From Oscillospiraceae bacterium (lineage in GTDB: Bacteria > Bacillota > Clostridia > Oscillospirales > Ruminococcaceae), in contig WQYC01000003.1 of assembly GCA_009781425.1 (NCBI GenBank), positions 1 through 64,000 on the forward strand: a stretch of DNA of 64,000 bases, given 5' to 3'. The notes beneath the pieces are model-generated. The model was not told the DNA's origin, searched no databases, and worked only from the letters and a program-made list of their open reading frames with translations. Of this stretch, positions 1-64,000 are shown in pieces (positions within the stretch are counted from its first letter, which is position 1; every line of letters starts with the position of its first letter). Position numbers and translations under genes: made by a program.

Positions 1-956
1 TAGAACAGCTCCGCTTTGAGCGTCACTGAAATGAACCCCGCGCCGCGCCCCATGTCAATCGTTTCGACCTCACAGCCGTTGACGTATTCGCACTCGGGCA
101 GATTGCAAATCATGTTGTTGATTTCGCTGATGTTATGGATATTCTGCGCAGAATTTTTCAGCGCGGCGAACACCTCGTTCTTGAGCCAGTGCCCTTTTTC
201 AAGCACAGTCAGCCACTTAGGAATCTTGATGTTGATTTCCTTGACAGGGAATTGCAAAAGAATTTCAGCAAGCACGCTTGTTATTTTCGTTTCGTCTATT
301 TCAAGACAGTTCAGCGGAATAACAGGCTTTTTATATTTTTCGGAAAGCTCCTCGGCGAGTGCAATTGAACGCTCGCTCTTAGGGTCTTGGCAGTTGAGAA
401 TCACGACGAACGGCTTCCTGATGAGTTCAAGCTCGCTGATTACCCGCTCTTCGGCTTCTTCGTATTCGTTGCGGGGAATGTCGGTAATGCTGCCGTCTGT
501 GGTGATTACGAGCCCGATTGTCGAGTGCTCGTTAATGACCTTTTGCGTACCGACCTCCGCCGCCATATTGAAAGGGACTTCCCCCTCAAACCAAGGTGTC
601 ACGACCATGCGCGGGACTTCGTTTTCGATGTACCCAATTGAGCTCGGCACTATGTAGCCCACGCAGTCGATGAGTCTGACGTTCATGACCGCGTTGCCTT
701 CAAGCTCGACAGAAATAGCTTCCTCTGGCACGAACTTAGGCTCGGTGGTCATTATTGTTTTTCCCGCCGCCGCCTGCGGAAGCTCGTCAATAGCGCGTTC
801 GCGGCGATACTCGCTCTCGATGTTCGGGATTACAAGCGTCTGCATGAATTTCGCGATGAAGGTAGACTTTCCCGAACGCACGGGTCCTACGACGCCGATA
901 TAAATATTACCGTCCGTCCTTTGCGCGATGTCTTGATAAATTGATGTTGTTGTCAT
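1..956 (-). CDS. spoIVA: Stage IV sporulation protein A, C-terminal part beyond window
   Basis: SpoIVA is the ATPase that polymerises on the outer forespore membrane and forms the basement layer of the spore coat. The visible 318 residues read MTTTSIYQDIAQRTDGNIYI and continue with a P-loop GPVRSGKST at residues 24-32, then a TTEPKFVP segment, LIDCVGY and VITTDGS, all typical of the TRAFAC-like ATPase domain of this family (full length about 490 residues). The frame is open to the window edge, so the C-terminal membrane-targeting part is missing only because of the cut. The start has a strong ribosome site (AGGGGGAG) and lies 14 bases after the sipL stop, so the two genes form one operon. Mother-cell (sigma-E) expression is expected. 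Confidence 0.95.
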   Translation of the reverse strand, partial: MTTTSIYQDIAQRTDGNIYIGVVGPVRSGKSTFIAKFMQTLVIPNIESEYRRERAIDELPQAAAGKTIMTTEPKFVPEEAISVELEGNAVMNVRLIDCVGYIVPSSIGYIENEVPRMVVTPWFEGEVPFNMAAEVGTQKVINEHSTIGLVITTDGSITDIPRNEYEEAEERVISELELIRKPFVVILNCQDPKSERSIALAEELSEKYKKPVIPLNCLEIDETKITSVLAEILLQFPVKEINIKIPKWLTVLEKGHWLKNEVFAALKNSAQNIHNISEINNMICNLPECEYVNGCEVETIDMGRGAGFISVTLKAELF

Positions 957-970
957 TTTCATCTCCCCCT

Positions 971-2551
971 TTAAACTATCGGAATCAGCAACATACTGGG
1001 AAATTCCACTCTGTCGCCCTCAAGGTCGTTTTCGGTAATTATAGCGTCTGCGCTGGTATTATATCGTTTGGCGATGCCCCAAATATCCTCGCCGTCTTCT
1101 GCATAATAAAGCTTCAGTGCGTATTCGGAGCTTTTTTCCTTGGGCTTTTCCTGGTTCACTGTTATATCGCGGATTACATTAATCGAATTAATCAGATACA
1201 GGCAGGCGTTAAACGCGAGGCTGACTTTAATTTCAACCTTGTTTTCGCCGCCGAGCCCGAAGCCTACTTGTGTCACTTGCAAATTCGGCTCGATTGAATA
1301 CTCGGAAGAAATCATCGGCACCTCGGTCACAAGCTCAAACGGCTCGCTCTTCTCGATAAACGCAGGCATACCGCTGTCTAATGCGCCTATCGCCTGCATT
1401 GTTATCTGCCCTGTAACTGTCATTTCGTTTGTACCTCTTGCGCGGCAGACAACGTTGCTGACCTCGCAGCGCGCGTCGAAAATCTCGCTCAAATTCCCCT
1501 CGGAGCTGTCGATTGAGCTCTTGAAGCTCAGCGACTGCTGAATAATATGCGGCAGGGCTTCGGCTTTAACCGTAGCAACCGTAAACGAGCTCTCGAAATC
1601 TGTTGAATAAATATCCGAAACAGGAGAGACGTTGCTTTCAAGATGCGCTGTAACAGAGCAGTCAAGCGTTAAGTCGCAGGCGAAAATCCGTGTTTCTCCC
1701 GCTTCGCCCGGGCGGACTTCTAAGTCGCAGTCCATAACCGTGAAGTTCACGAAGCAGATATGATTTTCCGTCACGCCCTCCAAGTCCATAATCTGACTTA
1801 CAGGGATTACAGCCTCCATGACCTCGGTTCTGTTTGCGCTTTCGCCGTCATCGTCGGAATCCGCGCTTCCTATTATATATAGTGCTTTGATTTGCGCTTC
1901 GCCTTTAACGATTACCTTGTTCGCGATTACCTTGAAATCGGTTACGGCGATGTTGGCGTCATGGTGAATTATGCTGATTGCGCCTGCGGAGGACGCGCCT
2001 GTTTCTATATCCTCGCGCGAAACGAACTGCCGTGAGGTCATCAGCTTTTCGCCGCAATAGGACAGCGCGGTTTTCTTAGTTTCGACGCCGAGCCCCTCCG
2101 CACCTGTAATCATCTCGGTTTTCCGCGCGCAGGTGACTTTAATTTTGCAGCTGACTGCACCGCGCACGTCGATTCTGCGCCCGCTTGTCGCGCGGCAGTT
2201 GCAATAGTCTGTCTTGGGAATAATGCTCACAACGGCGGATTCCACGGGAGTGTTCTTCACCAAATCTATGGTTTTTGAATAGGTGTTGCGCTGTTCAATG
2301 CTGTAAATACGATTGCTCCCCGCAGTAAGGTATAAAACCTTAATATAAACCACGCCGTCGCAGAATAACTGCGAGCCCGAAACGCTGTGAGAAATAACCG
2401 CCGGCGTGAGGGTGCATTTCAATACTTTAAAAATGTCGGGGTAATAATCCGGCAGAACGTAGTCAAATTCCACCCCTTGCTCCGTCTGTCCGTCATAAAC
2501 GACCTCGTTCAGAAAGACAGGCTCTTTGTTAAGATTAAGTTGTAAGTCCAT
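971..2551 (-). CDS. sipL: SipL-like spore coat morphogenesis protein (SPOCS/DUF3794 repeats plus LysM)
   Basis: The protein has 526 residues, made of repeated SPOCS (DUF3794) modules over roughly residues 10-440 and a C-terminal LysM-like module ending YYAEDGEDIWGIAKRYNTSA...LLIPIV. SipL of Clostridioides difficile has this architecture and length, binds SpoIVA through its LysM domain and is required for coat attachment. The immediately downstream gene here is spoIVA, which supports the assignment. I start at the Met of MDLQLNLNKEP because GGAGG lies 7 bases upstream; a longer in-frame opening exists but has no ribosome site. A sigma-E-like promoter lies 61-89 bases upstream. The function is inferred by homology of architecture and context. 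Confidence 0.85.
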   Translation of the reverse strand: MDLQLNLNKEPVFLNEVVYDGQTEQGVEFDYVLPDYYPDIFKVLKCTLTPAVISHSVSGSQLFCDGVVYIKVLYLTAGSNRIYSIEQRNTYSKTIDLVKNTPVESAVVSIIPKTDYCNCRATSGRRIDVRGAVSCKIKVTCARKTEMITGAEGLGVETKKTALSYCGEKLMTSRQFVSREDIETGASSAGAISIIHHDANIAVTDFKVIANKVIVKGEAQIKALYIIGSADSDDDGESANRTEVMEAVIPVSQIMDLEGVTENHICFVNFTVMDCDLEVRPGEAGETRIFACDLTLDCSVTAHLESNVSPVSDIYSTDFESSFTVATVKAEALPHIIQQSLSFKSSIDSSEGNLSEIFDARCEVSNVVCRARGTNEMTVTGQITMQAIGALDSGMPAFIEKSEPFELVTEVPMISSEYSIEPNLQVTQVGFGLGGENKVEIKVSLAFNACLYLINSINVIRDITVNQEKPKEKSSEYALKLYYAEDGEDIWGIAKRYNTSADAIITENDLEGDRVEFPSMLLIPIV

Positions 2552-2571
2552 TGCGTACCTCCGTTGTGTTA

Positions 2572-2594
2572 GTACTTGCTCACATGGCAAGTAC
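2572..2594. repeat. 8-bp inverted repeat in the sipL leader
   Basis: GTACTTGC and GCAAGTAC are separated by 7 bases. The repeat lies between the candidate sigma-E promoter and the sipL start, so it could form a stem-loop in the leader RNA or bind a protein. No T-run follows, so it is not an ordinary terminator. Confidence 0.4.
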
Positions 2595-2611
2595 GAATCT
2601 TAGTCTACATC

Positions 2612-2640
2612 AATATATGTGAGCAGTAGAGCTTATATGA
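2612..2640 (-). promoter_or_regulatory. Candidate sigma-E promoter for sipL-spoIVA
   Basis: Read on the minus strand, TCATATAA is followed after 13 bases by CATATATT. These resemble the -35 (KMATAWWT) and -10 (CATAYAHT) boxes of mother-cell sigma-E. The site lies upstream of sipL, a gene family expected to be sigma-E dependent. The match is by eye only. Confidence 0.45.
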
Positions 2641-2658
2641 CAAGCTGAAATATTTTTA

Positions 2659-2687
2659 TTGACGAAACAACCGATTTATGTTATACT
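2659..2687 (+). promoter_or_regulatory. Sigma-A promoter for the GH113 gene
   Basis: TTGACG and TATACT are separated by exactly 17 bases, ending 34 bases before the start codon at 2722. Confidence 0.75.
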
Positions 2688-2721
2688 TGTCTTTATTATA
2701 TTAAAACAAAGAGGTAACGAC

Positions 2722-3681
2722 ATGGAAATGAAAGGCTTTACATACGGCTACTGCGGCGAAAGAGGCGATTACCGCTCAAAGCGCGGGATAAAATCGCAGG
2801 AGCTGCTTTATAAAACAGGCGTTAACTGGATTTGCCTTGCGGTGGTAAACGAGCAGAAAAACTTTTATTCAACGGATATAAGCTTTGATTTCAGCAAAAC
2901 ACCCACAGACCGCGACGTAGCCTTCGCAATTAAAAAAGCACATTCCAATAATATAAAAGTATGTCTGAAGCCTATTTTAAATTCCGCTGACGGTATGTGG
3001 CGGGCGTATATTAGCTTCCCGGACACAAATATGGACGAGAAGGACATATACTGGAAAAAGTGGTTCAAAAGCTATACAGACTATATGGTACATTATGCGG
3101 AGCTTGCGGAAGAGCTCGGAGTCGAAATGCTCTGCATAGGCTGTGAAATGGCGGGAACTGAGCACAAAAGCGAATACTGGCGCAAGCTAATCAAGACGCT
3201 CCGCAAGCATTATTCGGGCAAGCTTGTTTATAACGCTAACCACGGCGACGAGGAAAACATCGAATGGTTCGACGACTTAGATTATATCGGGACTTCTGCG
3301 TATTATCAAGTCGGCAAAAAAGGCGCGGAAAAAGAGAAAATGACCGCAGAGTGGAAGAAAGTCCGCACTCATTTAAACAAGCTTTCAAAGAAATTCGGCA
3401 AAAAATATATCTTCATAGAAATCGGCTGTCGTTCTGCGAAGGGCTGTGCGGCGATTCCGTGGGACTTCTCGCACATGGAATATCCCTACAGCGAGGAGGA
3501 GCAGGCGGACTTCTATGAATCCTGCCTTGACGTATTCGCGGAAGAGCCGAATTTTGCGGGGGTTTTCTGGTGGGACTGGTCGACGTTCATTTACGATGAC
3601 GTTAAAACAGCAAAGAAAGACTTAGGCTTCAACATACACCTCAAAAAAGCAGAAAAAGTAATAAAAAAGTTTTACAAGTAA
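2722..3681 (+). CDS. Glycoside hydrolase family 113-like endo-beta-mannanase, cytoplasmic
   Basis: This 319-residue TIM-barrel hydrolase resembles family GH113 (retaining endo-1,4-beta-mannanase, clan A). The likely acid/base Glu is E142 in LCIGCEMAG and the likely nucleophile is E233 in YIFIEIGCRS. WWDWS near the C-terminus (FAGVFWWDW) is typical of the last strand. There is no signal peptide, so it probably acts on imported manno-oligosaccharides. The start is the ATG preceded by AGAGGTAACGAC; a longer in-frame opening would overlap the promoter. It has its own sigma-A promoter and is followed 18 bases later by aroF, so the two may be co-transcribed. Substrate is inferred from the family; activity on other beta-linked hexosans cannot be excluded. 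Confidence 0.75.
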   Translation: MEMKGFTYGYCGERGDYRSKRGIKSQELLYKTGVNWICLAVVNEQKNFYSTDISFDFSKTPTDRDVAFAIKKAHSNNIKVCLKPILNSADGMWRAYISFPDTNMDEKDIYWKKWFKSYTDYMVHYAELAEELGVEMLCIGCEMAGTEHKSEYWRKLIKTLRKHYSGKLVYNANHGDEENIEWFDDLDYIGTSAYYQVGKKGAEKEKMTAEWKKVRTHLNKLSKKFGKKYIFIEIGCRSAKGCAAIPWDFSHMEYPYSEEEQADFYESCLDVFAEEPNFAGVFWWDWSTFIYDDVKTAKKDLGFNIHLKKAEKVIKKFYK

Positions 3682-3699
3682 CGAAAGGATTTAATAAAA

Positions 3700-4701
3700 A
3701 TGATAGTAGTTTTAAAGCAAGGCGCGTCGCAGGAGCAACGCGAGGACTTAATAGAATGGATAAAAAGCCTCGGCTTAGACGTGCATTTAAGCATAGGAAA
3801 AATGCAGACGGTGCTTGGTTTAATCGGCGATACCGCAAGCGTTGACAAGGAGCTGATTGAAGGGCTCGCGATTGTCGAGAGCGTAGTGCGGATTACCGAG
3901 CAGTTCAAGAAAGCGAACAGGAAATTCCACGACGACGACAGCGTTTTCGAGGTCGGAAACGCAAAAATAGGCGATGGAAACTTCATGATGATTGCAGGAC
4001 CCTGCTCGGTTGAAAGCGAAGAGCAAATCTGTGCAATCGCCGAAAGCGTCAAGGCTTCGGGCGCGCAGTTACTGCGCGGCGGCGCGTTCAAGCCGCGCAC
4101 GTCACCCTACGACTTTCAGGGGCTTCACGCTGACGGAATCGAGCTTCTGCTCAAGGCAAAAAAATTAACAGGTCTGCCGATTGTCACCGAGCTCATGGAT
4201 ATTTCGCAGCTTAAATATTTCGACGAGGTAGACGTGATTCAAGTCGGCGCGCGGAATATGCAGAACATGGAGCTTTTAAAACAGCTCGGCAAGGAAAAGA
4301 AGCCGATTCTGCTTAAACGCGGGCTTGCAAATACTTTAAAAGAACTGCTCATGAGCGCGGAATATATTATGGCAGGCGGAAACGAGCAGGTAATTCTCTG
4401 CGAGCGGGGAATCCGCACCTTTGAAACTGCAATGCGGAACACGCTCGACATCGGCGCAATACCCGCTTTGAAGGAACTCTCGCACCTGCCCGTAATTATA
4501 GACCCGAGCCACGCCTGCGGAATCGCGCGCTATGTTAAGCCGCTGACACTTGCGGCGGCGGCGGCGGGCGCAGACGGTATAATCGTGGAAGTGCATAATA
4601 ACCCCGAAAAAGCCTTATGCGACGGCCCGCAAAGCTTGAAGCCGGAGCAGTTTGCGGAGCTTGTGAAGAGTGTGGAGAAAGTGCGGGAGGCGGTTAAATA
4701 A
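3700..4701 (+). CDS. aroF: 3-deoxy-7-phosphoheptulonate synthase (DAHP synthase, type I-beta)
   Basis: It condenses phosphoenolpyruvate and erythrose 4-phosphate, the first step of the shikimate pathway. The 333 residues comprise an N-terminal ferredoxin-like regulatory domain (about 1-70, starting MIVVLKQGASQEQREDLIEW) and a TIM barrel. Family motifs visible are AGPCSVES, LLRGGAFKPRTSPYDFQG, KRGLANT, CERGIRTFE and DPSHACG. The N-terminal domain is the type known to mediate Tyr or Phe feedback inhibition in Thermotoga-type enzymes. tyrA follows after 4 bases, so this is an aromatic amino acid operon. AAAGGA precedes the start. Confidence 0.95.
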   Translation: MIVVLKQGASQEQREDLIEWIKSLGLDVHLSIGKMQTVLGLIGDTASVDKELIEGLAIVESVVRITEQFKKANRKFHDDDSVFEVGNAKIGDGNFMMIAGPCSVESEEQICAIAESVKASGAQLLRGGAFKPRTSPYDFQGLHADGIELLLKAKKLTGLPIVTELMDISQLKYFDEVDVIQVGARNMQNMELLKQLGKEKKPILLKRGLANTLKELLMSAEYIMAGGNEQVILCERGIRTFETAMRNTLDIGAIPALKELSHLPVIIDPSHACGIARYVKPLTLAAAAAGADGIIVEVHNNPEKALCDGPQSLKPEQFAELVKSVEKVREAVK

Positions 4702-4705
4702 TATC

Positions 4706-5545
4706 ATGACAACAGGAATAGTAGGACTCGGCTTAATCGGCGGTTCATTCGCCAAAGCCGTTAAGGAAAACACAAGCCACAAGGTTTTAACCTTTGACAA
4801 AAATCAAAGCGTGAATTTACAAGCGAAGCTTGAGGGCGCAAGCGACGGCATTTTAAACGCCGATATGCTCGGCGAGTGCGATTTTGTAATAATCGCACTT
4901 TACCCGAAAGCAACCGAGAATTACTTAAAAGAAAACGCAGGGCTTATTAAGAAAGGCGCGATTGTGATTGACGCGGCGGGCGTTAAGGTCAATGTCTGCA
5001 ATACCGCGGCGAAGCTCGCGAAAAAGCACGGCTTTACCTTCATCGGCGGGCACCCGATGGCAGGAACGCAGAACTCCGGCTTCCGCCATTCGCGCAGTTC
5101 GCTTTTCAGAGGCGCGCCGATGCTTCTCACACCGAGTTCTGACGAAGGCATAAAAACTCTCGAAAAAGCCAAGAAGTTCTTCTTGGAAATCGGCTTCGGA
5201 AGCGTGGTTTTCACGACGCCCGAGGAGCACGACCAACGAATCGCGTATACCTCGCAATTAGCGCACGTAGTTTCCAACGCCTACGTAAAAAGCCCCCAGG
5301 CATCCGAGCACAAAGGCTTTTCGGCGGGGAGTTACAAGGACTTGACGAGAGTCGCGCGGCTCAACGAAGAGATGTGGGCGGAGCTGTTCTTGGAAAACCG
5401 CGGAAACCTGCTGACTGAAATTGATTTTCTTATAAACAGTCTCGGTGAATATAAAGCCGCACTTGAAAACTGTGACAGCGACAAGCTTAAAGCGTTGCTG
5501 AAGGAAGGCGTGGAGCGCAAGGAAAGAGTCGAGCGGGGAAATTAA
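4706..5545 (+). CDS. tyrA: Prephenate dehydrogenase
   Basis: It converts prephenate to 4-hydroxyphenylpyruvate in tyrosine synthesis. The 279 residues begin MTTGIVGLGLIGGSFAKAV, a dinucleotide-binding GxGxxG motif, and contain GGHPMAGTQNSGF and TPEEHDQRIAYTSQLAHVVS, both typical of TyrA. It has no C-terminal ACT domain, so feedback control would lie on the DAHP synthase. I choose the ATG 4 bases after the aroF stop because the NAD motif directly follows; the ribosome site is then inside aroF (GGGAGG). An upstream in-frame start overlapping aroF is possible but adds residues unlike the family. Confidence 0.93.
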   Translation: MTTGIVGLGLIGGSFAKAVKENTSHKVLTFDKNQSVNLQAKLEGASDGILNADMLGECDFVIIALYPKATENYLKENAGLIKKGAIVIDAAGVKVNVCNTAAKLAKKHGFTFIGGHPMAGTQNSGFRHSRSSLFRGAPMLLTPSSDEGIKTLEKAKKFFLEIGFGSVVFTTPEEHDQRIAYTSQLAHVVSNAYVKSPQASEHKGFSAGSYKDLTRVARLNEEMWAELFLENRGNLLTEIDFLINSLGEYKAALENCDSDKLKALLKEGVERKERVERGN

Positions 5546-5561
5546 AAAATAATCACAACGG

Positions 5562-5580
5562 GGGCGGCTATAAGCCGCCC
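5562..5580 (+). terminator. GC-rich hairpin after aroF-tyrA
   Basis: GGGCGGCT and AGCCGCCC form a perfect 8-bp stem with loop ATA. Only scattered T follow, so termination may be weak or the hairpin may stabilise the 3' end. Confidence 0.5.
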
Positions 5581-5603
5581 GTCTGTAACAAAGGAGAATT
5601 ATT

Positions 5604-6491
5604 ATGACGAGCGAAAACTTAAAAATTGCAAACAGAGTTGAAATCAGAACAGTAATAATTAATTTTTTATTAACAGCCGTGCAATTTGTAATCGGATTGC
5701 TGGCGGGCTCTGCCGCACTTATTTCCAGCGCAATACATACGCTGTCGGACGGCGCAACCACGATTATCGTAATCATCGGCGTTAATGTCGCGGGCAAGAA
5801 ATCCGACAAGTCGCACCAGTATGGACATGAACGGTTTGAGAGCGTGGCGTCGCTGATTATGGCGGTGATTTTGGCGATTGTCGGCTTCGGAATAGGCTAC
5901 AGCGCGGTCAGCGAAATCATCAACATCAGCAGAGGCGGCGAGTATGAGCCGATGTCAATGGAAATCGCCGCACTGATTATCGCCGGGCTTACTATCGCCG
6001 CAAAGGAATGGATGTTCTGGTACACCCGCGCCGCCGCTAAAAAAATTAACTCCACCGCACTCATGGCGGACGCGTGGCATTCCCGCTCCGACGCAATGGC
6101 GACAGTCGGTGCGTTTCTCGGTATACTCGGCGTGAAGATGGGCTTCCCTATACTTGACTCGGTTGCAGGACTGATTATCTGCGTGTTTATCGTGAAAACC
6201 GCTTTCGATATTTTTAGAGAAGCGACTAATCAAATGGTTGACAAAGCCTGCTCACCCGAAACTTTAGAGAAGCTCGAGGCTCTTATTTCCGAGCAGGACG
6301 GCGTAATGGGAATCGACGTAATCAGAACCCGCATATTCGGCGCGAAAATCTTTGTAGATATTGAAATCGCGGCGGACGGAAGCCTGTCACTGCACGAAGC
6401 GCACAAGATTGCAGAAAACGTACACGACGCGGTAGAAGCCGCGTTCAGCGAGGTCAAACACTGCATGGTACACGTGAACCCGGCGACGTAG
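5604..6491 (+). CDS. Cation diffusion facilitator family transporter
   Basis: A 295-residue CDF-family antiporter, which typically exports Zn, Fe, Mn or Co in exchange for protons. Membrane segments fill residues about 12-205, with metal-site signatures HTLSDG in the second helix and DAWHSRSDA in the fifth. A cytoplasmic C-terminal domain (about 210-295) ends SEVKHCMVHVNP. AAGGAG precedes the start. The metal cannot be told from sequence. The stop codon TAG is supplied by the first bases of a GTAGGG repeat (6488-6564), so the last codon or codons may have been altered when that element arrived. Confidence 0.9.
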   Translation: MTSENLKIANRVEIRTVIINFLLTAVQFVIGLLAGSAALISSAIHTLSDGATTIIVIIGVNVAGKKSDKSHQYGHERFESVASLIMAVILAIVGFGIGYSAVSEIINISRGGEYEPMSMEIAALIIAGLTIAAKEWMFWYTRAAAKKINSTALMADAWHSRSDAMATVGAFLGILGVKMGFPILDSVAGLIICVFIVKTAFDIFREATNQMVDKACSPETLEKLEALISEQDGVMGIDVIRTRIFGAKIFVDIEIAADGSLSLHEAHKIAENVHDAVEAAFSEVKHCMVHVNPAT

Positions 6492-6564
6492 GGAACGGAT
6501 TAATCCGTTCCGAAGCAGAACGCATGACGGTTTACACGGAAAACGTCGAAATGCTGTTCCCTAC
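6488..6564. repeat. GTAGGG-type paired palindromic element after the CDF gene
   Basis: This 77-bp element starts GTAGGGAAC and ends GTTCCCTAC. Its left unit contains a perfect 20-bp palindrome (6491-6510), GGAACGGATT then AATCCGTTCC. The T-A-G at positions 2-4 of the element is the stop codon of the preceding gene. It belongs to the dispersed family described in the findings. Confidence 0.8.
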
Positions 6565-6588
6565 AAACTCGTTTATTGAGGTTTAATA

Positions 6589-9500
6589 ATGGATTTCATA
6601 CATTTGCACGTTCATACAGAATACAGCCTCCTCGACGGCGCGTGCCGAATCAAGGAGCTTGTTCGTCGTGTAAAGGATTTAGGTCAGCGCGCCGTTGCAA
6701 TCACTGACCACGGCGTAATGTACGGCTGTGTAGATTTTTACGCGGAGTGTATTGCAAACGATATAAAGCCGATTATCGGCTGTGAGGTTTATGTCGCGCA
6801 GGGCTCGCGCCATGATAAAACAAGTGTGCGTGAAAAGCCGCCTTATCACTTAGTTTTGCTGTGCAAGGACAACTCGGGCTACAAAAATCTTGTGAAGCTT
6901 GTTTCCGACGCTTTCACCGAGGGCTTTTACAACAAGCCCCGCTGTGATAAAGAAACTCTGCGCCGCTATTCCAAAGGCTTAATCGCGCTTTCGGGTTGCT
7001 TGGCAGGGGAAATCCCGCGGCTTCTTTATGATGGCAAATACGACGAAGCGATTGAAGCCGCCCGTGAATACAATGAAATTTTCGAGCATTTTTATATCGA
7101 AGTTCAAGACCACGGCTTAAAAGAACAGCGCGAGATTCTGCCCGATTTATACAGGCTTTCCCGCGAAACGGGAATACCCTTAGTCGCTACGAACGACGCG
7201 CATTATATCACTAAAGCTGACGCACCTGTTCAGCGGATTTTAACCGCAATTGCGACCAACACGACTATAAACGAGAAATCGCTCGGCTTTGAAACTGATG
7301 AATTTTACGTTAAATCCGGTGAAGAAATGGCGCAGTTATTCAGGTATGACGCTCGTTCCTCGAATAAATTCGAGGAACTCGAAAACACCGTCAAAATCGC
7401 AGAAATGTGCAACGTTACTTTCGAGTTCGGCGTGTACAGATTGCCGGCTTTCAAAGCCGAAAATGTAAGCGATAACGCGGCTTTTCTGAAATCACAAGTT
7501 CAGAAAGGTTTAATCAAACGCTACGGCGAAAATTTCTCACAGGAAGTGCAGAACCGCGCAGATTTTGAGGTAGAATCCATTCAGAAAATGGGCTTCACGG
7601 ATTATTTTCTAATCGTCGCAGACTTCATTGCATACGCGCGAAAAAATAACATTCCTGTAGGTCCCGGGCGCGGCTCGGGAGTTGGCAGTATATCCGCTTA
7701 TGCGCTCGGAATCACCTCGATTGACCCTATGCGCTTCGGGCTTTTGTTCGAGCGGTTTTTGAACCCCGAAAGAATCTCAATGCCCGACTTCGATATAGAT
7801 TTATGTTATCGCCGGCGGCAGGAGGTTATCGACTATGTGACCCGAAAATACGGCTCTGACCACGTTGCGCAGATTATTACTTTCGGGACAATGGCGGCGC
7901 GGGCGGCTATCCGCGATGCAGGGCGGGCGATGGGCTTGCCTTACGGCAAGGTTGACAGCGCGGCGAAGCTGATTCCATTTGGCGCAAGCATTGAGGACTC
8001 GCTGAAACAGCAAAAAGAGCTCCGCGAAATGAAAGCGCAGGACGGCGAAATTGCGAGTCTGCTTGACACCGCACAAAAAATCGAGGGTATGCCGCGGCAC
8101 GGCTCAACCCACGCGGCAGGTATGGTGATTACCCGCGAGCCTGTGACCGATTTTGTACCTGTGCAGAAGAACGACAGCGATATTGTTACGCAGTACGCAA
8201 TGGGGCATTTGGAGAATCTCGGGCTGCTCAAAATGGACTTCTTGGGACTGCGTTACTTGACAGTCGTGCACGAAACTGCCGGGGCTGTTGGACTTGATGC
8301 CGAGCATTTCCCCGAAGCTGACGCGGAGGTCTACGCAATGCTCTCGCGCGGCGGAACGAGCGGCGTTTTCCAGTTTGAGAGCGCGGGTATGACGAATCTG
8401 CTGATTCGGCTCAAGCCCGAAAGCTTGGAGGATTTAACCGCCGCGATTTCCCTCTATCGCCCGGGTCCGATGGCTTCAATCCCGCGCTATATCGAAAGCC
8501 GCCATAACCCCGATAAAGTGCAGTACGCGCATGATTTACTGAAGCCTATTCTCGAAATGACCTACGGTTGTGTGGTTTATCAGGAGCAGGTAATGCAGAT
8601 TTGCAGGGAGCTTGCGGGCTATTCCTACGGCAGAGCGGACTTGGTTCGGCGCGCCATGAGCAAAAAAAAAGCTGACGTAATGCAAAAGGAGCGAGAAGCT
8701 TTTATTTCGGGCGCAAAGGAACGCGGAGTCTCCGAAGACACAGCGAATCAAATTTTCGAGGAATTATCGGGCTTCGCGGCGTACGCTTTCAACAAGAGCC
8801 ACGCGGCGGCGTATGCGTATTTAGCGTATCAGACGGCGTATCTGCGCTGTCATCACTACAAGGAATACATGGCGCGGCTGATGACGAGCGTGCTTGACAA
8901 CACAGACAAGCTGATTGAATACATTTCCGAGTGCGAACGGCAGGGTGTGAAAATTTTGCCGCCCGATATAAACAAAAGCTTCTTGGAATTCAACGTCTCC
9001 GTCGGAGCCGCCTCCTGCAAAGACGGCGGCATCCGCTTCGGGCTACTCGCGATTAAAAACCTCGGCGCAGGCGTTATAAAAGCTGTAATTAAAGAAAGAG
9101 AAAACGGTGAATACACCTCGCTTTACGACTTCTGTAAAAGACTGCAGGGCGGCGAGCTGAACAAGCGCGCAGTCGAAGCCTTAATCAAATCAGGCGCGTT
9201 CGACGGCTTTCTGCATAATCGCAGAAGTATGCTTATGGCTCATGAGGAAATGCTCGACGGGCTTTCGCAGAGCAGAGGAATCGAGGGGCAGTTAGACTTA
9301 TTCGGGCTTGCGGGCGATGATTCGGAAAACACCGAAATATATAAAATGCCCGAGGTTACTGAGTTCGAGCAGATGCAGTTATTGCAGATGGAAAAAGAAA
9401 CGCTCGGGATTTACATTTCGGGGCACCCGATTGAAAAATACGATTCTTACATAAAATTTCACAGTTTACCGCAAATCGGCGCAATTTTGAGCGACGCCGC

Positions 9501-9993
9501 TGAAGGCAACAGCGTCAATATAATTGCCATGCTCGTTTTTAAGAAGCAGTTCGTCACAAAGGCAGGTAAAACCATGTGCTTCGCCAACTTCGAGGATAAA
9601 ACAGGCAAAATCGAAGCGATTATTTTTAGCGACCTCTACGAAAAGGAAGCCGCGTTCCTGCACGTCGGCAGTATTTACGCGCTTTTCGGGAATATTTCCA
9701 CCAAGGAGGAGGAAGACGCGAAAATCATAATTAAAAGGCTCGAAAACAGCGATACTTTGCAATTCGCTGAACACAGTGCAGTTTTCATTAACTTAAATTC
9801 CGCAGAAACAGGTAAGTTAGCGCAGGTTGTTGAAATTCTGCGCAGTTTTGAGGGAACGCAAAAAGCACGCATTTGCTTTTCGGACACCCGCGAGGTTAAG
9901 TCGCCCAAAGGCATTTCGGGGGTAAATATCACAAAGGAATTGCTTCGAGCATTAGAAAAATTATGCGGAAAACCGAATATTAAGCTAAAATAA
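6589..9993 (+). CDS. dnaE: DNA polymerase III subunit alpha, DnaE type
   Basis: The 1134 residues match bacterial DnaE in length and order. The N-terminal PHP domain starts FIHLHVHTEYSLLDGACR. The palm carries the catalytic PDFDIDL near residue 400, with a GPGRGSGVGS motif just before. Next come the tandem helix-hairpin-helix region (about 800-880) and an OB-fold (about 960-1040, VNIIAMLVFKKQ). In Firmicutes a separate PolC is usually the main replicase and DnaE extends primers. The start has GAGG seven bases upstream and follows a palindromic repeat. No other replisome gene is adjacent. Confidence 0.97.
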   Translation: MDFIHLHVHTEYSLLDGACRIKELVRRVKDLGQRAVAITDHGVMYGCVDFYAECIANDIKPIIGCEVYVAQGSRHDKTSVREKPPYHLVLLCKDNSGYKNLVKLVSDAFTEGFYNKPRCDKETLRRYSKGLIALSGCLAGEIPRLLYDGKYDEAIEAAREYNEIFEHFYIEVQDHGLKEQREILPDLYRLSRETGIPLVATNDAHYITKADAPVQRILTAIATNTTINEKSLGFETDEFYVKSGEEMAQLFRYDARSSNKFEELENTVKIAEMCNVTFEFGVYRLPAFKAENVSDNAAFLKSQVQKGLIKRYGENFSQEVQNRADFEVESIQKMGFTDYFLIVADFIAYARKNNIPVGPGRGSGVGSISAYALGITSIDPMRFGLLFERFLNPERISMPDFDIDLCYRRRQEVIDYVTRKYGSDHVAQIITFGTMAARAAIRDAGRAMGLPYGKVDSAAKLIPFGASIEDSLKQQKELREMKAQDGEIASLLDTAQKIEGMPRHGSTHAAGMVITREPVTDFVPVQKNDSDIVTQYAMGHLENLGLLKMDFLGLRYLTVVHETAGAVGLDAEHFPEADAEVYAMLSRGGTSGVFQFESAGMTNLLIRLKPESLEDLTAAISLYRPGPMASIPRYIESRHNPDKVQYAHDLLKPILEMTYGCVVYQEQVMQICRELAGYSYGRADLVRRAMSKKKADVMQKEREAFISGAKERGVSEDTANQIFEELSGFAAYAFNKSHAAAYAYLAYQTAYLRCHHYKEYMARLMTSVLDNTDKLIEYISECERQGVKILPPDINKSFLEFNVSVGAASCKDGGIRFGLLAIKNLGAGVIKAVIKERENGEYTSLYDFCKRLQGGELNKRAVEALIKSGAFDGFLHNRRSMLMAHEEMLDGLSQSRGIEGQLDLFGLAGDDSENTEIYKMPEVTEFEQMQLLQMEKETLGIYISGHPIEKYDSYIKFHSLPQIGAILSDAAEGNSVNIIAMLVFKKQFVTKAGKTMCFANFEDKTGKIEAIIFSDLYEKEAAFLHVGSIYALFGNISTKEEEDAKIIIKRLENSDTLQFAEHSAVFINLNSAETGKLAQVVEILRSFEGTQKARICFSDTREVKSPKGISGVNITKELLRALEKLCGKPNIKLK

Positions 9994-10003
9994 AATAAAA
10001 GAC

Positions 10004-10032
10004 TTGACGTTTATTTATTAATGTAGTATATT
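10004..10032 (+). promoter_or_regulatory. Sigma-A promoter for pfkA
   Basis: TTGACG, 17 bases, TATATT; it ends 42 bases before the pfkA start. Confidence 0.7.
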
Positions 10033-10074
10033 TATTATGGATAATAACGATAATTTACATAACGGAGAAGAAAT

Positions 10075-11034
10075 ATGAAAAAAATCGGAATCTTAACAAG
10101 CGGCGGAGACGCTCCCGGCATGAATGCCGCAATAAGAGCAGTAACGAGAACAGCCTTAAAGCACGGCATGACCGTCATGGGGATACGCAGAGGCTTCAAC
10201 GGGCTCATCAACGGCGACATGGTTGAGCTTGGAATCCGCAGTGTTTCAGACATAATCCAACGCGGCGGTACGATTTTATACACTGCGCGTTGCAACGAGT
10301 TCCGCTTTGAAGAGGGCTTGCAAAAAGCGAAAGCCACCTGCATTAAAGAGGGGATTGAAGGGCTGATTGTCCTCGGCGGAGACGGCTCTTTCAGAGGTGC
10401 GGCAGACTTATCGGCGCGCGGGATTCCCTGCGTTGCGATTCCCTGTACGATTGACAACGACATCTCTATGACCGAGTATACAATCGGCTATGATACCGCC
10501 ATGAATACAGCAATGCTGCTGATTGACAAGCTTCGCGACACTACGCAGAGCCATGACCGCTGCTCGGTGGTTGAGGTTATGGGCAGGCACGCGGGGCATA
10601 TCGCAGTAAACACAGGCATAGCCACAGGCGCGACGCATATTTTAACCGAGGAAGTGCCGTATTCTGTTGACGACGTAATCGAGCGTATACAAAACACGCA
10701 GACCACAGGTAAGCACCATTTCATCATAGTTGTGTCTGAAGGAATCGGGAACTCGCAGGACATAGCCAAGAAAATCGAGCAAGCGACAGGCGTTGAAACC
10801 CGCGCGACAATTTTAGGGCACGTTCAGCGCGGCGGCTCGCCCACAGTGCGCGACAGAGTAGTTGCAAGCCAGCTCGGGCACTGCGCTGTTGAGCTACTTA
10901 ATCAGGGCTACAGCAACCGCGTAATCGGCACGAAGCACGGAAATATAATCGACTACGATATACAAGAAGCACTTTCTATGAAGAAGTCGTTTGAGAACGA
11001 CTTGTACAGAATAGCAATGGATATTAGTTTTTAA
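10075..11034 (+). CDS. pfkA: ATP-dependent 6-phosphofructokinase
   Basis: It phosphorylates fructose 6-phosphate at C1, the committed step of glycolysis, in the cytoplasm. The 319 residues match the short bacterial PfkA. Visible motifs are ILTSGGDAPGMNAAIRA (ATP site), VLGGDGSFRGA with Gly at the position that distinguishes ATP- from pyrophosphate-dependent enzymes, the catalytic PCTIDND, VEVMGRHAGHIA and LGHVQRGGSPT. CGGAGAAG precedes the start. It has its own promoter and stands apart from pyruvate kinase, with which it is often linked in Firmicutes. Confidence 0.97.
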   Translation: MKKIGILTSGGDAPGMNAAIRAVTRTALKHGMTVMGIRRGFNGLINGDMVELGIRSVSDIIQRGGTILYTARCNEFRFEEGLQKAKATCIKEGIEGLIVLGGDGSFRGAADLSARGIPCVAIPCTIDNDISMTEYTIGYDTAMNTAMLLIDKLRDTTQSHDRCSVVEVMGRHAGHIAVNTGIATGATHILTEEVPYSVDDVIERIQNTQTTGKHHFIIVVSEGIGNSQDIAKKIEQATGVETRATILGHVQRGGSPTVRDRVVASQLGHCAVELLNQGYSNRVIGTKHGNIIDYDIQEALSMKKSFENDLYRIAMDISF

Positions 11035-11054
11035 ATTATAGTTGGTAAAAAATT

Positions 11055-11150
11055 ACAGAGTAGGGATTTGAGCGTTAAGTGTTGTCTGAACGGAGAGTTG
11101 TCAGACGAACGAAGGCTTTGCGCCGCGATTCATTTTCCGCATCTCGCTGT
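11055..11150 (+). ncRNA. Tetrahydrofolate (THF) riboswitch aptamer
   Basis: The sequence follows the folT-type THF riboswitch: AGAGTAG, GCGTTAAGTG, a hairpin GTCTGA...TCAGAC, ACGAAGGC, GCGCCGCGATTCAT and CCGCATCTC. The outer stem pairs ACAG at 11055 with CTGT at 11150. The downstream gene is a folate-type ECF transporter component, the usual target. Identification is by recalled consensus. Confidence 0.87.
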
Positions 11151-11167
11151 ACATAATAATTAGGAAT

Positions 11168-11218
11168 ATAAACTATTTCTTCTTGTTGGTGTGCAAAAAT
11201 TAAGGAGGAATAGTTTAT
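11168..11218 (+). promoter_or_regulatory. Long stem hiding the ribosome site and AUG of the folate transporter gene
   Basis: Bases 11168-11184 pair with 11202-11218 over 17 consecutive pairs (two are G-U), leaving a 17-base loop. The 3' arm contains AAGGAGG and the first two bases of the start codon. This is a ready-made translation-off structure directly downstream of the THF aptamer and is its likely expression platform. Confidence 0.7.
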
Positions 11219-11846
11219 GAAATTTTTAACGATGTTCCGCGATTCCGCAAACGAACTGAAGAGCCCCCGCTGTTTAGCAACTACGGGGATTTTAAGTGCA
11301 CTCTATATCGTGCTGAACGCTTATGTGATGCTTCCGCTCGGGGAAACTTTAAGAATCACCTTCGGCTACCTCGCACTCGCTGTAATCGGAATGTTATATG
11401 GTCCTGTTGTTACGGTTTTAGCGGCAATCCCGTGCGATATTTTCGCAGCATTGCTTAATCCCAATTACGCAATGAACCTCGCATGGGTTCCTAACAGAAT
11501 GTTGGAAGGATTGATTTACGGCGTTTTTCTTTACGGACTTATGAAAACAAGCAATAAGAATTCTACCTTAAATGCAATAGTATTTGCGCTGAAAATTATA
11601 ATAGCAAGATTGATTGTGGTGGTTTTATGCTATTTTATAATCAATTCTTTTCTCACGCTGATTGTATTCTCGCCGGCGAGCGCGGCGGGGCAGTCGTTTT
11701 GGGTTTGGGCGTGGGTTCGGTCAGGCGTGAAGAGTATATCGCAGTTTCCGATAGATATGATACTGTTATTCGCTTTACTACCTATAATAAACACTGCATA
11801 TCACAGAGCACTGCGAGGTTTCGGGCGGGAAAGGAAAAACACATGA
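11217..11846 (+). CDS. folT: Folate-type ECF transporter substrate-binding (S) component
   Basis: A 209-residue membrane protein with about six hydrophobic segments. It has the features of the FolT/ECF S-component group: ISALYIVLNAY...LPLGETLRITFGYLALAVIGMLYGP near the N-terminus and a conserved NPNYAMNLAWVPNRMLEGLIYG loop. It would bind folate and work with the shared EcfA/EcfA'/EcfT module, which is not in this window. Folate as ligand is inferred from the THF riboswitch in front of it. Translation is probably controlled by the stem that hides its ribosome site. It overlaps proC by 4 bases. Confidence 0.85.
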   Translation: MKFLTMFRDSANELKSPRCLATTGILSALYIVLNAYVMLPLGETLRITFGYLALAVIGMLYGPVVTVLAAIPCDIFAALLNPNYAMNLAWVPNRMLEGLIYGVFLYGLMKTSNKNSTLNAIVFALKIIIARLIVVVLCYFIINSFLTLIVFSPASAAGQSFWVWAWVRSGVKSISQFPIDMILLFALLPIINTAYHRALRGFGRERKNT

Positions 11847-12661
11847 CGGCTTTAAGCTTAGGCTTCATCGGCGCGGGAAACATGGGCTTCGCGTTGATTA
11901 AAGGTTTTCAGAATTGGGTTTCAGCTTCGGAAAAGTCGCGTGAAGTAAAGCTTCATATTTACGACGCGCTCCCCGAAAAGCGCGAAGAACTGAAAAACAA
12001 AGGCTTTTCCGTGCTTGAAAGCGAGATTGAAATTGCAAAAAGGTGCAAATATATAGTCTTAGCCTGCAAGCCTCAGCAGCTTTCCGAGCTGCTTGAAAAA
12101 ATAAAAAGCTTCATCACAGCGGAAACTGTGCTCGTTTCGCTATGTGCGGGGATTTCAGCGGAGTTTATCTGTAGCAAAACAAGCGAAAACGCAAAAGTAA
12201 TTCTTGTAATGCCGAATATGCCCATGCTTCTCGGCGCGGGCGCGAGCGCAATTTCATGCAACGCCGCGGTAAGCGGCGAGGAATTCGCCTTTGCGGGCAC
12301 GGTAATCGAGAGCTGCAGCGCAGTTGAGGTCATTCCGCTTGATAAAATGAACGAAATTATCTGCATTAACGCGAGCTCGCCTGCTTTTATTTATCTGTTC
12401 TCGAAGTGCTTCGCTGATTACGCGGCAGAGCAGGGCATTGACGAAAAGTCCGCGTTGAACCTGTTCGCGAAGACGCTTATAGGCGCGTCGAAAATGCTGA
12501 CAGATTCGGGCTTCGGGGTAGATGAATTGATTTCGCAGGTGTCTTCAAAGGGCGGGACTACGCTTGCGGGGCTTGAGCAGTTGCGCTTGGGCGGGCTTGA
12601 AGTTATCGTGAAAAATGCCTGCGAAGCCTGCACAAAAAGAGCGTATGAACTCGGAAAATAA
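11843..12661 (+). CDS. proC: Pyrroline-5-carboxylate reductase
   Basis: It reduces 1-pyrroline-5-carboxylate to proline with NAD(P)H. The 272 residues begin MTALSLGFIGAGNMGFALIKG, a Rossmann motif, and include VILVMPNMPMLLGAGASAI and the C-terminal signature VSSKGGTTLAGLEQLRLGGL. The start is the ATG overlapping the stop of the upstream transporter (ATGA), with AAAGGA upstream. A much longer in-frame opening runs through the transporter gene and is not used. Because of the overlap it may share the THF riboswitch's control of the transporter, an unusual pairing for a proline gene. Confidence 0.93.
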   Translation: MTALSLGFIGAGNMGFALIKGFQNWVSASEKSREVKLHIYDALPEKREELKNKGFSVLESEIEIAKRCKYIVLACKPQQLSELLEKIKSFITAETVLVSLCAGISAEFICSKTSENAKVILVMPNMPMLLGAGASAISCNAAVSGEEFAFAGTVIESCSAVEVIPLDKMNEIICINASSPAFIYLFSKCFADYAAEQGIDEKSALNLFAKTLIGASKMLTDSGFGVDELISQVSSKGGTTLAGLEQLRLGGLEVIVKNACEACTKRAYELGK

Positions 12662-12679
12662 AAATATTTTATTTTGCTA

Positions 12680-12708
12680 TTGACAAACGAAAAAACGTAT
12701 GTTATAAT
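12680..12708 (+). promoter_or_regulatory. Sigma-A promoter for infC-rpmI-rplT
   Basis: A consensus TTGACA is followed after 17 bases by TATAAT. Transcription would begin near 12715, giving a leader of about 140 bases before infC. Confidence 0.9.
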
Positions 12709-12714
12709 AATTTG

Positions 12715-12840
12715 GTAAATAAAAGTAGAGATTTCTCTCACCCGCCGTTTTAAAAGTAGCGTGCGCGGTCGTTTACTTAATCTTAATTAATAATTTTGAT
12801 TATGTTAGGCGTGGAGAAATATCTCCACGTTTTAGTTTTT
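12715..12840 (+). promoter_or_regulatory. L20-type leader with intrinsic attenuator
   Basis: The leader ends in a terminator: CGTGGAGA (12810-12817), loop AATA, TCTCCACG (12822-12829), then TTTTAGTTTTT. It lies between the promoter and infC. In Bacillus and relatives ribosomal protein L20 controls this operon through such a leader. The terminator is seen directly; L20 binding is inferred from position and gene order. Confidence 0.75.
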
Positions 12841-12855
12841 GGAAGGAGAGTGCGG

Positions 12856-13383
12856 ATTATAAGCAACAAGGAGCTACTCATTAATGAACAAATCGTAACC
12901 GAGGAAGTGCGGGTACAGGGCGCAGAGGGCGAAGTACTGGGGATTATGAAGCGTGCAGAAGCACAGGAAATGGCAGACGCCAAGAACTTAGACCTGGTGC
13001 TCATCGCGCCGCAGGGGAATCCGCCCGTGTGCCGCATTATGGACTACGGGAAGTATCGTTTTGAGCTTTCAAAGCGGGAAAAAGAGCTTCGTAAGAACCA
13101 GAAGCACGTTGAGCTCAAGGAAGTGCGTATGTCGCTGAATATCGACACCAACGACCTTAACACCAAGGTCGGGCACGCTACGAAGTTTTTGAAAGCCGGC
13201 GACAAGGTTAAAATTACGATTAGATTCAAGGGCAGAGAAATGACCCACCCGAAGCTCGGCGAACAGCTTATGAAAAGATTTGTCGAAGCCTGTGCCGAAT
13301 TCGGCGCGGCTGAAAAGCCTTCCAAATTTGAGGGGCGCAACCTTAATGTTATATTAGCACCTAAAAAAGATACACAGAAATAA
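12856..13383 (+). CDS. infC: Translation initiation factor IF-3, AUU start
   Basis: IF-3 binds the 30S subunit and rejects non-canonical start codons. The 175 residues include LLINEQIVTEEVRVQGAEGEVLGIM, PPVCRIMDYGKYRFE and the C-terminal VKITIRFKGREMTHPKLG, covering both domains at normal length. There is no suitable ATG. The best start is ATT at 12856, 7 bases after AGGAG, giving (M)ISNKELLINEQ. AUU starts are the known autoregulatory device of infC. An in-frame GTG at 12850 is too close to the ribosome site, and the ATGs further upstream fall within the attenuator. It heads the infC-rpmI-rplT operon. Confidence 0.92.
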   Translation: MISNKELLINEQIVTEEVRVQGAEGEVLGIMKRAEAQEMADAKNLDLVLIAPQGNPPVCRIMDYGKYRFELSKREKELRKNQKHVELKEVRMSLNIDTNDLNTKVGHATKFLKAGDKVKITIRFKGREMTHPKLGEQLMKRFVEACAEFGAAEKPSKFEGRNLNVILAPKKDTQK

Positions 13384-13408
13384 CAAAATACGAGGAGGTA
13401 ACTAAAAA

Positions 13409-13615
13409 ATGGCAGCAGGACCAAAAATGAAAACGCACAGCGGAGCAAAAAAGCGTTTTAAAGTAACTAAAAGCGGGAAAATAAAGTACCGCCGCACCAA
13501 TCGTATACACAGGCTTACACAAAAATCAACAAAGCGTAAGCGCACGAGCCGCGCGGCAAACTACGTTGACAAGAGCAACGTCGCAGAAGTAAGAGCATTA
13601 CTTCCGTACAAATAA
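13409..13615 (+). CDS. rpmI: 50S ribosomal protein L35
   Basis: A 68-residue basic protein starting MAAGPKMKTHSGAKKRFKVT, with RTNRIHRLTQKSTKRKR typical of bL35. GAGGAGG precedes the start. The N-terminus carries a short MAAGP extension relative to the common MPKMKTH start. It lies between infC and rplT as in most bacteria. A palindromic repeat separates it from rplT. Confidence 0.97.
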   Translation: MAAGPKMKTHSGAKKRFKVTKSGKIKYRRTNRIHRLTQKSTKRKRTSRAANYVDKSNVAEVRALLPYK

Positions 13616-13622
13616 ACTGACC

Positions 13623-13675
13623 GTAGGGAACGCATTAATGCGTTCCGCAGCGGAACGGATGAATCCGTTCCCTAC
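13623..13675. repeat. GTAGGG-type paired palindromic element between rpmI and rplT
   Basis: 53 bp with two head-to-head units: left unit GTAGGGAACGCATT with AATGCGTTCCG, spacer CAG, right unit ending GTTCCCTAC. Each unit forms its own hairpin, and the ends GTAGGGAACG/CGTTCCCTAC can also pair. It sits inside a ribosomal protein operon without disrupting either gene. Confidence 0.85.
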
Positions 13676-13705
13676 AATTTCAAACAATCAGGAGGAATAT
13701 AAACT

Positions 13706-14059
13706 ATGGCTCGTGTAAAAGGCGCGCTCGCTACGCGTAAAAGAAGAAATAAAATATTAAAACAAGCGAAAGGCTACTGGGGCGGCAAAAGCAGGCTCTT
13801 CAAGACAGCGAAGGAAGCAGTTTGGAAGTCGGCACAGTATGCTTATATAAGCAGAAGACTCAAGAAGAGAGACTTCAGAAGGCTTTGGATTACGAGAATT
13901 TCTGCCGCTTGCAAAAACAACGGCATGAACTACTCTACATTCATTAACGGCTTGAAAAAAGCCAACATCAGCCTTAACCGCAAAATGCTTTCGGAAATTG
14001 CGATTCACGACGCTGACGGCTTCGCCGCTCTCGTGGAAAAGGCGAAAGCTCACGCTTAA
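13706..14059 (+). CDS. rplT: 50S ribosomal protein L20
   Basis: 117 residues, [20 protein letters not shown], with the family's [19 protein letters not shown] and [28 protein letters not shown]. It is an early assembly protein of the 50S subunit and, in Firmicutes, the repressor of its own operon through the leader upstream of infC. AGGAGG precedes the start. Confidence 0.98.
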
Positions 14060-14076
14060 ACTGTACAAAACCGCTA

Positions 14077-14100
14077 ACCGCGCCGCTTATGCGGCGCGGT
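14077..14100 (+). terminator. Strong hairpin after rplT
   Basis: ACCGCGCCGC and GCGGCGCGGT form a perfect 10-bp stem with loop TTAT, followed by AATTTA. The T-run is poor, so it may attenuate rather than stop transcription into the nudix gene. Confidence 0.6.
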
Positions 14101-14119
14101 AATTTACGGGAGGCTATAA

Positions 14120-14596
14120 ATGAAAACACGCACAATGTCCGGCGCATTTCTGTGCTATGGAAACGAGGTTCTTTTAATGCACCGCAACCCCGACCGAAAA
14201 GTCGCTCCCGATATGTGGGCACCTGTTGGCGGTCACATCGAATCCGATGAAATAGACGACCCGAAAACCGCTTGCTTGCGGGAAATTGAGGAAGAAACCG
14301 GAATCCCCGCCGAAAGAATCACGAATTTAAACCTACGATATATCACCACGAGAAAATTCGAGGACGAAATAAGAATCGTTTTTATTTATACAGGCAAGGT
14401 ATCAGAAAAATGTGATTTACCGAAATCTGATGAGGGTGTATTGTATTGGGTTGATTTTGAATCGTTATCAGAGTTACCGATGACGTTTTCCATGAAGCAA
14501 ACTGTTTTACATTGGAGCAGGCACAAAAATTCAACGCAAATATTTCACGGTGCGGTTAACGCGACAAACGATGGAATTACATGGAGCGAATTATGA
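14120..14596 (+). CDS. NUDIX hydrolase (MutT-like)
   Basis: A 158-residue NUDIX-fold pyrophosphohydrolase. The Nudix box begins GGHIESDEIDDPKTACL and continues REIEEETGI, giving the catalytic REIEEE core. The spacing between the first Glu and REIEEE is two residues longer than the standard Gx5Ex7REUxEExGU. Substrate is unknown; MutT-like 8-oxo-dGTP or other nucleoside diphosphate derivatives are possible. It overlaps the next gene by 4 bases (ATGA), so the two are translationally coupled. GGGAGG precedes the start. Confidence 0.85.
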   Translation: MKTRTMSGAFLCYGNEVLLMHRNPDRKVAPDMWAPVGGHIESDEIDDPKTACLREIEEETGIPAERITNLNLRYITTRKFEDEIRIVFIYTGKVSEKCDLPKSDEGVLYWVDFESLSELPMTFSMKQTVLHWSRHKNSTQIFHGAVNATNDGITWSEL

Positions 14597-15384
14597 TTAC
14601 AAGCCGCCAAAACCCTAAAATCACCCACTTCCGCGCTTTGATGCGCGACAGGAAAGCCCGTCTTGAGCACGGGCAGTTCGCTGTTGAGGGCGAAAAATTA
14701 TTTGATGAAGCTGTGTCTTGCGGCTTAACGCCGCAAAATATTTTAATTACAGAAAAATTTTCTCAAAAAAATGCCAATATTTGTGAAAAAGCCGCAAATT
14801 TATGCAATATAGACATAATCAGCACCGATTTGGCTGAATATATTTCTGATACAAAGTCGCCGCAGGGTGTATTTTTTTCGCTCGAACTGCTTGACAAATT
14901 TTCAAAATTGAGTACACTTATATATAGTACAAAAAACAGCACAAAAATTATCGCCCTTGACGGCGTTCAAGACCCGGGCAATGTCGGCGCGGTCATAAGA
15001 AGCTGTGACGCTTTCGGCGTCAGCGCATTGCTGTTGTCGGACAACTGCGCGGATATTCACGCGCCAAAAGTCATACGAAGCGCGATGGGTTCTGCGTTTA
15101 GGCTTCCTGTTCACAGGGGAAATCTTGCAGAAATGCTCGCTGAACTAAAGCAAAACGGCTTTGCAGTCATTGGCGCGGCTTTGAACGAGCGCGCGGAAAA
15201 GCTCGGAAGCTTTGAATTCCCCGAAAAAAGCATAGCAGTAATCGGCGGCGAGGGCGGGGGAATCAGCGCGGAAGTGCTTGCGCTGTGCGATAAACAGCTT
15301 TATATACCTATTAAAAATGCCCAGTCCTTGAACGCGGCGGTCGCCGCAGGAATAATTATATACGAACAGCAGAAGGAGAAATAA
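14593..15384 (+). CDS. TrmH/SpoU-family RNA methyltransferase
   Basis: 263 residues starting MITSRQNPKITHFRALMRDR. The N-terminal substrate-binding domain (about 1-95) precedes a SPOUT catalytic domain with the three family motifs: ALDGVQDPGNVGAVIRSCDAFG, IAVIGGEGGGISAE and IPIKNAQSLNAAVAAGIIIYE. Such enzymes 2'-O-methylate rRNA or tRNA using S-adenosylmethionine; the target nucleotide is not evident. The ATG overlaps the nudix stop, with GGAG 6 bases upstream. topA follows after 2 bases. Confidence 0.9.
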   Translation: MITSRQNPKITHFRALMRDRKARLEHGQFAVEGEKLFDEAVSCGLTPQNILITEKFSQKNANICEKAANLCNIDIISTDLAEYISDTKSPQGVFFSLELLDKFSKLSTLIYSTKNSTKIIALDGVQDPGNVGAVIRSCDAFGVSALLLSDNCADIHAPKVIRSAMGSAFRLPVHRGNLAEMLAELKQNGFAVIGAALNERAEKLGSFEFPEKSIAVIGGEGGGISAEVLALCDKQLYIPIKNAQSLNAAVAAGIIIYEQQKEK

Positions 15385-15386
15385 TT

Positions 15387-17501
15387 TTGTCTGACTTAAT
15401 CATCGTGGAATCGCCCGCAAAAGCGAAAACAATCGGGAAATATCTCGGAAAGAATTTCAAGGTCATGGCTTCGGTCGGGCACATTCGTGATTTGCCGAAA
15501 TCAAAACTCGGCGTAGATATAGAGCATGATTTCGAGCCTATTTATGAGAACAAAAAGGACAAAGCCGCGCTCATAAAAGACCTGAAGAAGCAGGCGGATA
15601 AGTCGAAGGCTGTCTATCTCGCGACTGACCCTGACCGCGAGGGTGAGGCGATTTCGTGGCATTTGGCGCATATTTTGAACCTTGACGCGGCGAAGCCGAT
15701 TCGCGTGACCTTCAACGAAATCACCAAAACAGGGATAAAAGACGGCATGGCGCGCCCGCGCGGACTTGACATGGGGCTCGTGAACGCGCAGCAGGCGCGG
15801 CGGATTTTAGACAGAATCGTCGGTTATATGCTTAGTCCGTTTCTGTGGAAAAAAGTTCGCAGAGGCTTATCGGCAGGGCGGGTGCAGTCGGTGGCTGTGC
15901 GGCTGATTGTTGACCGCGAAAAGGAAATCGAAAGCTTCAAAAGCCGCGAATACTGGAGCGTGGACGCTTCTTTGCTTGCTTCGAGCAGTAAGAAGCCGTT
16001 CCCTGCGAAGCTTACCGAGGTTGACGGCGAAAAAATCGAGCTTAACAACAAAAAAGATACCGATAAGATTCTGAAACGCCTTGAGGGCGCGCAGTTTGTT
16101 GTTTCCGCTGTAAAAAAATCAACGCGGAAAAAGCTCCCCGCGCCGCCGTTCACGACGTCGACGCTTCAGCAAGAGGCCTCACGCAAGCTCTTCTTCAATT
16201 CGCGCAGAACTATGAAAACCGCGCAGGAGCTTTATGAGGGCGTTGAACTTCCCGAACACGGCGCCATCGGACTCATAACCTACATGAGAACTGACAGCCT
16301 GCGGATTTCAAACGAAGCGCGACTCGCGGCGAAGGAATTAATTGAACAGAAGTTCGGCTCGGAATATGTCTTCGCGGGCGAGCGGGTTTTCAAGTCCAAA
16401 GCTAACTCGCAGGACGCGCATGAAGCGATTCGCCCGAGCGTGCCGCAGATTACACCCGAGCAGATTAAGGGGCACGTTTCAAGCGACCAGTATAAATTAT
16501 ACAAGCTGATTTGGGAGCGGTTCATGGCGAGCCAGATGGAAAACGCACAGTTGAACACGGTTTCTGCAGACATTACCGCCAACGGCTGTCTGTTCAAGGC
16601 GAACGGCTTTACGGTTAAATTTGACGGCTTCATGAAGCTTTATATTGACGAAAGTGAAAATGACAATTCGGAAGAAACCGGCACGACGGCACTGCCCGCG
16701 CTCACAAAGGACGAGCCGCTCAAAGCTGAAAGTGTGGACGGAAACCAGCACTTCACACAACCTCCCGGACGATTCACGGAAGCAAGCTTAATCAAAGCAC
16801 TCGAAGAAAACGGAATCGGCAGACCGTCAACCTATGCGCCGACAATTTCAACGATTCTCGACAGGCAGTACGTTGAGCGGACGCAAAAGCAGCTTAAACC
16901 CACGATTTTAGGGCGGGTAATCACTGATTTACTGCAAGAACATTTTGATAATATAGTTGACACGAAATTCACGGCGCAGATGGAAACCGACTTAGATAAA
17001 ATCGAGCACAACGACGAGGAATGGACTGCGGTTCTGCGCGAGTTTTACGGCGAGTTCGAGAAGACGCTCACAAAAGCCGAAAAGGAAATGGAAGGCAAGC
17101 GGGTAAAAATCCCCGATGAGCCTACTGATATTCCCTGCGAGCTCTGCGGTAAAATGCTGTCAATAAAAATCGGGCCTTACGGGAAATTCTTAGGCTGTTC
17201 GGGCTTCCCCGAGTGCAAGCATACAAAGAAAATCGTAAACGAAGCAGGCGGCGAATGTCCGAACTGTGCGGGAAAAATGATAAGCAAAAAGTCTAAAAAA
17301 GGCAAGCCGTATTTCGGCTGTGAAAACGTTAAGGACTGCGGCTTCATGACCTGGGATACGCCCGTGTCCGACTCCTGCCCGACTTGCAAGAAGAAGCTGT
17401 TCAGAAAAGGCGGCAAAAAAGGTAAGCTGTACTGCGCGGTTGAGGGCTGTGGATACGAAACGGAGTCAGTTGACAGTGGAGAGTCGACAGTTGACAGTTA
17501 A
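15387..17501 (+). CDS. topA: DNA topoisomerase I, TTG start
   Basis: This type IA topoisomerase relaxes negative supercoils. The 704 residues start at a TTG, (M)SDLIIVESPAKAKTIGKYLG, 8 bases after AAGGAG. They contain ATDPDREGEAISWHLA (Toprim acidic residues), the active-site Tyr in GLITYMRTDSLRIS, and SQDAHEAIRPS. Three C-terminal zinc ribbons follow (about 575-690; CELCGKML, CPNCAGKM and CPTCKKKL as leading Cys pairs). The last residues, ESVDSGESTVDS, are encoded by a short direct repeat rather than by family sequence. The stop overlaps the proposed trmFO start by 11 bases. Confidence 0.97.
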   Translation: MSDLIIVESPAKAKTIGKYLGKNFKVMASVGHIRDLPKSKLGVDIEHDFEPIYENKKDKAALIKDLKKQADKSKAVYLATDPDREGEAISWHLAHILNLDAAKPIRVTFNEITKTGIKDGMARPRGLDMGLVNAQQARRILDRIVGYMLSPFLWKKVRRGLSAGRVQSVAVRLIVDREKEIESFKSREYWSVDASLLASSSKKPFPAKLTEVDGEKIELNNKKDTDKILKRLEGAQFVVSAVKKSTRKKLPAPPFTTSTLQQEASRKLFFNSRRTMKTAQELYEGVELPEHGAIGLITYMRTDSLRISNEARLAAKELIEQKFGSEYVFAGERVFKSKANSQDAHEAIRPSVPQITPEQIKGHVSSDQYKLYKLIWERFMASQMENAQLNTVSADITANGCLFKANGFTVKFDGFMKLYIDESENDNSEETGTTALPALTKDEPLKAESVDGNQHFTQPPGRFTEASLIKALEENGIGRPSTYAPTISTILDRQYVERTQKQLKPTILGRVITDLLQEHFDNIVDTKFTAQMETDLDKIEHNDEEWTAVLREFYGEFEKTLTKAEKEMEGKRVKIPDEPTDIPCELCGKMLSIKIGPYGKFLGCSGFPECKHTKKIVNEAGGECPNCAGKMISKKSKKGKPYFGCENVKDCGFMTWDTPVSDSCPTCKKKLFRKGGKKGKLYCAVEGCGYETESVDSGESTVDS
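17467..17498. repeat. Direct repeat CAGTTGACAGT x2 at the topA-trmFO junction
   Basis: Two exact copies of CAGTTGACAGT start 21 bases apart (17467-17477 and 17488-17498), with a related CGACAGT between. The block encodes the last residues of TopA and contains both the ribosome site (GGAGAG) and TTG start of trmFO. Confidence 0.8.
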
Positions 17502-18819
17502 TGTAATTGGCGCGGGCTTGGCAGGGGTTGAAGCCGCTTGGGTGCTGGCGAAGCAGGGCTTCAGCGTTAAATTGCACGAGATGAAGCCGCTGAAATATTC
17601 ACCTGCGCACAGTAGTGCAGACTTTGCGGAATTAGTCTGCTCGAACTCTTTCAAAGCCGATAACTTGGCAAGTGCGGCGGGGCTTTTAAAAGCGGAAATG
17701 CGGCTTTTAGGTTCACTTGTGCTTGAGGTTGCGGAAGCTACGAAGGTCAGCGCGGGCGGGGCTTTGGCGGTTGACAGAGAGCAGTTCTCGCAGGAAATAA
17801 CCCGCAGAATCCGCGAGAATCCGAACATAGAAATTGTTACCGGAGAGGTCACGGAATTCCCGCAAAGCAATGCAATCATCGCGACAGGGCCGCTGACAAG
17901 CGACATATTTGCAGAACAAATAAAATACGCAGTGAATATTGCGGGCGGAGGCTCTCCGCTGCACTTTTACGATGCCGCCGCGCCCATCATAACGCTTGAA
18001 AGCGTAGATTTAAACACCGCTTTCTTCGGCAACCGCTACGGAAAAGGCGAGGAAATCAGCGCGGATTATTTGAACTGCCCGTTCACTGAGGAAGAATATA
18101 ACGTGTTTTATAATGCACTGACGGACGCGCAGTGCGCGCCCCTACAGGACTTTGAAGTAAAGGTCTACGAAGGCTGTATGCCTGTTGAAATCCTCGCAAA
18201 ACGCGGCAGAGACAGCGTTCGTTACGGTTGCATGAAGCCTGTCGGCTTCACCGACCCGCGAACAGGGAAACGCCCTTTTGCCTTAGTTCAGCTCCGCCCC
18301 GAAAACGACGGTAGGACACTTTTCAACATAGTCGGCTTTCAGACGAATCTCAAGTTCGGCGAGCAGGAACGCGTTTTCAGACTTATACCCGGACTCGAAA
18401 ACGCTGAGTTCATGCGGTTCGGCGTTATGCACAGAAATACATTTCTTGACAGCCCGCGGGTTTTGGATAGCAGCTTTAAGCTAAAAAATTCCGATAATAT
18501 TTATTTTGCGGGGCAGATTACGGGAACTGAGGGCTACGCGGAAAGCGCGGCAGGCGGCATAATTGCGGGAATGGCTTTGGCGGCAAGCCTTAGCGGAACG
18601 TCGGGGACGCCGTTCCCTACGTTGCCCGAAACTACAATAATCGGCGCGCTGTCAAGGTATATCAGCGATGAGAGTGTTGTGAATTTTCAGCCGCTCGGCG
18701 CGAATATGGGGCTTCTGCCGCCGTTTGAAACGCGGTTTAAAACTAAGCAGGAAAAATACGCGAAGCTGGCGGAGCGAGGGATTACAGATTTAAAAGCGGC
18801 AATTAAGGGACAGCTATGA
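17491..18819 (+). CDS. trmFO: tRNA m5U54 methyltransferase, folate/FAD dependent
   Basis: TrmFO methylates U54 of tRNA using methylenetetrahydrofolate and FADH2. The 442 residues begin VNVIGAGLAGVEAAWVLAKQG (FAD motif) and include LHEMKPLKYSPAH, LVCSNSFKADNLASAAGLLKAE, YEGCMPVEILAKRG and GQITGTEGYAESAAGG. I start at TTG 17491, 7 bases after GGAGAG; GTG or TTG codons slightly upstream are also possible. Near residue 370 a 9-codon inverted GTAGGG unit is read as SGTSGTPFPT, about 3 residues more than relatives have there. It overlaps the next gene by 4 bases. Confidence 0.93.
   Translation: MTVNVIGAGLAGVEAAWVLAKQGFSVKLHEMKPLKYSPAHSSADFAELVCSNSFKADNLASAAGLLKAEMRLLGSLVLEVAEATKVSAGGALAVDREQFSQEITRRIRENPNIEIVTGEVTEFPQSNAIIATGPLTSDIFAEQIKYAVNIAGGGSPLHFYDAAAPIITLESVDLNTAFFGNRYGKGEEISADYLNCPFTEEEYNVFYNALTDAQCAPLQDFEVKVYEGCMPVEILAKRGRDSVRYGCMKPVGFTDPRTGKRPFALVQLRPENDGRTLFNIVGFQTNLKFGEQERVFRLIPGLENAEFMRFGVMHRNTFLDSPRVLDSSFKLKNSDNIYFAGQITGTEGYAESAAGGIIAGMALAASLSGTSGTPFPTLPETTIIGALSRYISDESVVNFQPLGANMGLLPPFETRFKTKQEKYAKLAERGITDLKAAIKGQL
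18594..18620 (-). repeat. Single 27-bp GTAGGG unit inside trmFO, reverse orientation
   Basis: Read on the minus strand it begins GTAGGGAACGGCGTCC and ends GACGTTCCG, differing at two positions from the unit at 47882-47908. Its length is nine codons, so the trmFO frame is kept. Confidence 0.75.
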
Positions 18820-19880
18820 AAATAAGCAAGTACAAAATAATATTTTATCTTTCGCTCACGCCTTACGCGGCGATTTTACTTTTATCTGTAATTGTCGCTT
18901 ATACAGGATATGGATTTTTCGATGGATATAAGGGATTTGATGCGACGAATTACTGGCTTAAAGATACGTTATTAAGCTACGGATTTTTAAATAATTTTCG
19001 CAGATTTTTACTTTTTGTCTGCATAACTTATCAGATTATTTATTCACTTAAATTGAAGAATATAAACAAAGAATCATACGAGTCGACAGAAAATAATTCT
19101 GTGCCGAAAAAGCGCGGAAAAGCCGCAAAAGTATTCTTTTGGCTGTCGTTTTCGCCTTATGTTTATGTGATTGTTACATCGTTTAATTCTGCCAAAAACG
19201 GATTTAGCTTTTTCTTCAGCACAACCTACGGAATTGACGCGTTTTTAAGCACCATGTTTTTTTCGTTATTATATTTATGTATCATTCCTGTAATACCTGC
19301 GAGCATAGTGTATCAGATAACTTATAAGGTCACAAAAAACGAAATAAAACTGTATAAACAAGTCGAAACAAAACCTGCTCGTTCAAAGATAAAAACAATA
19401 TTAAACATAATAATATTAACACCACTTTTAACTTTAGCCGTAATACTATGTATTAATTTATTTAATAATGAATATTTAGAATATTTAAGAAAAATAAATC
19501 AATTAAATTATTATATAAATAATTCTGATATAACTTACACTGATACAGACGGAAGAATCCGTAGTGAAGGAATAATGGGCACAAGCTTTACTCAAAGAAC
19601 CATGTTTATTGACTTTGAAACTGAAACAATAGCGTTTTTAAGTGATGATTTCATAGTAGGTTTTCGAGTGTCAGAATTTAGAGAAGGTGACCCTGTTACT
19701 TATGAAACTGCGCGGGTAAAATATCAAGAGGAATTAGAATCGCCGGGGAAAATGTTTACGGCATATTATTATCTTGTGTATCCGCAGCGGATGACCGGTG
19801 TTACATACGAGCTTATTATGGAAAACGGTGCGGTTATAAGATGGGATATAGATGATTTAAAATGGGGTACGGAAATATAA
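18816..19880 (+). CDS. Uncharacterised membrane protein with internal duplication
   Basis: I do not recognise this 354-residue protein. It has about five hydrophobic segments and a soluble C-terminal domain (about 220-354). The N-terminal half shows two similar units: FYLSLTPYAAILLLSVIVAY...GFFDGYKGFDA...TYQIIYSL (about 9-75) and FWLSFSPYVYVIVTSFNSAK...FFFSTTYGIDA...VYQITYKV (about 108-172), each two membrane segments around a Gly/Phe-rich loop. Base composition is clearly more AT-rich than its neighbours. The start overlaps the trmFO stop (ATGA), so it is coupled. It may be a recently acquired passenger in a housekeeping operon. Confidence 0.75.
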   Translation: MKISKYKIIFYLSLTPYAAILLLSVIVAYTGYGFFDGYKGFDATNYWLKDTLLSYGFLNNFRRFLLFVCITYQIIYSLKLKNINKESYESTENNSVPKKRGKAAKVFFWLSFSPYVYVIVTSFNSAKNGFSFFFSTTYGIDAFLSTMFFSLLYLCIIPVIPASIVYQITYKVTKNEIKLYKQVETKPARSKIKTILNIIILTPLLTLAVILCINLFNNEYLEYLRKINQLNYYINNSDITYTDTDGRIRSEGIMGTSFTQRTMFIDFETETIAFLSDDFIVGFRVSEFREGDPVTYETARVKYQEELESPGKMFTAYYYLVYPQRMTGVTYELIMENGAVIRWDIDDLKWGTEI

Positions 19881-19897
19881 AAAAGGAGCTTAAACAC

Positions 19898-20908
19898 ATG
19901 AAAATCGCATTAGACGCTTTCGGCGGCGACAACGCGCCGGACGAGGTTATAAAAGGAGCAGTATCGGCGATAGCCGATTTTGCCGCCGGCGGCTCGCCGG
20001 TTGAAATTATACTTACGGGTGACGAAAACACAATAAAATCGCGCATTAGCGCGCTCGGCGTTTCGGATAAAAATATCACGATTGTGAACGCGGACGGCGT
20101 AATTAAAATCGAAGACGACCCGATGAGCATCCGCACTACAAAGAAGGAAAGCTCGATGGGCAAAGCGTTTGCGCTCGTTGCGAGCGGCGAAGTTGACGCC
20201 TTTGTCAGTGCGGGTAGTACTGCCGCGCTCGTCGTCGGTGCGACTATGCTTGTGGGCAGAATGAAAGGCGTAAAACGCCCTGCGCTTGCGCCGCTTATGC
20301 CCGGTATAAACGGCTTTTATATGCTTCTCGACGGCGGCGCGAACATGGAATGCCGCGCGGATATGTTAGCGCAATTCGGTGTAATGGGCAGCATTTTTAT
20401 GCAGAAAATAATGGGTGTTGAGAACCCGCGAGTGGGGCTTCTAAACGTAGGCAGTGAGCGGGAAAAAGGGCGCGAGCTGGAGATGAAAGCATACGAAGCT
20501 TTACAAAACGCACCCGTGAATTTTGTCGGCAACGTTGAAGGGCGCGACCCGATTGCAAACCTCTGCGATGTCGCGGTCACAGACGGCTTTACGGGAAATA
20601 TTTATTTGAAGGCAGTCGAGGGCATGGGCGGATTTATGAAGGCGTCATTGCGCGAAATATTCAGTGCTAATGCGGGTTCAAAGGTCGGCTATCTGCTCTC
20701 AAAAAAAGGCGTAAAAGCACTCAGCAAGAAGACAGATTACCGCGAGGTTGGCGGTTCGCCGCTGCTTGGAATTAAGAAGCCGGTGATTAAAGCGCACGGC
20801 TCAAGCGACGAGCGAGCGTTCAAAAATGCAATCGGACAAGCGATAAATTTCTGCGGTGCAATAGGCGAAATCGAGGCGGGAATCGCGGCTCTAAAAGAGG
20901 AAAATTAA
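19898..20908 (+). CDS. plsX: Phosphate acyltransferase PlsX
   Basis: It makes acyl-phosphate from acyl-ACP for phospholipid synthesis at the membrane surface. The 336 residues begin MKIALDAFGGDNAPDEVIKG and include SSMGKAFALVASGEVDAFVSAGSTAALV, RPALAPLMP and VTDGFTGNIYLKAVEG. I start at the ATG 10 bases after AAAAGGAGC; an in-frame start inside the preceding gene is unlikely. The segment FAAGGSPVEIIL contains a small CCGGCG/CGCCGG palindrome. The stop TAA overlaps the rnc start (TAATG). acpP, often between plsX and rnc, is absent here. Confidence 0.95.
   Translation: MKIALDAFGGDNAPDEVIKGAVSAIADFAAGGSPVEIILTGDENTIKSRISALGVSDKNITIVNADGVIKIEDDPMSIRTTKKESSMGKAFALVASGEVDAFVSAGSTAALVVGATMLVGRMKGVKRPALAPLMPGINGFYMLLDGGANMECRADMLAQFGVMGSIFMQKIMGVENPRVGLLNVGSEREKGRELEMKAYEALQNAPVNFVGNVEGRDPIANLCDVAVTDGFTGNIYLKAVEGMGGFMKASLREIFSANAGSKVGYLLSKKGVKALSKKTDYREVGGSPLLGIKKPVIKAHGSSDERAFKNAIGQAINFCGAIGEIEAGIAALKEEN
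19986..20000. repeat. Small palindrome CCGGCG-GCT-CGCCGG in plsX
   Basis: A perfect 6-bp stem and 3-base loop, encoding GGSP. A related, longer version lies in rdgB at 27837-27855. Confidence 0.5.
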
Positions 20909-21588
20909 TGACAGAATTCGAGAAAAAAATCAAATATAATTTCAAAAATAAATCGCTGTTAAATGAAGCGCTGACACATTCATCGCACGCCGGAAATAAG
21001 AAGCGCGTAAGCAACGAGCGTCTGGAATTCCTCGGTGACAGCGTGCTTTCGCTCGTCACGTCGAAGTATTTATTCGAGCAATTGCGCGACATTCCCGAGG
21101 GGCAATTGACGAAGCTGCGCGCGGGAATTGTTTGCGAAGCTTCGCTTTTTAAGTTCGCGCAGAAGATAGATTTGGGCAAGGAGTTGTTCCTTGGAAAAGG
21201 CGAAGAAAACACGGGCGGCAGAGAGCGGAAGTCGATTTTAGCTGACGCGTTCGAGGCGTTAATAGCCGCGATTTATCTTGACGGCGGGCTTGAAAAAGCC
21301 GCGGAATTTGTGCTTGGATTTCTGCCGAAAAAAGAAAAATTAGCGAGCGGGAAACCGCTCTTGAGCGATTACAAAACAGTGCTTCAGGAAATAATTCAAC
21401 AGAATCCGGAAGAAAAAATAAGCTATAATCTCGAAGCTGAAAGCGGCGAAGCGCATAATAAAAATTTCACCTCGAGTGTACTTTTGAACAGCCAGCTAAT
21501 CGGCACAGGAAGCGGAAAAAGCAAGAAAGAAGCGGAGCAAAATGCGGCGAAGGACGCTCTAAAACTAATGGGTTATGAAGAAGAATAA
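20908..21588 (+). CDS. rnc: Ribonuclease III
   Basis: It cleaves double-stranded RNA in rRNA maturation and mRNA decay. The 226 residues have the catalytic signature NERLEFLGDSVLSLV, ADAFEALIAAIYLDGG with the second acidic cluster, and a C-terminal dsRNA-binding domain (about 155-224) ending KSKKEAEQNAAKDALKLMG. The start overlaps plsX, and its end overlaps the radical SAM gene by 14 bases. The order plsX-rnc-radical SAM-smc-ftsY is common in Clostridia. Confidence 0.97.
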   Translation: MTEFEKKIKYNFKNKSLLNEALTHSSHAGNKKRVSNERLEFLGDSVLSLVTSKYLFEQLRDIPEGQLTKLRAGIVCEASLFKFAQKIDLGKELFLGKGEENTGGRERKSILADAFEALIAAIYLDGGLEKAAEFVLGFLPKKEKLASGKPLLSDYKTVLQEIIQQNPEEKISYNLEAESGEAHNKNFTSSVLLNSQLIGTGSGKSKKEAEQNAAKDALKLMGYEEE

Positions 21589-22603
21589 AACTACGAATGC
21601 GGCGATTTTTATACCGCATCTCGGCTGTCCACATACTTGCAGTTTCTGCGACCAGAACAAAACTACAAAAGCGCAGAATTCTGTTACTGCGAATGATGTT
21701 CGTGAGGTTTTGGAAAACTACGCAGTGTCGCTCAAGCAGCGGAATTTAACGGCGCAGATTGGCTTTTTCGGCGGAACGTTCACTGCGCTTGAATGGGATT
21801 ATCGCGAGGAATTACTTCGCACAGCTAACGAATATTTGAAAAAAGAATCGAAAATATTTACAGGAATACGCTGTTCAACGCGACCGGATTATATAGATGA
21901 AAAAGTTTTATCACAACTAAAAAATTACGGCGTAAACGCTGTTGAACTCGGCGTTCAGAGCATGGACGAGGAAGTTTTGAGTTTAAATAATCGCAGACAC
22001 ACTTCCGAAGATGTGCGGAAAAGCGCAATGTTAATTAAGCAATTCGGCTTCGAGCTCGGCGTGCAAATGATGACGGGGCTTCTCGGCGACACGCCCGAAA
22101 AATCGCTGTACACAGCCGATGAGTTAATCGCGCTAAAACCAGACACAGTGCGAATTTACCCGGCTGTAATTCTGAAAGGCACAATGCTCGGCGACCTGTT
22201 TGAACGCGGAGAATACGAGACATTTACGCTTGAAGAAACAGTAGAATTATGCGCGGAAATTTACAAGCGATTTACCGAAAAAAACATAAAAATAATTCGA
22301 CTCGGATTGAATATAAGCAGCAAAGACGAGGAAAAAAAGCGAAATATTATCGGCGGGAACTACGGACTTCAGCTCGGAGAGCTTTGCATAGGGCGGTATT
22401 ACTTCAAGAAAATGCTAACGTTTATGCAGAACAGCAACGTGAGAAAATTTGTAATTTACACCGACAGAAAAAATATAAGTAAGATAAACGGGCATAAAAG
22501 TGAGAATAAAATAAAATTTGAAAAGCTCGGTTATACCTATAAAATAAAGGAGAAACAAGGCACAGATTTGGAAATAGAGCCTTGTGAAAACAATGTTTTT
22601 TAA
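21575..22603 (+). CDS. Radical SAM protein, Elp3-like without acetyltransferase domain
   Basis: 342 residues starting MKKNKTTNAAIFIPHLGCPH. The radical SAM cluster motif is CPHTCSFC (Cx3Cx2C), followed by GFFGGTFTALEWDYREELL, typical of the Elp3/YhcC group, and VELGVQSMDEEVLSLNNRRHTSEDV. The GNAT domain of true Elp3 is absent; the C-terminal part after about residue 240 is short and Lys-rich. It is the usual gene between rnc and smc in Clostridia, and its function is not established. It overlaps both neighbours, so the whole block is translationally coupled. Confidence 0.85.
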   Translation: MKKNKTTNAAIFIPHLGCPHTCSFCDQNKTTKAQNSVTANDVREVLENYAVSLKQRNLTAQIGFFGGTFTALEWDYREELLRTANEYLKKESKIFTGIRCSTRPDYIDEKVLSQLKNYGVNAVELGVQSMDEEVLSLNNRRHTSEDVRKSAMLIKQFGFELGVQMMTGLLGDTPEKSLYTADELIALKPDTVRIYPAVILKGTMLGDLFERGEYETFTLEETVELCAEIYKRFTEKNIKIIRLGLNISSKDEEKKRNIIGGNYGLQLGELCIGRYYFKKMLTFMQNSNVRKFVIYTDRKNISKINGHKSENKIKFEKLGYTYKIKEKQGTDLEIEPCENNVF

Positions 22604-25600
22604 ATCGCTTGAAATTCACGGTTTTAAATCTTTTCCTGACAAAACAATTTTAAATTTCGACTCGAAAATGACGGCACTCGTCGGAAGCAACGGCAACGGG
22701 AAAAGCAATATTAGTGACGCTTTGCGCTGGGTTATGGGTGAGCAGGGCGCGAAAACCTTGCGCGGCGACAAGATGGAAGACGTCATTTTTCACGGCACGC
22801 AAAAGCGCAAGCATATGGGTTTTGCGCGGGTTTCATTGCTGATTGACAACAGCGACCGCGCGCTGAACACAGGCACGGATGAGGTTAGTATAACACGCAA
22901 GCTTTACCGCGACGGTGAAAGTGAATATTTAATTAATGGCATAAAGTCGCGTTTGAAGGACATTCACGAGCTTTTGATGGGTACGGGCTTGGGGCGTGAG
23001 GGTTATTCAATCGTCGGGCAAGGGCGCGTCGCAGAAATCATAAACAGCAAGGGGCGCGAGCGTCGCGAGATTTTTGAGGAAGCGGCGGGCGTTACAAAAT
23101 TTTTGCATAAAAAGGAGCAGGCAGAACGCGAGCTTAGGCGAGCTGATGAAAATATTCTGCGCCTTTTGGATATTACAAAGGAGCTTGAAGACAGGCTTCC
23201 TGTGCTTGAAAAGCAGTCGGAGAAAGCAAAAAAAGCTGTCGTTTTAATTGAAAAGGAAAAGAAAATTGAAATTTCTGTCAGCGTTGCAGAGCTCAAAAGA
23301 ATCGATGAAGGTATGCTCGAAACTGAGAATAAAATTTTGCAAAACGAGGGCGAATGTGAGCATTACGACCGTGAAATCATTCTTTTGGAAGAGCAGAACG
23401 AACAGAATTTAAATGAGAAAATGCAGCTCTCTGCAAGGATGAGCGAGCTTAGCAGAACCAACGAAGCAGCGCGCGATGAAATCGCGGAAAGCGAGACAAA
23501 AACAGCGGTTTTCAAGAATGATATTGTTCACAATAACGGGCGTGTGGAGGCACTTCGCGAGCAGATTGAGGGAAGCAAAAAAAGCGCGGAGGAATTTGAC
23601 AAGCAGGTTGAATTATTAAATTCGGAAATTGAAAATAAAAGCGCGGAGCTTCAAAAAATCGGCACGAAAACTGAAGAACAAAATCAACTTCTTGCGCGAG
23701 TTTCAGAAGAAGGTGCAATGCTTGACGGTGACGAAAAAGAGCTTGACCGAGAGATTGCGCAATTGACCGCAAAGCGTACAGAAGCGCGGGTTTCACTGTC
23801 GAATTCTGAGCAGGCATGGTCAGATTTAAAGAACCAGCTTGAAGAAATTATTGAGCAAAGTGAAAGCCGCGGCGGACTGATTGACGGTTACAAAAATAAG
23901 CGGGCAGAATTGCAAAAAAGCGCAAGGAAAGTCGAAGAAGAAAAACAAGAAAACGACAATAAGCTTGCGGGTTATTCGCGGCTGCTTGAATCAAAACGCG
24001 GAAAGTTAGAGGAGAGCGAGCAGGGCTTTTCAAAGCTGCGGATTGAGTACGACCGCAAGAAGTCACGCTTTGATGTTTTGTCTGATGTTGAGCGGAACAT
24101 GACAGGGTATTTTGGCAGTGTTAAAGCGGTTATTTCTGCTTCAAAAAACAAGCAGATGACCGGAATTCACGGTACTGTCGCGGACATAATTAAGGTCAGC
24201 GGGAAGTATTCTGTTGCGATGGAAATCGCGCTCGGTTCCGCGCTTCAAAATGTAATTGTAGAGAACGAAGAAACCGCAAAAAGATGCATGAGATTTTTGA
24301 AGGAAACAAGTGCAGGGCGCGCAACATTTTTGCCGCTGACTTCAATAAAAGGCAGAGAATTAGATATGGCATCATTCGGCGATTTATCCGCTGAGGACGG
24401 CTATTTAGGGCTCGGTCATGAGCTCGTTTCATTTGATAATAAGTACAGCGAAATAATTAAATCTCTGCTCGGCAGAACAGTAATTGCGGAGGATATTGAC
24501 ACCGCTACTCTGCTATCGAAAAGGCATGGTTATAAATTTAAAATCGTAACACTCGACGGTCAAGTTATAAACGCGGGCGGCTCTTTCACCGGCGGTTCGG
24601 TCAAGGAAACTGCAGGTATAATTAGCAGAAAACAAGAAATAGAAACGCTCGGGAAAGAGCTTGAAGCACTTGGTGAAAAATTAACCGCTGCGAAAAATGA
24701 CCACGCAATGCTCGTCGCGGAAGTAAATAAAATGGCAATCGAGACTGAAGGATTCAAAGAAAAAGTTGCAGAGCTGATGAACGAGGAAGTCAGGCTGAGC
24801 GCGGAAATAGGTGGTGTTGACAACTTAATCGAGCAGTGCGAGGAGCAAGCAGAAAACGCGCAAATTATTATAGACCGCAATAAAAGCCAAATGGCGGCGC
24901 AGGAAGCGTTAATTCAAAAGTGCGGTGAGGTGCTTGAAAGCACGGCAAACGCGATTAAGGAGCACGAGAAAAAAGCAGAAAAGCTCGGGATTTTGCAAGC
25001 AACTTCAATCGAAAAAAGAACTCAGGCAAGCGATGAAATTACGCGGTTGAATTTGGAAACGCTGTCAGTGAAAAAGGATATTGAAAGCCTTGAACAGCAA
25101 ATTGAAAGCGTTGGAGAAGCAAAGAAAAGACTCGGTGAAGACAGCGGAAATCTCGAAAAAGAAATTGAGAATTTACTCGAAAAAAATACAGAGCTTGACG
25201 AATTAATTAGAATAAATAAACAGAGAATTGAGCAGATTACTGCAAGCTTTTCGGGCAACCGCGAGGAGATAGAAAAGTCTGCAATTCGTGTAAGTGAAAT
25301 CGAGAAAAAAATCTCAGATGTGAACAAAGAAATACGCGAAAAAAGCGCGGAAAGAGAGCGTTTTTCTAACGCGTTAGTTCTTGCAAAGGAGCGCAAATCT
25401 ACCGCTGAAGCAGACATAAACCGAATCAAGGATGAGCTTTGGGAAAAGTACGAGCTTGCGCCGAGCGAAGCGGCAGAGCTTGCCGAGCCGATTGAAAATA
25501 TGCGAGCGGCGAAGACAGAGCTCGCCGAAATCCGCAAAGCAATCAGCGCCCTCGGAAGCGTGAATTTCGCGGCAATTGAGGAGTTTTTGGAAGTCGGTGA

Positions 25601-26177
25601 AAGATATAAAAATCTGCATGAGCAATTGAACGATGTTGAAAATTCCAAAGCGGAGCTTGAGCGTTTAATTGCAGAATTAACAGTTAGCATAAAGGAGAAA
25701 TTCCTTGAAAGCTTTAATGCGATAAACTATCAATTTGAGCGGGTTTTCGCGGAAATATTCGGAGGCGGAAAAGCGCGGCTTGAGCTCACTGACCCCGATG
25801 ATGTTTTAGGCTCAGGAATCGAAATTTTCGCTGCGCCTCCGGGCAAGGTTATCAAGAATTTAATTTCACTTTCGGGCGGTGAGCAAACGATGGTGGCGAT
25901 TACGATTTACTTCGCAATTTTGCTTCACAGACCCACGCCGTTTTGTATGCTTGACGAGGTTGACGCCGCGCTTGACGAGGTGAATATTAATAAATATATA
26001 ACTTATTTAAAACGCTTTTCGGCGAGAACTCAGCTGATGTTAATCACGCACAGACGCGGCACAATCGAGGAGTGTGATGTGCTTTACGGAGTTTTTATGC
26101 AGGAGAAAGGCGTTTCGAGACTGCTCAAGCAGGAGCTTGCAGACGATTTTGAAAATATGGATTTGGAGATAAATTAA
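22593..26177 (+). CDS. smc: Chromosome segregation ATPase SMC
   Basis: The main subunit of the condensin-like complex with ScpA and ScpB. The protein is about 1194 residues. The head begins MFFKSLEIHGFKSFPDKTIL with Walker A GSNGNGKSN. Long coiled coils flank a hinge at about 510-670 (GIHGTVADIIKVSGKYSVAME). The C-terminal head has signature LSGGEQ and Walker B FCMLDEVDAALDE. I choose the ATG at 22593 because family members start M-x-x-K-x-x-E-I-x-G-F-K-S-F; a GTG at 22584 is an alternative. The start lies inside the radical SAM gene, and the stop overlaps the ftsY start. Confidence 0.97.
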   Translation: MFFKSLEIHGFKSFPDKTILNFDSKMTALVGSNGNGKSNISDALRWVMGEQGAKTLRGDKMEDVIFHGTQKRKHMGFARVSLLIDNSDRALNTGTDEVSITRKLYRDGESEYLINGIKSRLKDIHELLMGTGLGREGYSIVGQGRVAEIINSKGRERREIFEEAAGVTKFLHKKEQAERELRRADENILRLLDITKELEDRLPVLEKQSEKAKKAVVLIEKEKKIEISVSVAELKRIDEGMLETENKILQNEGECEHYDREIILLEEQNEQNLNEKMQLSARMSELSRTNEAARDEIAESETKTAVFKNDIVHNNGRVEALREQIEGSKKSAEEFDKQVELLNSEIENKSAELQKIGTKTEEQNQLLARVSEEGAMLDGDEKELDREIAQLTAKRTEARVSLSNSEQAWSDLKNQLEEIIEQSESRGGLIDGYKNKRAELQKSARKVEEEKQENDNKLAGYSRLLESKRGKLEESEQGFSKLRIEYDRKKSRFDVLSDVERNMTGYFGSVKAVISASKNKQMTGIHGTVADIIKVSGKYSVAMEIALGSALQNVIVENEETAKRCMRFLKETSAGRATFLPLTSIKGRELDMASFGDLSAEDGYLGLGHELVSFDNKYSEIIKSLLGRTVIAEDIDTATLLSKRHGYKFKIVTLDGQVINAGGSFTGGSVKETAGIISRKQEIETLGKELEALGEKLTAAKNDHAMLVAEVNKMAIETEGFKEKVAELMNEEVRLSAEIGGVDNLIEQCEEQAENAQIIIDRNKSQMAAQEALIQKCGEVLESTANAIKEHEKKAEKLGILQATSIEKRTQASDEITRLNLETLSVKKDIESLEQQIESVGEAKKRLGEDSGNLEKEIENLLEKNTELDELIRINKQRIEQITASFSGNREEIEKSAIRVSEIEKKISDVNKEIREKSAERERFSNALVLAKERKSTAEADINRIKDELWEKYELAPSEAAELAEPIENMRAAKTELAEIRKAISALGSVNFAAIEEFLEVGERYKNLHEQLNDVENSKAELERLIAELTVSIKEKFLESFNAINYQFERVFAEIFGGGKARLELTDPDDVLGSGIEIFAAPPGKVIKNLISLSGGEQTMVAITIYFAILLHRPTPFCMLDEVDAALDEVNINKYITYLKRFSARTQLMLITHRRGTIEECDVLYGVFMQEKGVSRLLKQELADDFENMDLEIN

Positions 26178-27097
26178 TGGGTTTATTCAGTAAAATAAAA
26201 GAGGGTTTAAGCAAGACCAAGAGCGCGTTTTCGGACAAGGTAGAGGGTATAATCGGCGCGTTCACAAAAATAGACGACGACTTTTTTGAAGAGCTTGAAG
26301 AGGTTCTGATTCTTTCGGATTTGGGTGCGAAAACTGCGAGCGATATTTGCGAAAGACTGCGCGATGAAACCAAGCGCGGGCGGCTTACTGAGCCCGCTGA
26401 AATAAAGACGCTTCTGCGCGATATTATCGCAGAAATTATCGACGGCGGAAACGAATTAAACCTGTCAACAACACCGTCCGCGATATTGATTATTGGCGTA
26501 AACGGCGCGGGAAAAACCACCACAATCGGTAAGCTCGCCGCGAACCTGAAAGCTGACGGAAAGAGCGTTTTAATAGGCGCGGCGGATACGTTTCGTGCGG
26601 CGGCGATTGAACAACTCGGCGAGTGGGCACAGCGCGCCGATGTAGATATAATCAAGCACAAAGAGGGAAGCGACCCTGCGGCGGTGGTTTTTGACGCTTG
26701 CCAAGCGGCGAAAGCGCGCAAATCTGACGTGCTGATTATCGACACCGCAGGCAGACTTCACAACAAAAAACACCTCATGGACGAGTTGAAAAAAATCGTG
26801 CGGACGCTGAACACACAATTGCCCGACTGCGCTGTTGAAACGCTGTTAGTATTAGATTCAACAACAGGGCAGAACGCGGTGAATCAAGCTAAGCTTTTCG
26901 GCGAAACAGCGGATATAACAGGAATTGTGCTGACCAAGCTCGACGGAACTTCAAAAGGCGGGATTGTAATTCCGATTAAAAACGAGTTGAATATCCCCGT
27001 GAAATTCATTGGCATAGGCGAGAAAATCGACGATTTACAGCCGTTTGACGCGAAGATGTTCGCGGACGCGCTTTTAGGTTTTGAAACAGGAGAATAA
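26177..27097 (+). CDS. ftsY: Signal recognition particle receptor FtsY
   Basis: This GTPase docks SRP-ribosome complexes at the membrane. The 306 residues have a short N-terminal amphipathic start (MGLFSKIKEGLSKTK), an N domain and a G domain with GVNGAGKTTTIGKLA (P-loop), DTFRAAAIEQL, DTAGRLHNK, TKLDGTSKGG and GIGEKIDDLQPF. It lacks the long acidic A domain of E. coli FtsY, as in many Firmicutes. The ATG overlaps the smc stop. Confidence 0.97.
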   Translation: MGLFSKIKEGLSKTKSAFSDKVEGIIGAFTKIDDDFFEELEEVLILSDLGAKTASDICERLRDETKRGRLTEPAEIKTLLRDIIAEIIDGGNELNLSTTPSAILIIGVNGAGKTTTIGKLAANLKADGKSVLIGAADTFRAAAIEQLGEWAQRADVDIIKHKEGSDPAAVVFDACQAAKARKSDVLIIDTAGRLHNKKHLMDELKKIVRTLNTQLPDCAVETLLVLDSTTGQNAVNQAKLFGETADITGIVLTKLDGTSKGGIVIPIKNELNIPVKFIGIGEKIDDLQPFDAKMFADALLGFETGE

Positions 27098-27100
27098 AAA

Positions 27101-27640
27101 ATGTTAAAATTACAAGGAAAACAAATATACCTCGCGGCAATGGAACGCGAGGATTGTAAAAAAATATGGAATGATTTCGAGTATGATTTTATTCATCAAA
27201 CAGAGCCGCTGAATATCGGTCATTCCGCTGAAAAAGCAGACGAATGGTTCGACGATATTCAAAAAATACAAGGCGATAAAAATATAAGGCTCGGGATTTT
27301 TTTGAACGATAATAATATCATCGGCGACGTTGCTTTACAGGACATTGATTACAAGCACCGTATTTGCGCTATGGGCTTGGGAATCGCGAAAATAAAAAAC
27401 CGCGGCAAGGGCTACGGAACAGAAGCGGTGAGGCTTATGTTGGAATACGGCTTTGAGCATATCGGAATTGAACGCGTAACCGCAAACACGCTTGAAATCA
27501 ACAAATCCGCGCAAAAAGCCCTCGAAAAATTAGGCTTTGTTTTGGAAGGGCGGGAGCGTAAGGCTTATTACTTCGGCGGTAAAAAATACGACAGACTCAA
27601 TTACGGCTTACTCGCCGATGAATTTAAGGAACAAAGATGA
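27101..27640 (+). CDS. GNAT family N-acetyltransferase (RimJ/RimL-like)
   Basis: 179 residues. The acetyl-CoA binding signature is KNRGKGYGTEAVRLMLEYGFEHIGIERVTANTLEIN, followed by KALEKLGFVLEGRERKAYYFGGKKYDRLNYGLL, typical of the RimJ/RimL-like Acetyltransf_3 group. Substrate is unknown: a ribosomal protein N-terminus, an amino acid or a small molecule are all possible. It overlaps rdgB by 4 bases (ATGA) and so belongs to the ftsY transcript. Confidence 0.9.
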   Translation: MLKLQGKQIYLAAMEREDCKKIWNDFEYDFIHQTEPLNIGHSAEKADEWFDDIQKIQGDKNIRLGIFLNDNNIIGDVALQDIDYKHRICAMGLGIAKIKNRGKGYGTEAVRLMLEYGFEHIGIERVTANTLEINKSAQKALEKLGFVLEGRERKAYYFGGKKYDRLNYGLLADEFKEQR

Positions 27641-28212
27641 ACAGAAAAATAATCGCCGCGACAAACAATAAAGGTAAATTAGCCGAGCTTAAAAAGATTT
27701 TAAGTTCGCACAGCTTTGCAGTTTTGTCGCTCGCAGAAGCAGGTATAACCGCAGTTCCCGACGAGACCGGAACTACCTTTGAGGAGAACGCCCGCATAAA
27801 AGCGCGGGAAATTTTCGCGCTTGCGAAGCAAACCTACGCCGGCGGTTCGCCGGCGGTAATCGCAGACGACAGCGGGCTTGAAGTGGATTTTCTCGGCGGC
27901 GAGCCGGGCGTTTATTCTGCGAATTATGATATTCCGTGGCTTCTCGAAAAGCTCGGAAATACGCCCTACGAAAAGCGCGGCGCGCGCTTCGTCTGTTGTA
28001 TTTGCTACATCGACGAGAGCGGAAACGAGCAGTTTTTTCACGGCACCTGCGAAGGAACTATCGGCTTTGAAAGCAAGGGCGAGAACGGCTTCGGCTATGA
28101 CCCTGTTTTTGAAATTCGCGAGGGAACGACAATGGCAATGCTCACCGATGACGAGAAAAACGCGCTTAGTCACAGGGGAAATGCGCTGAGGAAGTTCGCG
28201 GAGTTTATATAA
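27637..28212 (+). CDS. rdgB: XTP/dITP diphosphatase (HAM1/RdgB)
   Basis: It removes non-canonical purine triphosphates such as dITP and XTP. The 191 residues show NNKGKLAELKKIL, the catalytic ADDSGLEVDFLGGEPGVYSA, GFGYDPVFE and SHRGNALRKF. Between the conserved LAKQT and ADDSGLEV stands YAGGSPAVI, about four residues longer than typical, coded by a perfect 8-bp-stem palindrome. The start overlaps the acetyltransferase stop. Confidence 0.95.
   Translation: MNRKIIAATNNKGKLAELKKILSSHSFAVLSLAEAGITAVPDETGTTFEENARIKAREIFALAKQTYAGGSPAVIADDSGLEVDFLGGEPGVYSANYDIPWLLEKLGNTPYEKRGARFVCCICYIDESGNEQFFHGTCEGTIGFESKGENGFGYDPVFEIREGTTMAMLTDDEKNALSHRGNALRKFAEFI
27837..27855. repeat. Perfect palindrome CGCCGGCG-GTT-CGCCGGCG in rdgB
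   Basis: An 8-bp stem and 3-base loop inside the coding region, reading AGGSPA, at a point where the protein is longer than relatives. It resembles the shorter palindrome in plsX. Confidence 0.55.
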
Positions 28213-28231
28213 TGTGTAGGGGGGCAAAAGC

Positions 28232-28579
28232 ATGAAGAACACTTTTTCAGAAGTAAAATTATTCCAAGTTAAACCTGATAAACTAAACGAATTTGAAATG
28301 CTGATAATAGAAATAGCCGATAAACAAAAAGAACGCCCCGGCTGTATCGATGTTAAATATATGAAACGATTTTACACTATTGACGGAGTTGAAAACGGTA
28401 ATCCGCCAAGAGAACTAACTAAAATAGTAAAATGCGTAAAATATTTTTCATATTGGAACTTTGACAATAAAGAGAGCTACGGGAAAGCGGTTGACTGGTT
28501 ATTTAATGAATACGGGAAAGCGATTCAAAAGCTTTTAATTGCGCCGTTTGATATAAATTGCGGCGATTCTGTGATTTAA
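28232..28579 (+). CDS. Small protein, possible ABM-fold (dimeric alpha-beta barrel)
   Basis: 115 residues, not firmly recognised. The opening FSEVKLFQVKPDKLNEFEMLIIEIADKQKERPGCIDVKYMKR resembles antibiotic-biosynthesis-monooxygenase-like (ABM) domains, which have a strand, a helix after K-x-x-x-x-EFE, then PGC. The rest, YFSYWNFDNKESYGKAVDWLF, fits the second half of that fold. No catalytic residue can be named. GGGGGGC precedes the start and the region just upstream contains GTAGGGGGGC, perhaps a decayed repeat unit serving as ribosome site. More AT-rich than rdgB. Confidence 0.6.
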   Translation: MKNTFSEVKLFQVKPDKLNEFEMLIIEIADKQKERPGCIDVKYMKRFYTIDGVENGNPPRELTKIVKCVKYFSYWNFDNKESYGKAVDWLFNEYGKAIQKLLIAPFDINCGDSVI

Positions 28580-28625
28580 GTCAAGCACCATTATAGCTAT
28601 AATGACACCTTGAAAAGGAGCAATT

Positions 28626-29213
28626 ATGTTCAAAATCGGAATCTTCGGCGGTTCGTTTAATCCGCCGCACAACGGACATATCAACATCGCCGTGCGGGCG
28701 AAGGAAGAACTCGGACTTGACAAAATGCTAATCATGCCGACAGGCACTTCGCCGCACAAGGGCAAAGCCGCGATGGGCTTTTACGCGCGCGAGTATATGT
28801 GCCACTTGGCGTTCAGCAAGCTGCCGGGCTTTGAGGTCACGGACATCGAGGGCGCGCGGGCGGGGAGCAGCTACACGATTGATTCCCTGCGCCTGCTCAA
28901 AAAGCAATATCCGGAAAGCGCGCAGTTTTATCTGCTAATCGGCGCAGATATGTTGTTTTTCTTCGACCGCTGGCACAAGTATCAAACGATTTTGAACGAG
29001 TGCCACGTAATCGCGGCGGCGCGCGAGCCCGGGCAATTCACCGACATGACCGAATACGCAACAGAAATCGGGAAAATAAAGGTGCTGAACCTTGAAGTCA
29101 CGCAGGTTTCCTCAAGCGAAATCCGCGAGAAAATCGCGAAAGGCGAGGACGTGCGCGAGCTCGTGCCCGAAAAGGTTTTGACCTTAATCAGAGAAAAGCA
29201 GTATTATTTATGA
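28626..29213 (+). CDS. nadD: Nicotinate-nucleotide adenylyltransferase
   Basis: It makes deamido-NAD from nicotinate mononucleotide and ATP. The 195 residues start MFKIGIFGGSFNPPHNGHIN, with the nucleotidyl-transferase HNGH motif. They include TGTSPHK, FYLLIGADMLFFFDRWHKY and the C-terminal VSSSEIREKIAKGEDV. AAAGGAG precedes the start. It forms the common nadD-yqeK-rsfS operon, overlapping yqeK by 4 bases. Confidence 0.97.
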   Translation: MFKIGIFGGSFNPPHNGHINIAVRAKEELGLDKMLIMPTGTSPHKGKAAMGFYAREYMCHLAFSKLPGFEVTDIEGARAGSSYTIDSLRLLKKQYPESAQFYLLIGADMLFFFDRWHKYQTILNECHVIAAAREPGQFTDMTEYATEIGKIKVLNLEVTQVSSSEIREKIAKGEDVRELVPEKVLTLIREKQYYL

Positions 29214-29773
29214 CCGACATAATTGAAAAATACGTAGAATTAATCAGAGAGCGGCTTTCCGAAAAGCGGTTCGCGCACAGCGTCAAAACCGCCGAAATGA
29301 GCCGCGAGCTTGCCCAAAAGCACGGCTTTGACCCCGAAAAAGCGTACCTTGCCGGAATTCTCCACGATATTTGCAAGGAAGCAGATGAGGCGGAATTAAG
29401 GCGGCTTGCAAATAAAGAAGAATTAGACCCGCTCGAACAGGAAGTCATAAAGCTCTGGCACGCGCCCGCGGGCGCGGTCTACGTCCGCGAAACGCTCGGA
29501 ATCGACGACGTTGAATTAACCTCCGCAATCCGCTTTCACACGGTCGGCAGGGCGAACATGACTACGCTCGAAAAAATCATCTACCTCGGCGATTTAGTTG
29601 AGCGGAGCAGAAGCTATCCCGAAGTTGAAAAGTACCGCGAATACGGGCTTCGCGACTTAGACAACGGAATGTACGAGGCATTGAAATGGTCGATTAACGA
29701 CTGCTTGGAACGCAAAAAACAAATATCGTTTAATACTTACGAAGCATATAATTATTATTTAAAGAAAGGCTGA
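29210..29773 (+). CDS. yqeK: HD-domain Ap4A hydrolase YqeK
   Basis: 187 residues with HD-domain metal ligands visible as RFAHSVKTAEM, GILHDICKE, LWHAPAGAVYV and IRFHTVGRANMTTLEKIIYLGD. YqeK proteins are iron-dependent symmetrical diadenosine tetraphosphate hydrolases. The gene overlaps nadD by 4 bases and is followed by rsfS after 2 bases, the usual Firmicutes arrangement. Confidence 0.93.
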   Translation: MTDIIEKYVELIRERLSEKRFAHSVKTAEMSRELAQKHGFDPEKAYLAGILHDICKEADEAELRRLANKEELDPLEQEVIKLWHAPAGAVYVRETLGIDDVELTSAIRFHTVGRANMTTLEKIIYLGDLVERSRSYPEVEKYREYGLRDLDNGMYEALKWSINDCLERKKQISFNTYEAYNYYLKKG

Positions 29774-29775
29774 TT

Positions 29776-30132
29776 ATGGAAAATTTAAAAATTTTAAAAA
29801 CCGCAGTAAGCGCGTTAGACGGCAAAAAAGGCAGGAAGCTGCAAGTGATTAAGGTCAGCGATTTGACGATTCTTGCGCATTATTTTGTGCTTGCGAGCGG
29901 CGGAAGCACAACGCAGGTGAAAGCGCTCGCAGACGAGGTTGAGCACAAATTAAAGCAAAAAGGCGAGAACCCAAAGCGCACCGAGGGCTACAACGGCGCG
30001 AACTGGATTGTGCTGGACTATGTTGACGTAGTAGTGCACATTTTTCACGAAGAAACGCGGGAATTCTACGACTTGGAGCGGCTGTGGCAGGACGGCGAGT
30101 TTCTGAACGCCGAGGAGTTTATTGAGGGGTAG
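29776..30132 (+). CDS. rsfS: Ribosomal silencing factor RsfS
   Basis: 118 residues, with DLTILAHYFVLASGGSTTQVKALADEVEHKL and WIVLDYVDVVVHIFHEETREFYDLERLW, the DUF143/RsfS signature. It binds L14 on the 50S subunit and blocks subunit joining in starvation. Third gene of the nadD operon. Confidence 0.96.
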   Translation: MENLKILKTAVSALDGKKGRKLQVIKVSDLTILAHYFVLASGGSTTQVKALADEVEHKLKQKGENPKRTEGYNGANWIVLDYVDVVVHIFHEETREFYDLERLWQDGEFLNAEEFIEG

Positions 30133-30136
30133 TAGC

Positions 30137-30406
30137 ATGGGGCGGATTAAACGATTAAAGGCGAAAGGCGTGAAAATTCAAGCACTTGTCACCGCTGTAG
30201 ATAAATATGAGAAGCCTATATTAAGAAAGTGGGGTATTTACAGGACTTATTGTTTTCCTATAGTCCAATATAAAATAAATGAACAAACGCTGGTAAAGAA
30301 ATTAAAAATTAACAGCTTAACCTATGAAAATCTAATCGGGAATAAAATAGAAATCCTCTATAATCCCGATAACGTACATGAAATTTGCGCGGTAGCAGAA
30401 ATATAG
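30137..30406 (+). CDS. Small hypothetical protein, DUF3592-like fragment
   Basis: 89 residues. The part YCFPIVQYKINEQTLVKKLKI followed by GNKIEILYNPDNVHEICAV resembles the soluble beta-domain of DUF3592 proteins (Y-x-P-V-V-x-Y...G-x-x-V-x-V-x-Y-x-P). The flanking membrane helices of that family are missing, so it may be a truncated relative. GAGGGG precedes the ATG, 4 bases after rsfS. No function can be proposed. Confidence 0.6.
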   Translation: MGRIKRLKAKGVKIQALVTAVDKYEKPILRKWGIYRTYCFPIVQYKINEQTLVKKLKINSLTYENLIGNKIEILYNPDNVHEICAVAEI

Positions 30407-30434
30407 GGATTTAAAAAATATTTTGAAAAACTTC

Positions 30435-30463
30435 TTGACAAGAATAAACATTTAATGTATAAT
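30435..30463 (+). promoter_or_regulatory. Consensus sigma-A promoter for rpsU
   Basis: TTGACA, 17 bases, TATAAT. It ends 65 bases before the rpsU start. Confidence 0.88.
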
Positions 30464-30528
30464 ATTAGAAGTGCAATATTACGCAATGTCGTATTATATA
30501 GAATCCACCAACAGAGGGAGGGATAAAT

Positions 30529-30705
30529 GTGGCTGAAATTCGTTTGGGAAAGAACGAATCTTTGGACACGGCTTTGAAGCGTTTTAAGCGCTCTTGTGCC
30601 AGAGACGGCGTTCTTGCCGAAGTGCGCAAAAGAGAGCATTACGAAAAGCCTTCGGTTAAACGCAAGAAAAAGTCCGAAGCCGCTCGCAAGCGTAAATTCA
30701 AGTAA
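30529..30705 (+). CDS. rpsU: 30S ribosomal protein S21, GTG start
   Basis: A 58-residue basic protein, (M)[19 protein letters not shown], continuing [27 protein letters not shown] and ending RKFK, the full bS21 pattern. It starts at GTG, 5 bases after AGGGAGGGA. An overlapping ATG at 30527 is in another frame and is not used. The strong promoter upstream gives it separate expression from the nadD operon. Confidence 0.95.
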
Positions 30706-30743
30706 TACAACTAAGCGGGCTTTAAGTCCGCTTATCGTATTAC
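30702..30743 (+). terminator. Stem-loop at the rpsU end
   Basis: GTAATAC (30702) pairs with GTATTAC (30743), and inside it TAAGCGG pairs with CCGCTTA. There is no T-run, so it may be a 3'-end stabiliser or partial terminator before yqeG. The outer arm includes the rpsU stop codon. Confidence 0.5.
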
Positions 30744-30752
30744 AAAGGGACG

Positions 30753-31259
30753 GTGAACATTCTGTTTAAACCCACGATTTGGCTCAAAAACGTCCTTTCC
30801 ATCAACGCCGACTTCCTTGAAAAACACGGATTAAAAGGGCTTATTCTCGACCTCGACAACACGCTGTCAATGCACGGAAGCCCTGCCGCAGAGGCAGGAA
30901 TTGAGCAGTGGCTTTCCGATATGCGCAAACTTGACGTAAAAATGTCGATTGTGTCTAATAACACGAAAAAGCGCGTAACGCCGCTTGCAAAGGAGCTTGG
31001 GCTCGATTTCATCGCGTTCGGGTGCAAACCGCTGCCGTTCGGGATTAAAAAAGCCGCGAAGAACCTCGGACTCCCGAAAAATCAGCTCGCAGTCGTCGGC
31101 GACCAGATTTTCACCGACGTCATGGGCGGGAACATCAGTGGGATTACAACGATTTTGGTTGAACCGTTTCACATGGAGGACAAGCTCGGCTTCCGCTTCA
31201 AGCGCAAAATCGAAAGCGCAGTGTTCAAGCGCGATTACAGTAAATTGGAGTTCAAATAA
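30753..31259 (+). CDS. yqeG: YqeG-family HAD phosphatase, GTG start
   Basis: 168 residues, HAD subfamily IIIA. The nucleophile motif is LILDLDNTL, the second motif SIVSNNTKKRV, and the last VVGDQIFTDVMGGN. The opening LFKPTIWLKNVLSINADFL is typical of YqeG, a protein of unknown substrate conserved in Firmicutes. It starts at GTG after AAAGGGA. It is followed without gap by a TIM-barrel protein. Confidence 0.9.
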   Translation: MNILFKPTIWLKNVLSINADFLEKHGLKGLILDLDNTLSMHGSPAAEAGIEQWLSDMRKLDVKMSIVSNNTKKRVTPLAKELGLDFIAFGCKPLPFGIKKAAKNLGLPKNQLAVVGDQIFTDVMGGNISGITTILVEPFHMEDKLGFRFKRKIESAVFKRDYSKLEFK

Positions 31260-32092
31260 TGATTATATTCGCACCGGGCGGAATACCTGAAAGCTACGGA
31301 AAAAGAAAATATCCGTTTAAAGTGCTTGATTATTTAACTGAATTCGGATTGAATGGCTTTGAGATTGAATGTGGTCACGGAGTTAGGATTTCGGATGAAG
31401 CGTACAGATTTTTCTCAGATTTTTCTGCGCATTTATCATTGCACACGCCGTATTACATCTCGCTTTCAAGCCCTGATGAGGAAACTCGCTTAAAAAGCAT
31501 TACTTATATTTTGCAATCCGCCGAAGCGGCGAAAAAGCTTGGCGCAGAGCGAATTATAGCCCACAGCGGCTCATGTGCAAAAATGAGCAGGGAAGCTGCA
31601 CTCGAGCTTGCTAAGGACACGCTTAAAAAAGCGCGCAAAGCCTTGATTGAAGCAGGTTTGTCCGACATAGTAATTTGCCCCGAAACCATGGGGAAAATTA
31701 ATCAGCTTGGGACTTTGGAAGAGGTAATTGAGCTGTGCAAGGTTGACGAAAGCTTCTTGCCTTGCGTGGATTTCGGGCATTTGAACGCCCGCAGTCACGG
31801 CGCGATTAAGACAAAAGCAGACTACGAGCGGATATTCGACACGCTCGAAAGCGAACTCGGCTTTGAACGCGTGAAAAATTTGCACATACATTTCAGCAAA
31901 ATCATGTACACTGACGGCGGCGAGAAAACGCACCTGACGTTTGAAGATAATGAATATGGCCCTGACTTCGAGCCGCTGATGGAAGTGCTTCACGAGCGCG
32001 GTTACGCGCCATTCATCGTCTGCGAATCGCAGGGAACACAAGCCGAAGACGCGGAAGCAATGAGGAAATATTATGAAAATCTATGTAATTAA
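31259..32092 (+). CDS. TIM-barrel protein, endonuclease IV-like (AP2Ec)
   Basis: 277 residues with the sugar isomerase/AP endonuclease 2 fold: LSLHTPYYISLSS, ERIIAHSGSCAKMSR, ICPETMGKINQLGTLEEVIELC, CVDFGHLNARSHG and LHIHFSKI. The histidines and acidic residues (H in LHTPY, H in AHSG, E in PETMG, D and H in DFGH, H in IHFS) match the metal ligands of endonuclease IV. In Clostridia this gene is regularly annotated as an endonuclease-IV-like or xylose-isomerase-like protein, and the role in DNA repair is not proven. The start overlaps the yqeG stop, and the end overlaps aroQ by 20 bases. Confidence 0.85.
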   Translation: MIIFAPGGIPESYGKRKYPFKVLDYLTEFGLNGFEIECGHGVRISDEAYRFFSDFSAHLSLHTPYYISLSSPDEETRLKSITYILQSAEAAKKLGAERIIAHSGSCAKMSREAALELAKDTLKKARKALIEAGLSDIVICPETMGKINQLGTLEEVIELCKVDESFLPCVDFGHLNARSHGAIKTKADYERIFDTLESELGFERVKNLHIHFSKIMYTDGGEKTHLTFEDNEYGPDFEPLMEVLHERGYAPFIVCESQGTQAEDAEAMRKYYENLCN

Positions 32093-32498
32093 CGGAGCCA
32101 ATTTGAATCTGCTCGGCACGCGCGAGCCCGAGGTTTACGGCAGTAAGACGCTCGCGGACATAAACGCGGAAATCGTTGAAAAATTCAACGGTCATGAGCT
32201 TGAATTCTTTCAGTCGAACTGCGAGGGTGCAATTATAGACAAGCTTCACGAAGCGCGTGGTTCTGACGGGATAATTCTTAATGCAGGCGCGTTCACGCAC
32301 TACAGCTATGCAATCCGCGACGCAATCGCGGCAATCAGCGCGCCTGTAATTGAAGTGCATATTTCAAACATATATGCCCGTGAGGAATTTCGGCACAAAT
32401 CAGTGCTTTCCGAGGTTTGTAAGGGTACTATCTGCGGACTGGGGAGCGCGGGATATTTAATGGCGATAGAATACTTAATTAATAGGACAGAAACATGA
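32073..32498 (+). CDS. aroQ: 3-dehydroquinate dehydratase, type II
   Basis: Third step of the shikimate pathway. The 141 residues begin MKIYVINGANLNLLGTREPEVYG, with the active-site Tyr, and contain FFQSNCEGAIIDKLHEA, LNAGAFTHYSYAIRDAI, EVHISNIYAREEFRHKSV and the C-terminal ICGLGSAGYLMAIEYL. It lies away from aroF-tyrA but next to the M24 peptidase and efp, as in Bacillus (aroQ-pepQ-efp). Confidence 0.97.
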   Translation: MKIYVINGANLNLLGTREPEVYGSKTLADINAEIVEKFNGHELEFFQSNCEGAIIDKLHEARGSDGIILNAGAFTHYSYAIRDAIAAISAPVIEVHISNIYAREEFRHKSVLSEVCKGTICGLGSAGYLMAIEYLINRTET

Positions 32499-33562
32499 GC
32501 ATAATTAACAAAATCATGGCGGAGCTTCACGACAGCCGTCACGCGGCGATTATCACCTCGAACGTGAACCGCTTTTATGCGACAGGCTTTGAAAGCAGTA
32601 CGGGAACGCTGTTCATCACGAAGGAGCGGGCTTATTTTCTCATTGACGCGCGTTATTACGAGAAAGCGGCTTCGCAAATCCGCGACTGCAAGGTGATTTT
32701 GCAAGAAGACTTAAACGAGCAGGTTTTGCTGATTCTCAACGCTCATGATGTACATAATATCTCGATTGAAAATAAGACAATGACTGTAAGCGAGCTGCTG
32801 CATTACGTTGAAAAGTTCCCGAATTCCATGTTCGATTCTTCCTCGTGGCTCTCGGATATTATCGAAAAGCAGCGCATAATAAAATCAGAAGCAGAACTCG
32901 CGAACATCAGAACCGCTCAAAAAATAACTGAACGCGCTTACAGAAAAATTTTGGACAAGCTCGAGCCCGGGCTCACCGAAAAGCAAATAGCAACGCTCCT
33001 GACTTATTATATACTCGAGCTTGGCGGGGACGACATCGCGTTTCCTGTTATAGCGGCGAGCGGGCGCAATTCCGCAGTTCCGCACGCACAGCCCACGAAC
33101 AGAATGATAGATGACGGCGACTTTTTAATTTTAGACTTCGGCGCGGTTTACAAGGGCTATCGCTCGGATATGACGCGCACAGTCGGAATCGGCAAGGTCA
33201 GCGACGAAATGCGGCGGGTTTACAGTGCTGTGCTCGGCGCGCACACCGACGCTATGAAGGCTCTGCGCCCTGATATTTCGGGGAAGTTAGTAGACAACGT
33301 AGCGCGTTCAACGCTCGAAGCTTGGGGATACGACAAATACTTTACGCACAGCTTAGGGCACGGCGTAGGACTGCAGGTTCACGAAGCTCCGCGGCTTGCG
33401 AAAAAGAGCGATTATACCTTGCGCGAGGGCATGGTTGTTACGGTAGAGCCGGGCGTCTATATCCCGGGGAACTTCGGCGTGAGAATCGAGGACATGGCGT
33501 ATATTACTGCAACCGCCTGCATCGGGCTCACCAAAACGCCGAAGGCATTGCTTTGTAAATAA
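32495..33562 (+). CDS. Xaa-Pro peptidase, M24 family
   Basis: A 355-residue metallopeptidase. The N-terminal creatinase-like domain (about 1-125) precedes a pita-bread fold. Metal ligands are visible in FLILDFGAVYKGYRSDMTRT (two Asp), THSLGHGVGLQVHEAP (His), VVTVEPGVYIPG (Glu) and FGVRIEDMAYI (Glu). It is the usual partner of efp in Firmicutes. It overlaps aroQ by 4 bases (ATGA). Confidence 0.93.
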   Translation: MSIINKIMAELHDSRHAAIITSNVNRFYATGFESSTGTLFITKERAYFLIDARYYEKAASQIRDCKVILQEDLNEQVLLILNAHDVHNISIENKTMTVSELLHYVEKFPNSMFDSSSWLSDIIEKQRIIKSEAELANIRTAQKITERAYRKILDKLEPGLTEKQIATLLTYYILELGGDDIAFPVIAASGRNSAVPHAQPTNRMIDDGDFLILDFGAVYKGYRSDMTRTVGIGKVSDEMRRVYSAVLGAHTDAMKALRPDISGKLVDNVARSTLEAWGYDKYFTHSLGHGVGLQVHEAPRLAKKSDYTLREGMVVTVEPGVYIPGNFGVRIEDMAYITATACIGLTKTPKALLCK

Positions 33563-33576
33563 TTTTGGAGAGAATC

Positions 33577-34449
33577 ATGAAAAATATAACGAATAAAAGA
33601 CTTTTAATATTTGGTATTATAACTGTCATTTTTTTAGTTATTTTCAGTTTTCTTTATTACCAAAATAAAAACGGAATTTATTTAACCCTGTTAATGCTTA
33701 CTCCTATGGTTAGTGTGATATTAACAAGATTTATTACAAAAGAAGGCACAAAGCACTTATACATAAAACCCAAAATAAAAGGAAACGTCAAATGGTATTT
33801 AATAGCCTATTTAGCAACACCTTTTATAGCTTATTTTGGTGCCGTTGTATTTTTCGTATTTAATCCGAGCTCAATAGACTTGTTAAATTCAAAGTTTGCT
33901 GTTGAAGCGGGAATAACAGCATCAGATGAATATTACAAATTGCTTTTTGTTACAATACCGTTAGCAATTATTATAAATCCTATTATGGCGTTAATAAGCT
34001 GCTTGGGCGAAGAATTTGCCTGGCGTGGCTATTTATTACCTAAGCTCTGCGCTAAAAGCTCTACGCTAAAAGCTGTAATATTAACCAGCCTTATATGGGG
34101 CTTATGGCATACACCGATTATAGCTATGGGCTTCAACTACGGAACATCAAACGTAGTATTAGGCGTGTTTTCAATGGTTATATTGTGTCTTGTTTTGGGG
34201 ATTATTGAGGCATTTTTATTCTTTAAAACAAAGTCAATATGGGCGAGCGTTTTATTTCATGCCGCCGTAAACGGAATCGACCTATGGTCACCGTCTGCTT
34301 TATTTATGAGCGAAAATGCAAATCCGTTTATCGGACCAAATTTAATCGGAATTGTCGGCGGAATCGGATTTATTATATTTGCATTAGTTTGTCTGATAGC
34401 AATTCAGAAGAATCAAGAAAAATTTAAGCTTTTTACACTTGAAAATTAA
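33577..34449 (+). CDS. CPBP (CAAX/Abi) intramembrane metalloprotease
   Basis: 290 residues with about eight membrane segments. The family motifs are LGEEFAWRGYLLPKL (EExxxR), LIWGLWHTPIIAMG (FxxxH type) and LFHAAVNG (HxxxN). Such proteases are linked to peptide maturation, immunity to bacteriocins or protein secretion; the substrate is not known here. GGAGAG lies just upstream of the chosen ATG. It is AT-rich compared with the M24 peptidase and efp genes around it, and its insertion between them departs from the usual order, suggesting acquisition. Confidence 0.88.
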   Translation: MKNITNKRLLIFGIITVIFLVIFSFLYYQNKNGIYLTLLMLTPMVSVILTRFITKEGTKHLYIKPKIKGNVKWYLIAYLATPFIAYFGAVVFFVFNPSSIDLLNSKFAVEAGITASDEYYKLLFVTIPLAIIINPIMALISCLGEEFAWRGYLLPKLCAKSSTLKAVILTSLIWGLWHTPIIAMGFNYGTSNVVLGVFSMVILCLVLGIIEAFLFFKTKSIWASVLFHAAVNGIDLWSPSALFMSENANPFIGPNLIGIVGGIGFIIFALVCLIAIQKNQEKFKLFTLEN

Positions 34450-34467
34450 TGCAAAATAATGTAAAAT
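34439..34467 (+). promoter_or_regulatory. Candidate sigma-A promoter for efp
   Basis: TTGAAA, 17 bases, TAAAAT. The -35 box overlaps the end of the CPBP protease gene. Confidence 0.6.
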
Positions 34468-34508
34468 ATAAATAATAACTCAAATAAAACAAAAGAGAGG
34501 ACAAAATT

Positions 34509-35075
34509 ATGATTTCAGCAGGAGATTTCAGAAACGGCGTAACCTTTGAGGAAGACGGCAACGTAATGCAGGTTGTGGAGTTTCAGCACGTTAAACCGGG
34601 GAAAGGCTCGGCTTTCGTGCGTACTAAAGTAAAAAACGTAATAACAGGCGGAATAGTGGAAAAAACCTATAACCCGACCGCTAAGTTCCCGACGGCGTTC
34701 ATAGAGCGCAAGGACATGGAATTTACCTATTCGGACGACGACTTCTATTACTTCATGGATAACGAAACCTACGAACAGGTTCCCGTCAGCAAATCAGAGC
34801 TCGGCGATTCCTTCAAGTTCGTGAAAGAAAACATGATTTGTAAGGTTCATTCCTACAAAGGCAAGACCTTCGACGTTGAGCCGCCGAATGTGGTAGAACT
34901 CGAAATCGTTGAAACCGACCCCGGCTTCAAGGGCGACACAGCGACTAACGTTACTAAGCCCGCAAAGCTTGAAACAGGTGCGGAGGTTAAAGTTCCGCTG
35001 TTCATCGACATCGGCGAGGTAATCAGAATCGACACCCGCACAGGCGAATACATCGAAAGGGCAAGCAAATCATGA
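34509..35075 (+). CDS. efp: Elongation factor P
   Basis: 188 residues, [20 protein letters not shown], with the three OB-like domains of EF-P. The loop [13 protein letters not shown] carries Lys at the tip where modification occurs in other bacteria. The C-terminal [17 protein letters not shown] is the family signature. It relieves ribosome stalling at polyproline. GAGAGGA precedes the start. It overlaps the next gene by 4 bases. Confidence 0.97.
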
Positions 35076-35470
35076 TTCCAAATGAGAAGCTGAAATATCT
35101 TAACAGCTTGATAAAAAGCATGAGCTTCACGGCTGAAACCGACGAGCAGAAGCTGCTCGTCGCCGTCGCTGACGCGCTCAACGAAATGTACGAAACTCTC
35201 GAAAGCTACGATGAAACCTTCGACCAGATGGCGGAGATTCTTGGTGATGTTGAGGAAAGCGTTCTCGACTTGGAGGAAGAGGTTTTCGGCGAAGAAAAAT
35301 CGGATTTCGGCGGCTATGAGGACTACGGCGATGATATTTACGACGTGAACTGCTCGAACTGCGACAAAACCATAACAGTAGATTACGACGCACTTGACGA
35401 AGGCTCTGTCACCTGCCCAGACTGCGGTGAATTAATCGAATTCACGCTTGAGCTTGAAGATGAAGAATAA
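35072..35470 (+). CDS. Acidic zinc-ribbon protein downstream of efp (CD1247-like)
   Basis: 132 residues. The N-terminal helical part ([33 protein letters not shown]) resembles the domain named after C. difficile CD1247. An acidic linker follows ([19 protein letters not shown]), then a zinc ribbon [17 protein letters not shown]...[12 protein letters not shown] with two CxxC pairs. The protein recurs after efp in Clostridia. Function is unknown. The start overlaps efp (ATGA). Confidence 0.75.
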
Positions 35471-35479
35471 AATAAAAAA

Positions 35480-35510
35480 ACAGGGTTCGTCATGAACCCT
35501 GTTTTATTTA
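35480..35510. terminator. Bidirectional terminator between the efp operon and the GH5-dockerin gene
   Basis: ACAGGGTTC and GAACCCTGT form a 9-bp stem with loop GTCAT, flanked by TTTTATTTATT on one side and a run of A on the other, so it can serve both converging operons. Confidence 0.9.
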
Positions 35511-35516
35511 TTAACT

Positions 35517-38500
35517 TTATAATCCCGCTACAATCCGCAGAATATTCAGCGCGTCAGCCGTGCCGACATCGCCGACCTTGCCGTTCGCCACGAACAGCTG
35601 AACAGAATTGAGCGGAGCGATTCCCGCGATATGCCGAAGAAGCGCGAGCGCGTCCGCGGTTTCAACCTTTCCTGTTCCCGTTATATCGCCGATGATAAAC
35701 GTTTGAACAAGGAAGTCGCCGCTTTGCGCGACATTCAAGCTTGCATTACCGCTTTCGCCTACTGTTGCGTGGGACACGTATTCAAGCTGCCGTGACGCTG
35801 AATTATATTTCACCAAAACCGCGCGTTGCCCCGCGAACTCACTGCCTACGGTTACATTGCGGGTACCTGTCGCGCCATCGGGGACTTTGAGCTGGGTTAC
35901 GGGAATATTGACGTTAATATTATTAATAATTGTCACAGGAATGTTAACAATTACATTGGTGATTCCTGTTACCTGCTGTACTGCAGGAGAGGGAGCTTCC
36001 GGAGTGGTTGTTGTGGTTGAACCACCGCCGCCGCCGCCACCTCCTCCGCCTGTGTTAGTTTTGCGGGGAATCTCTTGCGTTACTTCATGCACACAACCCG
36101 AGCGCTGACATATTTTTACTTCTACGCCTGCGGCAGCGGTTGTAGCCGGAGTCCTTACTGTCCATGTTGTCGGCATATTATGCCCTAAAACCGCATTAAG
36201 CGTAACAGGGCATTTCGTGCAGACCTGTGCGGTCAGGCAGGTTGCCGCCGCGCCCGCCGTATGACCTGCCGGAACAAAAACATAGGGGCATTTCGTGCAG
36301 GTTTGCGCAGTAGTGCAGGTTGCCGCCGCGCCCGCTGTATGGCTCGCGAATACACTACTGCACTTAGAGCATATTGTGCAGTTTGCTGTGCTCGCTGTGT
36401 GGGTGCATTGGCAGGCGGTACAGGTGGCACCGCAATTGGGTGTTAACAGTGCTGCGCCGCAATCGGCACATTCAGCACAGTTTACAATTTTTCTGTTTGT
36501 GTGAGTGCATTTCGCTTGACAGGCGGCGCACTTGGGCAAACCGCATGAGGAGCTATCGAAAACATAATCGCAATCTGTGTTCGCGCACTTTGTACAGTCG
36601 GCCGTGCTTCGCGTGTGAGTGCAGGGGATTACAAGCGGCACGCAGTCATCGCATACACCGCAGGGCGGTATAACATAAGAAATAGAAATAGTTCCTAAGT
36701 TTGCGATTGGATTTAATTGAACAAATAACTGCGGAAGCCCGGTAAGAGTAGAATATCCCCTCAAATCCGATAAAGCTATGCGCCCTCGAGGCACATTGCT
36801 TGTTTGTTGCCAGCCGGGGTCGTTGCCGCCGCCGTTAAGAATAACAGTTACGTTTCCCGCGTGCGTACCTGACCACGAAATATTAAAATGAGTTGCCGCG
36901 TTGAAGTTAGTTGCGTTAAGATTCCAGCCTCTTTGCATATGACTTCGGTCACCTGTCGTATCCATAGTCGGTGCGCCCAAAGGAATCAGGGTTTCCTTAC
37001 CGCCGCAGCTTGAGCCTGCGTGCAATACAGTGACAGTTGTCCATGCCGCACCGCTTCCCACAATAGAAGGGTGCGAAAGTGAAACTGAATAATTTCTGCT
37101 CGCCCCCGTCGTGTTAGCAGGGAATGTAAGCGTTGCACTTTGGCTCGTTGCACTGCCCGTTGTTGTATTCGTAATCGTCGTCGCGCCTGCCGCCGAAACT
37201 GTAATTCCCGAGGGAAGATTAGTTCCCGTTATAGTTATAGTGCTTGCTCCGCCACCTGAAGAAATCGTCTGCTGTGACGCAGTTACATTTGTAACTATGG
37301 TTACAGGAAGCTTTGCGGCTCTTGCAAGCCCTTGCTTTATTCCCGCCACTACTGCCGGGTGGAAAACCTCGTGCGAGGTCTGCGGGCGTCTGTTAATCAG
37401 TCCGAAGCCGTGCGTACCCGATGCACCTGCCCCGTTATCCCACCAGACAGCCACCATGCCTCTTTCCTTCGCCGCGAAAACATAGTCGGAAGCGTGCGTC
37501 GCTCTTGCTCCCGCAGGAGTAGAGGTGGAGACAGAACCCCACTCGCCTAATATAACAGGTACGCCTAAAGCGTCTGCGCGCTCTTGAACATTGTCTAAGT
37601 CGGATTCTATACTGCTTAAACCGCCGTAAGTGCCGTTTCCGTTGTGCGCCCATTCAAACGGCGAATAAGTATGCATAGACAGGACAATCTTTCTGCTTCC
37701 TATATTATTGTTAGTTACAGCACCGGTTACAGGATTATTTCCCGCAAAAGAGTTTCCTATATTATCAGTACCGGGGAGAGTAATCTGATGCTGCGGTAAA
37801 TCGGTAGGGATTCTGAAATCGGCTAAAGCATCGGTAGTCGCGCCCGCCGCATATGTCGGTATCATAAGGATTCTGTTAGCGTTATTTCCGCCTGTATTTC
37901 TTACGGCGGTAACAAAAGACTGATTCAAGCGGTTGAGGTTTGCGCGGAATTCGGCAGTCCCACCCGTCCATTCGCCGTTCGCACTACCTTTCACACGCGG
38001 CTCGTTAAGCCCCTCAAAGATTAATCTTTCGTCAAATTCTTCAAACGCATTAGCTATCTGCGTCCAAATATCCGTCACAAATTTATTTGCGGCTTCTCTT
38101 CCTGCATTGTTCAGCGGTAAGACTTCTTCTTCGTGGTGCGTATTGAGAATAACAAACATATCTTCATCAAGCGCCCATCTAACAACCTGTTTAATCCGAT
38201 TCATCCAGTCCGTGCGAATCTGCCAGTCATTAGTTCGGTCAGCGACCTTATACCAGGTCACAGGGATTCTGATTGTGTCGAAGCCCTGCGCCTTGACAGC
38301 TTGAATAAGTGTCAGCGAGGTTAAGTGCTCAGACCTGTTTAATTGAGGAAGCCAAAAGGTTTCTAATTGTGCCAAAGTGGGATTTCCACCGAGCCAACTC
38401 GGAATGCCGGTAGGCCCTTCGCCGGCGTCAAAGGTATTCCCTAAGTTCCAGCCTGTTCCCATTTGGTCAACTAACTCGCGAGCAGTCAGCGTGGGGGAGA

Positions 38501-38591
38501 TAGGCGTAGAGCTTGCCGCGGTAAGTGGCATGACTGCCATAACGCTAATAAGTATTGCCGCCGTAAGTATTACGGATAGAATTTTTCTCAT
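35517..38591 (-). CDS. Secreted GH5 cellulase with Cys-rich repeats and a dockerin-like tail
   Basis: 1024 residues. Signal peptide about 1-26. The GH5 catalytic domain (about 35-430, GH5_4-like GTGWNLGNTFDAG) has acid/base E197 in FEGLNEPR and nucleophile E350 in ILGEWGS. A beta-sandwich-like region with Ser/Thr-rich sequence follows (about 435-645), then a Cys-rich stretch of imperfect repeats (about 650-830, for example SHTAGAAATCTTAQTCTKCP), ten Gly residues, a Thr/Pro linker and VNIPVTIINNINVNIPV. The C-terminus (about 968-1024) is dockerin-like: GDITGTGKVETADALALLRH, then GKVGDVGTADALNILRIVAG, whose first calcium-loop residues are missing. It would act on beta-glucan outside the cell. 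TGGAGGA precedes the start. It lies 27 bases after the GH4 gene, in one operon. Confidence 0.92.
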   Translation of the reverse strand: MRKILSVILTAAILISVMAVMPLTAASSTPISPTLTARELVDQMGTGWNLGNTFDAGEGPTGIPSWLGGNPTLAQLETFWLPQLNRSEHLTSLTLIQAVKAQGFDTIRIPVTWYKVADRTNDWQIRTDWMNRIKQVVRWALDEDMFVILNTHHEEEVLPLNNAGREAANKFVTDIWTQIANAFEEFDERLIFEGLNEPRVKGSANGEWTGGTAEFRANLNRLNQSFVTAVRNTGGNNANRILMIPTYAAGATTDALADFRIPTDLPQHQITLPGTDNIGNSFAGNNPVTGAVTNNNIGSRKIVLSMHTYSPFEWAHNGNGTYGGLSSIESDLDNVQERADALGVPVILGEWGSVSTSTPAGARATHASDYVFAAKERGMVAVWWDNGAGASGTHGFGLINRRPQTSHEVFHPAVVAGIKQGLARAAKLPVTIVTNVTASQQTISSGGGASTITITGTNLPSGITVSAAGATTITNTTTGSATSQSATLTFPANTTGASRNYSVSLSHPSIVGSGAAWTTVTVLHAGSSCGGKETLIPLGAPTMDTTGDRSHMQRGWNLNATNFNAATHFNISWSGTHAGNVTVILNGGGNDPGWQQTSNVPRGRIALSDLRGYSTLTGLPQLFVQLNPIANLGTISISYVIPPCGVCDDCVPLVIPCTHTRSTADCTKCANTDCDYVFDSSSCGLPKCAACQAKCTHTNRKIVNCAECADCGAALLTPNCGATCTACQCTHTASTANCTICSKCSSVFASHTAGAAATCTTAQTCTKCPYVFVPAGHTAGAAATCLTAQVCTKCPVTLNAVLGHNMPTTWTVRTPATTAAAGVEVKICQRSGCVHEVTQEIPRKTNTGGGGGGGGGGSTTTTTPEAPSPAVQQVTGITNVIVNIPVTIINNINVNIPVTQLKVPDGATGTRNVTVGSEFAGQRAVLVKYNSASRQLEYVSHATVGESGNASLNVAQSGDFLVQTFIIGDITGTGKVETADALALLRHIAGIAPLNSVQLFVANGKVGDVGTADALNILRIVAGL

Positions 38592-38618
38592 GATTTTCCT
38601 CCAAAATTATGTTATTAA

Positions 38619-39947
38619 TTAAACCGTGAATTTCTTAAACTGCGGTAAATAATCCTTGTTCTTCGCAAGCATTTCGTTAGTCATTTGCTTGATTTCCTCT
38701 AAGCTTAACACCGCCGAGGTCAGCGGGTCGAAGCATATCGCTTCATAAATCTTCTGCGGATTTCCTGTCAGCGAGCCTTCGACAGCAAGCTCCTCGCACC
38801 CTGCTGTTATATTATTCATAACAGCTAATGCAGGCGGCAAACTTCCGACTTTAATCGGGCGAAGCTCGTTTTTAGAAGCGATAACAGGGACTTCAACACA
38901 GCAGCCGTGCGGCAGGTTGTCAATGATTCCGAAGTTGCGCACATTGCCATTAAACTCGAACATCGTGTTATCGCCGAATACCGCGTTGAAGATATATGCC
39001 GCATATTCCTGCCCGCGGTCGAGTTCAATTTCGTCCGCCGCAAGGTATTCCTTGATTTCGTTCAGCCAGGTGTCCTCGCGGCTGAGATATTCGTCTAATA
39101 TAAAGCGGTGCAAGCCCGGGTTCCAGCCCGTTCCGTGCGTGCAGTATTTTTCGATTAAGTCTTTGCGCTTTCTGAACCACGGGTTGTATTCAGAGTTATG
39201 CCCGCTCGATTCGGTGATATAATAACCGAAAGCGAGATATAATTCGTTTCTGACCTGCTCTTCATTGTAAATTTCCGCGCGCTCGGTTATCGCCTTGTGA
39301 ATAAGCGGATAAGCGTCTTTCCCGTTCCATTTGTAATTTAAGTAATGCGCCTGGTGATTCACTCCTGCGCAAAGATATGTAATCTCATTCATCGGCGCGC
39401 CAATCCACTGCGACAGCATCCACGCCGTCCCTTGCACACTGTGGCAAAGCCCTGTGACGTTTACTTTTGTTTCGCTCTGCATAGCTCTGCACAGCATCGC
39501 CATCGGATTAGTGTAATTCAGCACGACTGCGTTCGGCGCGTATTTTTCAACGTCCTTGCAAATATCGAGCATAACAGGCGTTGTGCGCATTGCGCGGAAA
39601 ATCCCTGCGGGCCCGCGAGTGTCGCCGACGTTGATGTCCACGCCGTACTTCATAGGGATTTCAATATCATGCCGCCATACGTCAATGCCACCCGCAAGAA
39701 TGGTTATGACTACGCCGTCCGCACCCTCAAGAGCCTTTGCTCTGTCGAGCGTCGCAGTGACTTTTGCGGGGTAGCCGCCCTGCTTTATAATCTTTTCAAC
39801 TGCTAATTTTATGTACTCAAGCCGCGTCGAATCAATATCCATGAGGCATATTTCGCAGTCGGCAAGCGCAGGGAAGGTCAGTATATCCTTAACTAAGTTC
39901 CGCGTAAACCCGAAGCTCCCCGCTCCGATGAAAGTGATTTTTTTCAT
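38619..39947 (-). CDS. GH4 alpha-galactosidase/alpha-glucosidase
   Basis: 442 residues. Family GH4 enzymes use NAD+ and Mn2+ and a redox elimination mechanism. The NAD motif is [12 protein letters not shown], followed by [37 protein letters not shown] and GLCHSVQGT. The Cys-His-Ser-Val motif at about 168-171 is that of MelA-type alpha-galactosidases and differs from the CN(A/V)P of phospho-glucosidases. VNHQAHYL supplies the next His. There is no signal peptide, so it acts on imported galactosides, for example side groups of galactomannan or raffinose-type sugars. AGGAGGC precedes the start. First gene of an operon with the GH5-dockerin cellulase. Confidence 0.9.
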
Positions 39948-39986
39948 AACGCCTCCTGTAAAATATAGTTAATATCAGTGTAACAC

Positions 39987-40016
39987 AAAAGGGCTTGAAT
40001 TTCAAGCCCTTTTGGA
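39987..40016. terminator. Terminator after the zinc-ribbon propeller gene
   Basis: AAAAGGGCTTGAA and TTCAAGCCCTTTT form a 13-bp inverted repeat almost without spacer (an 11-bp stem with 5-base loop in RNA). The A/T ends make it functional on the minus strand, after the gene ending at 40034. Confidence 0.88.
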
Positions 40017-40033
40017 TTAATTTTACTTTTATT

Positions 40034-41713
40034 TTATTTGATTTCGGAGAAGCTTTTGCCGTTAGTTGAATGGTAATACATTTCTTCTCTTCCGTCTCTG
40101 AGCACAACGAAGACGTTAAACATATCAACGCTGACCCCTAAGACATCGCCGTTTAAGCCGCTGATACGGGTTTTCCCGCGCCCTGAGGAGGAATAAAGGT
40201 CAAGGTCCTGAACATAAAACAGCGTATTCCCCTTGAACAGCGTCAGCTGAGTGTAATAGGAAACATCATGCTCGACAACAACAGCGCGCGAGGTGCCCCG
40301 CTGGAACATAATATCTCTGTCAGAGTTGATAAAGAATATCGCGTCGCCCTTAGCAGTCGCGACAAAACTCCAAGCGTCCCCGTCAACCAAGCGCAGAGGC
40401 TCGGCGTTGGTGCGCGTGCCGTCTAATCTTTCGACTCTGCCGTTTCTCATGTAGGTTAATGTCTTGCCGTCGTCAGCTAAGAAGGCAGAGCTTACACTGC
40501 CTTGCACACGCGCGGTTTCAAACTTGTTGTTCACGCGGATAATTGAGCTGTCTCCGTTTAAGTAAAAGGTGTTTTTAAAGCTACTAACTCCGTAAACAGT
40601 GCCCCTCTGCCCGTTGAACTCGGCAGTGTTCGCAGGTAAAATAAACCTGTAAACATGACCTGCGAGCGCCTGCGGGTCTCTGCCGCGGTCACTGATAAAG
40701 CTTCTCGTATACGACGAGAAAACAATCTGCGACATATCCTTGTTGAAGCCCTCGATACCGTTGAACTCGCCTGTGAGTCTCAGACGCGTATTCTCGTTTG
40801 TACCTCTTTGCACAAACAGCGCGTCCTCTCTCGTGTAATAAATATACTTCGCGCCGTCAGCGATTCCGACAGGGACAAAGTTTCTGCCGAGGTCGGTCAT
40901 TTTCCCGTTCGTGAAGAACGCGCCGATAACACCGTCGTCATCCATATCGGTGAAGCCTACCGTCTTGCCGTCGGGGGAAATCACAACGCGGCTGAAAAGC
41001 AGAACATCGCTTGAAATTTTTCTTGCGGGGCTGCTGCCCGTCCATAAGTAAAGCTCGGCGGCGTCGCTGCCCGGTTCAAACTTAGTAAACGCGATACCGT
41101 TACCGGAGGAAGCGAGCCAGAAGCTACGGACGTCCTCGGTGATTTTGCTGACTCTGCCGCCGCTGACGTGATAAAGCGTGTTTCCGTTTATTGAATCTTC
41201 ATCGGAAACTAAAAATGCCGCTTTTGTGCCGTCGATATTTACCTCGTAATCTACGCAAATGCCCTCAACAGCTATGTTTGCGCCCTTGCTCGTCACTACA
41301 AAAAATCTGTCAGACTCGGTTTGCGCTATGTCTATACTGCCTTTTAAGCTGTTGTACTGCGAGGGTGAAAATGCGACAAGCGAAACAATCAGCGCGATAA
41401 TTAACGCCGCGCCCGCGCCGCCGAGCAGCGCAAGCTTCTTAATATCCAAGCCGAAGAGCGAGAAGGGTTCTTCGGTAATTGCGAGCGTTTCTGCCGCTAC
41501 AGCTTCGACAGGAGCGGCTTCTGTAACAACAGCTTCCGGCAGAGCTTCGGGTGTTACTGCTTCGACGGGAGCTTCGGGTGTTACTGCTTCGGCAGGCGTT
41601 TCAGCGATTACCGCTTCAGCGGGAGCTTCCGGAACCGCAGTACCGCAGCCTGTGCAGAACTTTGCTGTATTTTGCATTGCATTGCCGCAGCTTGTGCAAT
41701 AAATCGTGTCCAT
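40034..41713 (-). CDS. Zinc-ribbon membrane-anchored protein with beta-propeller-like domain
   Basis: 559 residues, unknown function. An N-terminal zinc ribbon (IYCTSCGNAMQNTAKFCTGCG, residues 3-23) is followed by a Pro/Ala/Glu repeat (EAPAEAV, ETPAEAV, EAPVEAV, EALPEAV) to about residue 75, then one membrane helix (LALLGGAGAALIIALIVSLV). A large outer domain follows with repeated blades such as SWLASSGNGIAFTKF, VVISPDGKTVGFTD and AFLADDGKTLTYMRN, resembling TolB/DPP-IV propellers. The zinc ribbon would face the cytoplasm. It follows the DUF4914-like gene by 16 bases and is probably co-transcribed. It might be a sensor, but nothing proves that. Confidence 0.75.
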   Translation of the reverse strand: MDTIYCTSCGNAMQNTAKFCTGCGTAVPEAPAEAVIAETPAEAVTPEAPVEAVTPEALPEAVVTEAAPVEAVAAETLAITEEPFSLFGLDIKKLALLGGAGAALIIALIVSLVAFSPSQYNSLKGSIDIAQTESDRFFVVTSKGANIAVEGICVDYEVNIDGTKAAFLVSDEDSINGNTLYHVSGGRVSKITEDVRSFWLASSGNGIAFTKFEPGSDAAELYLWTGSSPARKISSDVLLFSRVVISPDGKTVGFTDMDDDGVIGAFFTNGKMTDLGRNFVPVGIADGAKYIYYTREDALFVQRGTNENTRLRLTGEFNGIEGFNKDMSQIVFSSYTRSFISDRGRDPQALAGHVYRFILPANTAEFNGQRGTVYGVSSFKNTFYLNGDSSIIRVNNKFETARVQGSVSSAFLADDGKTLTYMRNGRVERLDGTRTNAEPLRLVDGDAWSFVATAKGDAIFFINSDRDIMFQRGTSRAVVVEHDVSYYTQLTLFKGNTLFYVQDLDLYSSSGRGKTRISGLNGDVLGVSVDMFNVFVVLRDGREEMYYHSTNGKSFSEIK

Positions 41714-41729
41714 AATTTCAATACCTTTC

Positions 41730-43604
41730 TTAGAACTTAATCGGTATAATGTCGATGTAATCCTGGAGCGGCGCGTCGTTCATTGCCAAGGCGATAATTT
41801 TTTTGCCTGTCTCGCAGAGCTCGGGCTTGTCGAACTTCGCGAGCTCCTTCTTGAAGAACGCGGAAAGCACCTTCGCGCCTTTGTCGTAGCCGTCGAGACC
41901 TATTTCGGGCTGAGTTTCGGGCTGTAAGAACGCCTTAGGAACGAACTGACCGTCGATTTTAAGGCTTCCGAGCGCGTAACCGAGCAGGTCACAGCGGGCT
42001 TGTATAAGGTTTTCGGGCTTGAACTTCGCACTGCCGCGTCTTGCTATATATTCGCGCGCAACCCACTGCGGCTTGAAGCCGACCGCGTAACAGCCGATAT
42101 GCTGGTTCGGAAGCAGAATATAACGGGTGTTCGGAGTAGCCAAAACCTGCTCTAAGAGCAGATTCGCCTGATTAACAACAGAGCCTGTGAGGAAGTAGCC
42201 GTAAGAGCCGATACCCTCACTGGTCATGCCCTCGGTTTCAACGATACTGGGGTTCGCGTGACCGCGTGGCGCAACAAGTCTCCAAAGCCAGCCGAGCGCG
42301 GGCGGAAGAATATGCATAAGTCCCATGATTCCATATGTAGGGCGTTCTTTTGTACAGGGCGGCGTTCTTACGCCGAAGCTGCGCACGTCAACCTCAACAG
42401 GGTCATTAACGATATTCTGAATAAGTCTGCGCGGCATAACAACGCGCGGGTTGGGGCAGGGCTTGTTTGTATCCTCGTCAATCGTGTGTTCCCAAATCAG
42501 AACCGTGGACTTAGGCTGTGCCTGCATACTCATGAACACAAGCGGCTCGTCGGGCTGAATACAGGATTTTTCAAGGTGAGGGTCAGTGCCGTATTCCTTA
42601 ATATGGTCAACACGGACGAACCAGCCCGCTTCAACGTCCTTGATTACAAGCTTCTTGCTTTCGTTCTGCATTTTCGGGTGACAAAGCGCCATGTCGTCTG
42701 CAACAGGGTGCAGCTCGCAGGGGTCTTCGATTCTGAGGTAGAATTTTTCTTTGGTTTCTAAGTTCTGCCCAACTAAGATTCTGCCGTCGGGCTCGCGGTG
42801 AACGTGCTCGCTCATTTCGCTCTTACCGCCGCCGGAAGCTCCCTCGTGCATTAAAACAATCTCGTTATCATAAGCAGTAACTAATTTAACTGCAGAGGTA
42901 TGCACAGTTACCCAGCCTTCGCGTTCGCCGATGTCAAGCAGGAAGCCGTAAATCCCTTTTTTCGCGCTCGGTCCGGGATAAAGGTTGTATGAAAGTAATT
43001 CGTAAACGTCGTCAAGACGGTTATGTATAACGATTTGCTTGCCGTCGAAGTGCGTATGTCTGAAAGGAGGAGCAAGGTAAATGACGACCTTAGGCTCGAA
43101 AATGCCTTCGTATTCGTCTATGTTGCAAAAATATTGCAGGTCAGCGAGTCCGCAGGCGAAGAAGCCGGCGTTTTTCGGAGCGATTAAAGCCGCGGGGTAA
43201 CCGTAAGGCGCGCCGCCGACTATAACAGGCACAACGATGAGCTCCTGCTCTTTGAGCCACGCGAAGGTTTCCTGTCTTACGGGTTCAAATTCCTTGCCGA
43301 ATTTATCTTTATATCTCGGTTTATCTGTAGGCTTTTCGTCGCCGATAATAAGGCAGTCGGGGTCTCTGCGGCGCATATAAACATCGGTGTAGTTAACAAC
43401 CGCGCCGTTTTTACAGCGTGTAATCACCGCTTCAATATAAGGGTCATTGTTTACGTAGTAACCGACCTTAAACTCGTCAGCGCCGTCGCCTCCGAGCGCG
43501 AGTTCAACAAGCTCACTCTTTGTTGTAGGAACTGTCACCTCTTTACAGTTGGCGAGAATATCCGCCGCTTCCGCTGAAAACTTAAACTTTTGCAAATTTG
43601 ACAT
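41730..43604 (-). CDS. DUF4914-like protein with HprK/PEPCK-type P-loop
   Basis: 624 residues. I place it in DUF4914 from its overall look. The clearest motif is HEGASGGGKSEMSEHV at about 253-268, which resembles the P-loop of HPr kinase/phosphorylase (GESGxGKSE) and, more distantly, PEP carboxykinase. Other conserved-looking blocks are PPFRHTHFDGKQIVIHNRLDD, VLIWEHTIDEDTNKPCPNPR and NTRYILLPNQHIGCYAVGFK. It has no signal peptide or membrane helix. A nucleotide-binding kinase or carboxykinase-like role is inference only. It has a consensus promoter shared back to back with hflX, with an inverted repeat over both -35 boxes. AGGGAG precedes the start. Confidence 0.7.
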   Translation of the reverse strand: MSNLQKFKFSAEAADILANCKEVTVPTTKSELVELALGGDGADEFKVGYYVNNDPYIEAVITRCKNGAVVNYTDVYMRRRDPDCLIIGDEKPTDKPRYKDKFGKEFEPVRQETFAWLKEQELIVVPVIVGGAPYGYPAALIAPKNAGFFACGLADLQYFCNIDEYEGIFEPKVVIYLAPPFRHTHFDGKQIVIHNRLDDVYELLSYNLYPGPSAKKGIYGFLLDIGEREGWVTVHTSAVKLVTAYDNEIVLMHEGASGGGKSEMSEHVHREPDGRILVGQNLETKEKFYLRIEDPCELHPVADDMALCHPKMQNESKKLVIKDVEAGWFVRVDHIKEYGTDPHLEKSCIQPDEPLVFMSMQAQPKSTVLIWEHTIDEDTNKPCPNPRVVMPRRLIQNIVNDPVEVDVRSFGVRTPPCTKERPTYGIMGLMHILPPALGWLWRLVAPRGHANPSIVETEGMTSEGIGSYGYFLTGSVVNQANLLLEQVLATPNTRYILLPNQHIGCYAVGFKPQWVAREYIARRGSAKFKPENLIQARCDLLGYALGSLKIDGQFVPKAFLQPETQPEIGLDGYDKGAKVLSAFFKKELAKFDKPELCETGKKIIALAMNDAPLQDYIDIIPIKF

Positions 43605-43639
43605 TTAACTTTCTCCCTTCATTTTCCATAATTATTATA

Positions 43640-43668
43640 AGTATAACAAAAAATTCTTGCTAAGTCAA
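43640..43668 (-). promoter_or_regulatory. Sigma-A promoter for the DUF4914-like operon
   Basis: On the minus strand TTGACT, 17 bases, TATACT. It overlaps the hflX promoter by 12 bases. Confidence 0.85.
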
Positions 43669-43675
43669 GAATTTT
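43650..43675. promoter_or_regulatory. Candidate operator: 10-bp inverted repeat over the divergent promoters
   Basis: AAAATTCTTG and CAAGAATTTT are separated by CTAAGT. The repeat covers both -35 boxes, so one bound regulator could control both directions. Confidence 0.5.
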
Positions 43676-43685
43676 ATGGTACAAT
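43657..43685 (+). promoter_or_regulatory. Sigma-A promoter for hflX
   Basis: TTGCTA, 17 bases, TACAAT. It ends 31 bases before the start codon. Confidence 0.78.
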
Positions 43686-43716
43686 TATTAATAACATTCA
43701 AAATTAAGGAAATTAT

Positions 43717-45546
43717 ATGCAAAAAATAAACGGAAACATAAGCGGAATCCGCCGTTCATACATCGAACGGCTTGAAAGCATATACGACATGGAGGCTGAC
43801 CGTCGGGAATTTTGCACTGCGGAAATGCTGGAAGCTTTAGCGTTCTTCACCGAAGCCACAGGCAGGGAAGCGATGGTTTATCTCGACCGCGCGGGGCGGG
43901 TGCTGACTGTCGCTGTCGGCGAGCAGGACAGGGTCAGCCTGCCTATGCTTCGTTCGCGCCGCTCGGAGGAACGCCTTTCAGGAATCCGCTGTATTCACAC
44001 TCACCCCGGCGGAAATTCAAGGCTCTCAGAGGTGGATATTCAATCGCTTAAAAAAATGCGGTTTGATGCAATGGCGGCTGTCGGCGTGAAGGACGGCGCG
44101 CTAACCTCAATGCAGGTCGGGATTTTAAACGAGCTTGAAAGTAACGGCGAGTTCAGCGTGAATCTATTCGGGCTTTATAAAATAACCCGAATCCCCGACG
44201 ATGTTCTGTGGAATGAAATCGAAGCCGCCGACAGCAGAATCCGCGCCGCGAAGTCCAAAAAAGCGGGAGCGGAAATTGCGCGCGCTATTTTGGTCGGTGT
44301 TGTAGGGAACGACGCCCTCGGCGTTCCGTCCTGCGGGCAGGGCGACCACATAGGGTCGCCCCTACTGAAAGAGCTTTCACAGCTTGCGGATACTGCGGGT
44401 TTTATAACCGTTGGCTTTGTGACACAGCCGCGCCTGAAGCCCGATAAAAGCTACTATCTCGGCTCGGGCAGACTGCACGACCTTGTGCTTGAAATACAGC
44501 GATTGAACGCCGATGTCGTTATTTTTGACGACGAGCTGTCGCCTGCGCAAATCCGCAATATCCAAAAAGAACTCGGCAAAACAGAAATCATGGACAGGAC
44601 TTCGCTGATTCTTGATATATTTTCGGGGCGGGCTTCAACGCATGAGGGCCGACTGCAGGTTGAGCTTGCGGAAACAAAGTATATGCTTCCGCGTATGACG
44701 GGCTTTTGGACACATATGTCGCGCATGGGCGGCGGCGGCTCGGGCGGCGGCGGCGCGAGGCGCGGCGAGGGTGAAACACAGCTTGAGGTTGACCGTCGGA
44801 TTCTACGCAAAAGACTGCATGAATTAGAAAAAGAAATTGATAAAATAAAAAGCCGCCGTGATGTTCAGCGGGTCGCGCGGGAACGCTCGAAGATTCCGAT
44901 TGTCGCGTTCGTAGGCTACACAAACGCGGGCAAATCCACGCTGATGAACCGTCTTTCGGGAAGCAATGTTTTGGCGGAGGATAAGCTTTTCGCTACGCTT
45001 GACCCTGTTTCGCGCAGAGTAAACTTCGGGTGCGGCGAGCTGCTTTTGGTTGACACGGTAGGTTTTATAAACAAACTTCCGCATGACCTTGTAGACGCGT
45101 TTCGTGCTACGCTGGAGGAAGCCAAGCACGCGGATTTGCTTCTGCATATTGTCGACAGCTCTTCGCCCGAATCAGAAGAGCAGATGAAGGTCGTCAGCGA
45201 GGTACTTGTGCAGTTAGATGCAGGGAGCAAGCCGATTTTAAACGTTTATAACAAGTGCGATGTTTCCGGTGAAGTTTTATCAGAACGCGACAGCGTCTGC
45301 GTTTCCGCGAAAACCGGAAAAGGCATGGAGGAGCTGAAAAAGCTTGTCACGCAGAAGCTTGCGGAAGCCCGCACAGAAATTTCGGTGCTGCTGCCGCTCG
45401 GCTCCGGCGCGTTAGTTTCGCGGGTTTACGCGAACGGACAGGTGACAGAATGTGAATACTTGGAAACGGGAATTAAACTTAAAGCCGCAGTAAACTTAGA
45501 AGACGCGGCGCGACTGCGCGCCGAAGCAATAGAAGTATTACCGTAG
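43717..45546 (+). CDS. hflX: GTPase HflX with N-terminal JAMM-like domain
   Basis: 609 residues. HflX is a ribosome-splitting GTPase. The standard part is present: the HflX domain (VGFVTQPRLKPDKSYYLGSGRL, FDDELSPAQIRNIQKEL, DRTSLILDIFSGRASTHEG), the Gly-rich GGGGSGGGGARRGEGETQLEVDRR, then a G domain with GYTNAGKSTLMNRL, DTVGFINKLP and NKCD. The first 185 residues are an extra domain carrying IHTHPGGNSRLSEVDI, an exact HxHPx6SxxD JAMM motif (H94, H96, S104, D107), with E51 as possible fourth residue. Residues about 196-216 are coded by a 64-bp palindromic repeat. The TAG stop is also provided by such a repeat. Confidence 0.92.
   Translation: MQKINGNISGIRRSYIERLESIYDMEADRREFCTAEMLEALAFFTEATGREAMVYLDRAGRVLTVAVGEQDRVSLPMLRSRRSEERLSGIRCIHTHPGGNSRLSEVDIQSLKKMRFDAMAAVGVKDGALTSMQVGILNELESNGEFSVNLFGLYKITRIPDDVLWNEIEAADSRIRAAKSKKAGAEIARAILVGVVGNDALGVPSCGQGDHIGSPLLKELSQLADTAGFITVGFVTQPRLKPDKSYYLGSGRLHDLVLEIQRLNADVVIFDDELSPAQIRNIQKELGKTEIMDRTSLILDIFSGRASTHEGRLQVELAETKYMLPRMTGFWTHMSRMGGGGSGGGGARRGEGETQLEVDRRILRKRLHELEKEIDKIKSRRDVQRVARERSKIPIVAFVGYTNAGKSTLMNRLSGSNVLAEDKLFATLDPVSRRVNFGCGELLLVDTVGFINKLPHDLVDAFRATLEEAKHADLLLHIVDSSSPESEEQMKVVSEVLVQLDAGSKPILNVYNKCDVSGEVLSERDSVCVSAKTGKGMEELKKLVTQKLAEARTEISVLLPLGSGALVSRVYANGQVTECEYLETGIKLKAAVNLEDAARLRAEAIEVLP
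44302..44365. repeat. GTAGGG-type paired palindromic element inside hflX
   Basis: 64 bp: left unit (27 bp) starts GTAGGGAACGACG and ends CGGCGTTCCG; an 11-base spacer; a right unit in opposite orientation ends GGGTCGCCCCTAC. It is translated as VGNDALGVPS and on to PLL, between ILVGV and the ELSQLADTAG helix of HflX. Confidence 0.9.
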
Positions 45547-45567
45547 GGGTGACCCTATGTGGTCACC
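45543..45567 (+). repeat. Single GTAGGG unit at the hflX stop
   Basis: GTAGG, then GGTGACC, loop CTATGT, GGTCACC. Its TAG is the hflX stop codon. It equals the right unit inside hflX (read in reverse) except for a paired change of one stem base pair (C-G to T-A). Confidence 0.85.
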
Positions 45568-45592
45568 TTAAAAATAACAAGGAGGAATTTAT

Positions 45593-46768
45593 ATGCAGAA
45601 ACTGAAAGCCGCCGTAATCGGCGCGGGAAGCACCTACACACCGGAGTTAATCGAAGGCTTCATCGAATACAAGGAAGCCCTGCCGTTCACCGAGTTTTCG
45701 CTGATGGACATTGACGAAAAGAGGCTCGAAATCCTCGGTAACCTCGCAAAACGCCAGTTCAAAGCCGCGGGGCTTAACTGTAAAGTCGAGTTGATAACCG
45801 ATTTAGACCGCGCGCTTGACGGAGTTGATTTCGTCTTCGGGCAGATTCGCGTCGGGAAGATGCCTGCGCGGATTTTAGACGAGAAAATCCCGCTCAAGTA
45901 TAACCTGCTCGGTCAGGAAACAACAGGCGCGGGCGGATTTTTGAAAGCACTGCGTACAGTCCCTGTAATTATGGATATTACCGAGCGCATGAAGCGGCTT
46001 TCGGAAAAGGATTCATGGCTGATTAATTTCTCGAATCCGTCGGGAATTATCGCAGAGGCAGTGCTGAATCTCACCGACGTGAACATGATTGGACTTTGCA
46101 ACGCACCGATTAATATGCTCAAGGACATAAAAGAACAAAACGGTTCTGTTCCACCCGATTTTGAATATGTCGGCTTGAATCATTTAAGCTGGATAACCAG
46201 CGTAGAGCCTTATTATCCGTCGTATTATTTGGCATATTTTGACAAGCGCGAAGAAAAAGTCCGCGAGTGCCTTGAAGCGGAAAAAACACGCGGCGAAATC
46301 TGCCTTGAGCTTGAAGAAAAGCTGTTCAAGCAATTCGCTGACGAAAGCCTCTGCATAAAACCGCCCGAGCTTGCACAGCGCGGCGGCGCGTTGTATTCAA
46401 CAGCGGCGTTATCCTCGGTGGATTCTATTCATAATAACAAGAACGAAATTCACATAACAGCGGCGAAGAATAAGGGCGCGGTGCCCTTTATGGCTGACGA
46501 CGACGTTGTGGAAATCAAGTGCAGGCTCGGCAAAAACGGCATTGAACCGCTGCCCGTAAGCAATTACAACGAGCATATTATAAGCTTAATGCAGAAGGTT
46601 AAGGTCTACGAAAAGCTTGCGGTTCAGGCGGCTTTGGAGGGCTCGCGGGAGAAGGCTTTAGCGGCTTTGGAGGCGCACCCGCTGATTGGTGCAGGGGAGA
46701 ACACAAAGCTTTTACTTAATGAAATGCTTGAAGCGCATAAGCAATATTTACCAAAATTTTTTATGTAG
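45593..46768 (+). CDS. Shortened GH4 6-phospho-beta-glucosidase-like enzyme
   Basis: 391 residues, versus 430-450 for typical GH4. NAD motif VIGAGSTYTPELIEG, LMDIDEKRLEIL, QIRVGKMPARILDEKIPLKYNLLGQETTGAGGFLKALRT, INFSNPSGI and MIGLCNAPINML with the CN(A/V)P signature of 6-phospho-beta-glucosidases. After GLNHLSWITSVE the sequence jumps to PYYPSYYLAYF, so about 40-50 residues found in relatives are absent. It could prefer unphosphorylated or unusual substrates. The next gene is a sugar kinase, and no PTS gene is in the window. AAGGAGG precedes the start. The stop TAG lies in a repeat unit. Confidence 0.87.
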   Translation: MQKLKAAVIGAGSTYTPELIEGFIEYKEALPFTEFSLMDIDEKRLEILGNLAKRQFKAAGLNCKVELITDLDRALDGVDFVFGQIRVGKMPARILDEKIPLKYNLLGQETTGAGGFLKALRTVPVIMDITERMKRLSEKDSWLINFSNPSGIIAEAVLNLTDVNMIGLCNAPINMLKDIKEQNGSVPPDFEYVGLNHLSWITSVEPYYPSYYLAYFDKREEKVRECLEAEKTRGEICLELEEKLFKQFADESLCIKPPELAQRGGALYSTAALSSVDSIHNNKNEIHITAAKNKGAVPFMADDDVVEIKCRLGKNGIEPLPVSNYNEHIISLMQKVKVYEKLAVQAALEGSREKALAALEAHPLIGAGENTKLLLNEMLEAHKQYLPKFFM

Positions 46769-46790
46769 GGTGCGCAGTCCTCTGCGTACC
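46765..46790 (+). repeat. Single GTAGGG unit at the GH4 stop
   Basis: GTAG, then GGTGCGCAG, loop TCCT, CTGCGTACC (one G-T wobble). TAG at positions 2-4 is the stop codon of the GH4 gene. Confidence 0.8.
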
Positions 46791-46808
46791 GAATGAAGGA
46801 GGAAAATC

Positions 46809-47795
46809 ATGAGCAAATATATTTTAGGCGTTGACGGCGGCGGAACTAAAAGCCACTTGGCTTTGTTTGACGAAAACGGCGCGTGCGTAAGCTTTAAGGA
46901 GTGCGGGACTTTGAACCACGAATGTATGCCGGGCTCGTTCGGCGAGCTTGAGGTGGTTCTGCCCGATATGGTACTTAATGTTCTGAGTAGTTCAAGAGTA
47001 GACATCAGCGATGTTGCTTTCTGCGTGCTCGGGATTGCGGGAGCTGACACGAAGTCACAGCACGAAACGATTGCAGATATAATCCGCAAGGCGGGAATTG
47101 AAAGCTTTGCACTTTACAACGATTCCTTCTTAGGCGTTGCGGCGGGTTGCCCGAGCGGAATCGGAATCTGTGCAATCAACGGCACAGGCTCGACAATGGC
47201 GGCTTTGGACTACAGCGGAAAGTCTTTCCAGCTTGGCGGAATGGGGCTTTTCACCGACGACTGCGGCGGAAGCACCTGGTACGGCGAGCAGGTTATCGGC
47301 GTGGTTTATAACACGCTTTTCAAGTGTGCAAAGCCGACAATGCTGAAGGATTTATTTTTCAATCACGCAATGTTCAGCAGTAAAGAGGATTATTTAGAGG
47401 AGCTTTTAGACAAGTTAGACAGCACTGAAATATTCATCAGCGACTTCAACCGCATGGTTTTTGAAGCGGCAAGCAAGGGCGACGAAACTGCTATGGATAT
47501 TCTGCGGCGTTCCGCGGAGCATTACGCGGGGGGAATCGCTCACTTAGCGAAAGAATTAGACTTCCCGCAAGACAAGCCGCTTCAAGTGGCACTTGCCGGT
47601 TCTGTTTTTGTTAAGGAAAAAACGAAGATTTTACCCGAGCTGATTGAAGCGCGGGTCAGCGAATTATTGGGTGGGCGCAAAGCCGAGTTCTGCGCGCTTG
47701 ATTCTCCGCCGGTGGCGGGCGCGGTGCTTTGGGCGGCGCGGGAAGCGGGCTTCGACTTCACGCTCGAAAAAATTAAAGAGGAGCTTGCAAAATGA
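46809..47795 (+). CDS. BadF/BadG-family kinase, N-acetylglucosamine kinase-like
   Basis: 328 residues of the ASKHA sugar-kinase fold. Motifs are YILGVDGGGTKSHLALFD (phosphate 1), ALYNDSFLGVAAG, GICAINGTGSTMAAL (phosphate 2), GGMGLFTDDCGGSTWYG and VALAGSVFVKE. The group includes N-acetylglucosamine kinases. In this operon it may phosphorylate the sugar released by, or supply phospho-sugar to, the GH4 enzyme. AAGGAGGA precedes the start. It overlaps the twin-GH5 gene by 4 bases (ATGA). Confidence 0.85.
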   Translation: MSKYILGVDGGGTKSHLALFDENGACVSFKECGTLNHECMPGSFGELEVVLPDMVLNVLSSSRVDISDVAFCVLGIAGADTKSQHETIADIIRKAGIESFALYNDSFLGVAAGCPSGIGICAINGTGSTMAALDYSGKSFQLGGMGLFTDDCGGSTWYGEQVIGVVYNTLFKCAKPTMLKDLFFNHAMFSSKEDYLEELLDKLDSTEIFISDFNRMVFEAASKGDETAMDILRRSAEHYAGGIAHLAKELDFPQDKPLQVALAGSVFVKEKTKILPELIEARVSELLGGRKAEFCALDSPPVAGAVLWAAREAGFDFTLEKIKEELAK

Positions 47796-50248
47796 GAAAA
47801 ATTATAAAAATTATTGCGGCGGTGTTGATGATGAGTTTGCTTTTGAGTGCTTGCGGCGGAAAAACAGAAGAACCCGATGATGTAGGGAACGACGTCCCCG
47901 GCGTTCCGCAAGAAGAAACGCAACAAACAGCAGAAATCGCCCGTGAAAATTATCGCATTTCAATAGTTAATAATCAATTCGTTGTTGACGGCGATAAGCC
48001 TATTTGGATTAACGGCACGAACACGCCGTGGGACAGTTGGGACGACTTCGGCGGTAATTATAACGCGCAGTTTTGGGACGAGCACTTCGCGGCTCTGCGC
48101 GCCAACGGCGTTAACGCCTCGCGCGTTTGGATTAGCTGTCGAAACAATTTTGATGCAATCAAAATTAGCGAAAACGGCATGATTACAGGCATAACTGATA
48201 AGTTTTGGGAGGACTTGGATTCTTATTTCGAGATTGCCGAGCGCCACGGAATTTATATTATGGCAACGCTGATTTCCTTTGACCACTTCAAGGAATACCA
48301 CGGCGACTGGGCTTGGATGGGCCGTCCGCACCCGCATGAAGCGTGGCGCAAAATGATGCAATCCGAGGAAGCTATAAATTCTTTCATCGAGCATTATACT
48401 CTGCCATTTATTGAGAGATACAAGGATAATCCGTTCCTTTGGAGCATTGACCTCATGAACGAGCCGGACTGGGTGCATGAGGACAGCGAAATCGGGAAAA
48501 TGTCTTGGAATGATATTTCGCACTTCTTTGCACGGAACGCCGCCGCGATTAAAGAAAACGCGCCTGAAATTTTAGTCACAGTCGGCATGGCGTTCCCTAA
48601 GTACAACTCCGATGGCTCGGGCTATGAGGGGAACAAGGTTTCGGACGCGTTCCTGCAAAGCCTCTACAGCAACCCGAACGCCTACATTGACTTTTGGTCG
48701 CCGCACTATTACGACTGGGTTGGGCCGTGGTACGGTGTGCCGTTTACGTCGAGTCCTTACGGCGCGCGCAGTGATGGCGGTTGGGGCTTGTGCGATTCAA
48801 AGCCTGCAGTCCTCGGCGAAACCACAGCCAACGGCTCAGCAGGCTTCACGCTGATTGAGGACTACGAAAACGCTTTTAATAACGGCTGGCAGGGCGTTAT
48901 GGCGTGGACCTCAAACGGCGTTGACGGTAACGGCGGCTTCAATGAGCAAACGACTGCAACCCGCCATATGGCGGAGAAATACCCCGAATTAGTTTTCCCG
49001 CTATCTGTTGGGAACGCCGCTCCCGGCGTTCCGTCCGATAACGCGCAGCCTGTAAATATCGACGCGGGACAATTGCCATTGTCCCCTACAGATGTCGAGG
49101 GCTTAACTTCAAACGAACTCGTAGGCTTAATGGGTGCAGGTTGGAACTTAGGCAACACGCTTGATGCGCACTGGAACGCGCGTCCGTGGCGGGAAATTGA
49201 AGGTGCACACACGATTGAGACGCTTTGGGGGAATCCCGTGACGACAAAGGCGATGATTGATTTTGTGAAGGAATCGGGCTTCAACACAGTTAGAATCCCG
49301 ACGACATATTACATATTCACAGGCGACGCGCCCGATTATAAAATCGACGAGGCGTGGCTTGACAGAGTTCAAGAGATTGTTGATTACGTAATCGACAATG
49401 AAATGTTCTGCATTATAAACATTCATCACGACGATTTAATTATCGGCGGCGACTTTGAAAACGGCTGGCTTGAGCTGTATAACGGCAGGGAAAACCGCGC
49501 GTTGTCAGCTTCGGAAAAAGCCGCTAAGCATGAGCGTTTCGCCGCGCTTTGGACGCAGATTGCCGAGCGGTTCAAGGACTATCCCGAAACGTTGATTTTC
49601 GAGGGAATTAACGAGCCGCACAGCAGAAGCGTGAACGGCAGATACAACGCGGAAATTTGGGCGGAGCAGTCGCAGTTTCTGAACGAGCTTTTACAGACTT
49701 TTGTTGACACCGTGCGCGTTTCAAACCCCGACAGACACCTCATGATTACGCCTTATTACGCGGCAGTCGGCATGGACGCAGGTGACCGTGACGGCAGAAT
49801 CGCAGGCTTCGTAAACGCTGAAACAGGGCGGCTTTTCGTGAATGACGCGCGAGAAAGATTAATCGTTTCACTGCATTATTACGAGCCGTGGGGCTTCGTC
49901 ACTGCGCCTGACGATTCGCAGTGGTTCAGCGCGCATTTTGACATGGAGGTCGGCAGTGTTTCGCACAATATGAACGCGCTTGTCAGAATTATCGAAGAGA
50001 ATTTCGTTGCTAATAATATTCCCGTAATCATGGGCGAAACGGGTGCGATTGCGAGAATCATGCCCGACGGAAGCTCTAACGAAGCAGAGCGCGCGAAGTG
50101 GGCGGCGCATTATGTCGGCGCAATGAGCGAGCTCGGCGTTCCTGTTATAATTTGGGACGACGGCGGCGCGTTTGAGCTACTTGACAGAAGAGCAGTACAG
50201 TGGAAATATCCCGAGCTGGCGCGGGCTTTAGTTGAGGCGGCGAGGTAG
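47792..50248 (+). CDS. Lipoprotein with two GH5 catalytic domains (mannanase-like plus endoglucanase)
   Basis: 818 residues. A lipoprotein signal peptide ends LLLSACGG (lipid on Cys21). Domain 1 (about 53-400) resembles GH5 mannanases (ISIVNNQFVVDGDKPIWING), with acid/base E224 in DLMNEPDW and nucleophile E343 in AVLGETTANG. Domain 2 (about 438-815) is GH5_4-like (GAGWNLGNTLDAHW), with E608 in FEGINEPH and E749 in VIMGETGAI. Both pairs are intact. Anchored on the outer membrane face, it would release mannan and beta-glucan oligosaccharides for the cytoplasmic enzymes. Two GTAGGG-type units are translated, one just after the lipobox (VGNDVPGVP) and one in the linker between domains (VGNAAPGVP). 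Confidence 0.92.
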   Translation: MRKIIKIIAAVLMMSLLLSACGGKTEEPDDVGNDVPGVPQEETQQTAEIARENYRISIVNNQFVVDGDKPIWINGTNTPWDSWDDFGGNYNAQFWDEHFAALRANGVNASRVWISCRNNFDAIKISENGMITGITDKFWEDLDSYFEIAERHGIYIMATLISFDHFKEYHGDWAWMGRPHPHEAWRKMMQSEEAINSFIEHYTLPFIERYKDNPFLWSIDLMNEPDWVHEDSEIGKMSWNDISHFFARNAAAIKENAPEILVTVGMAFPKYNSDGSGYEGNKVSDAFLQSLYSNPNAYIDFWSPHYYDWVGPWYGVPFTSSPYGARSDGGWGLCDSKPAVLGETTANGSAGFTLIEDYENAFNNGWQGVMAWTSNGVDGNGGFNEQTTATRHMAEKYPELVFPLSVGNAAPGVPSDNAQPVNIDAGQLPLSPTDVEGLTSNELVGLMGAGWNLGNTLDAHWNARPWREIEGAHTIETLWGNPVTTKAMIDFVKESGFNTVRIPTTYYIFTGDAPDYKIDEAWLDRVQEIVDYVIDNEMFCIINIHHDDLIIGGDFENGWLELYNGRENRALSASEKAAKHERFAALWTQIAERFKDYPETLIFEGINEPHSRSVNGRYNAEIWAEQSQFLNELLQTFVDTVRVSNPDRHLMITPYYAAVGMDAGDRDGRIAGFVNAETGRLFVNDARERLIVSLHYYEPWGFVTAPDDSQWFSAHFDMEVGSVSHNMNALVRIIEENFVANNIPVIMGETGAIARIMPDGSSNEAERAKWAAHYVGAMSELGVPVIIWDDGGAFELLDRRAVQWKYPELARALVEAAR
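47882..47908 (+). repeat. Single 27-bp GTAGGG unit near the start of the twin-GH5 gene
   Basis: GTAGGGAACGACGTCC then CCGGCGTTCCG, nine codons, read VGNDVPGVP in the spacer after the lipid anchor. Confidence 0.8.
49007..49089. repeat. GTAGGG-type paired element in the linker of the twin-GH5 gene
   Basis: 83 bp: left unit GTTGGGAACGCCG to CGGCGTTCCG (VGNAAPGVP), about 32 bases of spacer, right unit GGGACAATTG/CATTGTCCCCTAC in opposite orientation. It codes for most of the linker joining the two catalytic domains. Confidence 0.75.
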
Positions 50249-50259
50249 TGAATATGAAG

Positions 50260-50283
50260 AAAAACCCCCGTGAGGGGGTTTTT
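50260..50283. terminator. Bidirectional terminator after the twin-GH5 gene
   Basis: AAAAACCCCC and GGGGGTTTTT form a 10-bp stem with loop GTGA. It lies between converging genes and can serve both. Confidence 0.93.
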
Positions 50284-50291
50284 GATTAAAA

Positions 50292-50978
50292 CTACTCTTG
50301 CAAGTCAGGGGCGTTAAGGTTTTTTCCGCAATCGGCACAACTTAGAGAAGTGAAATGGTTTTCAAACCTACAAAACTTACATATTTTTATGTTTTTTGAT
50401 ATTATTTTTTCCTTTTCTTTCTCTTTAGAAACAGGTAAATTTTCACCGCAACTACTGCAAAGAGTAGCATTTATGGCGTTATCATTACTGCAGAAATTAC
50501 ATTTTTTCATCTTTTTGCTGACCAGTGATTTATATTCAATATGTTGATTATTTGATATAATTAAACGTATTATTGAAAGTATCGCTTCTACTATAAAGAT
50601 GAATGTGAAAAAGGATAAAACAGAAGATAAAATTACAACTTCCCTTGTTTGTTCTGAATTGTTAAAGATAAAACGGATACTTATTATCAAAAAAGAAAAA
50701 GCAACAGCAAGGAATAAATTAAATATATAAGAGGTTTTTGTGCCGAAAAAGAAACCTTTGATAAAATCAACGATTTTATCATCAGAAATATTTTTATTTA
50801 ATTTTAGCCGCAGTCCGAAAATTATAGCACGATACCCCGACCATATAAATGCTAATACAATCGGAAAAATTATTAAATTACTGCTTAAATCCATATTTGA
50901 AAAAATATCTTGCCGAATGAAAAGATATATTGTAGCAATTAATGCATTTAATAACGCGAGAAAGTCTATTATTATCAT
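50292..50978 (-). CDS. Membrane protein with two C-terminal zinc ribbons
   Basis: 228 residues, unknown function. Four hydrophobic segments (about 4-20, 33-50, 88-105 and 118-140) are followed by two zinc ribbons: CNFCSNDNAINATLCSSCG and CKFCRFENHFTSLSCADCG. It is strongly AT-rich compared with the surrounding genes. GGAGGG precedes the start, and a consensus promoter lies about 35 bases upstream. It is transcribed alone and shares a terminator with the twin-GH5 operon. Confidence 0.8.
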   Translation of the reverse strand: MIIIDFLALLNALIATIYLFIRQDIFSNMDLSSNLIIFPIVLAFIWSGYRAIIFGLRLKLNKNISDDKIVDFIKGFFFGTKTSYIFNLFLAVAFSFLIISIRFIFNNSEQTREVVILSSVLSFFTFIFIVEAILSIIRLIISNNQHIEYKSLVSKKMKKCNFCSNDNAINATLCSSCGENLPVSKEKEKEKIISKNIKICKFCRFENHFTSLSCADCGKNLNAPDLQE

Positions 50979-51010
50979 TAGAAAAACCCTCCAAAATTGT
51001 ATTTTACCAA

Positions 51011-51039
51011 ATTATAGCATATAAAAACACAAAAGTCAA
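51011..51039 (-). promoter_or_regulatory. Sigma-A promoter for the zinc-ribbon membrane protein
   Basis: On the minus strand TTGACT, 17 bases, TATAAT. Confidence 0.85.
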
Positions 51040-51107
51040 GCATACGTCAACTATAAAATCTTATATGTCGACACAACGTAATATATAATTACATTGAGGT
51101 GATTATT

Positions 51108-51416
51108 ATGTATTACATTGAATTTGGAGAGATTTTAAGAGCGACAAGGCTTGAAAAAGGGCTTAGTCAAGCCAAATTAGCCGCATTGGTGGGTCTTACC
51201 AAGGCGGCTATAAGTAAGTACGAAACTTCTGTAAATTACCCTGCTTACAACATACTTATCCGTTTCGCGCGGGTTTTCAAAGTGTCAACGGATTATCTAC
51301 TCGGTGTAGAAAAAAGAAAAACCCTCAACATTGAGGGCTTAACTAATAAACAAATCGACTCGCTGATTGCGATTGCGAGCGAATATCAAAGGCTGAACGG
51401 GAATTTCACCGATTGA
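51108..51416 (+). CDS. XRE-family helix-turn-helix regulator
   Basis: 102 residues. The HTH (about 5-62) reads FGEILRATRLEKGLSQAKLAALVGLTKAAISKYE, followed by FKVSTDYLLGVEKR, typical of Cro/C1-type regulators. A short C-terminal helix region (EGLTNKQIDSLIAIASEYQRL) may dimerise. I use ATG 51108, preceded by GAGGTG; a GTG 9 bases upstream is part of that ribosome site. TATAAT at 51084-51089 is a possible -10. It lies directly before GH115 and is a candidate for its regulator, or for its own divergent region. Confidence 0.9.
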   Translation: MYYIEFGEILRATRLEKGLSQAKLAALVGLTKAAISKYETSVNYPAYNILIRFARVFKVSTDYLLGVEKRKTLNIEGLTNKQIDSLIAIASEYQRLNGNFTD

Positions 51417-51441
51417 CTTTTCCCCTCCGCCGTGCTATACT
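51413..51441 (+). promoter_or_regulatory. Sigma-A promoter for GH115
   Basis: TTGACT, 17 bases, TATACT. The -35 box overlaps the stop codon of the upstream regulator gene. Confidence 0.85.
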
Positions 51442-51473
51442 TAAACTTATCTTAACATAAAAAGGACAAATTC

Positions 51474-54248
51474 ATGAACAATTTCACATTTACAGTCGAA
51501 AATCAAGCCTTCGAGGGCGTAAAAAGAATCGCAGTAAAAATCGCGAAGGACTTTGAGAAGGTTGGCGGCGTTCTGCCGCAGATTACAGAAGAGTTCAAGG
51601 ACGGCACGAATTCTATAGTTTTTGCAACGCTTGGGAAGAGTGCGTTCGCTGAGAAATACGCTGATATTCCTGCGCTGACAGGGAAGCGCGAGGTTTATCA
51701 AATCAAGCGTCTTGAAGACAAAACCCTGCTCATTTGTGGCAGTGACAAGCGCGGAACTATTTACGGAATGTTTGCGCTGTCGGAATATATCGGCGTTTCA
51801 CCGCTACACTTTTGGGGCGATGCAGAGCCTGTTCCGCGCAAAAAAATCGAAATTAATTCGGACATAGAAGTAATTTCAAAGCAGCCGAGCGTGAAGTATC
51901 GCGGGTTTTTCATAAACGACGAGTGGCCCTGCTTCGGTAGCTGGACGTTCGGGAAATTCGGCGGCTTCACCGCCGAGATGTACGACCATGTTTTTGAGCT
52001 TTTACTGCGGCTGAAAGGGAATTACCTGTGGCCCGCAATGTGGACATCGTCGTTTCCGCTTGATGGGCCGGGAAGCTTAAACGAAGAGCTTGCGGATATT
52101 TACGGCGTTGTTATGGGTATGTCGCACCACGAGCCCTGCCTGCGTGCGAGCGAGGAATGGGACATCGTGCGCGGTGAAAACTCGCAGTACGGCAACGACT
52201 GGAATTATTATATCAACAAAGAAGGGCTGTTGAAATACTGGGGTGACGGGCTCGCGAGAAGCGGCAAGTACGAGAAAATAATCACAATCGGTATGCGCGG
52301 CGAACGCGACAGTTCTATGCTCGGCGAGAACGCAACGCTCAAGGATAATATTGATTTGCTGAAGGATATAATTGAAAATCAGAACAGATTAATTCGCGAA
52401 AACGTGAATGAGAATTTAGAAGAAGTTCCGCGTCTGCTCGCGCTTTACAAGGAAGTCGAGGAGTACTTCTACGGCAACGAGGACGCCGCAGGTTTAAAAG
52501 ACTGGGAGGAACTCAACAACGTAATCTGTATGCTTTGCGAGGATAATTTCGGCTTCATGAGAACCCTGCCGACTGCCGATGTGCGCAGTCGTAATGGGGG
52601 TTGGGGAATGTATTATCACTTCGATTATCACGGCGGTCCTGTTTCCTATGAGTGGATGCCGTCGACTTCCTTCGAGCGGACTTGGGAGCAGATGAGCATG
52701 GCTTACGACTACGGAATCCGCGATGTTTGGATTGTAAACGTCGGCGACTTAAAAGGCAACGAGGTTCCGCTTGCGTACTTCATGGAGCTCGCTTATGACT
52801 TCGAGAAATGGGGAACAAGCGCGCCGAATTCTATTGATGAATACACGGCTTTGTGGCTTGAAAAAACCTTCCCCTGTGTTGAATCCACAACTCGCAAGGA
52901 CATGGCGAATGTTCTTCACGGCTACATAAAAATGAACGCTCTGCGCCGCCCCGAAGCGTTAAACGCTGAGATTTATCACCCTTGCAACTACGACGAAGCA
53001 GATTGGATGTTATGCTTAACAGAGCGTATAGAAAAAGCGAACGAAAGCATTTATTCATCGCTTTCGGGTGTTGAAAAAGACGCCTATTACAGCTTAATCG
53101 GCTTACCTGTGCAGGCGAGTGTGAACCTTGTTCGTATGCATTTGTATGCAGGAAAAAATATGCACTACGCAAAGCAAGGCAAAAAAGCTGCGAATGAATT
53201 TGCCGCGCTTGTGACTGATTGCATTGAAAAAGACCGAGTTATAATGCGGGAATTTGGGAATTTCAAAAACGGCAAGTGGCGCGGAATGGAGCAGGAGCAG
53301 CACATCGGCTTCACGACCTGGAACGAGGATGGCTGCCGCTATCCGCTGCGCGTAACAGTCGAGCCGTTTCATAAGCCGCGCATGGTTGTTTCCCGCGCCG
53401 ACAGCGCGGAAATTTATCACAAAACTTATGGCGCACCCATGACAGTTAAGGTTGACGATTTTCTTTATGTGGGCAACGAAGAGGTGTTAATTGAAATTTG
53501 CAATGATGGCATCGGCGAGCTTAAATATGAAATTAAACCCGAAAAGGATTACAACTGGCTTACTGTAAACCCTCTTGATGACGGCATAATTCTGAATTGC
53601 AACCGTGAAAAATTAACCGATGAAATTCAAACTGCGCGGCTTTTAATTCGCGACGAAGAAACCACAGTAGCTGTCGAAGTTCGCGCGAAAGCCGTAAGCA
53701 CCGAGAACCTGCCGCCCATGACGTTTCTTGAAAACAACGGCGTAATAGTTATGCACGCTAATCATTTCTGCGCGAAAAATAACGTCGGCGAAGCGGGCTT
53801 CATCGAGCTCGAAAATTACGGCAGAAGCGGAACAGGCATGAAGGTTTTCCCGACGACTGCGGATTTCACCGAAGCTGACAAAAAGCCCGAGCTGACCTAC
53901 AGATTCTTAGCTCCGTCAAGCGGCGATTATATCGTTGAAGCTTGGACGACGCCGACGAATTCTGTGCAGAATAAACGTCCTCTGCGCTTCATGCTGAACG
54001 AAAAAATAATTACCGCTGTTCCCGCCGATTTCCGCGCGGGAAGCCCCGGCGAGCCAAGATGGTGCAAAGGCGTGCTTGATAATATCCGCGTTACGAAGGC
54101 AGAATTAACGCTTGAAGCGGGCGTGCGTGAAGTTAAAATCGGCGCGCTTGAAGCGGGGTTAATTCTTGAAAAGCTGTTGATTTACAAGAAAAACAACGAG
54201 CCTAAGAAGTCATACTTAGGCCCGCAGGAGAGCTTTTATGTAAAATAA
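51474..54248 (+). CDS. GH115 xylan alpha-1,2-glucuronidase, cytoplasmic
   Basis: 924 residues. GH115 enzymes remove (4-O-methyl)glucuronic acid from xylan. The N-terminal domain (LLICGSDKRGTIYGMFALSEYIGVSPLHFWGDAEPV) leads to the catalytic barrel with YRGFFINDEWPCFGSWT, LLLRLKGNYLWPAMWTSSFPLDG, GVVMGMSHHEPCLRASEEWD and TIGMRGERDSSML. C-terminal beta domains follow from about residue 600. There is no signal peptide, so it would act on imported acidic xylo-oligosaccharides. It has its own promoter and follows an XRE regulator. It ends 1 base before a palindromic unit. Confidence 0.93.
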   Translation: MNNFTFTVENQAFEGVKRIAVKIAKDFEKVGGVLPQITEEFKDGTNSIVFATLGKSAFAEKYADIPALTGKREVYQIKRLEDKTLLICGSDKRGTIYGMFALSEYIGVSPLHFWGDAEPVPRKKIEINSDIEVISKQPSVKYRGFFINDEWPCFGSWTFGKFGGFTAEMYDHVFELLLRLKGNYLWPAMWTSSFPLDGPGSLNEELADIYGVVMGMSHHEPCLRASEEWDIVRGENSQYGNDWNYYINKEGLLKYWGDGLARSGKYEKIITIGMRGERDSSMLGENATLKDNIDLLKDIIENQNRLIRENVNENLEEVPRLLALYKEVEEYFYGNEDAAGLKDWEELNNVICMLCEDNFGFMRTLPTADVRSRNGGWGMYYHFDYHGGPVSYEWMPSTSFERTWEQMSMAYDYGIRDVWIVNVGDLKGNEVPLAYFMELAYDFEKWGTSAPNSIDEYTALWLEKTFPCVESTTRKDMANVLHGYIKMNALRRPEALNAEIYHPCNYDEADWMLCLTERIEKANESIYSSLSGVEKDAYYSLIGLPVQASVNLVRMHLYAGKNMHYAKQGKKAANEFAALVTDCIEKDRVIMREFGNFKNGKWRGMEQEQHIGFTTWNEDGCRYPLRVTVEPFHKPRMVVSRADSAEIYHKTYGAPMTVKVDDFLYVGNEEVLIEICNDGIGELKYEIKPEKDYNWLTVNPLDDGIILNCNREKLTDEIQTARLLIRDEETTVAVEVRAKAVSTENLPPMTFLENNGVIVMHANHFCAKNNVGEAGFIELENYGRSGTGMKVFPTTADFTEADKKPELTYRFLAPSSGDYIVEAWTTPTNSVQNKRPLRFMLNEKIITAVPADFRAGSPGEPRWCKGVLDNIRVTKAELTLEAGVREVKIGALEAGLILEKLLIYKKNNEPKKSYLGPQESFYVK

Positions 54249-54249
54249 T

Positions 54250-54277
54250 GTAGGGGTGGATTCTATATCCGCCCTAC
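54250..54277. repeat. Symmetrical GTAGGG element between GH115 and the J-protein gene
   Basis: GTAGGGGTGGAT, short loop, ATCCGCCCTAC: 28 bp with GTAG at both ends. On the minus strand its TAG (54274-54276) is the stop codon of the J-domain gene. Confidence 0.8.
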
Positions 54278-55413
54278 ACAATTTTCAAAACCTCAAGCCA
54301 GTCAATCTGCAAATAATTGCTTAAATCTGCATCTTCTCCGAAGCCGCCGAGAAGCACGCTCCGCAGTGCGTCTATATCGTCTGCGCCGCTAATAATCCAG
54401 TTTGCAACGGGGCGGCTAAAACGAAGCACTATTGTCGCAGATAAATACTCGGCAGGAATTTCTTTCATTATATCGCTCATGTATTCGCTGTAAATCTGCG
54501 GTACGAGCGATATATTATTTTCGTCAACAGCCTGCATAAGAATCATTTTCCGCGCACCTGTACGTAAATGCTCGAGTATTTTTTCTTCTGTGAGCTTGAA
54601 AATATTTTCGATGTTCAAGCTTGTAACTTCTATAGTTACCTCCGCACTGCTGAAGCCGTGCCGCACAGTTGAAAGCACCTTGAATCGCAATTCGTTCGGC
54701 GTGCTTGAAAACAAGATTTCACCGAAAGGAACGCCGCCCCGTTCAAAGGCGTAAACTCGCGAAATGCGTGATATTAATCTCGTGATTTGCGTGTGATTAT
54801 CGTACTGCGAGCTTCTCGCGAGGCTCATTGCGCGCTCAAAATCTTCTTCCTTTATACTGTCGAAAAACATTTTTGTCACTTCGGCGGGCGTCCCTCTGCC
54901 GTAAATTCTGTCAAGAAAATTCGCGACATAATTCGCGTTGGTAATATACCCGACAGCGAAGAAAAGCAGTAAAACAGGGAGCGTCAGCCGAATCGCCCAC
55001 ACAAGCGTCATGATTCTGCGCGCCTTTTCCGAGCTTGTTGTTTTAGGCTTGAATATATTCAAATCGAACGGGAATTTAAACTTTGATTTTTTACTTGCGT
55101 TGTCGTAATATTTTTGCCAAGGCGATTTATACTCTTCGGAACCGCGCGGATTATAATCGCCGAATTCATTGGAGTAGTCGGCGTTTTTCTGCGCTCTCTC
55201 CTCGAGCCACAGTGAATAATCGTATTCCTCGCGCAGTGCGTCGTTACTTAGAACGCGGTAAGCCGCGTTGATTTGCTGCATTTTCTCGTGCGCATAATCA
55301 ACGCACCCCTCGGAAACGTCGGGGTGATATTTTTTCGCCATGTTTTTGTAGGCGTTTTTTATTTCGTCGTCGGAGGCATCGCGGGAAATCCCGAAAAATT
55401 CATAATGATTCAT
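54274..55413 (-). CDS. J-domain membrane protein
   Basis: 379 residues. An N-terminal J domain (1-70: MNHYEFFGISRDASDDEIKN, KKYHPDVSEG with HPD) is followed by a linker and one membrane helix (about 135-160, LTLPVLLLFFAVGYI). A soluble domain of unknown type (about 170-379) follows. It would recruit DnaK to a membrane site. No ribosome site precedes the ATG: the seven bases before it follow directly on the T-run of a hairpin made by a GTAGGG unit. The stop codon also lies in such a unit, so the gene is bracketed by two elements. Confidence 0.82.
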   Translation of the reverse strand: MNHYEFFGISRDASDDEIKNAYKNMAKKYHPDVSEGCVDYAHEKMQQINAAYRVLSNDALREEYDYSLWLEERAQKNADYSNEFGDYNPRGSEEYKSPWQKYYDNASKKSKFKFPFDLNIFKPKTTSSEKARRIMTLVWAIRLTLPVLLLFFAVGYITNANYVANFLDRIYGRGTPAEVTKMFFDSIKEEDFERAMSLARSSQYDNHTQITRLISRISRVYAFERGGVPFGEILFSSTPNELRFKVLSTVRHGFSSAEVTIEVTSLNIENIFKLTEEKILEHLRTGARKMILMQAVDENNISLVPQIYSEYMSDIMKEIPAEYLSATIVLRFSRPVANWIISGADDIDALRSVLLGGFGEDADLSNYLQIDWLEVLKIV

Positions 55414-55419
55414 AGTAGT

Positions 55420-55454
55420 AAAAAAAGCGGTCGGGCGTGGAAGCCCGACCCTAC
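55420..55454 (-). terminator. GTAGGG unit acting as terminator after the hydrogenase-MCP gene
   Basis: On the minus strand GTAG is followed by GGTCGGGC, loop TTCCAC, GCCCGACC, GC and seven T. This is a complete intrinsic terminator built from a repeat unit, 18 bases after the stop of the gene at 55473. Confidence 0.88.
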
Positions 55455-55472
55455 GTTTCTTTTAAGTTTAGA

Positions 55473-57392
55473 TTAATCGTCCCACGCTTCGTTCAGCATA
55501 CTTGTTTTTTGGACAAGCTCGGAAATGTTGTGGGAAACGCGTTCAACGTCCTGCATATAGTTGTTGATGTTCTTGCCGTCCTGAATCATGTTGCTTACGC
55601 CGCCCTTCATCTGCTCGACGGACGCCATCAGCTCGTCAACCGTGTTCTTGATTGTTGTGATAATATTTGAAACATTTTCGATTGAGTGATTGATTTGCTT
55701 ATTGCAGTTATCTGCTTCTTTTACGGATTCCGCGGAGTTGCCCGCAAGACTTCTGACTTCCTCTGCAACAACCGCGAAGCCCTTGCCCATTTCACCCGCG
55801 CGCGCCGCTTCAACACTGGCGTTAATCGAAAGTATGTTGATTTGGCGGGCGATATTATTAACGTTCGAGGTCATATCGTTGTAGCTCTTAACGTTGTCGT
55901 TAATCATTTCCATAGCCTCGTTAATGTTCACGGAAAGCTCTTCAAGCTTATTCAGCTTTAACGCTGTTTCGCCCATGTTATCCGAGCAGACAATACCTGT
56001 TTGGTCGATAGCTTCAGATTCGTTTTTAACAAGCGAAACGTCATGATTGAGGTCGTTTGCAACGATTTTGAGCTCATCGGCAACTGCAGCGAATTCGCCG
56101 AGCAGACGGTTGATTTTCTCAGACTGCTTCTTAGCTTTATACGCGCCGTATTCAAGACAGCTGTCCTGTGTCGAGAAGCCTTTAAACACAGCGGTTGCAA
56201 GCTCGGTACAGGTTGCAAAGCCGCAGGCGTGACAGTTAAATTCACGGTCAATCTTATTAAATTTGCCGAGTGAATTGAATATTTCGTCAAGCTGCTTGTG
56301 AGAAGGGAGCGGTATATTATAAGGTATAGCCTTATAGCCGCGGCAGTAGTCGTTAAGATTCAACGTGCGGCTGAACTTCATGAACAGATTATCCATACCC
56401 GCTACTGTCTGACGGTTTTTCCTCTTGACCGTATATTCCTCAACGCCGCGCATAACTTTATCAATTTTGAAAATGCTCGGATGCGAGCCGACGCCGGGTC
56501 CCGTACAGCAGCCGTGAGAGCAGGAAAGCACGTCGAAAACTGTCGGCAACGAGCCTGCGCTTTCTTTGGTGTAATCGTCAAGCGTGCGGTAAATCCCGGG
56601 AGGGCCCTCTGCGTTAATTACATTAAGCTTGGGCGCGTAGAGCTTGAGGTTGTCCTTCAAGCCGCCGGGACGCGGATAAAAAGCTCCCGCCATGCCTTGA
56701 AAGGTATCAAATTCAAACTTACTGCGACCGCTTCTCGCCATGGAAACGTTATTCGTTTCTATGTAATCGCGGAGCTTCCCGAAGGTCACGTTATAATCAG
56801 CGAGCCCTGTCTGTACATACTCGTCTTTTTTAGCGATACAAGGGGAGAGGACAGCGATTTTAATGTTCCCGTGCTTCTTCCTAAGGTAAACCGATGTACA
56901 CATCATCGGGCTGTGTACCGGTGACATATGAGGTATAAGCTGATGTGCGTATCTTTGCACATAGTTCACGATAGCGGCGCAGGGCTGAGAAATGATTTTC
57001 TTGTTCGGGTTCTTTTTAACATAAACCAAGTGCGCCCAGGTGCATATATCCGCACCGAAGCTAACGTCGTATATGTATTTTACGCCCTTGTCGCGGAGCC
57101 ATTGGCAGACGTGCCGCCAGTAGCCGTCGAAAGCAAGCTTAATTGCGGGAGCGACAATAACCGCTACTCCGCTGCCTATGTTACGCATGAAGTCTGCCGT
57201 GTCGTCTTCGTAGTCACGCGCGCCGTGAGTACACGCGCGGATACATTCACCGCATTTTATGCACATTTCATGGTTGACATCTATGCCGGTTGAACCATCA
57301 GGTCTTATTACGTTCAAGTTAGCGTCACCGACGGGACAAGCTCTGATACAGGAATTGCAGCCTACGCATTTTTCATCAATATACGTAATCAT
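55473..57392 (-). CDS. [FeFe]-hydrogenase-like/methyl-accepting chemotaxis fusion (probable H2 chemoreceptor)
   Basis: 639 residues, no membrane helix. Order: two [4Fe-4S] ferredoxin sites (C9, C12, C15, C19 and C44, C47, C50, C54); an iron-hydrogenase domain (about 75-330) with modified H-cluster motifs IISQPCAAI (C138), LSPCIAKKDEY (C185) and LSCSHGCCTGPG (C291, C295); a further Cys cluster FNCHACGFATC...DSC (about 387-412); then a chemoreceptor signalling domain (about 430-630) with tip INILSINASVEAARAGEMGK. This matches the putative chemotactic (group C2) [FeFe] hydrogenases. It would sense H2 or redox state and signal through CheA. A consensus promoter with an internal palindrome lies upstream. 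Confidence 0.93.
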   Translation of the reverse strand: MITYIDEKCVGCNSCIRACPVGDANLNVIRPDGSTGIDVNHEMCIKCGECIRACTHGARDYEDDTADFMRNIGSGVAVIVAPAIKLAFDGYWRHVCQWLRDKGVKYIYDVSFGADICTWAHLVYVKKNPNKKIISQPCAAIVNYVQRYAHQLIPHMSPVHSPMMCTSVYLRKKHGNIKIAVLSPCIAKKDEYVQTGLADYNVTFGKLRDYIETNNVSMARSGRSKFEFDTFQGMAGAFYPRPGGLKDNLKLYAPKLNVINAEGPPGIYRTLDDYTKESAGSLPTVFDVLSCSHGCCTGPGVGSHPSIFKIDKVMRGVEEYTVKRKNRQTVAGMDNLFMKFSRTLNLNDYCRGYKAIPYNIPLPSHKQLDEIFNSLGKFNKIDREFNCHACGFATCTELATAVFKGFSTQDSCLEYGAYKAKKQSEKINRLLGEFAAVADELKIVANDLNHDVSLVKNESEAIDQTGIVCSDNMGETALKLNKLEELSVNINEAMEMINDNVKSYNDMTSNVNNIARQINILSINASVEAARAGEMGKGFAVVAEEVRSLAGNSAESVKEADNCNKQINHSIENVSNIITTIKNTVDELMASVEQMKGGVSNMIQDGKNINNYMQDVERVSHNISELVQKTSMLNEAWDD

Positions 57393-57445
57393 GCGATATA
57401 CCTCTCAATATAATTATAAAATGTTTTGATATGTTGCCATTGTTT

Positions 57446-57474
57446 AGTGTACCATATATATGGTGGCTTGTCAA
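57446..57474 (-). promoter_or_regulatory. Promoter of the hydrogenase-MCP gene
   Basis: On the minus strand TTGACA, 17 bases, TACACT. Confidence 0.8.
57451..57464. promoter_or_regulatory. Candidate operator inside that promoter
   Basis: ACCATATATATGGT is a perfect 14-bp palindrome lying between the -35 and -10 boxes, a position where a bound repressor would block transcription. Confidence 0.45.
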
Positions 57475-57552
57475 TATGAATATAAAAAATAATGTTGAAA
57501 GTTGACGAAAATGACGCAATATGCATAAAATTGAACATAACCGGTAAATTGA

Positions 57553-57837
57553 TTACAGTTCTTTTGTGGTTAGAACCACCTCTGCGTATATCGTCGCCAC
57601 TATTTGGTAGAGCTCGGGCGGAATCATCGCCCCGCTGTTGAGCATGACAAGGAGCGCGGCTGTGCTGTCGTCGCGGTAAATAGGAACGCCGTTCTCGTCG
57701 GCGATGTTGACGATTTTCTGCGCTAATTCACCCAAGCCCGACGCGACCACGACCGGCGCGAAGTTCAGCTCGGGGTTGTATTTTAAGGCTACTGCGGCTT
57801 TCTGCCCGTAACCGGGCGCTTTATTACGCTGTGACAT
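57553..57837 (-). CDS. FlhB C-terminal domain homologue (YlqH/EscU-like)
   Basis: 94 residues, AAVALKYNPELNFAPVVVASGLGELAQKIVNIADENGVPIYRD, matching the cytoplasmic domain of FlhB/YscU without its membrane part. The autocleavage NPTH of true FlhB appears here as NPEL, so cleavage is not expected. Stand-alone copies are found in Firmicutes beside a FliK-like gene (ylqG-ylqH in Bacillus), as here. The chosen ATG has GAGGAGG upstream and overlaps the FliK-like gene by 14 bases in another frame. Role in flagellar export switching is inferred. Confidence 0.85.
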   Translation of the reverse strand: MSQRNKAPGYGQKAAVALKYNPELNFAPVVVASGLGELAQKIVNIADENGVPIYRDDSTAALLVMLNSGAMIPPELYQIVATIYAEVVLTTKEL

Positions 57838-59776
57838 TAAAGCCCGTCCTCCTCTCAAGTATATTCGGGAAGATTTGCGTTAAATCATGCGGCTTTACGA
57901 GCGGTCCTGTTCTGATTTCTCTCGTTGTGTAGCCTGCGCCTGCGATAATTCTGCCGACTTTCCCGAGAAGCGGTACGGATTTATCCGCGAAGCTTTCGGG
58001 GTAGAAGAAGGCAAGGTTGACCTCCGTACCGTCCGCGTATAAATCAATCTCGAAACGCCCCGAAGCTTCTACCTCAAACGTCAGAAACAGGTGATACTTG
58101 CAGTTCCCGCCCGAAGCCTTCGCCGAGCCGTTTTCCTCGTCGGCGTCAACCCAAAGCTCTCCAAAGGACTTTAAGCCGTCTACGTCAAGCGGTATTATAT
58201 AATGTGCGAGCGGCGTAAACACGCCCGGCGCGTTAATCAAGCTTTGCAATAGGTTTGAGGCGTTGTAGTTGTTGAGCGTTTTTATAGCGGCGTGGTCGAT
58301 GTTTTTATCCACGAATTCAATAAGCTGCTTCAGCGTGGATTCCTTTGGGGTGTCGGGAGCTTCCTTGCTCTCTGCGCCCGACGAAAGCGGCGGCTGTGAA
58401 GTATCTTCCTTCGGGAGCGGGAGTTCACCCTTATCCACCATGACGTTAATTACGTCGGTGAGGTATTCAAAAAGCGTCTGACGCTCGGGAATATCCGGCA
58501 TACTGCGGAGAATATCGTTAAGATAAGTGACTAACTTGCTTATATCGTCAAGGCGCGCAAGTTCGGAATCAAGCGCAGTTTTCATTTCGGGATTGACAAG
58601 CAAAGATTCAAGCATATTGCGCACGGTATCCATGCCGCTGTCCTTGCCGAGCAGAAAGCTTCTGACTAAGGACGTAAGCTTATCCGCGTCTATGTTTAAG
58701 CCCCGCAGGAAAGCCTCGTCGTTTGCCGCCTCGCCGATATAGCGCGCGACTGTGCTTTGCTCTGACTGCTCGCCTATCTTAATCATCGGTGCTTCGGATT
58801 GGTTACCCTGCTTTGGAGTGGGCGGAAGCCCTGTTTCCTTGTAAGCCTTAAACGCTTCGTTCGCCTCCTGCATACCGCTTTTGCCGAGAAGCTTTTGTGC
58901 AAGCTTGCTGAAAGCGTCGGAAAGCTCTTCTCTCATGCGGAAGCCCGACACCTGCGTCAGAAGCTGTGCGAAATACTCGTTCAAAACTGCTTTGTTAGTG
59001 TTATAACGCGAAAGATTATGCACAATCAGTGGAATCAGCACTTGAATCCGCTCGTTGTTGAGCAGGCTTTCGGAGACGTTTTTCGTAAGGAACAGCGTTT
59101 CGCTTTTAAGCTGTTCAAAGTTTTCCCGCGCGTCGGGGCTTGCCCAGCGTTCAGCGAGCGTCGCCAAGTCCGCCGAAAGAATCTTATTCGGCGAGAAATA
59201 ATGCGACAGGAACTTCATATTAGAAGAAAGGGCGTTCAGCACCTCGGTTTGATTGCGCGCGAAGTTAATCGCCTTGAGCATATTGCCGATTGCGCTTTTG
59301 AGGTCTTCTGTATTCGGCTTGCTGTCGGCAGTACCTGCGATATGGCGCAGAAGGTCATAAAATTTTTCGTCACCGAACAGCGTCGTGCTCTGCTCCTGCG
59401 AAATCAGCTCCGCAACAATGTCGTTCGGGCTGATGAACAAGGAAGCCATCAGCTTTTCGAGCTCACCGTGCAATTCTGTGTAGCCGTTGGACTCGGCGAC
59501 AGCCAACAAGTCAAGGTTCAGAATCATTTTCAACGATTCCACAGCCATTGTCGGGTCTTTGTTCAGCTTGACCAACATCGGCAGGAAGTCCTTCTGCTCG
59601 AGGTGCGTGCCTTTTCTGCCGGCGTCGCGGTCAGTGGTTGAAGCGGTTTCGAGCGGATTCATCAGCTGAATAATATCAAACTGCTCCCCCGCCAAGCCCG
59701 CGTGCTTACCCGCGAGGTTGCTCTGTGAGTACTGTTTATTTGATATAGGATTGGAAATTTGTGGGATTACTGCCAT
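57824..59776 (-). CDS. Large helical protein with FliK-like C-terminal domain
   Basis: 650 residues. The first 480 are mostly predicted helical, with many Leu/Asn/Glu and no clear motif. A Pro/Ser linker (about 480-510) leads to a C-terminal domain (about 535-650) reading SFGELWVDADEENG...HLFLTFEVEASGRFEIDLYADGTEVNLAFFYPE, which resembles the hook-length control domain of FliK in pattern. Pairing with a FlhB-C homologue supports a role linked to flagellar export, since FliK and FlhB interact. GGAGGG precedes the start. It is divergent from cheA. Confidence 0.7.
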   Translation of the reverse strand: MAVIPQISNPISNKQYSQSNLAGKHAGLAGEQFDIIQLMNPLETASTTDRDAGRKGTHLEQKDFLPMLVKLNKDPTMAVESLKMILNLDLLAVAESNGYTELHGELEKLMASLFISPNDIVAELISQEQSTTLFGDEKFYDLLRHIAGTADSKPNTEDLKSAIGNMLKAINFARNQTEVLNALSSNMKFLSHYFSPNKILSADLATLAERWASPDARENFEQLKSETLFLTKNVSESLLNNERIQVLIPLIVHNLSRYNTNKAVLNEYFAQLLTQVSGFRMREELSDAFSKLAQKLLGKSGMQEANEAFKAYKETGLPPTPKQGNQSEAPMIKIGEQSEQSTVARYIGEAANDEAFLRGLNIDADKLTSLVRSFLLGKDSGMDTVRNMLESLLVNPEMKTALDSELARLDDISKLVTYLNDILRSMPDIPERQTLFEYLTDVINVMVDKGELPLPKEDTSQPPLSSGAESKEAPDTPKESTLKQLIEFVDKNIDHAAIKTLNNYNASNLLQSLINAPGVFTPLAHYIIPLDVDGLKSFGELWVDADEENGSAKASGGNCKYHLFLTFEVEASGRFEIDLYADGTEVNLAFFYPESFADKSVPLLGKVGRIIAGAGYTTREIRTGPLVKPHDLTQIFPNILERRTGFNVTA

Positions 59777-59981
59777 GATTTGCCCTCCGATTTTTTTCCT
59801 TTAACCCTATATTAACATATTTTTTTCAAATTAGCAAACTTTTTTGCAAAAAACAAACAAAATATTTTTAGATGTTCACAATTTGTTAACAATTGCACCG
59901 CAAATCTGTGTTATAATTAATCAGACTTATATTAAAACCATTTTTTTGGTATGTCGATACCGAGAAGGAGAGGGGTAAAAA
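59777..59981. promoter_or_regulatory. Divergent intergenic region between the FliK-like gene and cheA
   Basis: This AT-rich region must hold promoters for both directions. For cheA the best -10 is TATAAT at 59912-59917, but no good -35 stands at 17 bases (TTAACA at 59886 is 20 bases away). TTGTTAACAA at 59883-59892 is a perfect palindrome. GGTAT and ATACC flank GTCG at 59948-59961, just before the ribosome site. No short gene was seen. Confidence 0.4.
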
Positions 59982-62105
59982 ATGTCAAAGATTGAATCCG
60001 GCATGGAGTCTATGATTGATATGTATATCTTCGAGACCAACACTCTGCTTGAACAGCTTGACGAGATTCTGCTTAAAACCGAGGAGGCGCAGACGTTTAC
60101 GGACGAGGACATTAACGAAATCTTCCGTATAATGCACACTGTCAAGGGTTCGTCCGCTATGATGGGCTTTGATGAATTGCAGTATCTTGCACACAAGGGT
60201 GAGGAATTATTCTTCATAATAAGAGAGAAGCCCGGTCAGCTTGATGACGTGAGCTTCATTTATGACCTTGTTTTCCGTATGTCCGACTTGTTTAAGGCGG
60301 AGGTAGAACTGATTCAGGGCGAGGAGGAATACGTAGCGACTGACTTCTCGGACGTTATAAAAGACTTGGAAAAAGGCGCGTCAATGCTGACTGACGGAAC
60401 ACCTGCGGCGGCAAGTGCAGAAGTCGGTACATACGCAGATGTGGAAAAAGAAAAAGCCGCCGACTGTTCTGGCGACGGCGTTATGACTGTACGTATTTTC
60501 TTCCAGGAAGGTTGCAAAATGGAGAATCTGCGCTCCTTTATGCTGCTTAATAAAATCCGTGAGGAAGCTGATGTTAAAAGCTTCCACCCCGCTGACCTTG
60601 AAGGCGACCCGAACGCCAGCGACGTTATTATTGAAGAAGGCTTCACGGTTACTTTTAAAGCCGAGCATGACGAAAACGACTCGATTATAAAGCTTATAGA
60701 AAACGCAATAAATGTAGAATCCTACGAGATTATAGACAGCGGCAGTGCTCCGGCAGAAGCGGCGGCGGAACCCGTTGAATCTGAACCTGCTCCGGCAGTC
60801 GTTGAAAGCGCGCCCGCGCCCGCGCCTGCACCTGCGGCTTCTGCGCCTCCTCCGCCTGCGCCCGAGCCTGTTGCTGCGCCTGTTCCCGTGCCTGCGGCTA
60901 ATAATCAGGCGGCACAGCTTAACACAGGTAAGCAGAGCATTATCAGCGTAAATCTTGCGAAGTTAGACCAGCTTCACGATATAGTCGGTGAAATTATTAC
61001 AACCGAGTCTATGGTTATTTCCAATCCCGAGCTTGAAGGGCTTAAATTGGAAAGCTTCCATAAATCTGCGCGCGAGCTTAAAAAGCTTACGGACGAACTG
61101 CAGGACACTGTAATGTCTATCCGCATGGTTCCGCTTGCGGGGCCCTTCCAGAAGATGAACAGAATCGTCCGCGACATGAAAATGAAGCTCGGAAAAGACG
61201 CAGAGCTCAAAATCATGGGCGAAGATACCGAGGTTGATAAAACTATTGTTGACAGCCTTAACGACCCGCTTATGCACCTTGTCCGTAACTGCATGGACCA
61301 CGGGATTGAAACCAGCGTAGAAGACAGGCTCGAAAAAGGCAAGCCCGCAAAAGCTACAGTTACGCTCAACGCGGTCAGCTCGTCGGGAGAAGTAATTATT
61401 ACCGTCAGTGACGACGGTAAGGGCATTGACTGTGAAAAGGTTCTGCGTAAAGCCGAAGCGAACGGTCTGCTCATGAAGCCGCCCGGCGAATACACCGAGC
61501 GCGAGGTTCAGCAGATGATTCTGCTTCCCGGCTTCTCGACTAATGATGTTGTAACAGAGTTCAGCGGAAGAGGTGTCGGTATGGACGTTGTCCGCGATAA
61601 CATCGAAAAGTGCGGCGGCTCGCTTACAGTTGAAAGCAAGCAGGGCGCAGGGACTACCTTTATTATAAAGATTCCGCTGACGCTCGCGATTATCCAAGGC
61701 ATGGAAGTTAAGGTAGATACTACCGTATTCGCTATTCCGATTTCTACAATCAGACAAAGCTTTAAAGTCCGTAACGACGAAATAATTCAAGATACTCAGC
61801 GGGGTGAAATGATTATGATTCGCGGCGAGTGTTATCCGATTATGCGTCTGCACGAGAAATTCGCGATTCCGAGCGAGATTACCGACTTTGAGGACGGGAT
61901 TCTTCTGCTTGTCGAAACCGACGGCAAGAGCGTTTGTCTTTTCGCTGATAAATTAATCGGCGAGCAGCAGGTAGTTGTTAAGCCGTTCCCGCCGTACCTC
62001 GGCAGATACAATATTAAAGGCGCGGGGCTTTCCGGTTGTACAATTATGGGCGACGGCAGCATATCATTAATTATAGACGTAGCAAATTTAATTGAAGCGT
62101 ATTAA
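59982..62105 (+). CDS. cheA: Chemotaxis histidine kinase CheA
   Basis: 707 residues with all five domains: P1 (about 1-110, phospho-acceptor H52 in RIMHTVKGSSAMMG), P2 (about 165-250, MTVRIFFQEGCKMENLRSF), a Pro/Ala-rich linker (about 260-310), P3 dimerisation (SIISVNLAKLDQLHDIVGEI), P4 kinase with N box HLVRNCMDHGIE, DDGKGID and FSGRGVGMDVV, and P5 CheW-like domain to the end. It phosphorylates CheY and CheB under receptor control. GAGAAGGAGAGGGG precedes the start. cheW, cheR and cheB follow closely in one operon. Confidence 0.97.
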   Translation: MSKIESGMESMIDMYIFETNTLLEQLDEILLKTEEAQTFTDEDINEIFRIMHTVKGSSAMMGFDELQYLAHKGEELFFIIREKPGQLDDVSFIYDLVFRMSDLFKAEVELIQGEEEYVATDFSDVIKDLEKGASMLTDGTPAAASAEVGTYADVEKEKAADCSGDGVMTVRIFFQEGCKMENLRSFMLLNKIREEADVKSFHPADLEGDPNASDVIIEEGFTVTFKAEHDENDSIIKLIENAINVESYEIIDSGSAPAEAAAEPVESEPAPAVVESAPAPAPAPAASAPPPPAPEPVAAPVPVPAANNQAAQLNTGKQSIISVNLAKLDQLHDIVGEIITTESMVISNPELEGLKLESFHKSARELKKLTDELQDTVMSIRMVPLAGPFQKMNRIVRDMKMKLGKDAELKIMGEDTEVDKTIVDSLNDPLMHLVRNCMDHGIETSVEDRLEKGKPAKATVTLNAVSSSGEVIITVSDDGKGIDCEKVLRKAEANGLLMKPPGEYTEREVQQMILLPGFSTNDVVTEFSGRGVGMDVVRDNIEKCGGSLTVESKQGAGTTFIIKIPLTLAIIQGMEVKVDTTVFAIPISTIRQSFKVRNDEIIQDTQRGEMIMIRGECYPIMRLHEKFAIPSEITDFEDGILLLVETDGKSVCLFADKLIGEQQVVVKPFPPYLGRYNIKGAGLSGCTIMGDGSISLIIDVANLIEAY

Positions 62106-62128
62106 TAAAGTAAGAGGAGGAAAGTATT

Positions 62129-62656
62129 GTGGCAAACGGAAGTTCATTATTTGCGCAAAACATAAAAACTTCGGATAAAAAAGCAGGCAGGGTAGAAAAA
62201 GAAGAGGAAATCACCAAGGCTCTGACCTTTGCTATCGGCGAGCAGGTTTACGGGGTTGAGATTCCGTATGTACTGGAAATTCTCGGCGTACCGAAAATCA
62301 CGCGTGTCCCCTGTGCGGAGGTGCCTTACTTTATTAAAGGGATTATCAACGTCCGCAGTAAGGTTGTTCCCGTGGTGAATATGCGCTCCTGCTTCGGCAA
62401 GGAGGAAATCGAATACAACGAAAAAACCTGTACGATTATTGTCGCGCTTAAAGACATAACCGTCGGGCTGATAGTTGACGAGGTTTTGGAGGTGCTTTCG
62501 GTTAAGCAGAAGAACATCGCGAAAACACCCGACTTAAACAACGTAAACGAGAACAAATTCATCGAATATATTCTCGAAATGAGCGACGGAATCAAGCTTA
62601 TTCTCGACATCAAGAAGATTATATTCGACCATGACCTTATGCTTAGATTGGATTAA
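62129..62656 (+). CDS. cheW: Chemotaxis coupling protein CheW, GTG start
   Basis: 175 residues. It links receptors to CheA. After a charged N-terminal extension of about 30 residues the CheW domain reads LTFAIGEQVYGVEIPYVLEILGV, KGIINVRSKVVPVVNMR and VGLIVDEVLEVLSV. It starts at GTG after GAGGAGG. Normal CheW proteins lack the extension of about 25 residues. Confidence 0.96.
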   Translation: MANGSSLFAQNIKTSDKKAGRVEKEEEITKALTFAIGEQVYGVEIPYVLEILGVPKITRVPCAEVPYFIKGIINVRSKVVPVVNMRSCFGKEEIEYNEKTCTIIVALKDITVGLIVDEVLEVLSVKQKNIAKTPDLNNVNENKFIEYILEMSDGIKLILDIKKIIFDHDLMLRLD

Positions 62657-62685
62657 GTAAATATTAAGAAAAGAAGGTTTTAGAT

Positions 62686-63528
62686 ATGGGACCGATAAAA
62701 TTATCTGATGCCGATTTCAAGCGGCTGACTGACTTCGTGCTTAAAAAGTACGGTATTAACCTCACGCAGAAGAAGATTCTCGTAGAGGGCAGGCTCGCCA
62801 GTACTATAAAGCAGCGCGGCTTTGATTCGTTTACGAGCTTTATCGACATGATTTTCGCTGACAGAAGCGGCACGGAAATGATAAACCTGCTGAACAAGCT
62901 GACAACGAATCATACGTATTTTCTGCGTGAGAAGGAGCACTACGATTTCATGAAGGAGGTCGCTCTGCCTTACATAGAAAAAACCAAAAAAGACCATAAG
63001 GTGAATGTATGGAGCGCGGCTTGCTCGAGCGGCGAAGAGCCTTACACAAACGTAATGGCTATGCTTGAATACTTCGGGCATAAGTCGGCGGCATGGAAAA
63101 TTGAACACCTTGCAACCGATATTTCCGAGCGGGTCATGAATAAGGCGAAGGAAGCTATTTATCACGCGGATTCCATGAAAAATCTTCCGGATACCTGGAA
63201 GAAGAAGTATTTCACAAAAGCCGAGAACGACTGCTTTAAGGTTTCAAACGAGGTTACAAAAAGAGTTACCTTTAAGACGTTTAACCTTATGGAGCCCGTA
63301 CCTTTTAAGACAACTCCTTTTGATATAATCTTCTGCAGAAACGTAATGATTTACTTCGAGCATGATACGAAAATCGAGGTTGTAAAGCGGCTTTATGAAG
63401 CTCTTGCGCCCGGCGGATACTTGTTTATCGGGCACGCCGAAAGCATTACCCGCGACACAACAAAGTATCAGTTCGTAAAACCCGCGACCTACCGCAGACC
63501 CCTGCCCGGTGAAGAAACTAAGAAATAA
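62686..63528 (+). CDS. cheR: Chemoreceptor glutamate methyltransferase CheR
   Basis: 280 residues. The N-terminal helical domain (about 1-75, LSDADFKRLTDFVLKKYGIN) is followed by the SAM-dependent domain: NHTYFLREKEHYDF, VNVWSAACSSGEEPYTNVM, ATDISERVMNKAKEAIY and DIIFCRNVMIYF, with GYLFIGHAES near the end. It methylates receptor glutamates for adaptation; the Glu-rich signalling domain of the hydrogenase fusion nearby is a possible target. GAAGG precedes the start. Confidence 0.97.
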   Translation: MGPIKLSDADFKRLTDFVLKKYGINLTQKKILVEGRLASTIKQRGFDSFTSFIDMIFADRSGTEMINLLNKLTTNHTYFLREKEHYDFMKEVALPYIEKTKKDHKVNVWSAACSSGEEPYTNVMAMLEYFGHKSAAWKIEHLATDISERVMNKAKEAIYHADSMKNLPDTWKKKYFTKAENDCFKVSNEVTKRVTFKTFNLMEPVPFKTTPFDIIFCRNVMIYFEHDTKIEVVKRLYEALAPGGYLFIGHAESITRDTTKYQFVKPATYRRPLPGEETKK

Positions 63529-63553
63529 ACAATTGTAGTCGTGAGGTGAAGAA

Positions 63554-64000
63554 ATGGCGAAAAAAATAAGACTGCTTATAGTTGACGACTCAATAATTTT
63601 CAGAACAATGCTTACAAAATCGCTGAATGTTTTCAACGAGATTGAGGTTATTGCTTCGGCGGGAGACGCGTTTGAGGCTAAGGAAAAAATCGTTAAGTAT
63701 AAACCCGATGTTATCACGCTTGACGTTGAAATGCCTAAGATGAACGGCATTGACTTCCTCAAAACGATTCTGCCCGAATTTCCGATTCCGACTGTTGTTG
63801 TTACGTCGTCACCCATTAACGCTTTTGAAGCAATTTCGGCGGGCGCGGTTGAGTTCATAAAAAAACCGAATAAGGCTGAAACCGACCTGTTCATAGCGGA
63901 GCTTGCGAAAAAGGTAATCATCGCGTCAAATGCAAGAGTGCGCAGAGTTTCCGCGGCATCGCTCAAAACCGCCGCGCCTATTTCTATTGCGTCCATTGCG
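63554..64000 (+). CDS. cheB: Chemotaxis methylesterase CheB, C-terminal part beyond window
   Basis: 149 visible residues, MAKKIRLLIVDDSIIFRTML, form a receiver domain with the acidic pair in VDDS, phospho-acceptor Asp in VITLDVEMPKMNG, Thr/Ser in VVVTSSP and Lys in FIKKP. The following Ala/Ser-rich stretch (SAASLKTAAPISIASIA) looks like the linker to the methylesterase domain, which is cut off by the window end. CheB is inferred from the MPKMNGIDFL pattern and its place after cheR. GAGGTGAAG precedes the start. Confidence 0.9.
   Translation, partial: MAKKIRLLIVDDSIIFRTMLTKSLNVFNEIEVIASAGDAFEAKEKIVKYKPDVITLDVEMPKMNGIDFLKTILPEFPIPTVVVTSSPINAFEAISAGAVEFIKKPNKAETDLFIAELAKKVIIASNARVRRVSAASLKTAAPISIASIA

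Follow-up and report, generated by a model that had tools for sequence, protein, structure and literature searches.

GTAG REPs, BIMEs, RAYTs and REPtrons are established. The GTAG REPs described by Di Nocera et al. (2013, PMC3733652) carry GTAG at one end of a short hairpin, form inverted dimers, and can provide a stop codon from the TAG of the unit, as do the elements reported here; a RAYT occurs in most of their host species, as it does in the genome considered here. That paper lists GTAG units for Proteobacteria, Cyanobacteria, Chloroflexi and the PVC group, and a term search of it finds neither Firmicutes nor Clostridia as hosts. It reports GTAG REPs of other phyla in-frame in DNA repair, DNA ligase and tRNA-related genes, and describes REPs as mostly intergenic, whereas about 40% of the exact units that we sampled are in genes. 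The palindromic elements of Rickettsia, as presented in the same paper, also lie in-frame inside many proteins, but they carry a CGTC tag and have no dedicated transposase; the tag here is GTAG, which rules out both a CGTC REP and a Rickettsia palindromic element.

In the classical REPtron (Nunvar et al. 2010, PMC2817692) each RAYT is accompanied by two inverted REPs, as is the case here, but these flank the RAYT gene, whereas the inverted pair we describe lies within the ORF. TnpA-REP subclass 2.4 (Quentin et al. 2018, PMC6006769), equivalent to Bertels group 4, has the motifs NH[IFV]H and WQ, both present here, and its genes contain in-frame REPs between HuH and Y, at the second of the two positions discussed below (site 2); Table 1 of that paper gives no beta1:alphaA insertion for the subclass. 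That REPs occur inside RAYT genes and host genes is already published. The passages of PMC6006769 consulted do not mention a second internal unit (site 1) that forms an inverted matching pair with the other, nor do they mention mirrored change or a length class for in-gene units; the literature searched, supplements and subscription papers apart, contains no description of a double internal pair. The RAYTs of this kind that we collected are mostly clostridial, unlike subclass 2.4 as described in PMC6006769.

The window, meaning the entire 64,000-nucleotide stretch that was analysed, belongs to an Oscillospiraceae genome (G000 below) of 2.55 Mb in 67 contigs, in an assembly estimated to be 97.7% complete. 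Very probably, its GTAGGG repeats are GTAG-tagged REPs, with BIME- or REPIN-like pairs, likely copied in trans by the RAYT encoded at C1:120393-120938 of the same genome. The original prediction had proposed a non-autonomous element class, perhaps served by an enzyme in trans; the element and the likely enzyme hold up, but the class is not a new one, being of the GTAG-REP/RAYT kind. The repeats themselves are real. Over both strands of the window GTAGGG occurs 22 times against 10.1 expected, a number reached in none of 100 shuffles, and a strict rule, GTAGGG plus a hairpin with at least seven Watson-Crick pairs, finds 10 units where 100 dinucleotide shuffles give a mean of 0.19 and a maximum of 1, so random sequence of this composition does not account for them. 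A looser rule, used without shuffle control, finds 14. Rfam, at gathering cut-offs, has no match to the units in the window. Its only match there is to a THF riboswitch (11054-11151).

Each unit opens with GTAG, continues as a hairpin whose foot has G-C pairs, and usually closes with a G; units occur singly or as head-to-head pairs, with GTAGGG directed outward at both ends of the pair. This design had been proposed for ten loci, and such sequence is present at all ten, with exceptions of detail: the locus at 49007 starts with GTTGGG rather than GTAGGG, the right-hand partner at 6488 is badly decayed, and the locus at 54250 is a single hairpin tagged at each end. The stems vary and nevertheless remain paired, as had also been proposed. 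Among distinct exact units of 24, 25 and 27 nt (n = 12, 12 and 23) from a 460 kb sample of the genome, stem pairs 3–8, G-T allowed, are formed in 93%, 100% and 93% of cells, respectively, percentages that are partly built in because the units were chosen by a pairing rule; when 3' arms were shuffled among units 1000 times, at most 86%, 92% and 71% were paired. From this contrast it follows that the stems differ between units.

The units of the window fall in, beside and between genes, and the in-gene position of several copies—in the genes for TrmFO, HflX and a GH5 protein—had gone unremarked. The first unit, GTAGGGAACGGATTAATCCGTTCCG, lies at 6488-6512 on the plus strand, with the decayed opposite unit ending at 6564, and its TAG is the stop codon of a cation-efflux gene (5604-6491). 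A head-to-head pair of two 25-nt units, one of GCAT type and one of GGAT type, occupies the rpmI-rplT gap at 13623..13675. Two units lie on the minus strand inside a TrmFO/GidA-like gene (17440-18819): a 24-nt unit at 18122..18145, GTAGGGGCGCGCACTGCGCGTCCG, that had been overlooked, and a 27-nt unit at 18594..18620, GTAGGGAACGGCGTCCCCGACGTTCCG, whose 14-base core, CGGCGTCCCCGACG, is common to the two internal units of the RAYT of the same genome. The HflX gene contains a head-to-head pair at 44302..44365, the left unit of which is in frame (VGNDALGV...), and ends in the TAG of a single plus-strand unit at 45543..45567; in the same way, the TAG of a 27-nt plus-strand unit at 46765..46791 ends a GH4 gene. 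The gene for the GH5 protein (47792-50248) has a 27-nt plus-strand unit in frame near the N-terminus, at 47882..47908, and a decayed head-to-head pair at 49007..49089, the left unit of which is the one that begins GTTGGG. Further along are the double-foot form, a single hairpin with the GTAG tag at both ends (54250..54277), and a 27-nt minus-strand unit, GTAGGGTCGGGCTTCCACGCCCGACCG, at 55428..55454, which is followed on that strand by CTTTTTTT. This last unit is downstream of a minus-strand gene at 55473-57392, and for both of these reasons it also resembles an intrinsic terminator.

Related genomes do not all carry the same elements at the same places: the sites that we compared are often empty or different. 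Genomes G069 and G026 have the same cation-efflux gene upstream, with a different end and without the unit. The pair in the rpmI-rplT gap is absent from 12 of the 12 relatives aligned (13 were found, and G003, in which the region is split between contigs, was left out); one of them, G077, has a different single unit there. For HflX, only G012, G026 and G077 align over the part that bears the units, other matches starting after it; G077 has a short loop instead, and G012 and G026 have other sequence. In a protein alignment of TrmFO with 13 of the 58 relatives that have a match, none of the 13 has an insert at the position of the 18594 unit, which adds three residues net relative to 11; the remaining two are G020, with three residues of its own close by, and G021, which is shorter. 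The 18122 unit makes no net change in length relative to these proteins, and G012 keeps the palindrome there without the tag. In threonyl-tRNA synthetase, a 27-nt unit outside the window adds three residues net relative to G012 and G020. At the end of the GH4 gene, G012 has a 27-nt unit at the same place with another stem and a GTAGAG tag, and G026 has none; at 47882, within the GH5 gene, G012 has other sequence. G026 lacks the units at 54250 and 55428, and also lacks a DnaJ region together with the two units in it. The units, then, come and go between relatives. No clean insertion boundary was seen at the aligned sites, the 27-nt units in TrmFO and threonyl-tRNA synthetase adding only three residues net, and no target-site duplication was noticed there by eye; in genes, it looks as if units overwrite existing sequence or are trimmed afterwards.

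Across the whole genome, the pattern GTAGGGN{10,60}CCCTAC occurs at 76 places, and a reversed control pattern at one. The sample of 460 kb—18% of the genome, composed of the window plus 396 kb from contigs C1, C2, C4 and C5—contains 65 units by a rule applied without shuffle control, and 57 of these start with exact GTAGGG. Nearly all of the exact units (54/57) are 24, 25 or 27 nt long, and when neighbors in the sample lie within 70 nt of each other they do so head-to-head (10 cases) or tail-to-tail (one), and never on the same strand. These are features of GTAG REPs: GTAG at the 5' foot (GTAGGG in 57 of the 65), high dispersed copy number and neighbors in opposite orientations.

As the original prediction had suggested, a RAYT is encoded elsewhere in the genome, on contig C1. 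The searches find a single such gene, on the minus strand, for 182 residues with the motifs MPNHIHM, WQ and YIDENP; the last, for which the family consensus is YIDxNP, differs at one position from the YIxNNP of subclass 2.4. Alignment columns P, N, H, H, W and Q are invariant or nearly so in 92 sequences. NCBIfam model NF047646 matches the protein at E 3e-13 with 50.5 bits, below its curated cut-off of 80, and an alignment of 21 RAYT proteins, this one included, finds it at E 1e-71 (C1:120402-120938). Used alone, NF047646 reports 20 of 60 genomes at E 0.01, none above the cut-off, and because it mixes IS200 and RAYT proteins the RAYT alignment was used for scoring. The profile of the family matches Escherichia coli TnpA-REP (4er8, a RAYT bound to a REP hairpin) at E 1.3e-12, and 4er8 is also the top PDB fold match, at E 2.7e-7, to the predicted model of our RAYT (pLDDT 85.2). 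In this model, site 1 lies within a loop that joins two short strands, and site 2 lies within a disordered loop, with pLDDT below 50 at residues 111-118.

Among 60 genomes, our own included, pairs are most numerous in G000 (76), G017 (46), G020 (41), G040 (15), G021 (13) and G012 (12), and the remaining genomes have 0 to 4 each. Within one genus the numbers range from 76 to 0 among species, and stem families differ between the species listed. Six of the 60 genomes have both a RAYT and at least 10 pairs, four have a RAYT only, none has the pairs only, and 50 have neither (Fisher 4.2e-6, uncorrected for phylogeny); within the same genus (36 genomes) the corresponding numbers are 5, 2, 0 and 29 (5.6e-5, likewise uncorrected), and the largest pair count without a RAYT, among the 60, is 4. 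Four of these genomes, G000, G012, G017 and G020, look closely related, and this bears on the association. The RAYT-positive genomes with few pairs are G004 (0), G027 (0), G048 (3) and G056 (4), the RAYT of G004 and that of G056 being fragments. We also counted pairs, and matches to the reversed control, in 12 named genomes with RAYT loci: Chakrabartyella piscis 90/11, Gemmiger formicilis MCC627 53/16 and DFI.6.10 19/11, Oscillospiraceae Mx356_bin29 23/6, Anaerosolibacter carboniphilus 22/10, Chloroflexi GWB2 14/16, Ruminococcus flavefaciens SAb67 9/1, Bacillota MES5 7/6, Spirochaetes Nc150P4bin23 7/1, Fonticella tunisiensis 4/13, Tissierellales MAG-65 1/1, and Acetobacterium fimetarium 0/17. 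Since these counts are not always above the control, a RAYT is not always accompanied by many pairs.

When the RAYT ORFs of the group are read, GTAGGG units are found inside them. A scan of contigs gave at least 525 confirmed relatives, the best 80 of which, mostly from Clostridia by their titles, and with a few that share one assembly, make up our named loci. Two of these (L121 and L124) were dropped, as they have no ORF with the motif, and the remaining 78, together with nine genes from the group, make 87 RAYT genes; fragments in G004, G056, G021 and G027 were left out. The units occupy two sites. Site 1 precedes the first long helix and has GTAGGG on the coding strand; at site 2, in the loop after the HuH strand, the unit is in the opposite orientation. 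Strict units are present at site 1 in 49 of the 87 genes, at site 2 in 56, at both in 42, and at neither in 24, proportions that are valid for this RAYT set only, because the loci are the best 80 of at least 525 (plus the nine). The figure of 42 is a floor, because the strict hairpin rule is conservative and misses even the units of our own RAYT, which by reading has one at each site and another just downstream; a loose motif rule, run without a control, places units at both sites in 66 of the 87.

Within the 42 genes, the two units are on average close to being inverted copies of one another. Their inverted identity averages 92% within genes and 48.5% between genes, a within-gene value reached in none of 10000 permutations (permutation maximum 0.607), and in 33 of the 42 a unit's own partner is its best or joint best match. 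When genes were compared in pairs with 55% core identity or more (119 pairs, not independent of each other), site 1 showed 1099 differences, of which 819 had a mirrored counterpart at site 2. The outer span of the inverted pair is 175-341 nt in the 42 genes. The site-1 tag is read as GTA GGG, for Val-Gly, in 47 of 49 genes; the site-2 unit, being on the other strand, is read in two frames, 42 of 56 genes using one and 14 the other. Because the encoded peptides differ while the DNA of the two units matches, the pattern of the inverted pair points to constraint or copying at the level of DNA.

The match between enzyme and dispersed repeats is less tidy. The 25-nt GCAT/GGAT units form the commonest family in the sampled part of the genome, and yet they are not of the kind inside its own RAYT; they match, instead, units inside the RAYT of G017. 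The 55428 unit is one base removed from a unit inside the RAYT gene of G020, a related species, and the 18122 unit has one mismatch to a unit inside that of G040. That repeats of this genome match units inside the RAYTs of other genomes suggests that the enzymes turn over faster than their repeats, and older families such as the 25-nt units are probably left from RAYTs that the genome has lost or that are missing from the assembly. Within flanks of up to 4 kb around the 42 RAYT genes we found 64 units, in 19 loci, with a mean identity of 64% to the units of the adjacent gene and 50% to those of others; at least 80% identity to the gene's own units occurs in 26 of the 64, a mixed outcome as a test of cognate pairing. 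The RAYT gene of Fonticella tunisiensis is surrounded by nine similar units over about 1 kb.

For the units within host genes, gene calls came from a simple hexamer scorer, which missed TrmFO; its two units were assigned to the in-gene class by hand, and four units close to an N-terminus (amino acid 6 or less) were kept out of that class. Among the sample's 57 exact units, 23 lie confidently in genes, two in the RAYT gene, and 32 outside genes, at gene edges or in N-terminally uncertain positions, so that about 40% of exact units in this 18% of the genome are inside genes. Sense frame 0, which starts Val-Gly, accounts for 17 of the 23 (binomial 3.8e-8 against 1/5, units of one pair not being independent); five are antisense, one uses sense frame 1, and sense frame 2 is not used. 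In sense frame 2 the TAG of the unit would be a stop. The in-gene units are a multiple of three in length in 22 cases out of 23, 21 of them being 24 or 27 nt, compared with 14 of the 32 remaining units (Fisher 4.4e-5). Units of the 25-nt GCAT/GGAT family lie either beyond genes or at their ends, apart from a single uncertain N-terminal case. Beyond TrmFO, HflX and the GH5 protein in the window, a Pfam scan of the genes of 14 of the 17 confident in-gene units elsewhere assigned a family in 11 of the 14: threonyl-tRNA synthetase, IPP transferase, MutL, DUF4093, a phage Rha-type protein, a radical-SAM/UPF0004 protein, IF-2, a sensor kinase, a glycosyl transferase family 3 protein, NAD-dependent DNA ligase (LigA) and a Sua5-type protein.

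Could these hairpins be kept as RNA-level signals, terminators or stabilizers of mRNA 3' ends, rather than as mobile DNA? Nine of the 65 sampled units overlap the 3' end of a gene, 17 were called in co-directional gaps (two of these being the TrmFO units missed by the gene caller), units at 6488, 45543 and 46765 supply TAG stop codons, and the 55428 unit, with CTTTTTTT after it on the strand of the gene, tops the terminator-like list for 43000-58000. A role as terminator is plausible for that copy, judging from its sequence, and such use at one place is compatible with mobility. As a general account we find it quite unlikely, however: about 40% of exact units are inside genes, relatives lack units at the corresponding sites and pair numbers range from 76 to 0 within one genus, of the 114 unit-strand combinations that the 57 exact units give only 7 have at least five T in the 14 nt that follow the hairpin, and 55428 is the only window unit in the terminator-like lists for 5000-20000 and 43000-58000. 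A further idea, that selection on protein function maintains the in-gene copies as a peptide motif and that the DNA palindrome is secondary, draws on the frame that 17 of the 23 share, beginning Val-Gly. It is very unlikely, we think, for units of these kinds are also found outside genes, the peptide encoded varies from one host gene to the next, and the copies in RAYT genes, read on opposite strands, give different peptides from DNA of 92% inverted identity.

In favor of movement of the units by an IS200/IS605 TnpA, and not by the RAYT, IS200 TnpA and RAYT are both Y1 HUH enzymes that bind hairpins, and IS200-type genes are common in the group, PF01797 having matches in 25 of the 60 genomes, weak fragments and RAYTs included. 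Our own genome, however, has no match to PF01797 at all, and pairs number only 0-3 in relatives that have strong, full-length IS200-type genes, G014 having seven such genes and no pairs; we regard this explanation as very improbable. The strong PF01797 matches in relatives are mostly ORFs of 135-176 aa and were rejected as candidates; the four of them inspected have the motif CPDHIHML and come from genomes with few or no pairs.

We return, then, to GTAG REPs and their RAYT. We infer mobilization, binding and specificity from published work on TnpA-REP of E. coli and others, as described in PMC8266576, and from the patterns seen here. The RAYT would recognize GTAG plus hairpin on single-stranded DNA, and would cut and rejoin the unit, as published for E. 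coli TnpA-REP, allowing units and pairs to spread. The inverted pair within the RAYT gene is likely to be a resident cognate copy, such that enzyme and target would travel together. A copy that lands in a gene is likely to survive only if its number of bases is divisible by three and a loop or linker can tolerate what it encodes; one that lands behind a stop codon would be retained more readily, and the 55428 copy may serve as a terminator. Tentatively, and with somewhat less than even confidence, we would go further. A RAYT of this clostridial group may carry its target twice in its own ORF, inverted around HuH and kept matched despite turnover, making enzyme and target one replicator, and the same kind of unit may act as a mobile peptide module, 24 or 27 nt long and beginning Val-Gly, in loops and linkers of housekeeping proteins.

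These observations bear on the spread of REPs, and on the way in which RAYT specificity is maintained as REP sequences diverge. For dozens of diverse enzymes, the gene itself shows what the likely cognate target is. The in-gene copies, for their part, are a natural record of protein loops that accept eight or nine foreign residues, and the proteins that tolerate them include an aminoacyl-tRNA synthetase, MutL, DNA ligase and IF-2.

A DnaJ-domain gene (54274-55413) is flanked by two GTAG-tagged REP units in head-to-head orientation, the whole spanning 54250-55454. When the orthologous region of a related genome, G026, is aligned with this span, neither the gene nor either of the flanking units is present, and the adjoining aligned blocks stand about 75 nt apart. 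The product of 55473-57392 is a sensor-like fusion that combines three kinds of domain: iron-only hydrogenase C-terminal, 4Fe-4S and methyl-accepting signalling. Elsewhere in the window, a THF riboswitch (11054-11151; 84.1 bits) lies upstream of the ORF at 11217.

In both TrmFO (window 17440-18819) and ThrRS (C1:5221-7035 of the same genome), a 27-nt in-gene unit brings a net gain of only 3 residues compared with relatives; such units may either replace host sequence or undergo trimming.

IS200-type transposase genes can occur without REPs. G014, another related genome, is an example: it has seven such genes, six of equal score, and a genome search for GTAGGG...CCCTAC pairs found none. At the RAYT locus of Bacillota MES5, copies matching both RAYT-internal units, identical over the bases compared, lie 0.4-0.6 kb downstream of the RAYT gene; perhaps these represent a partial duplication of it. 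The Chakrabartyella piscis chromosome carries five GTAGGG...CCCTAC pairs at intervals of about 220 bases (G087:C1:846244-847193), apparently one pair repeated in a tandem array.
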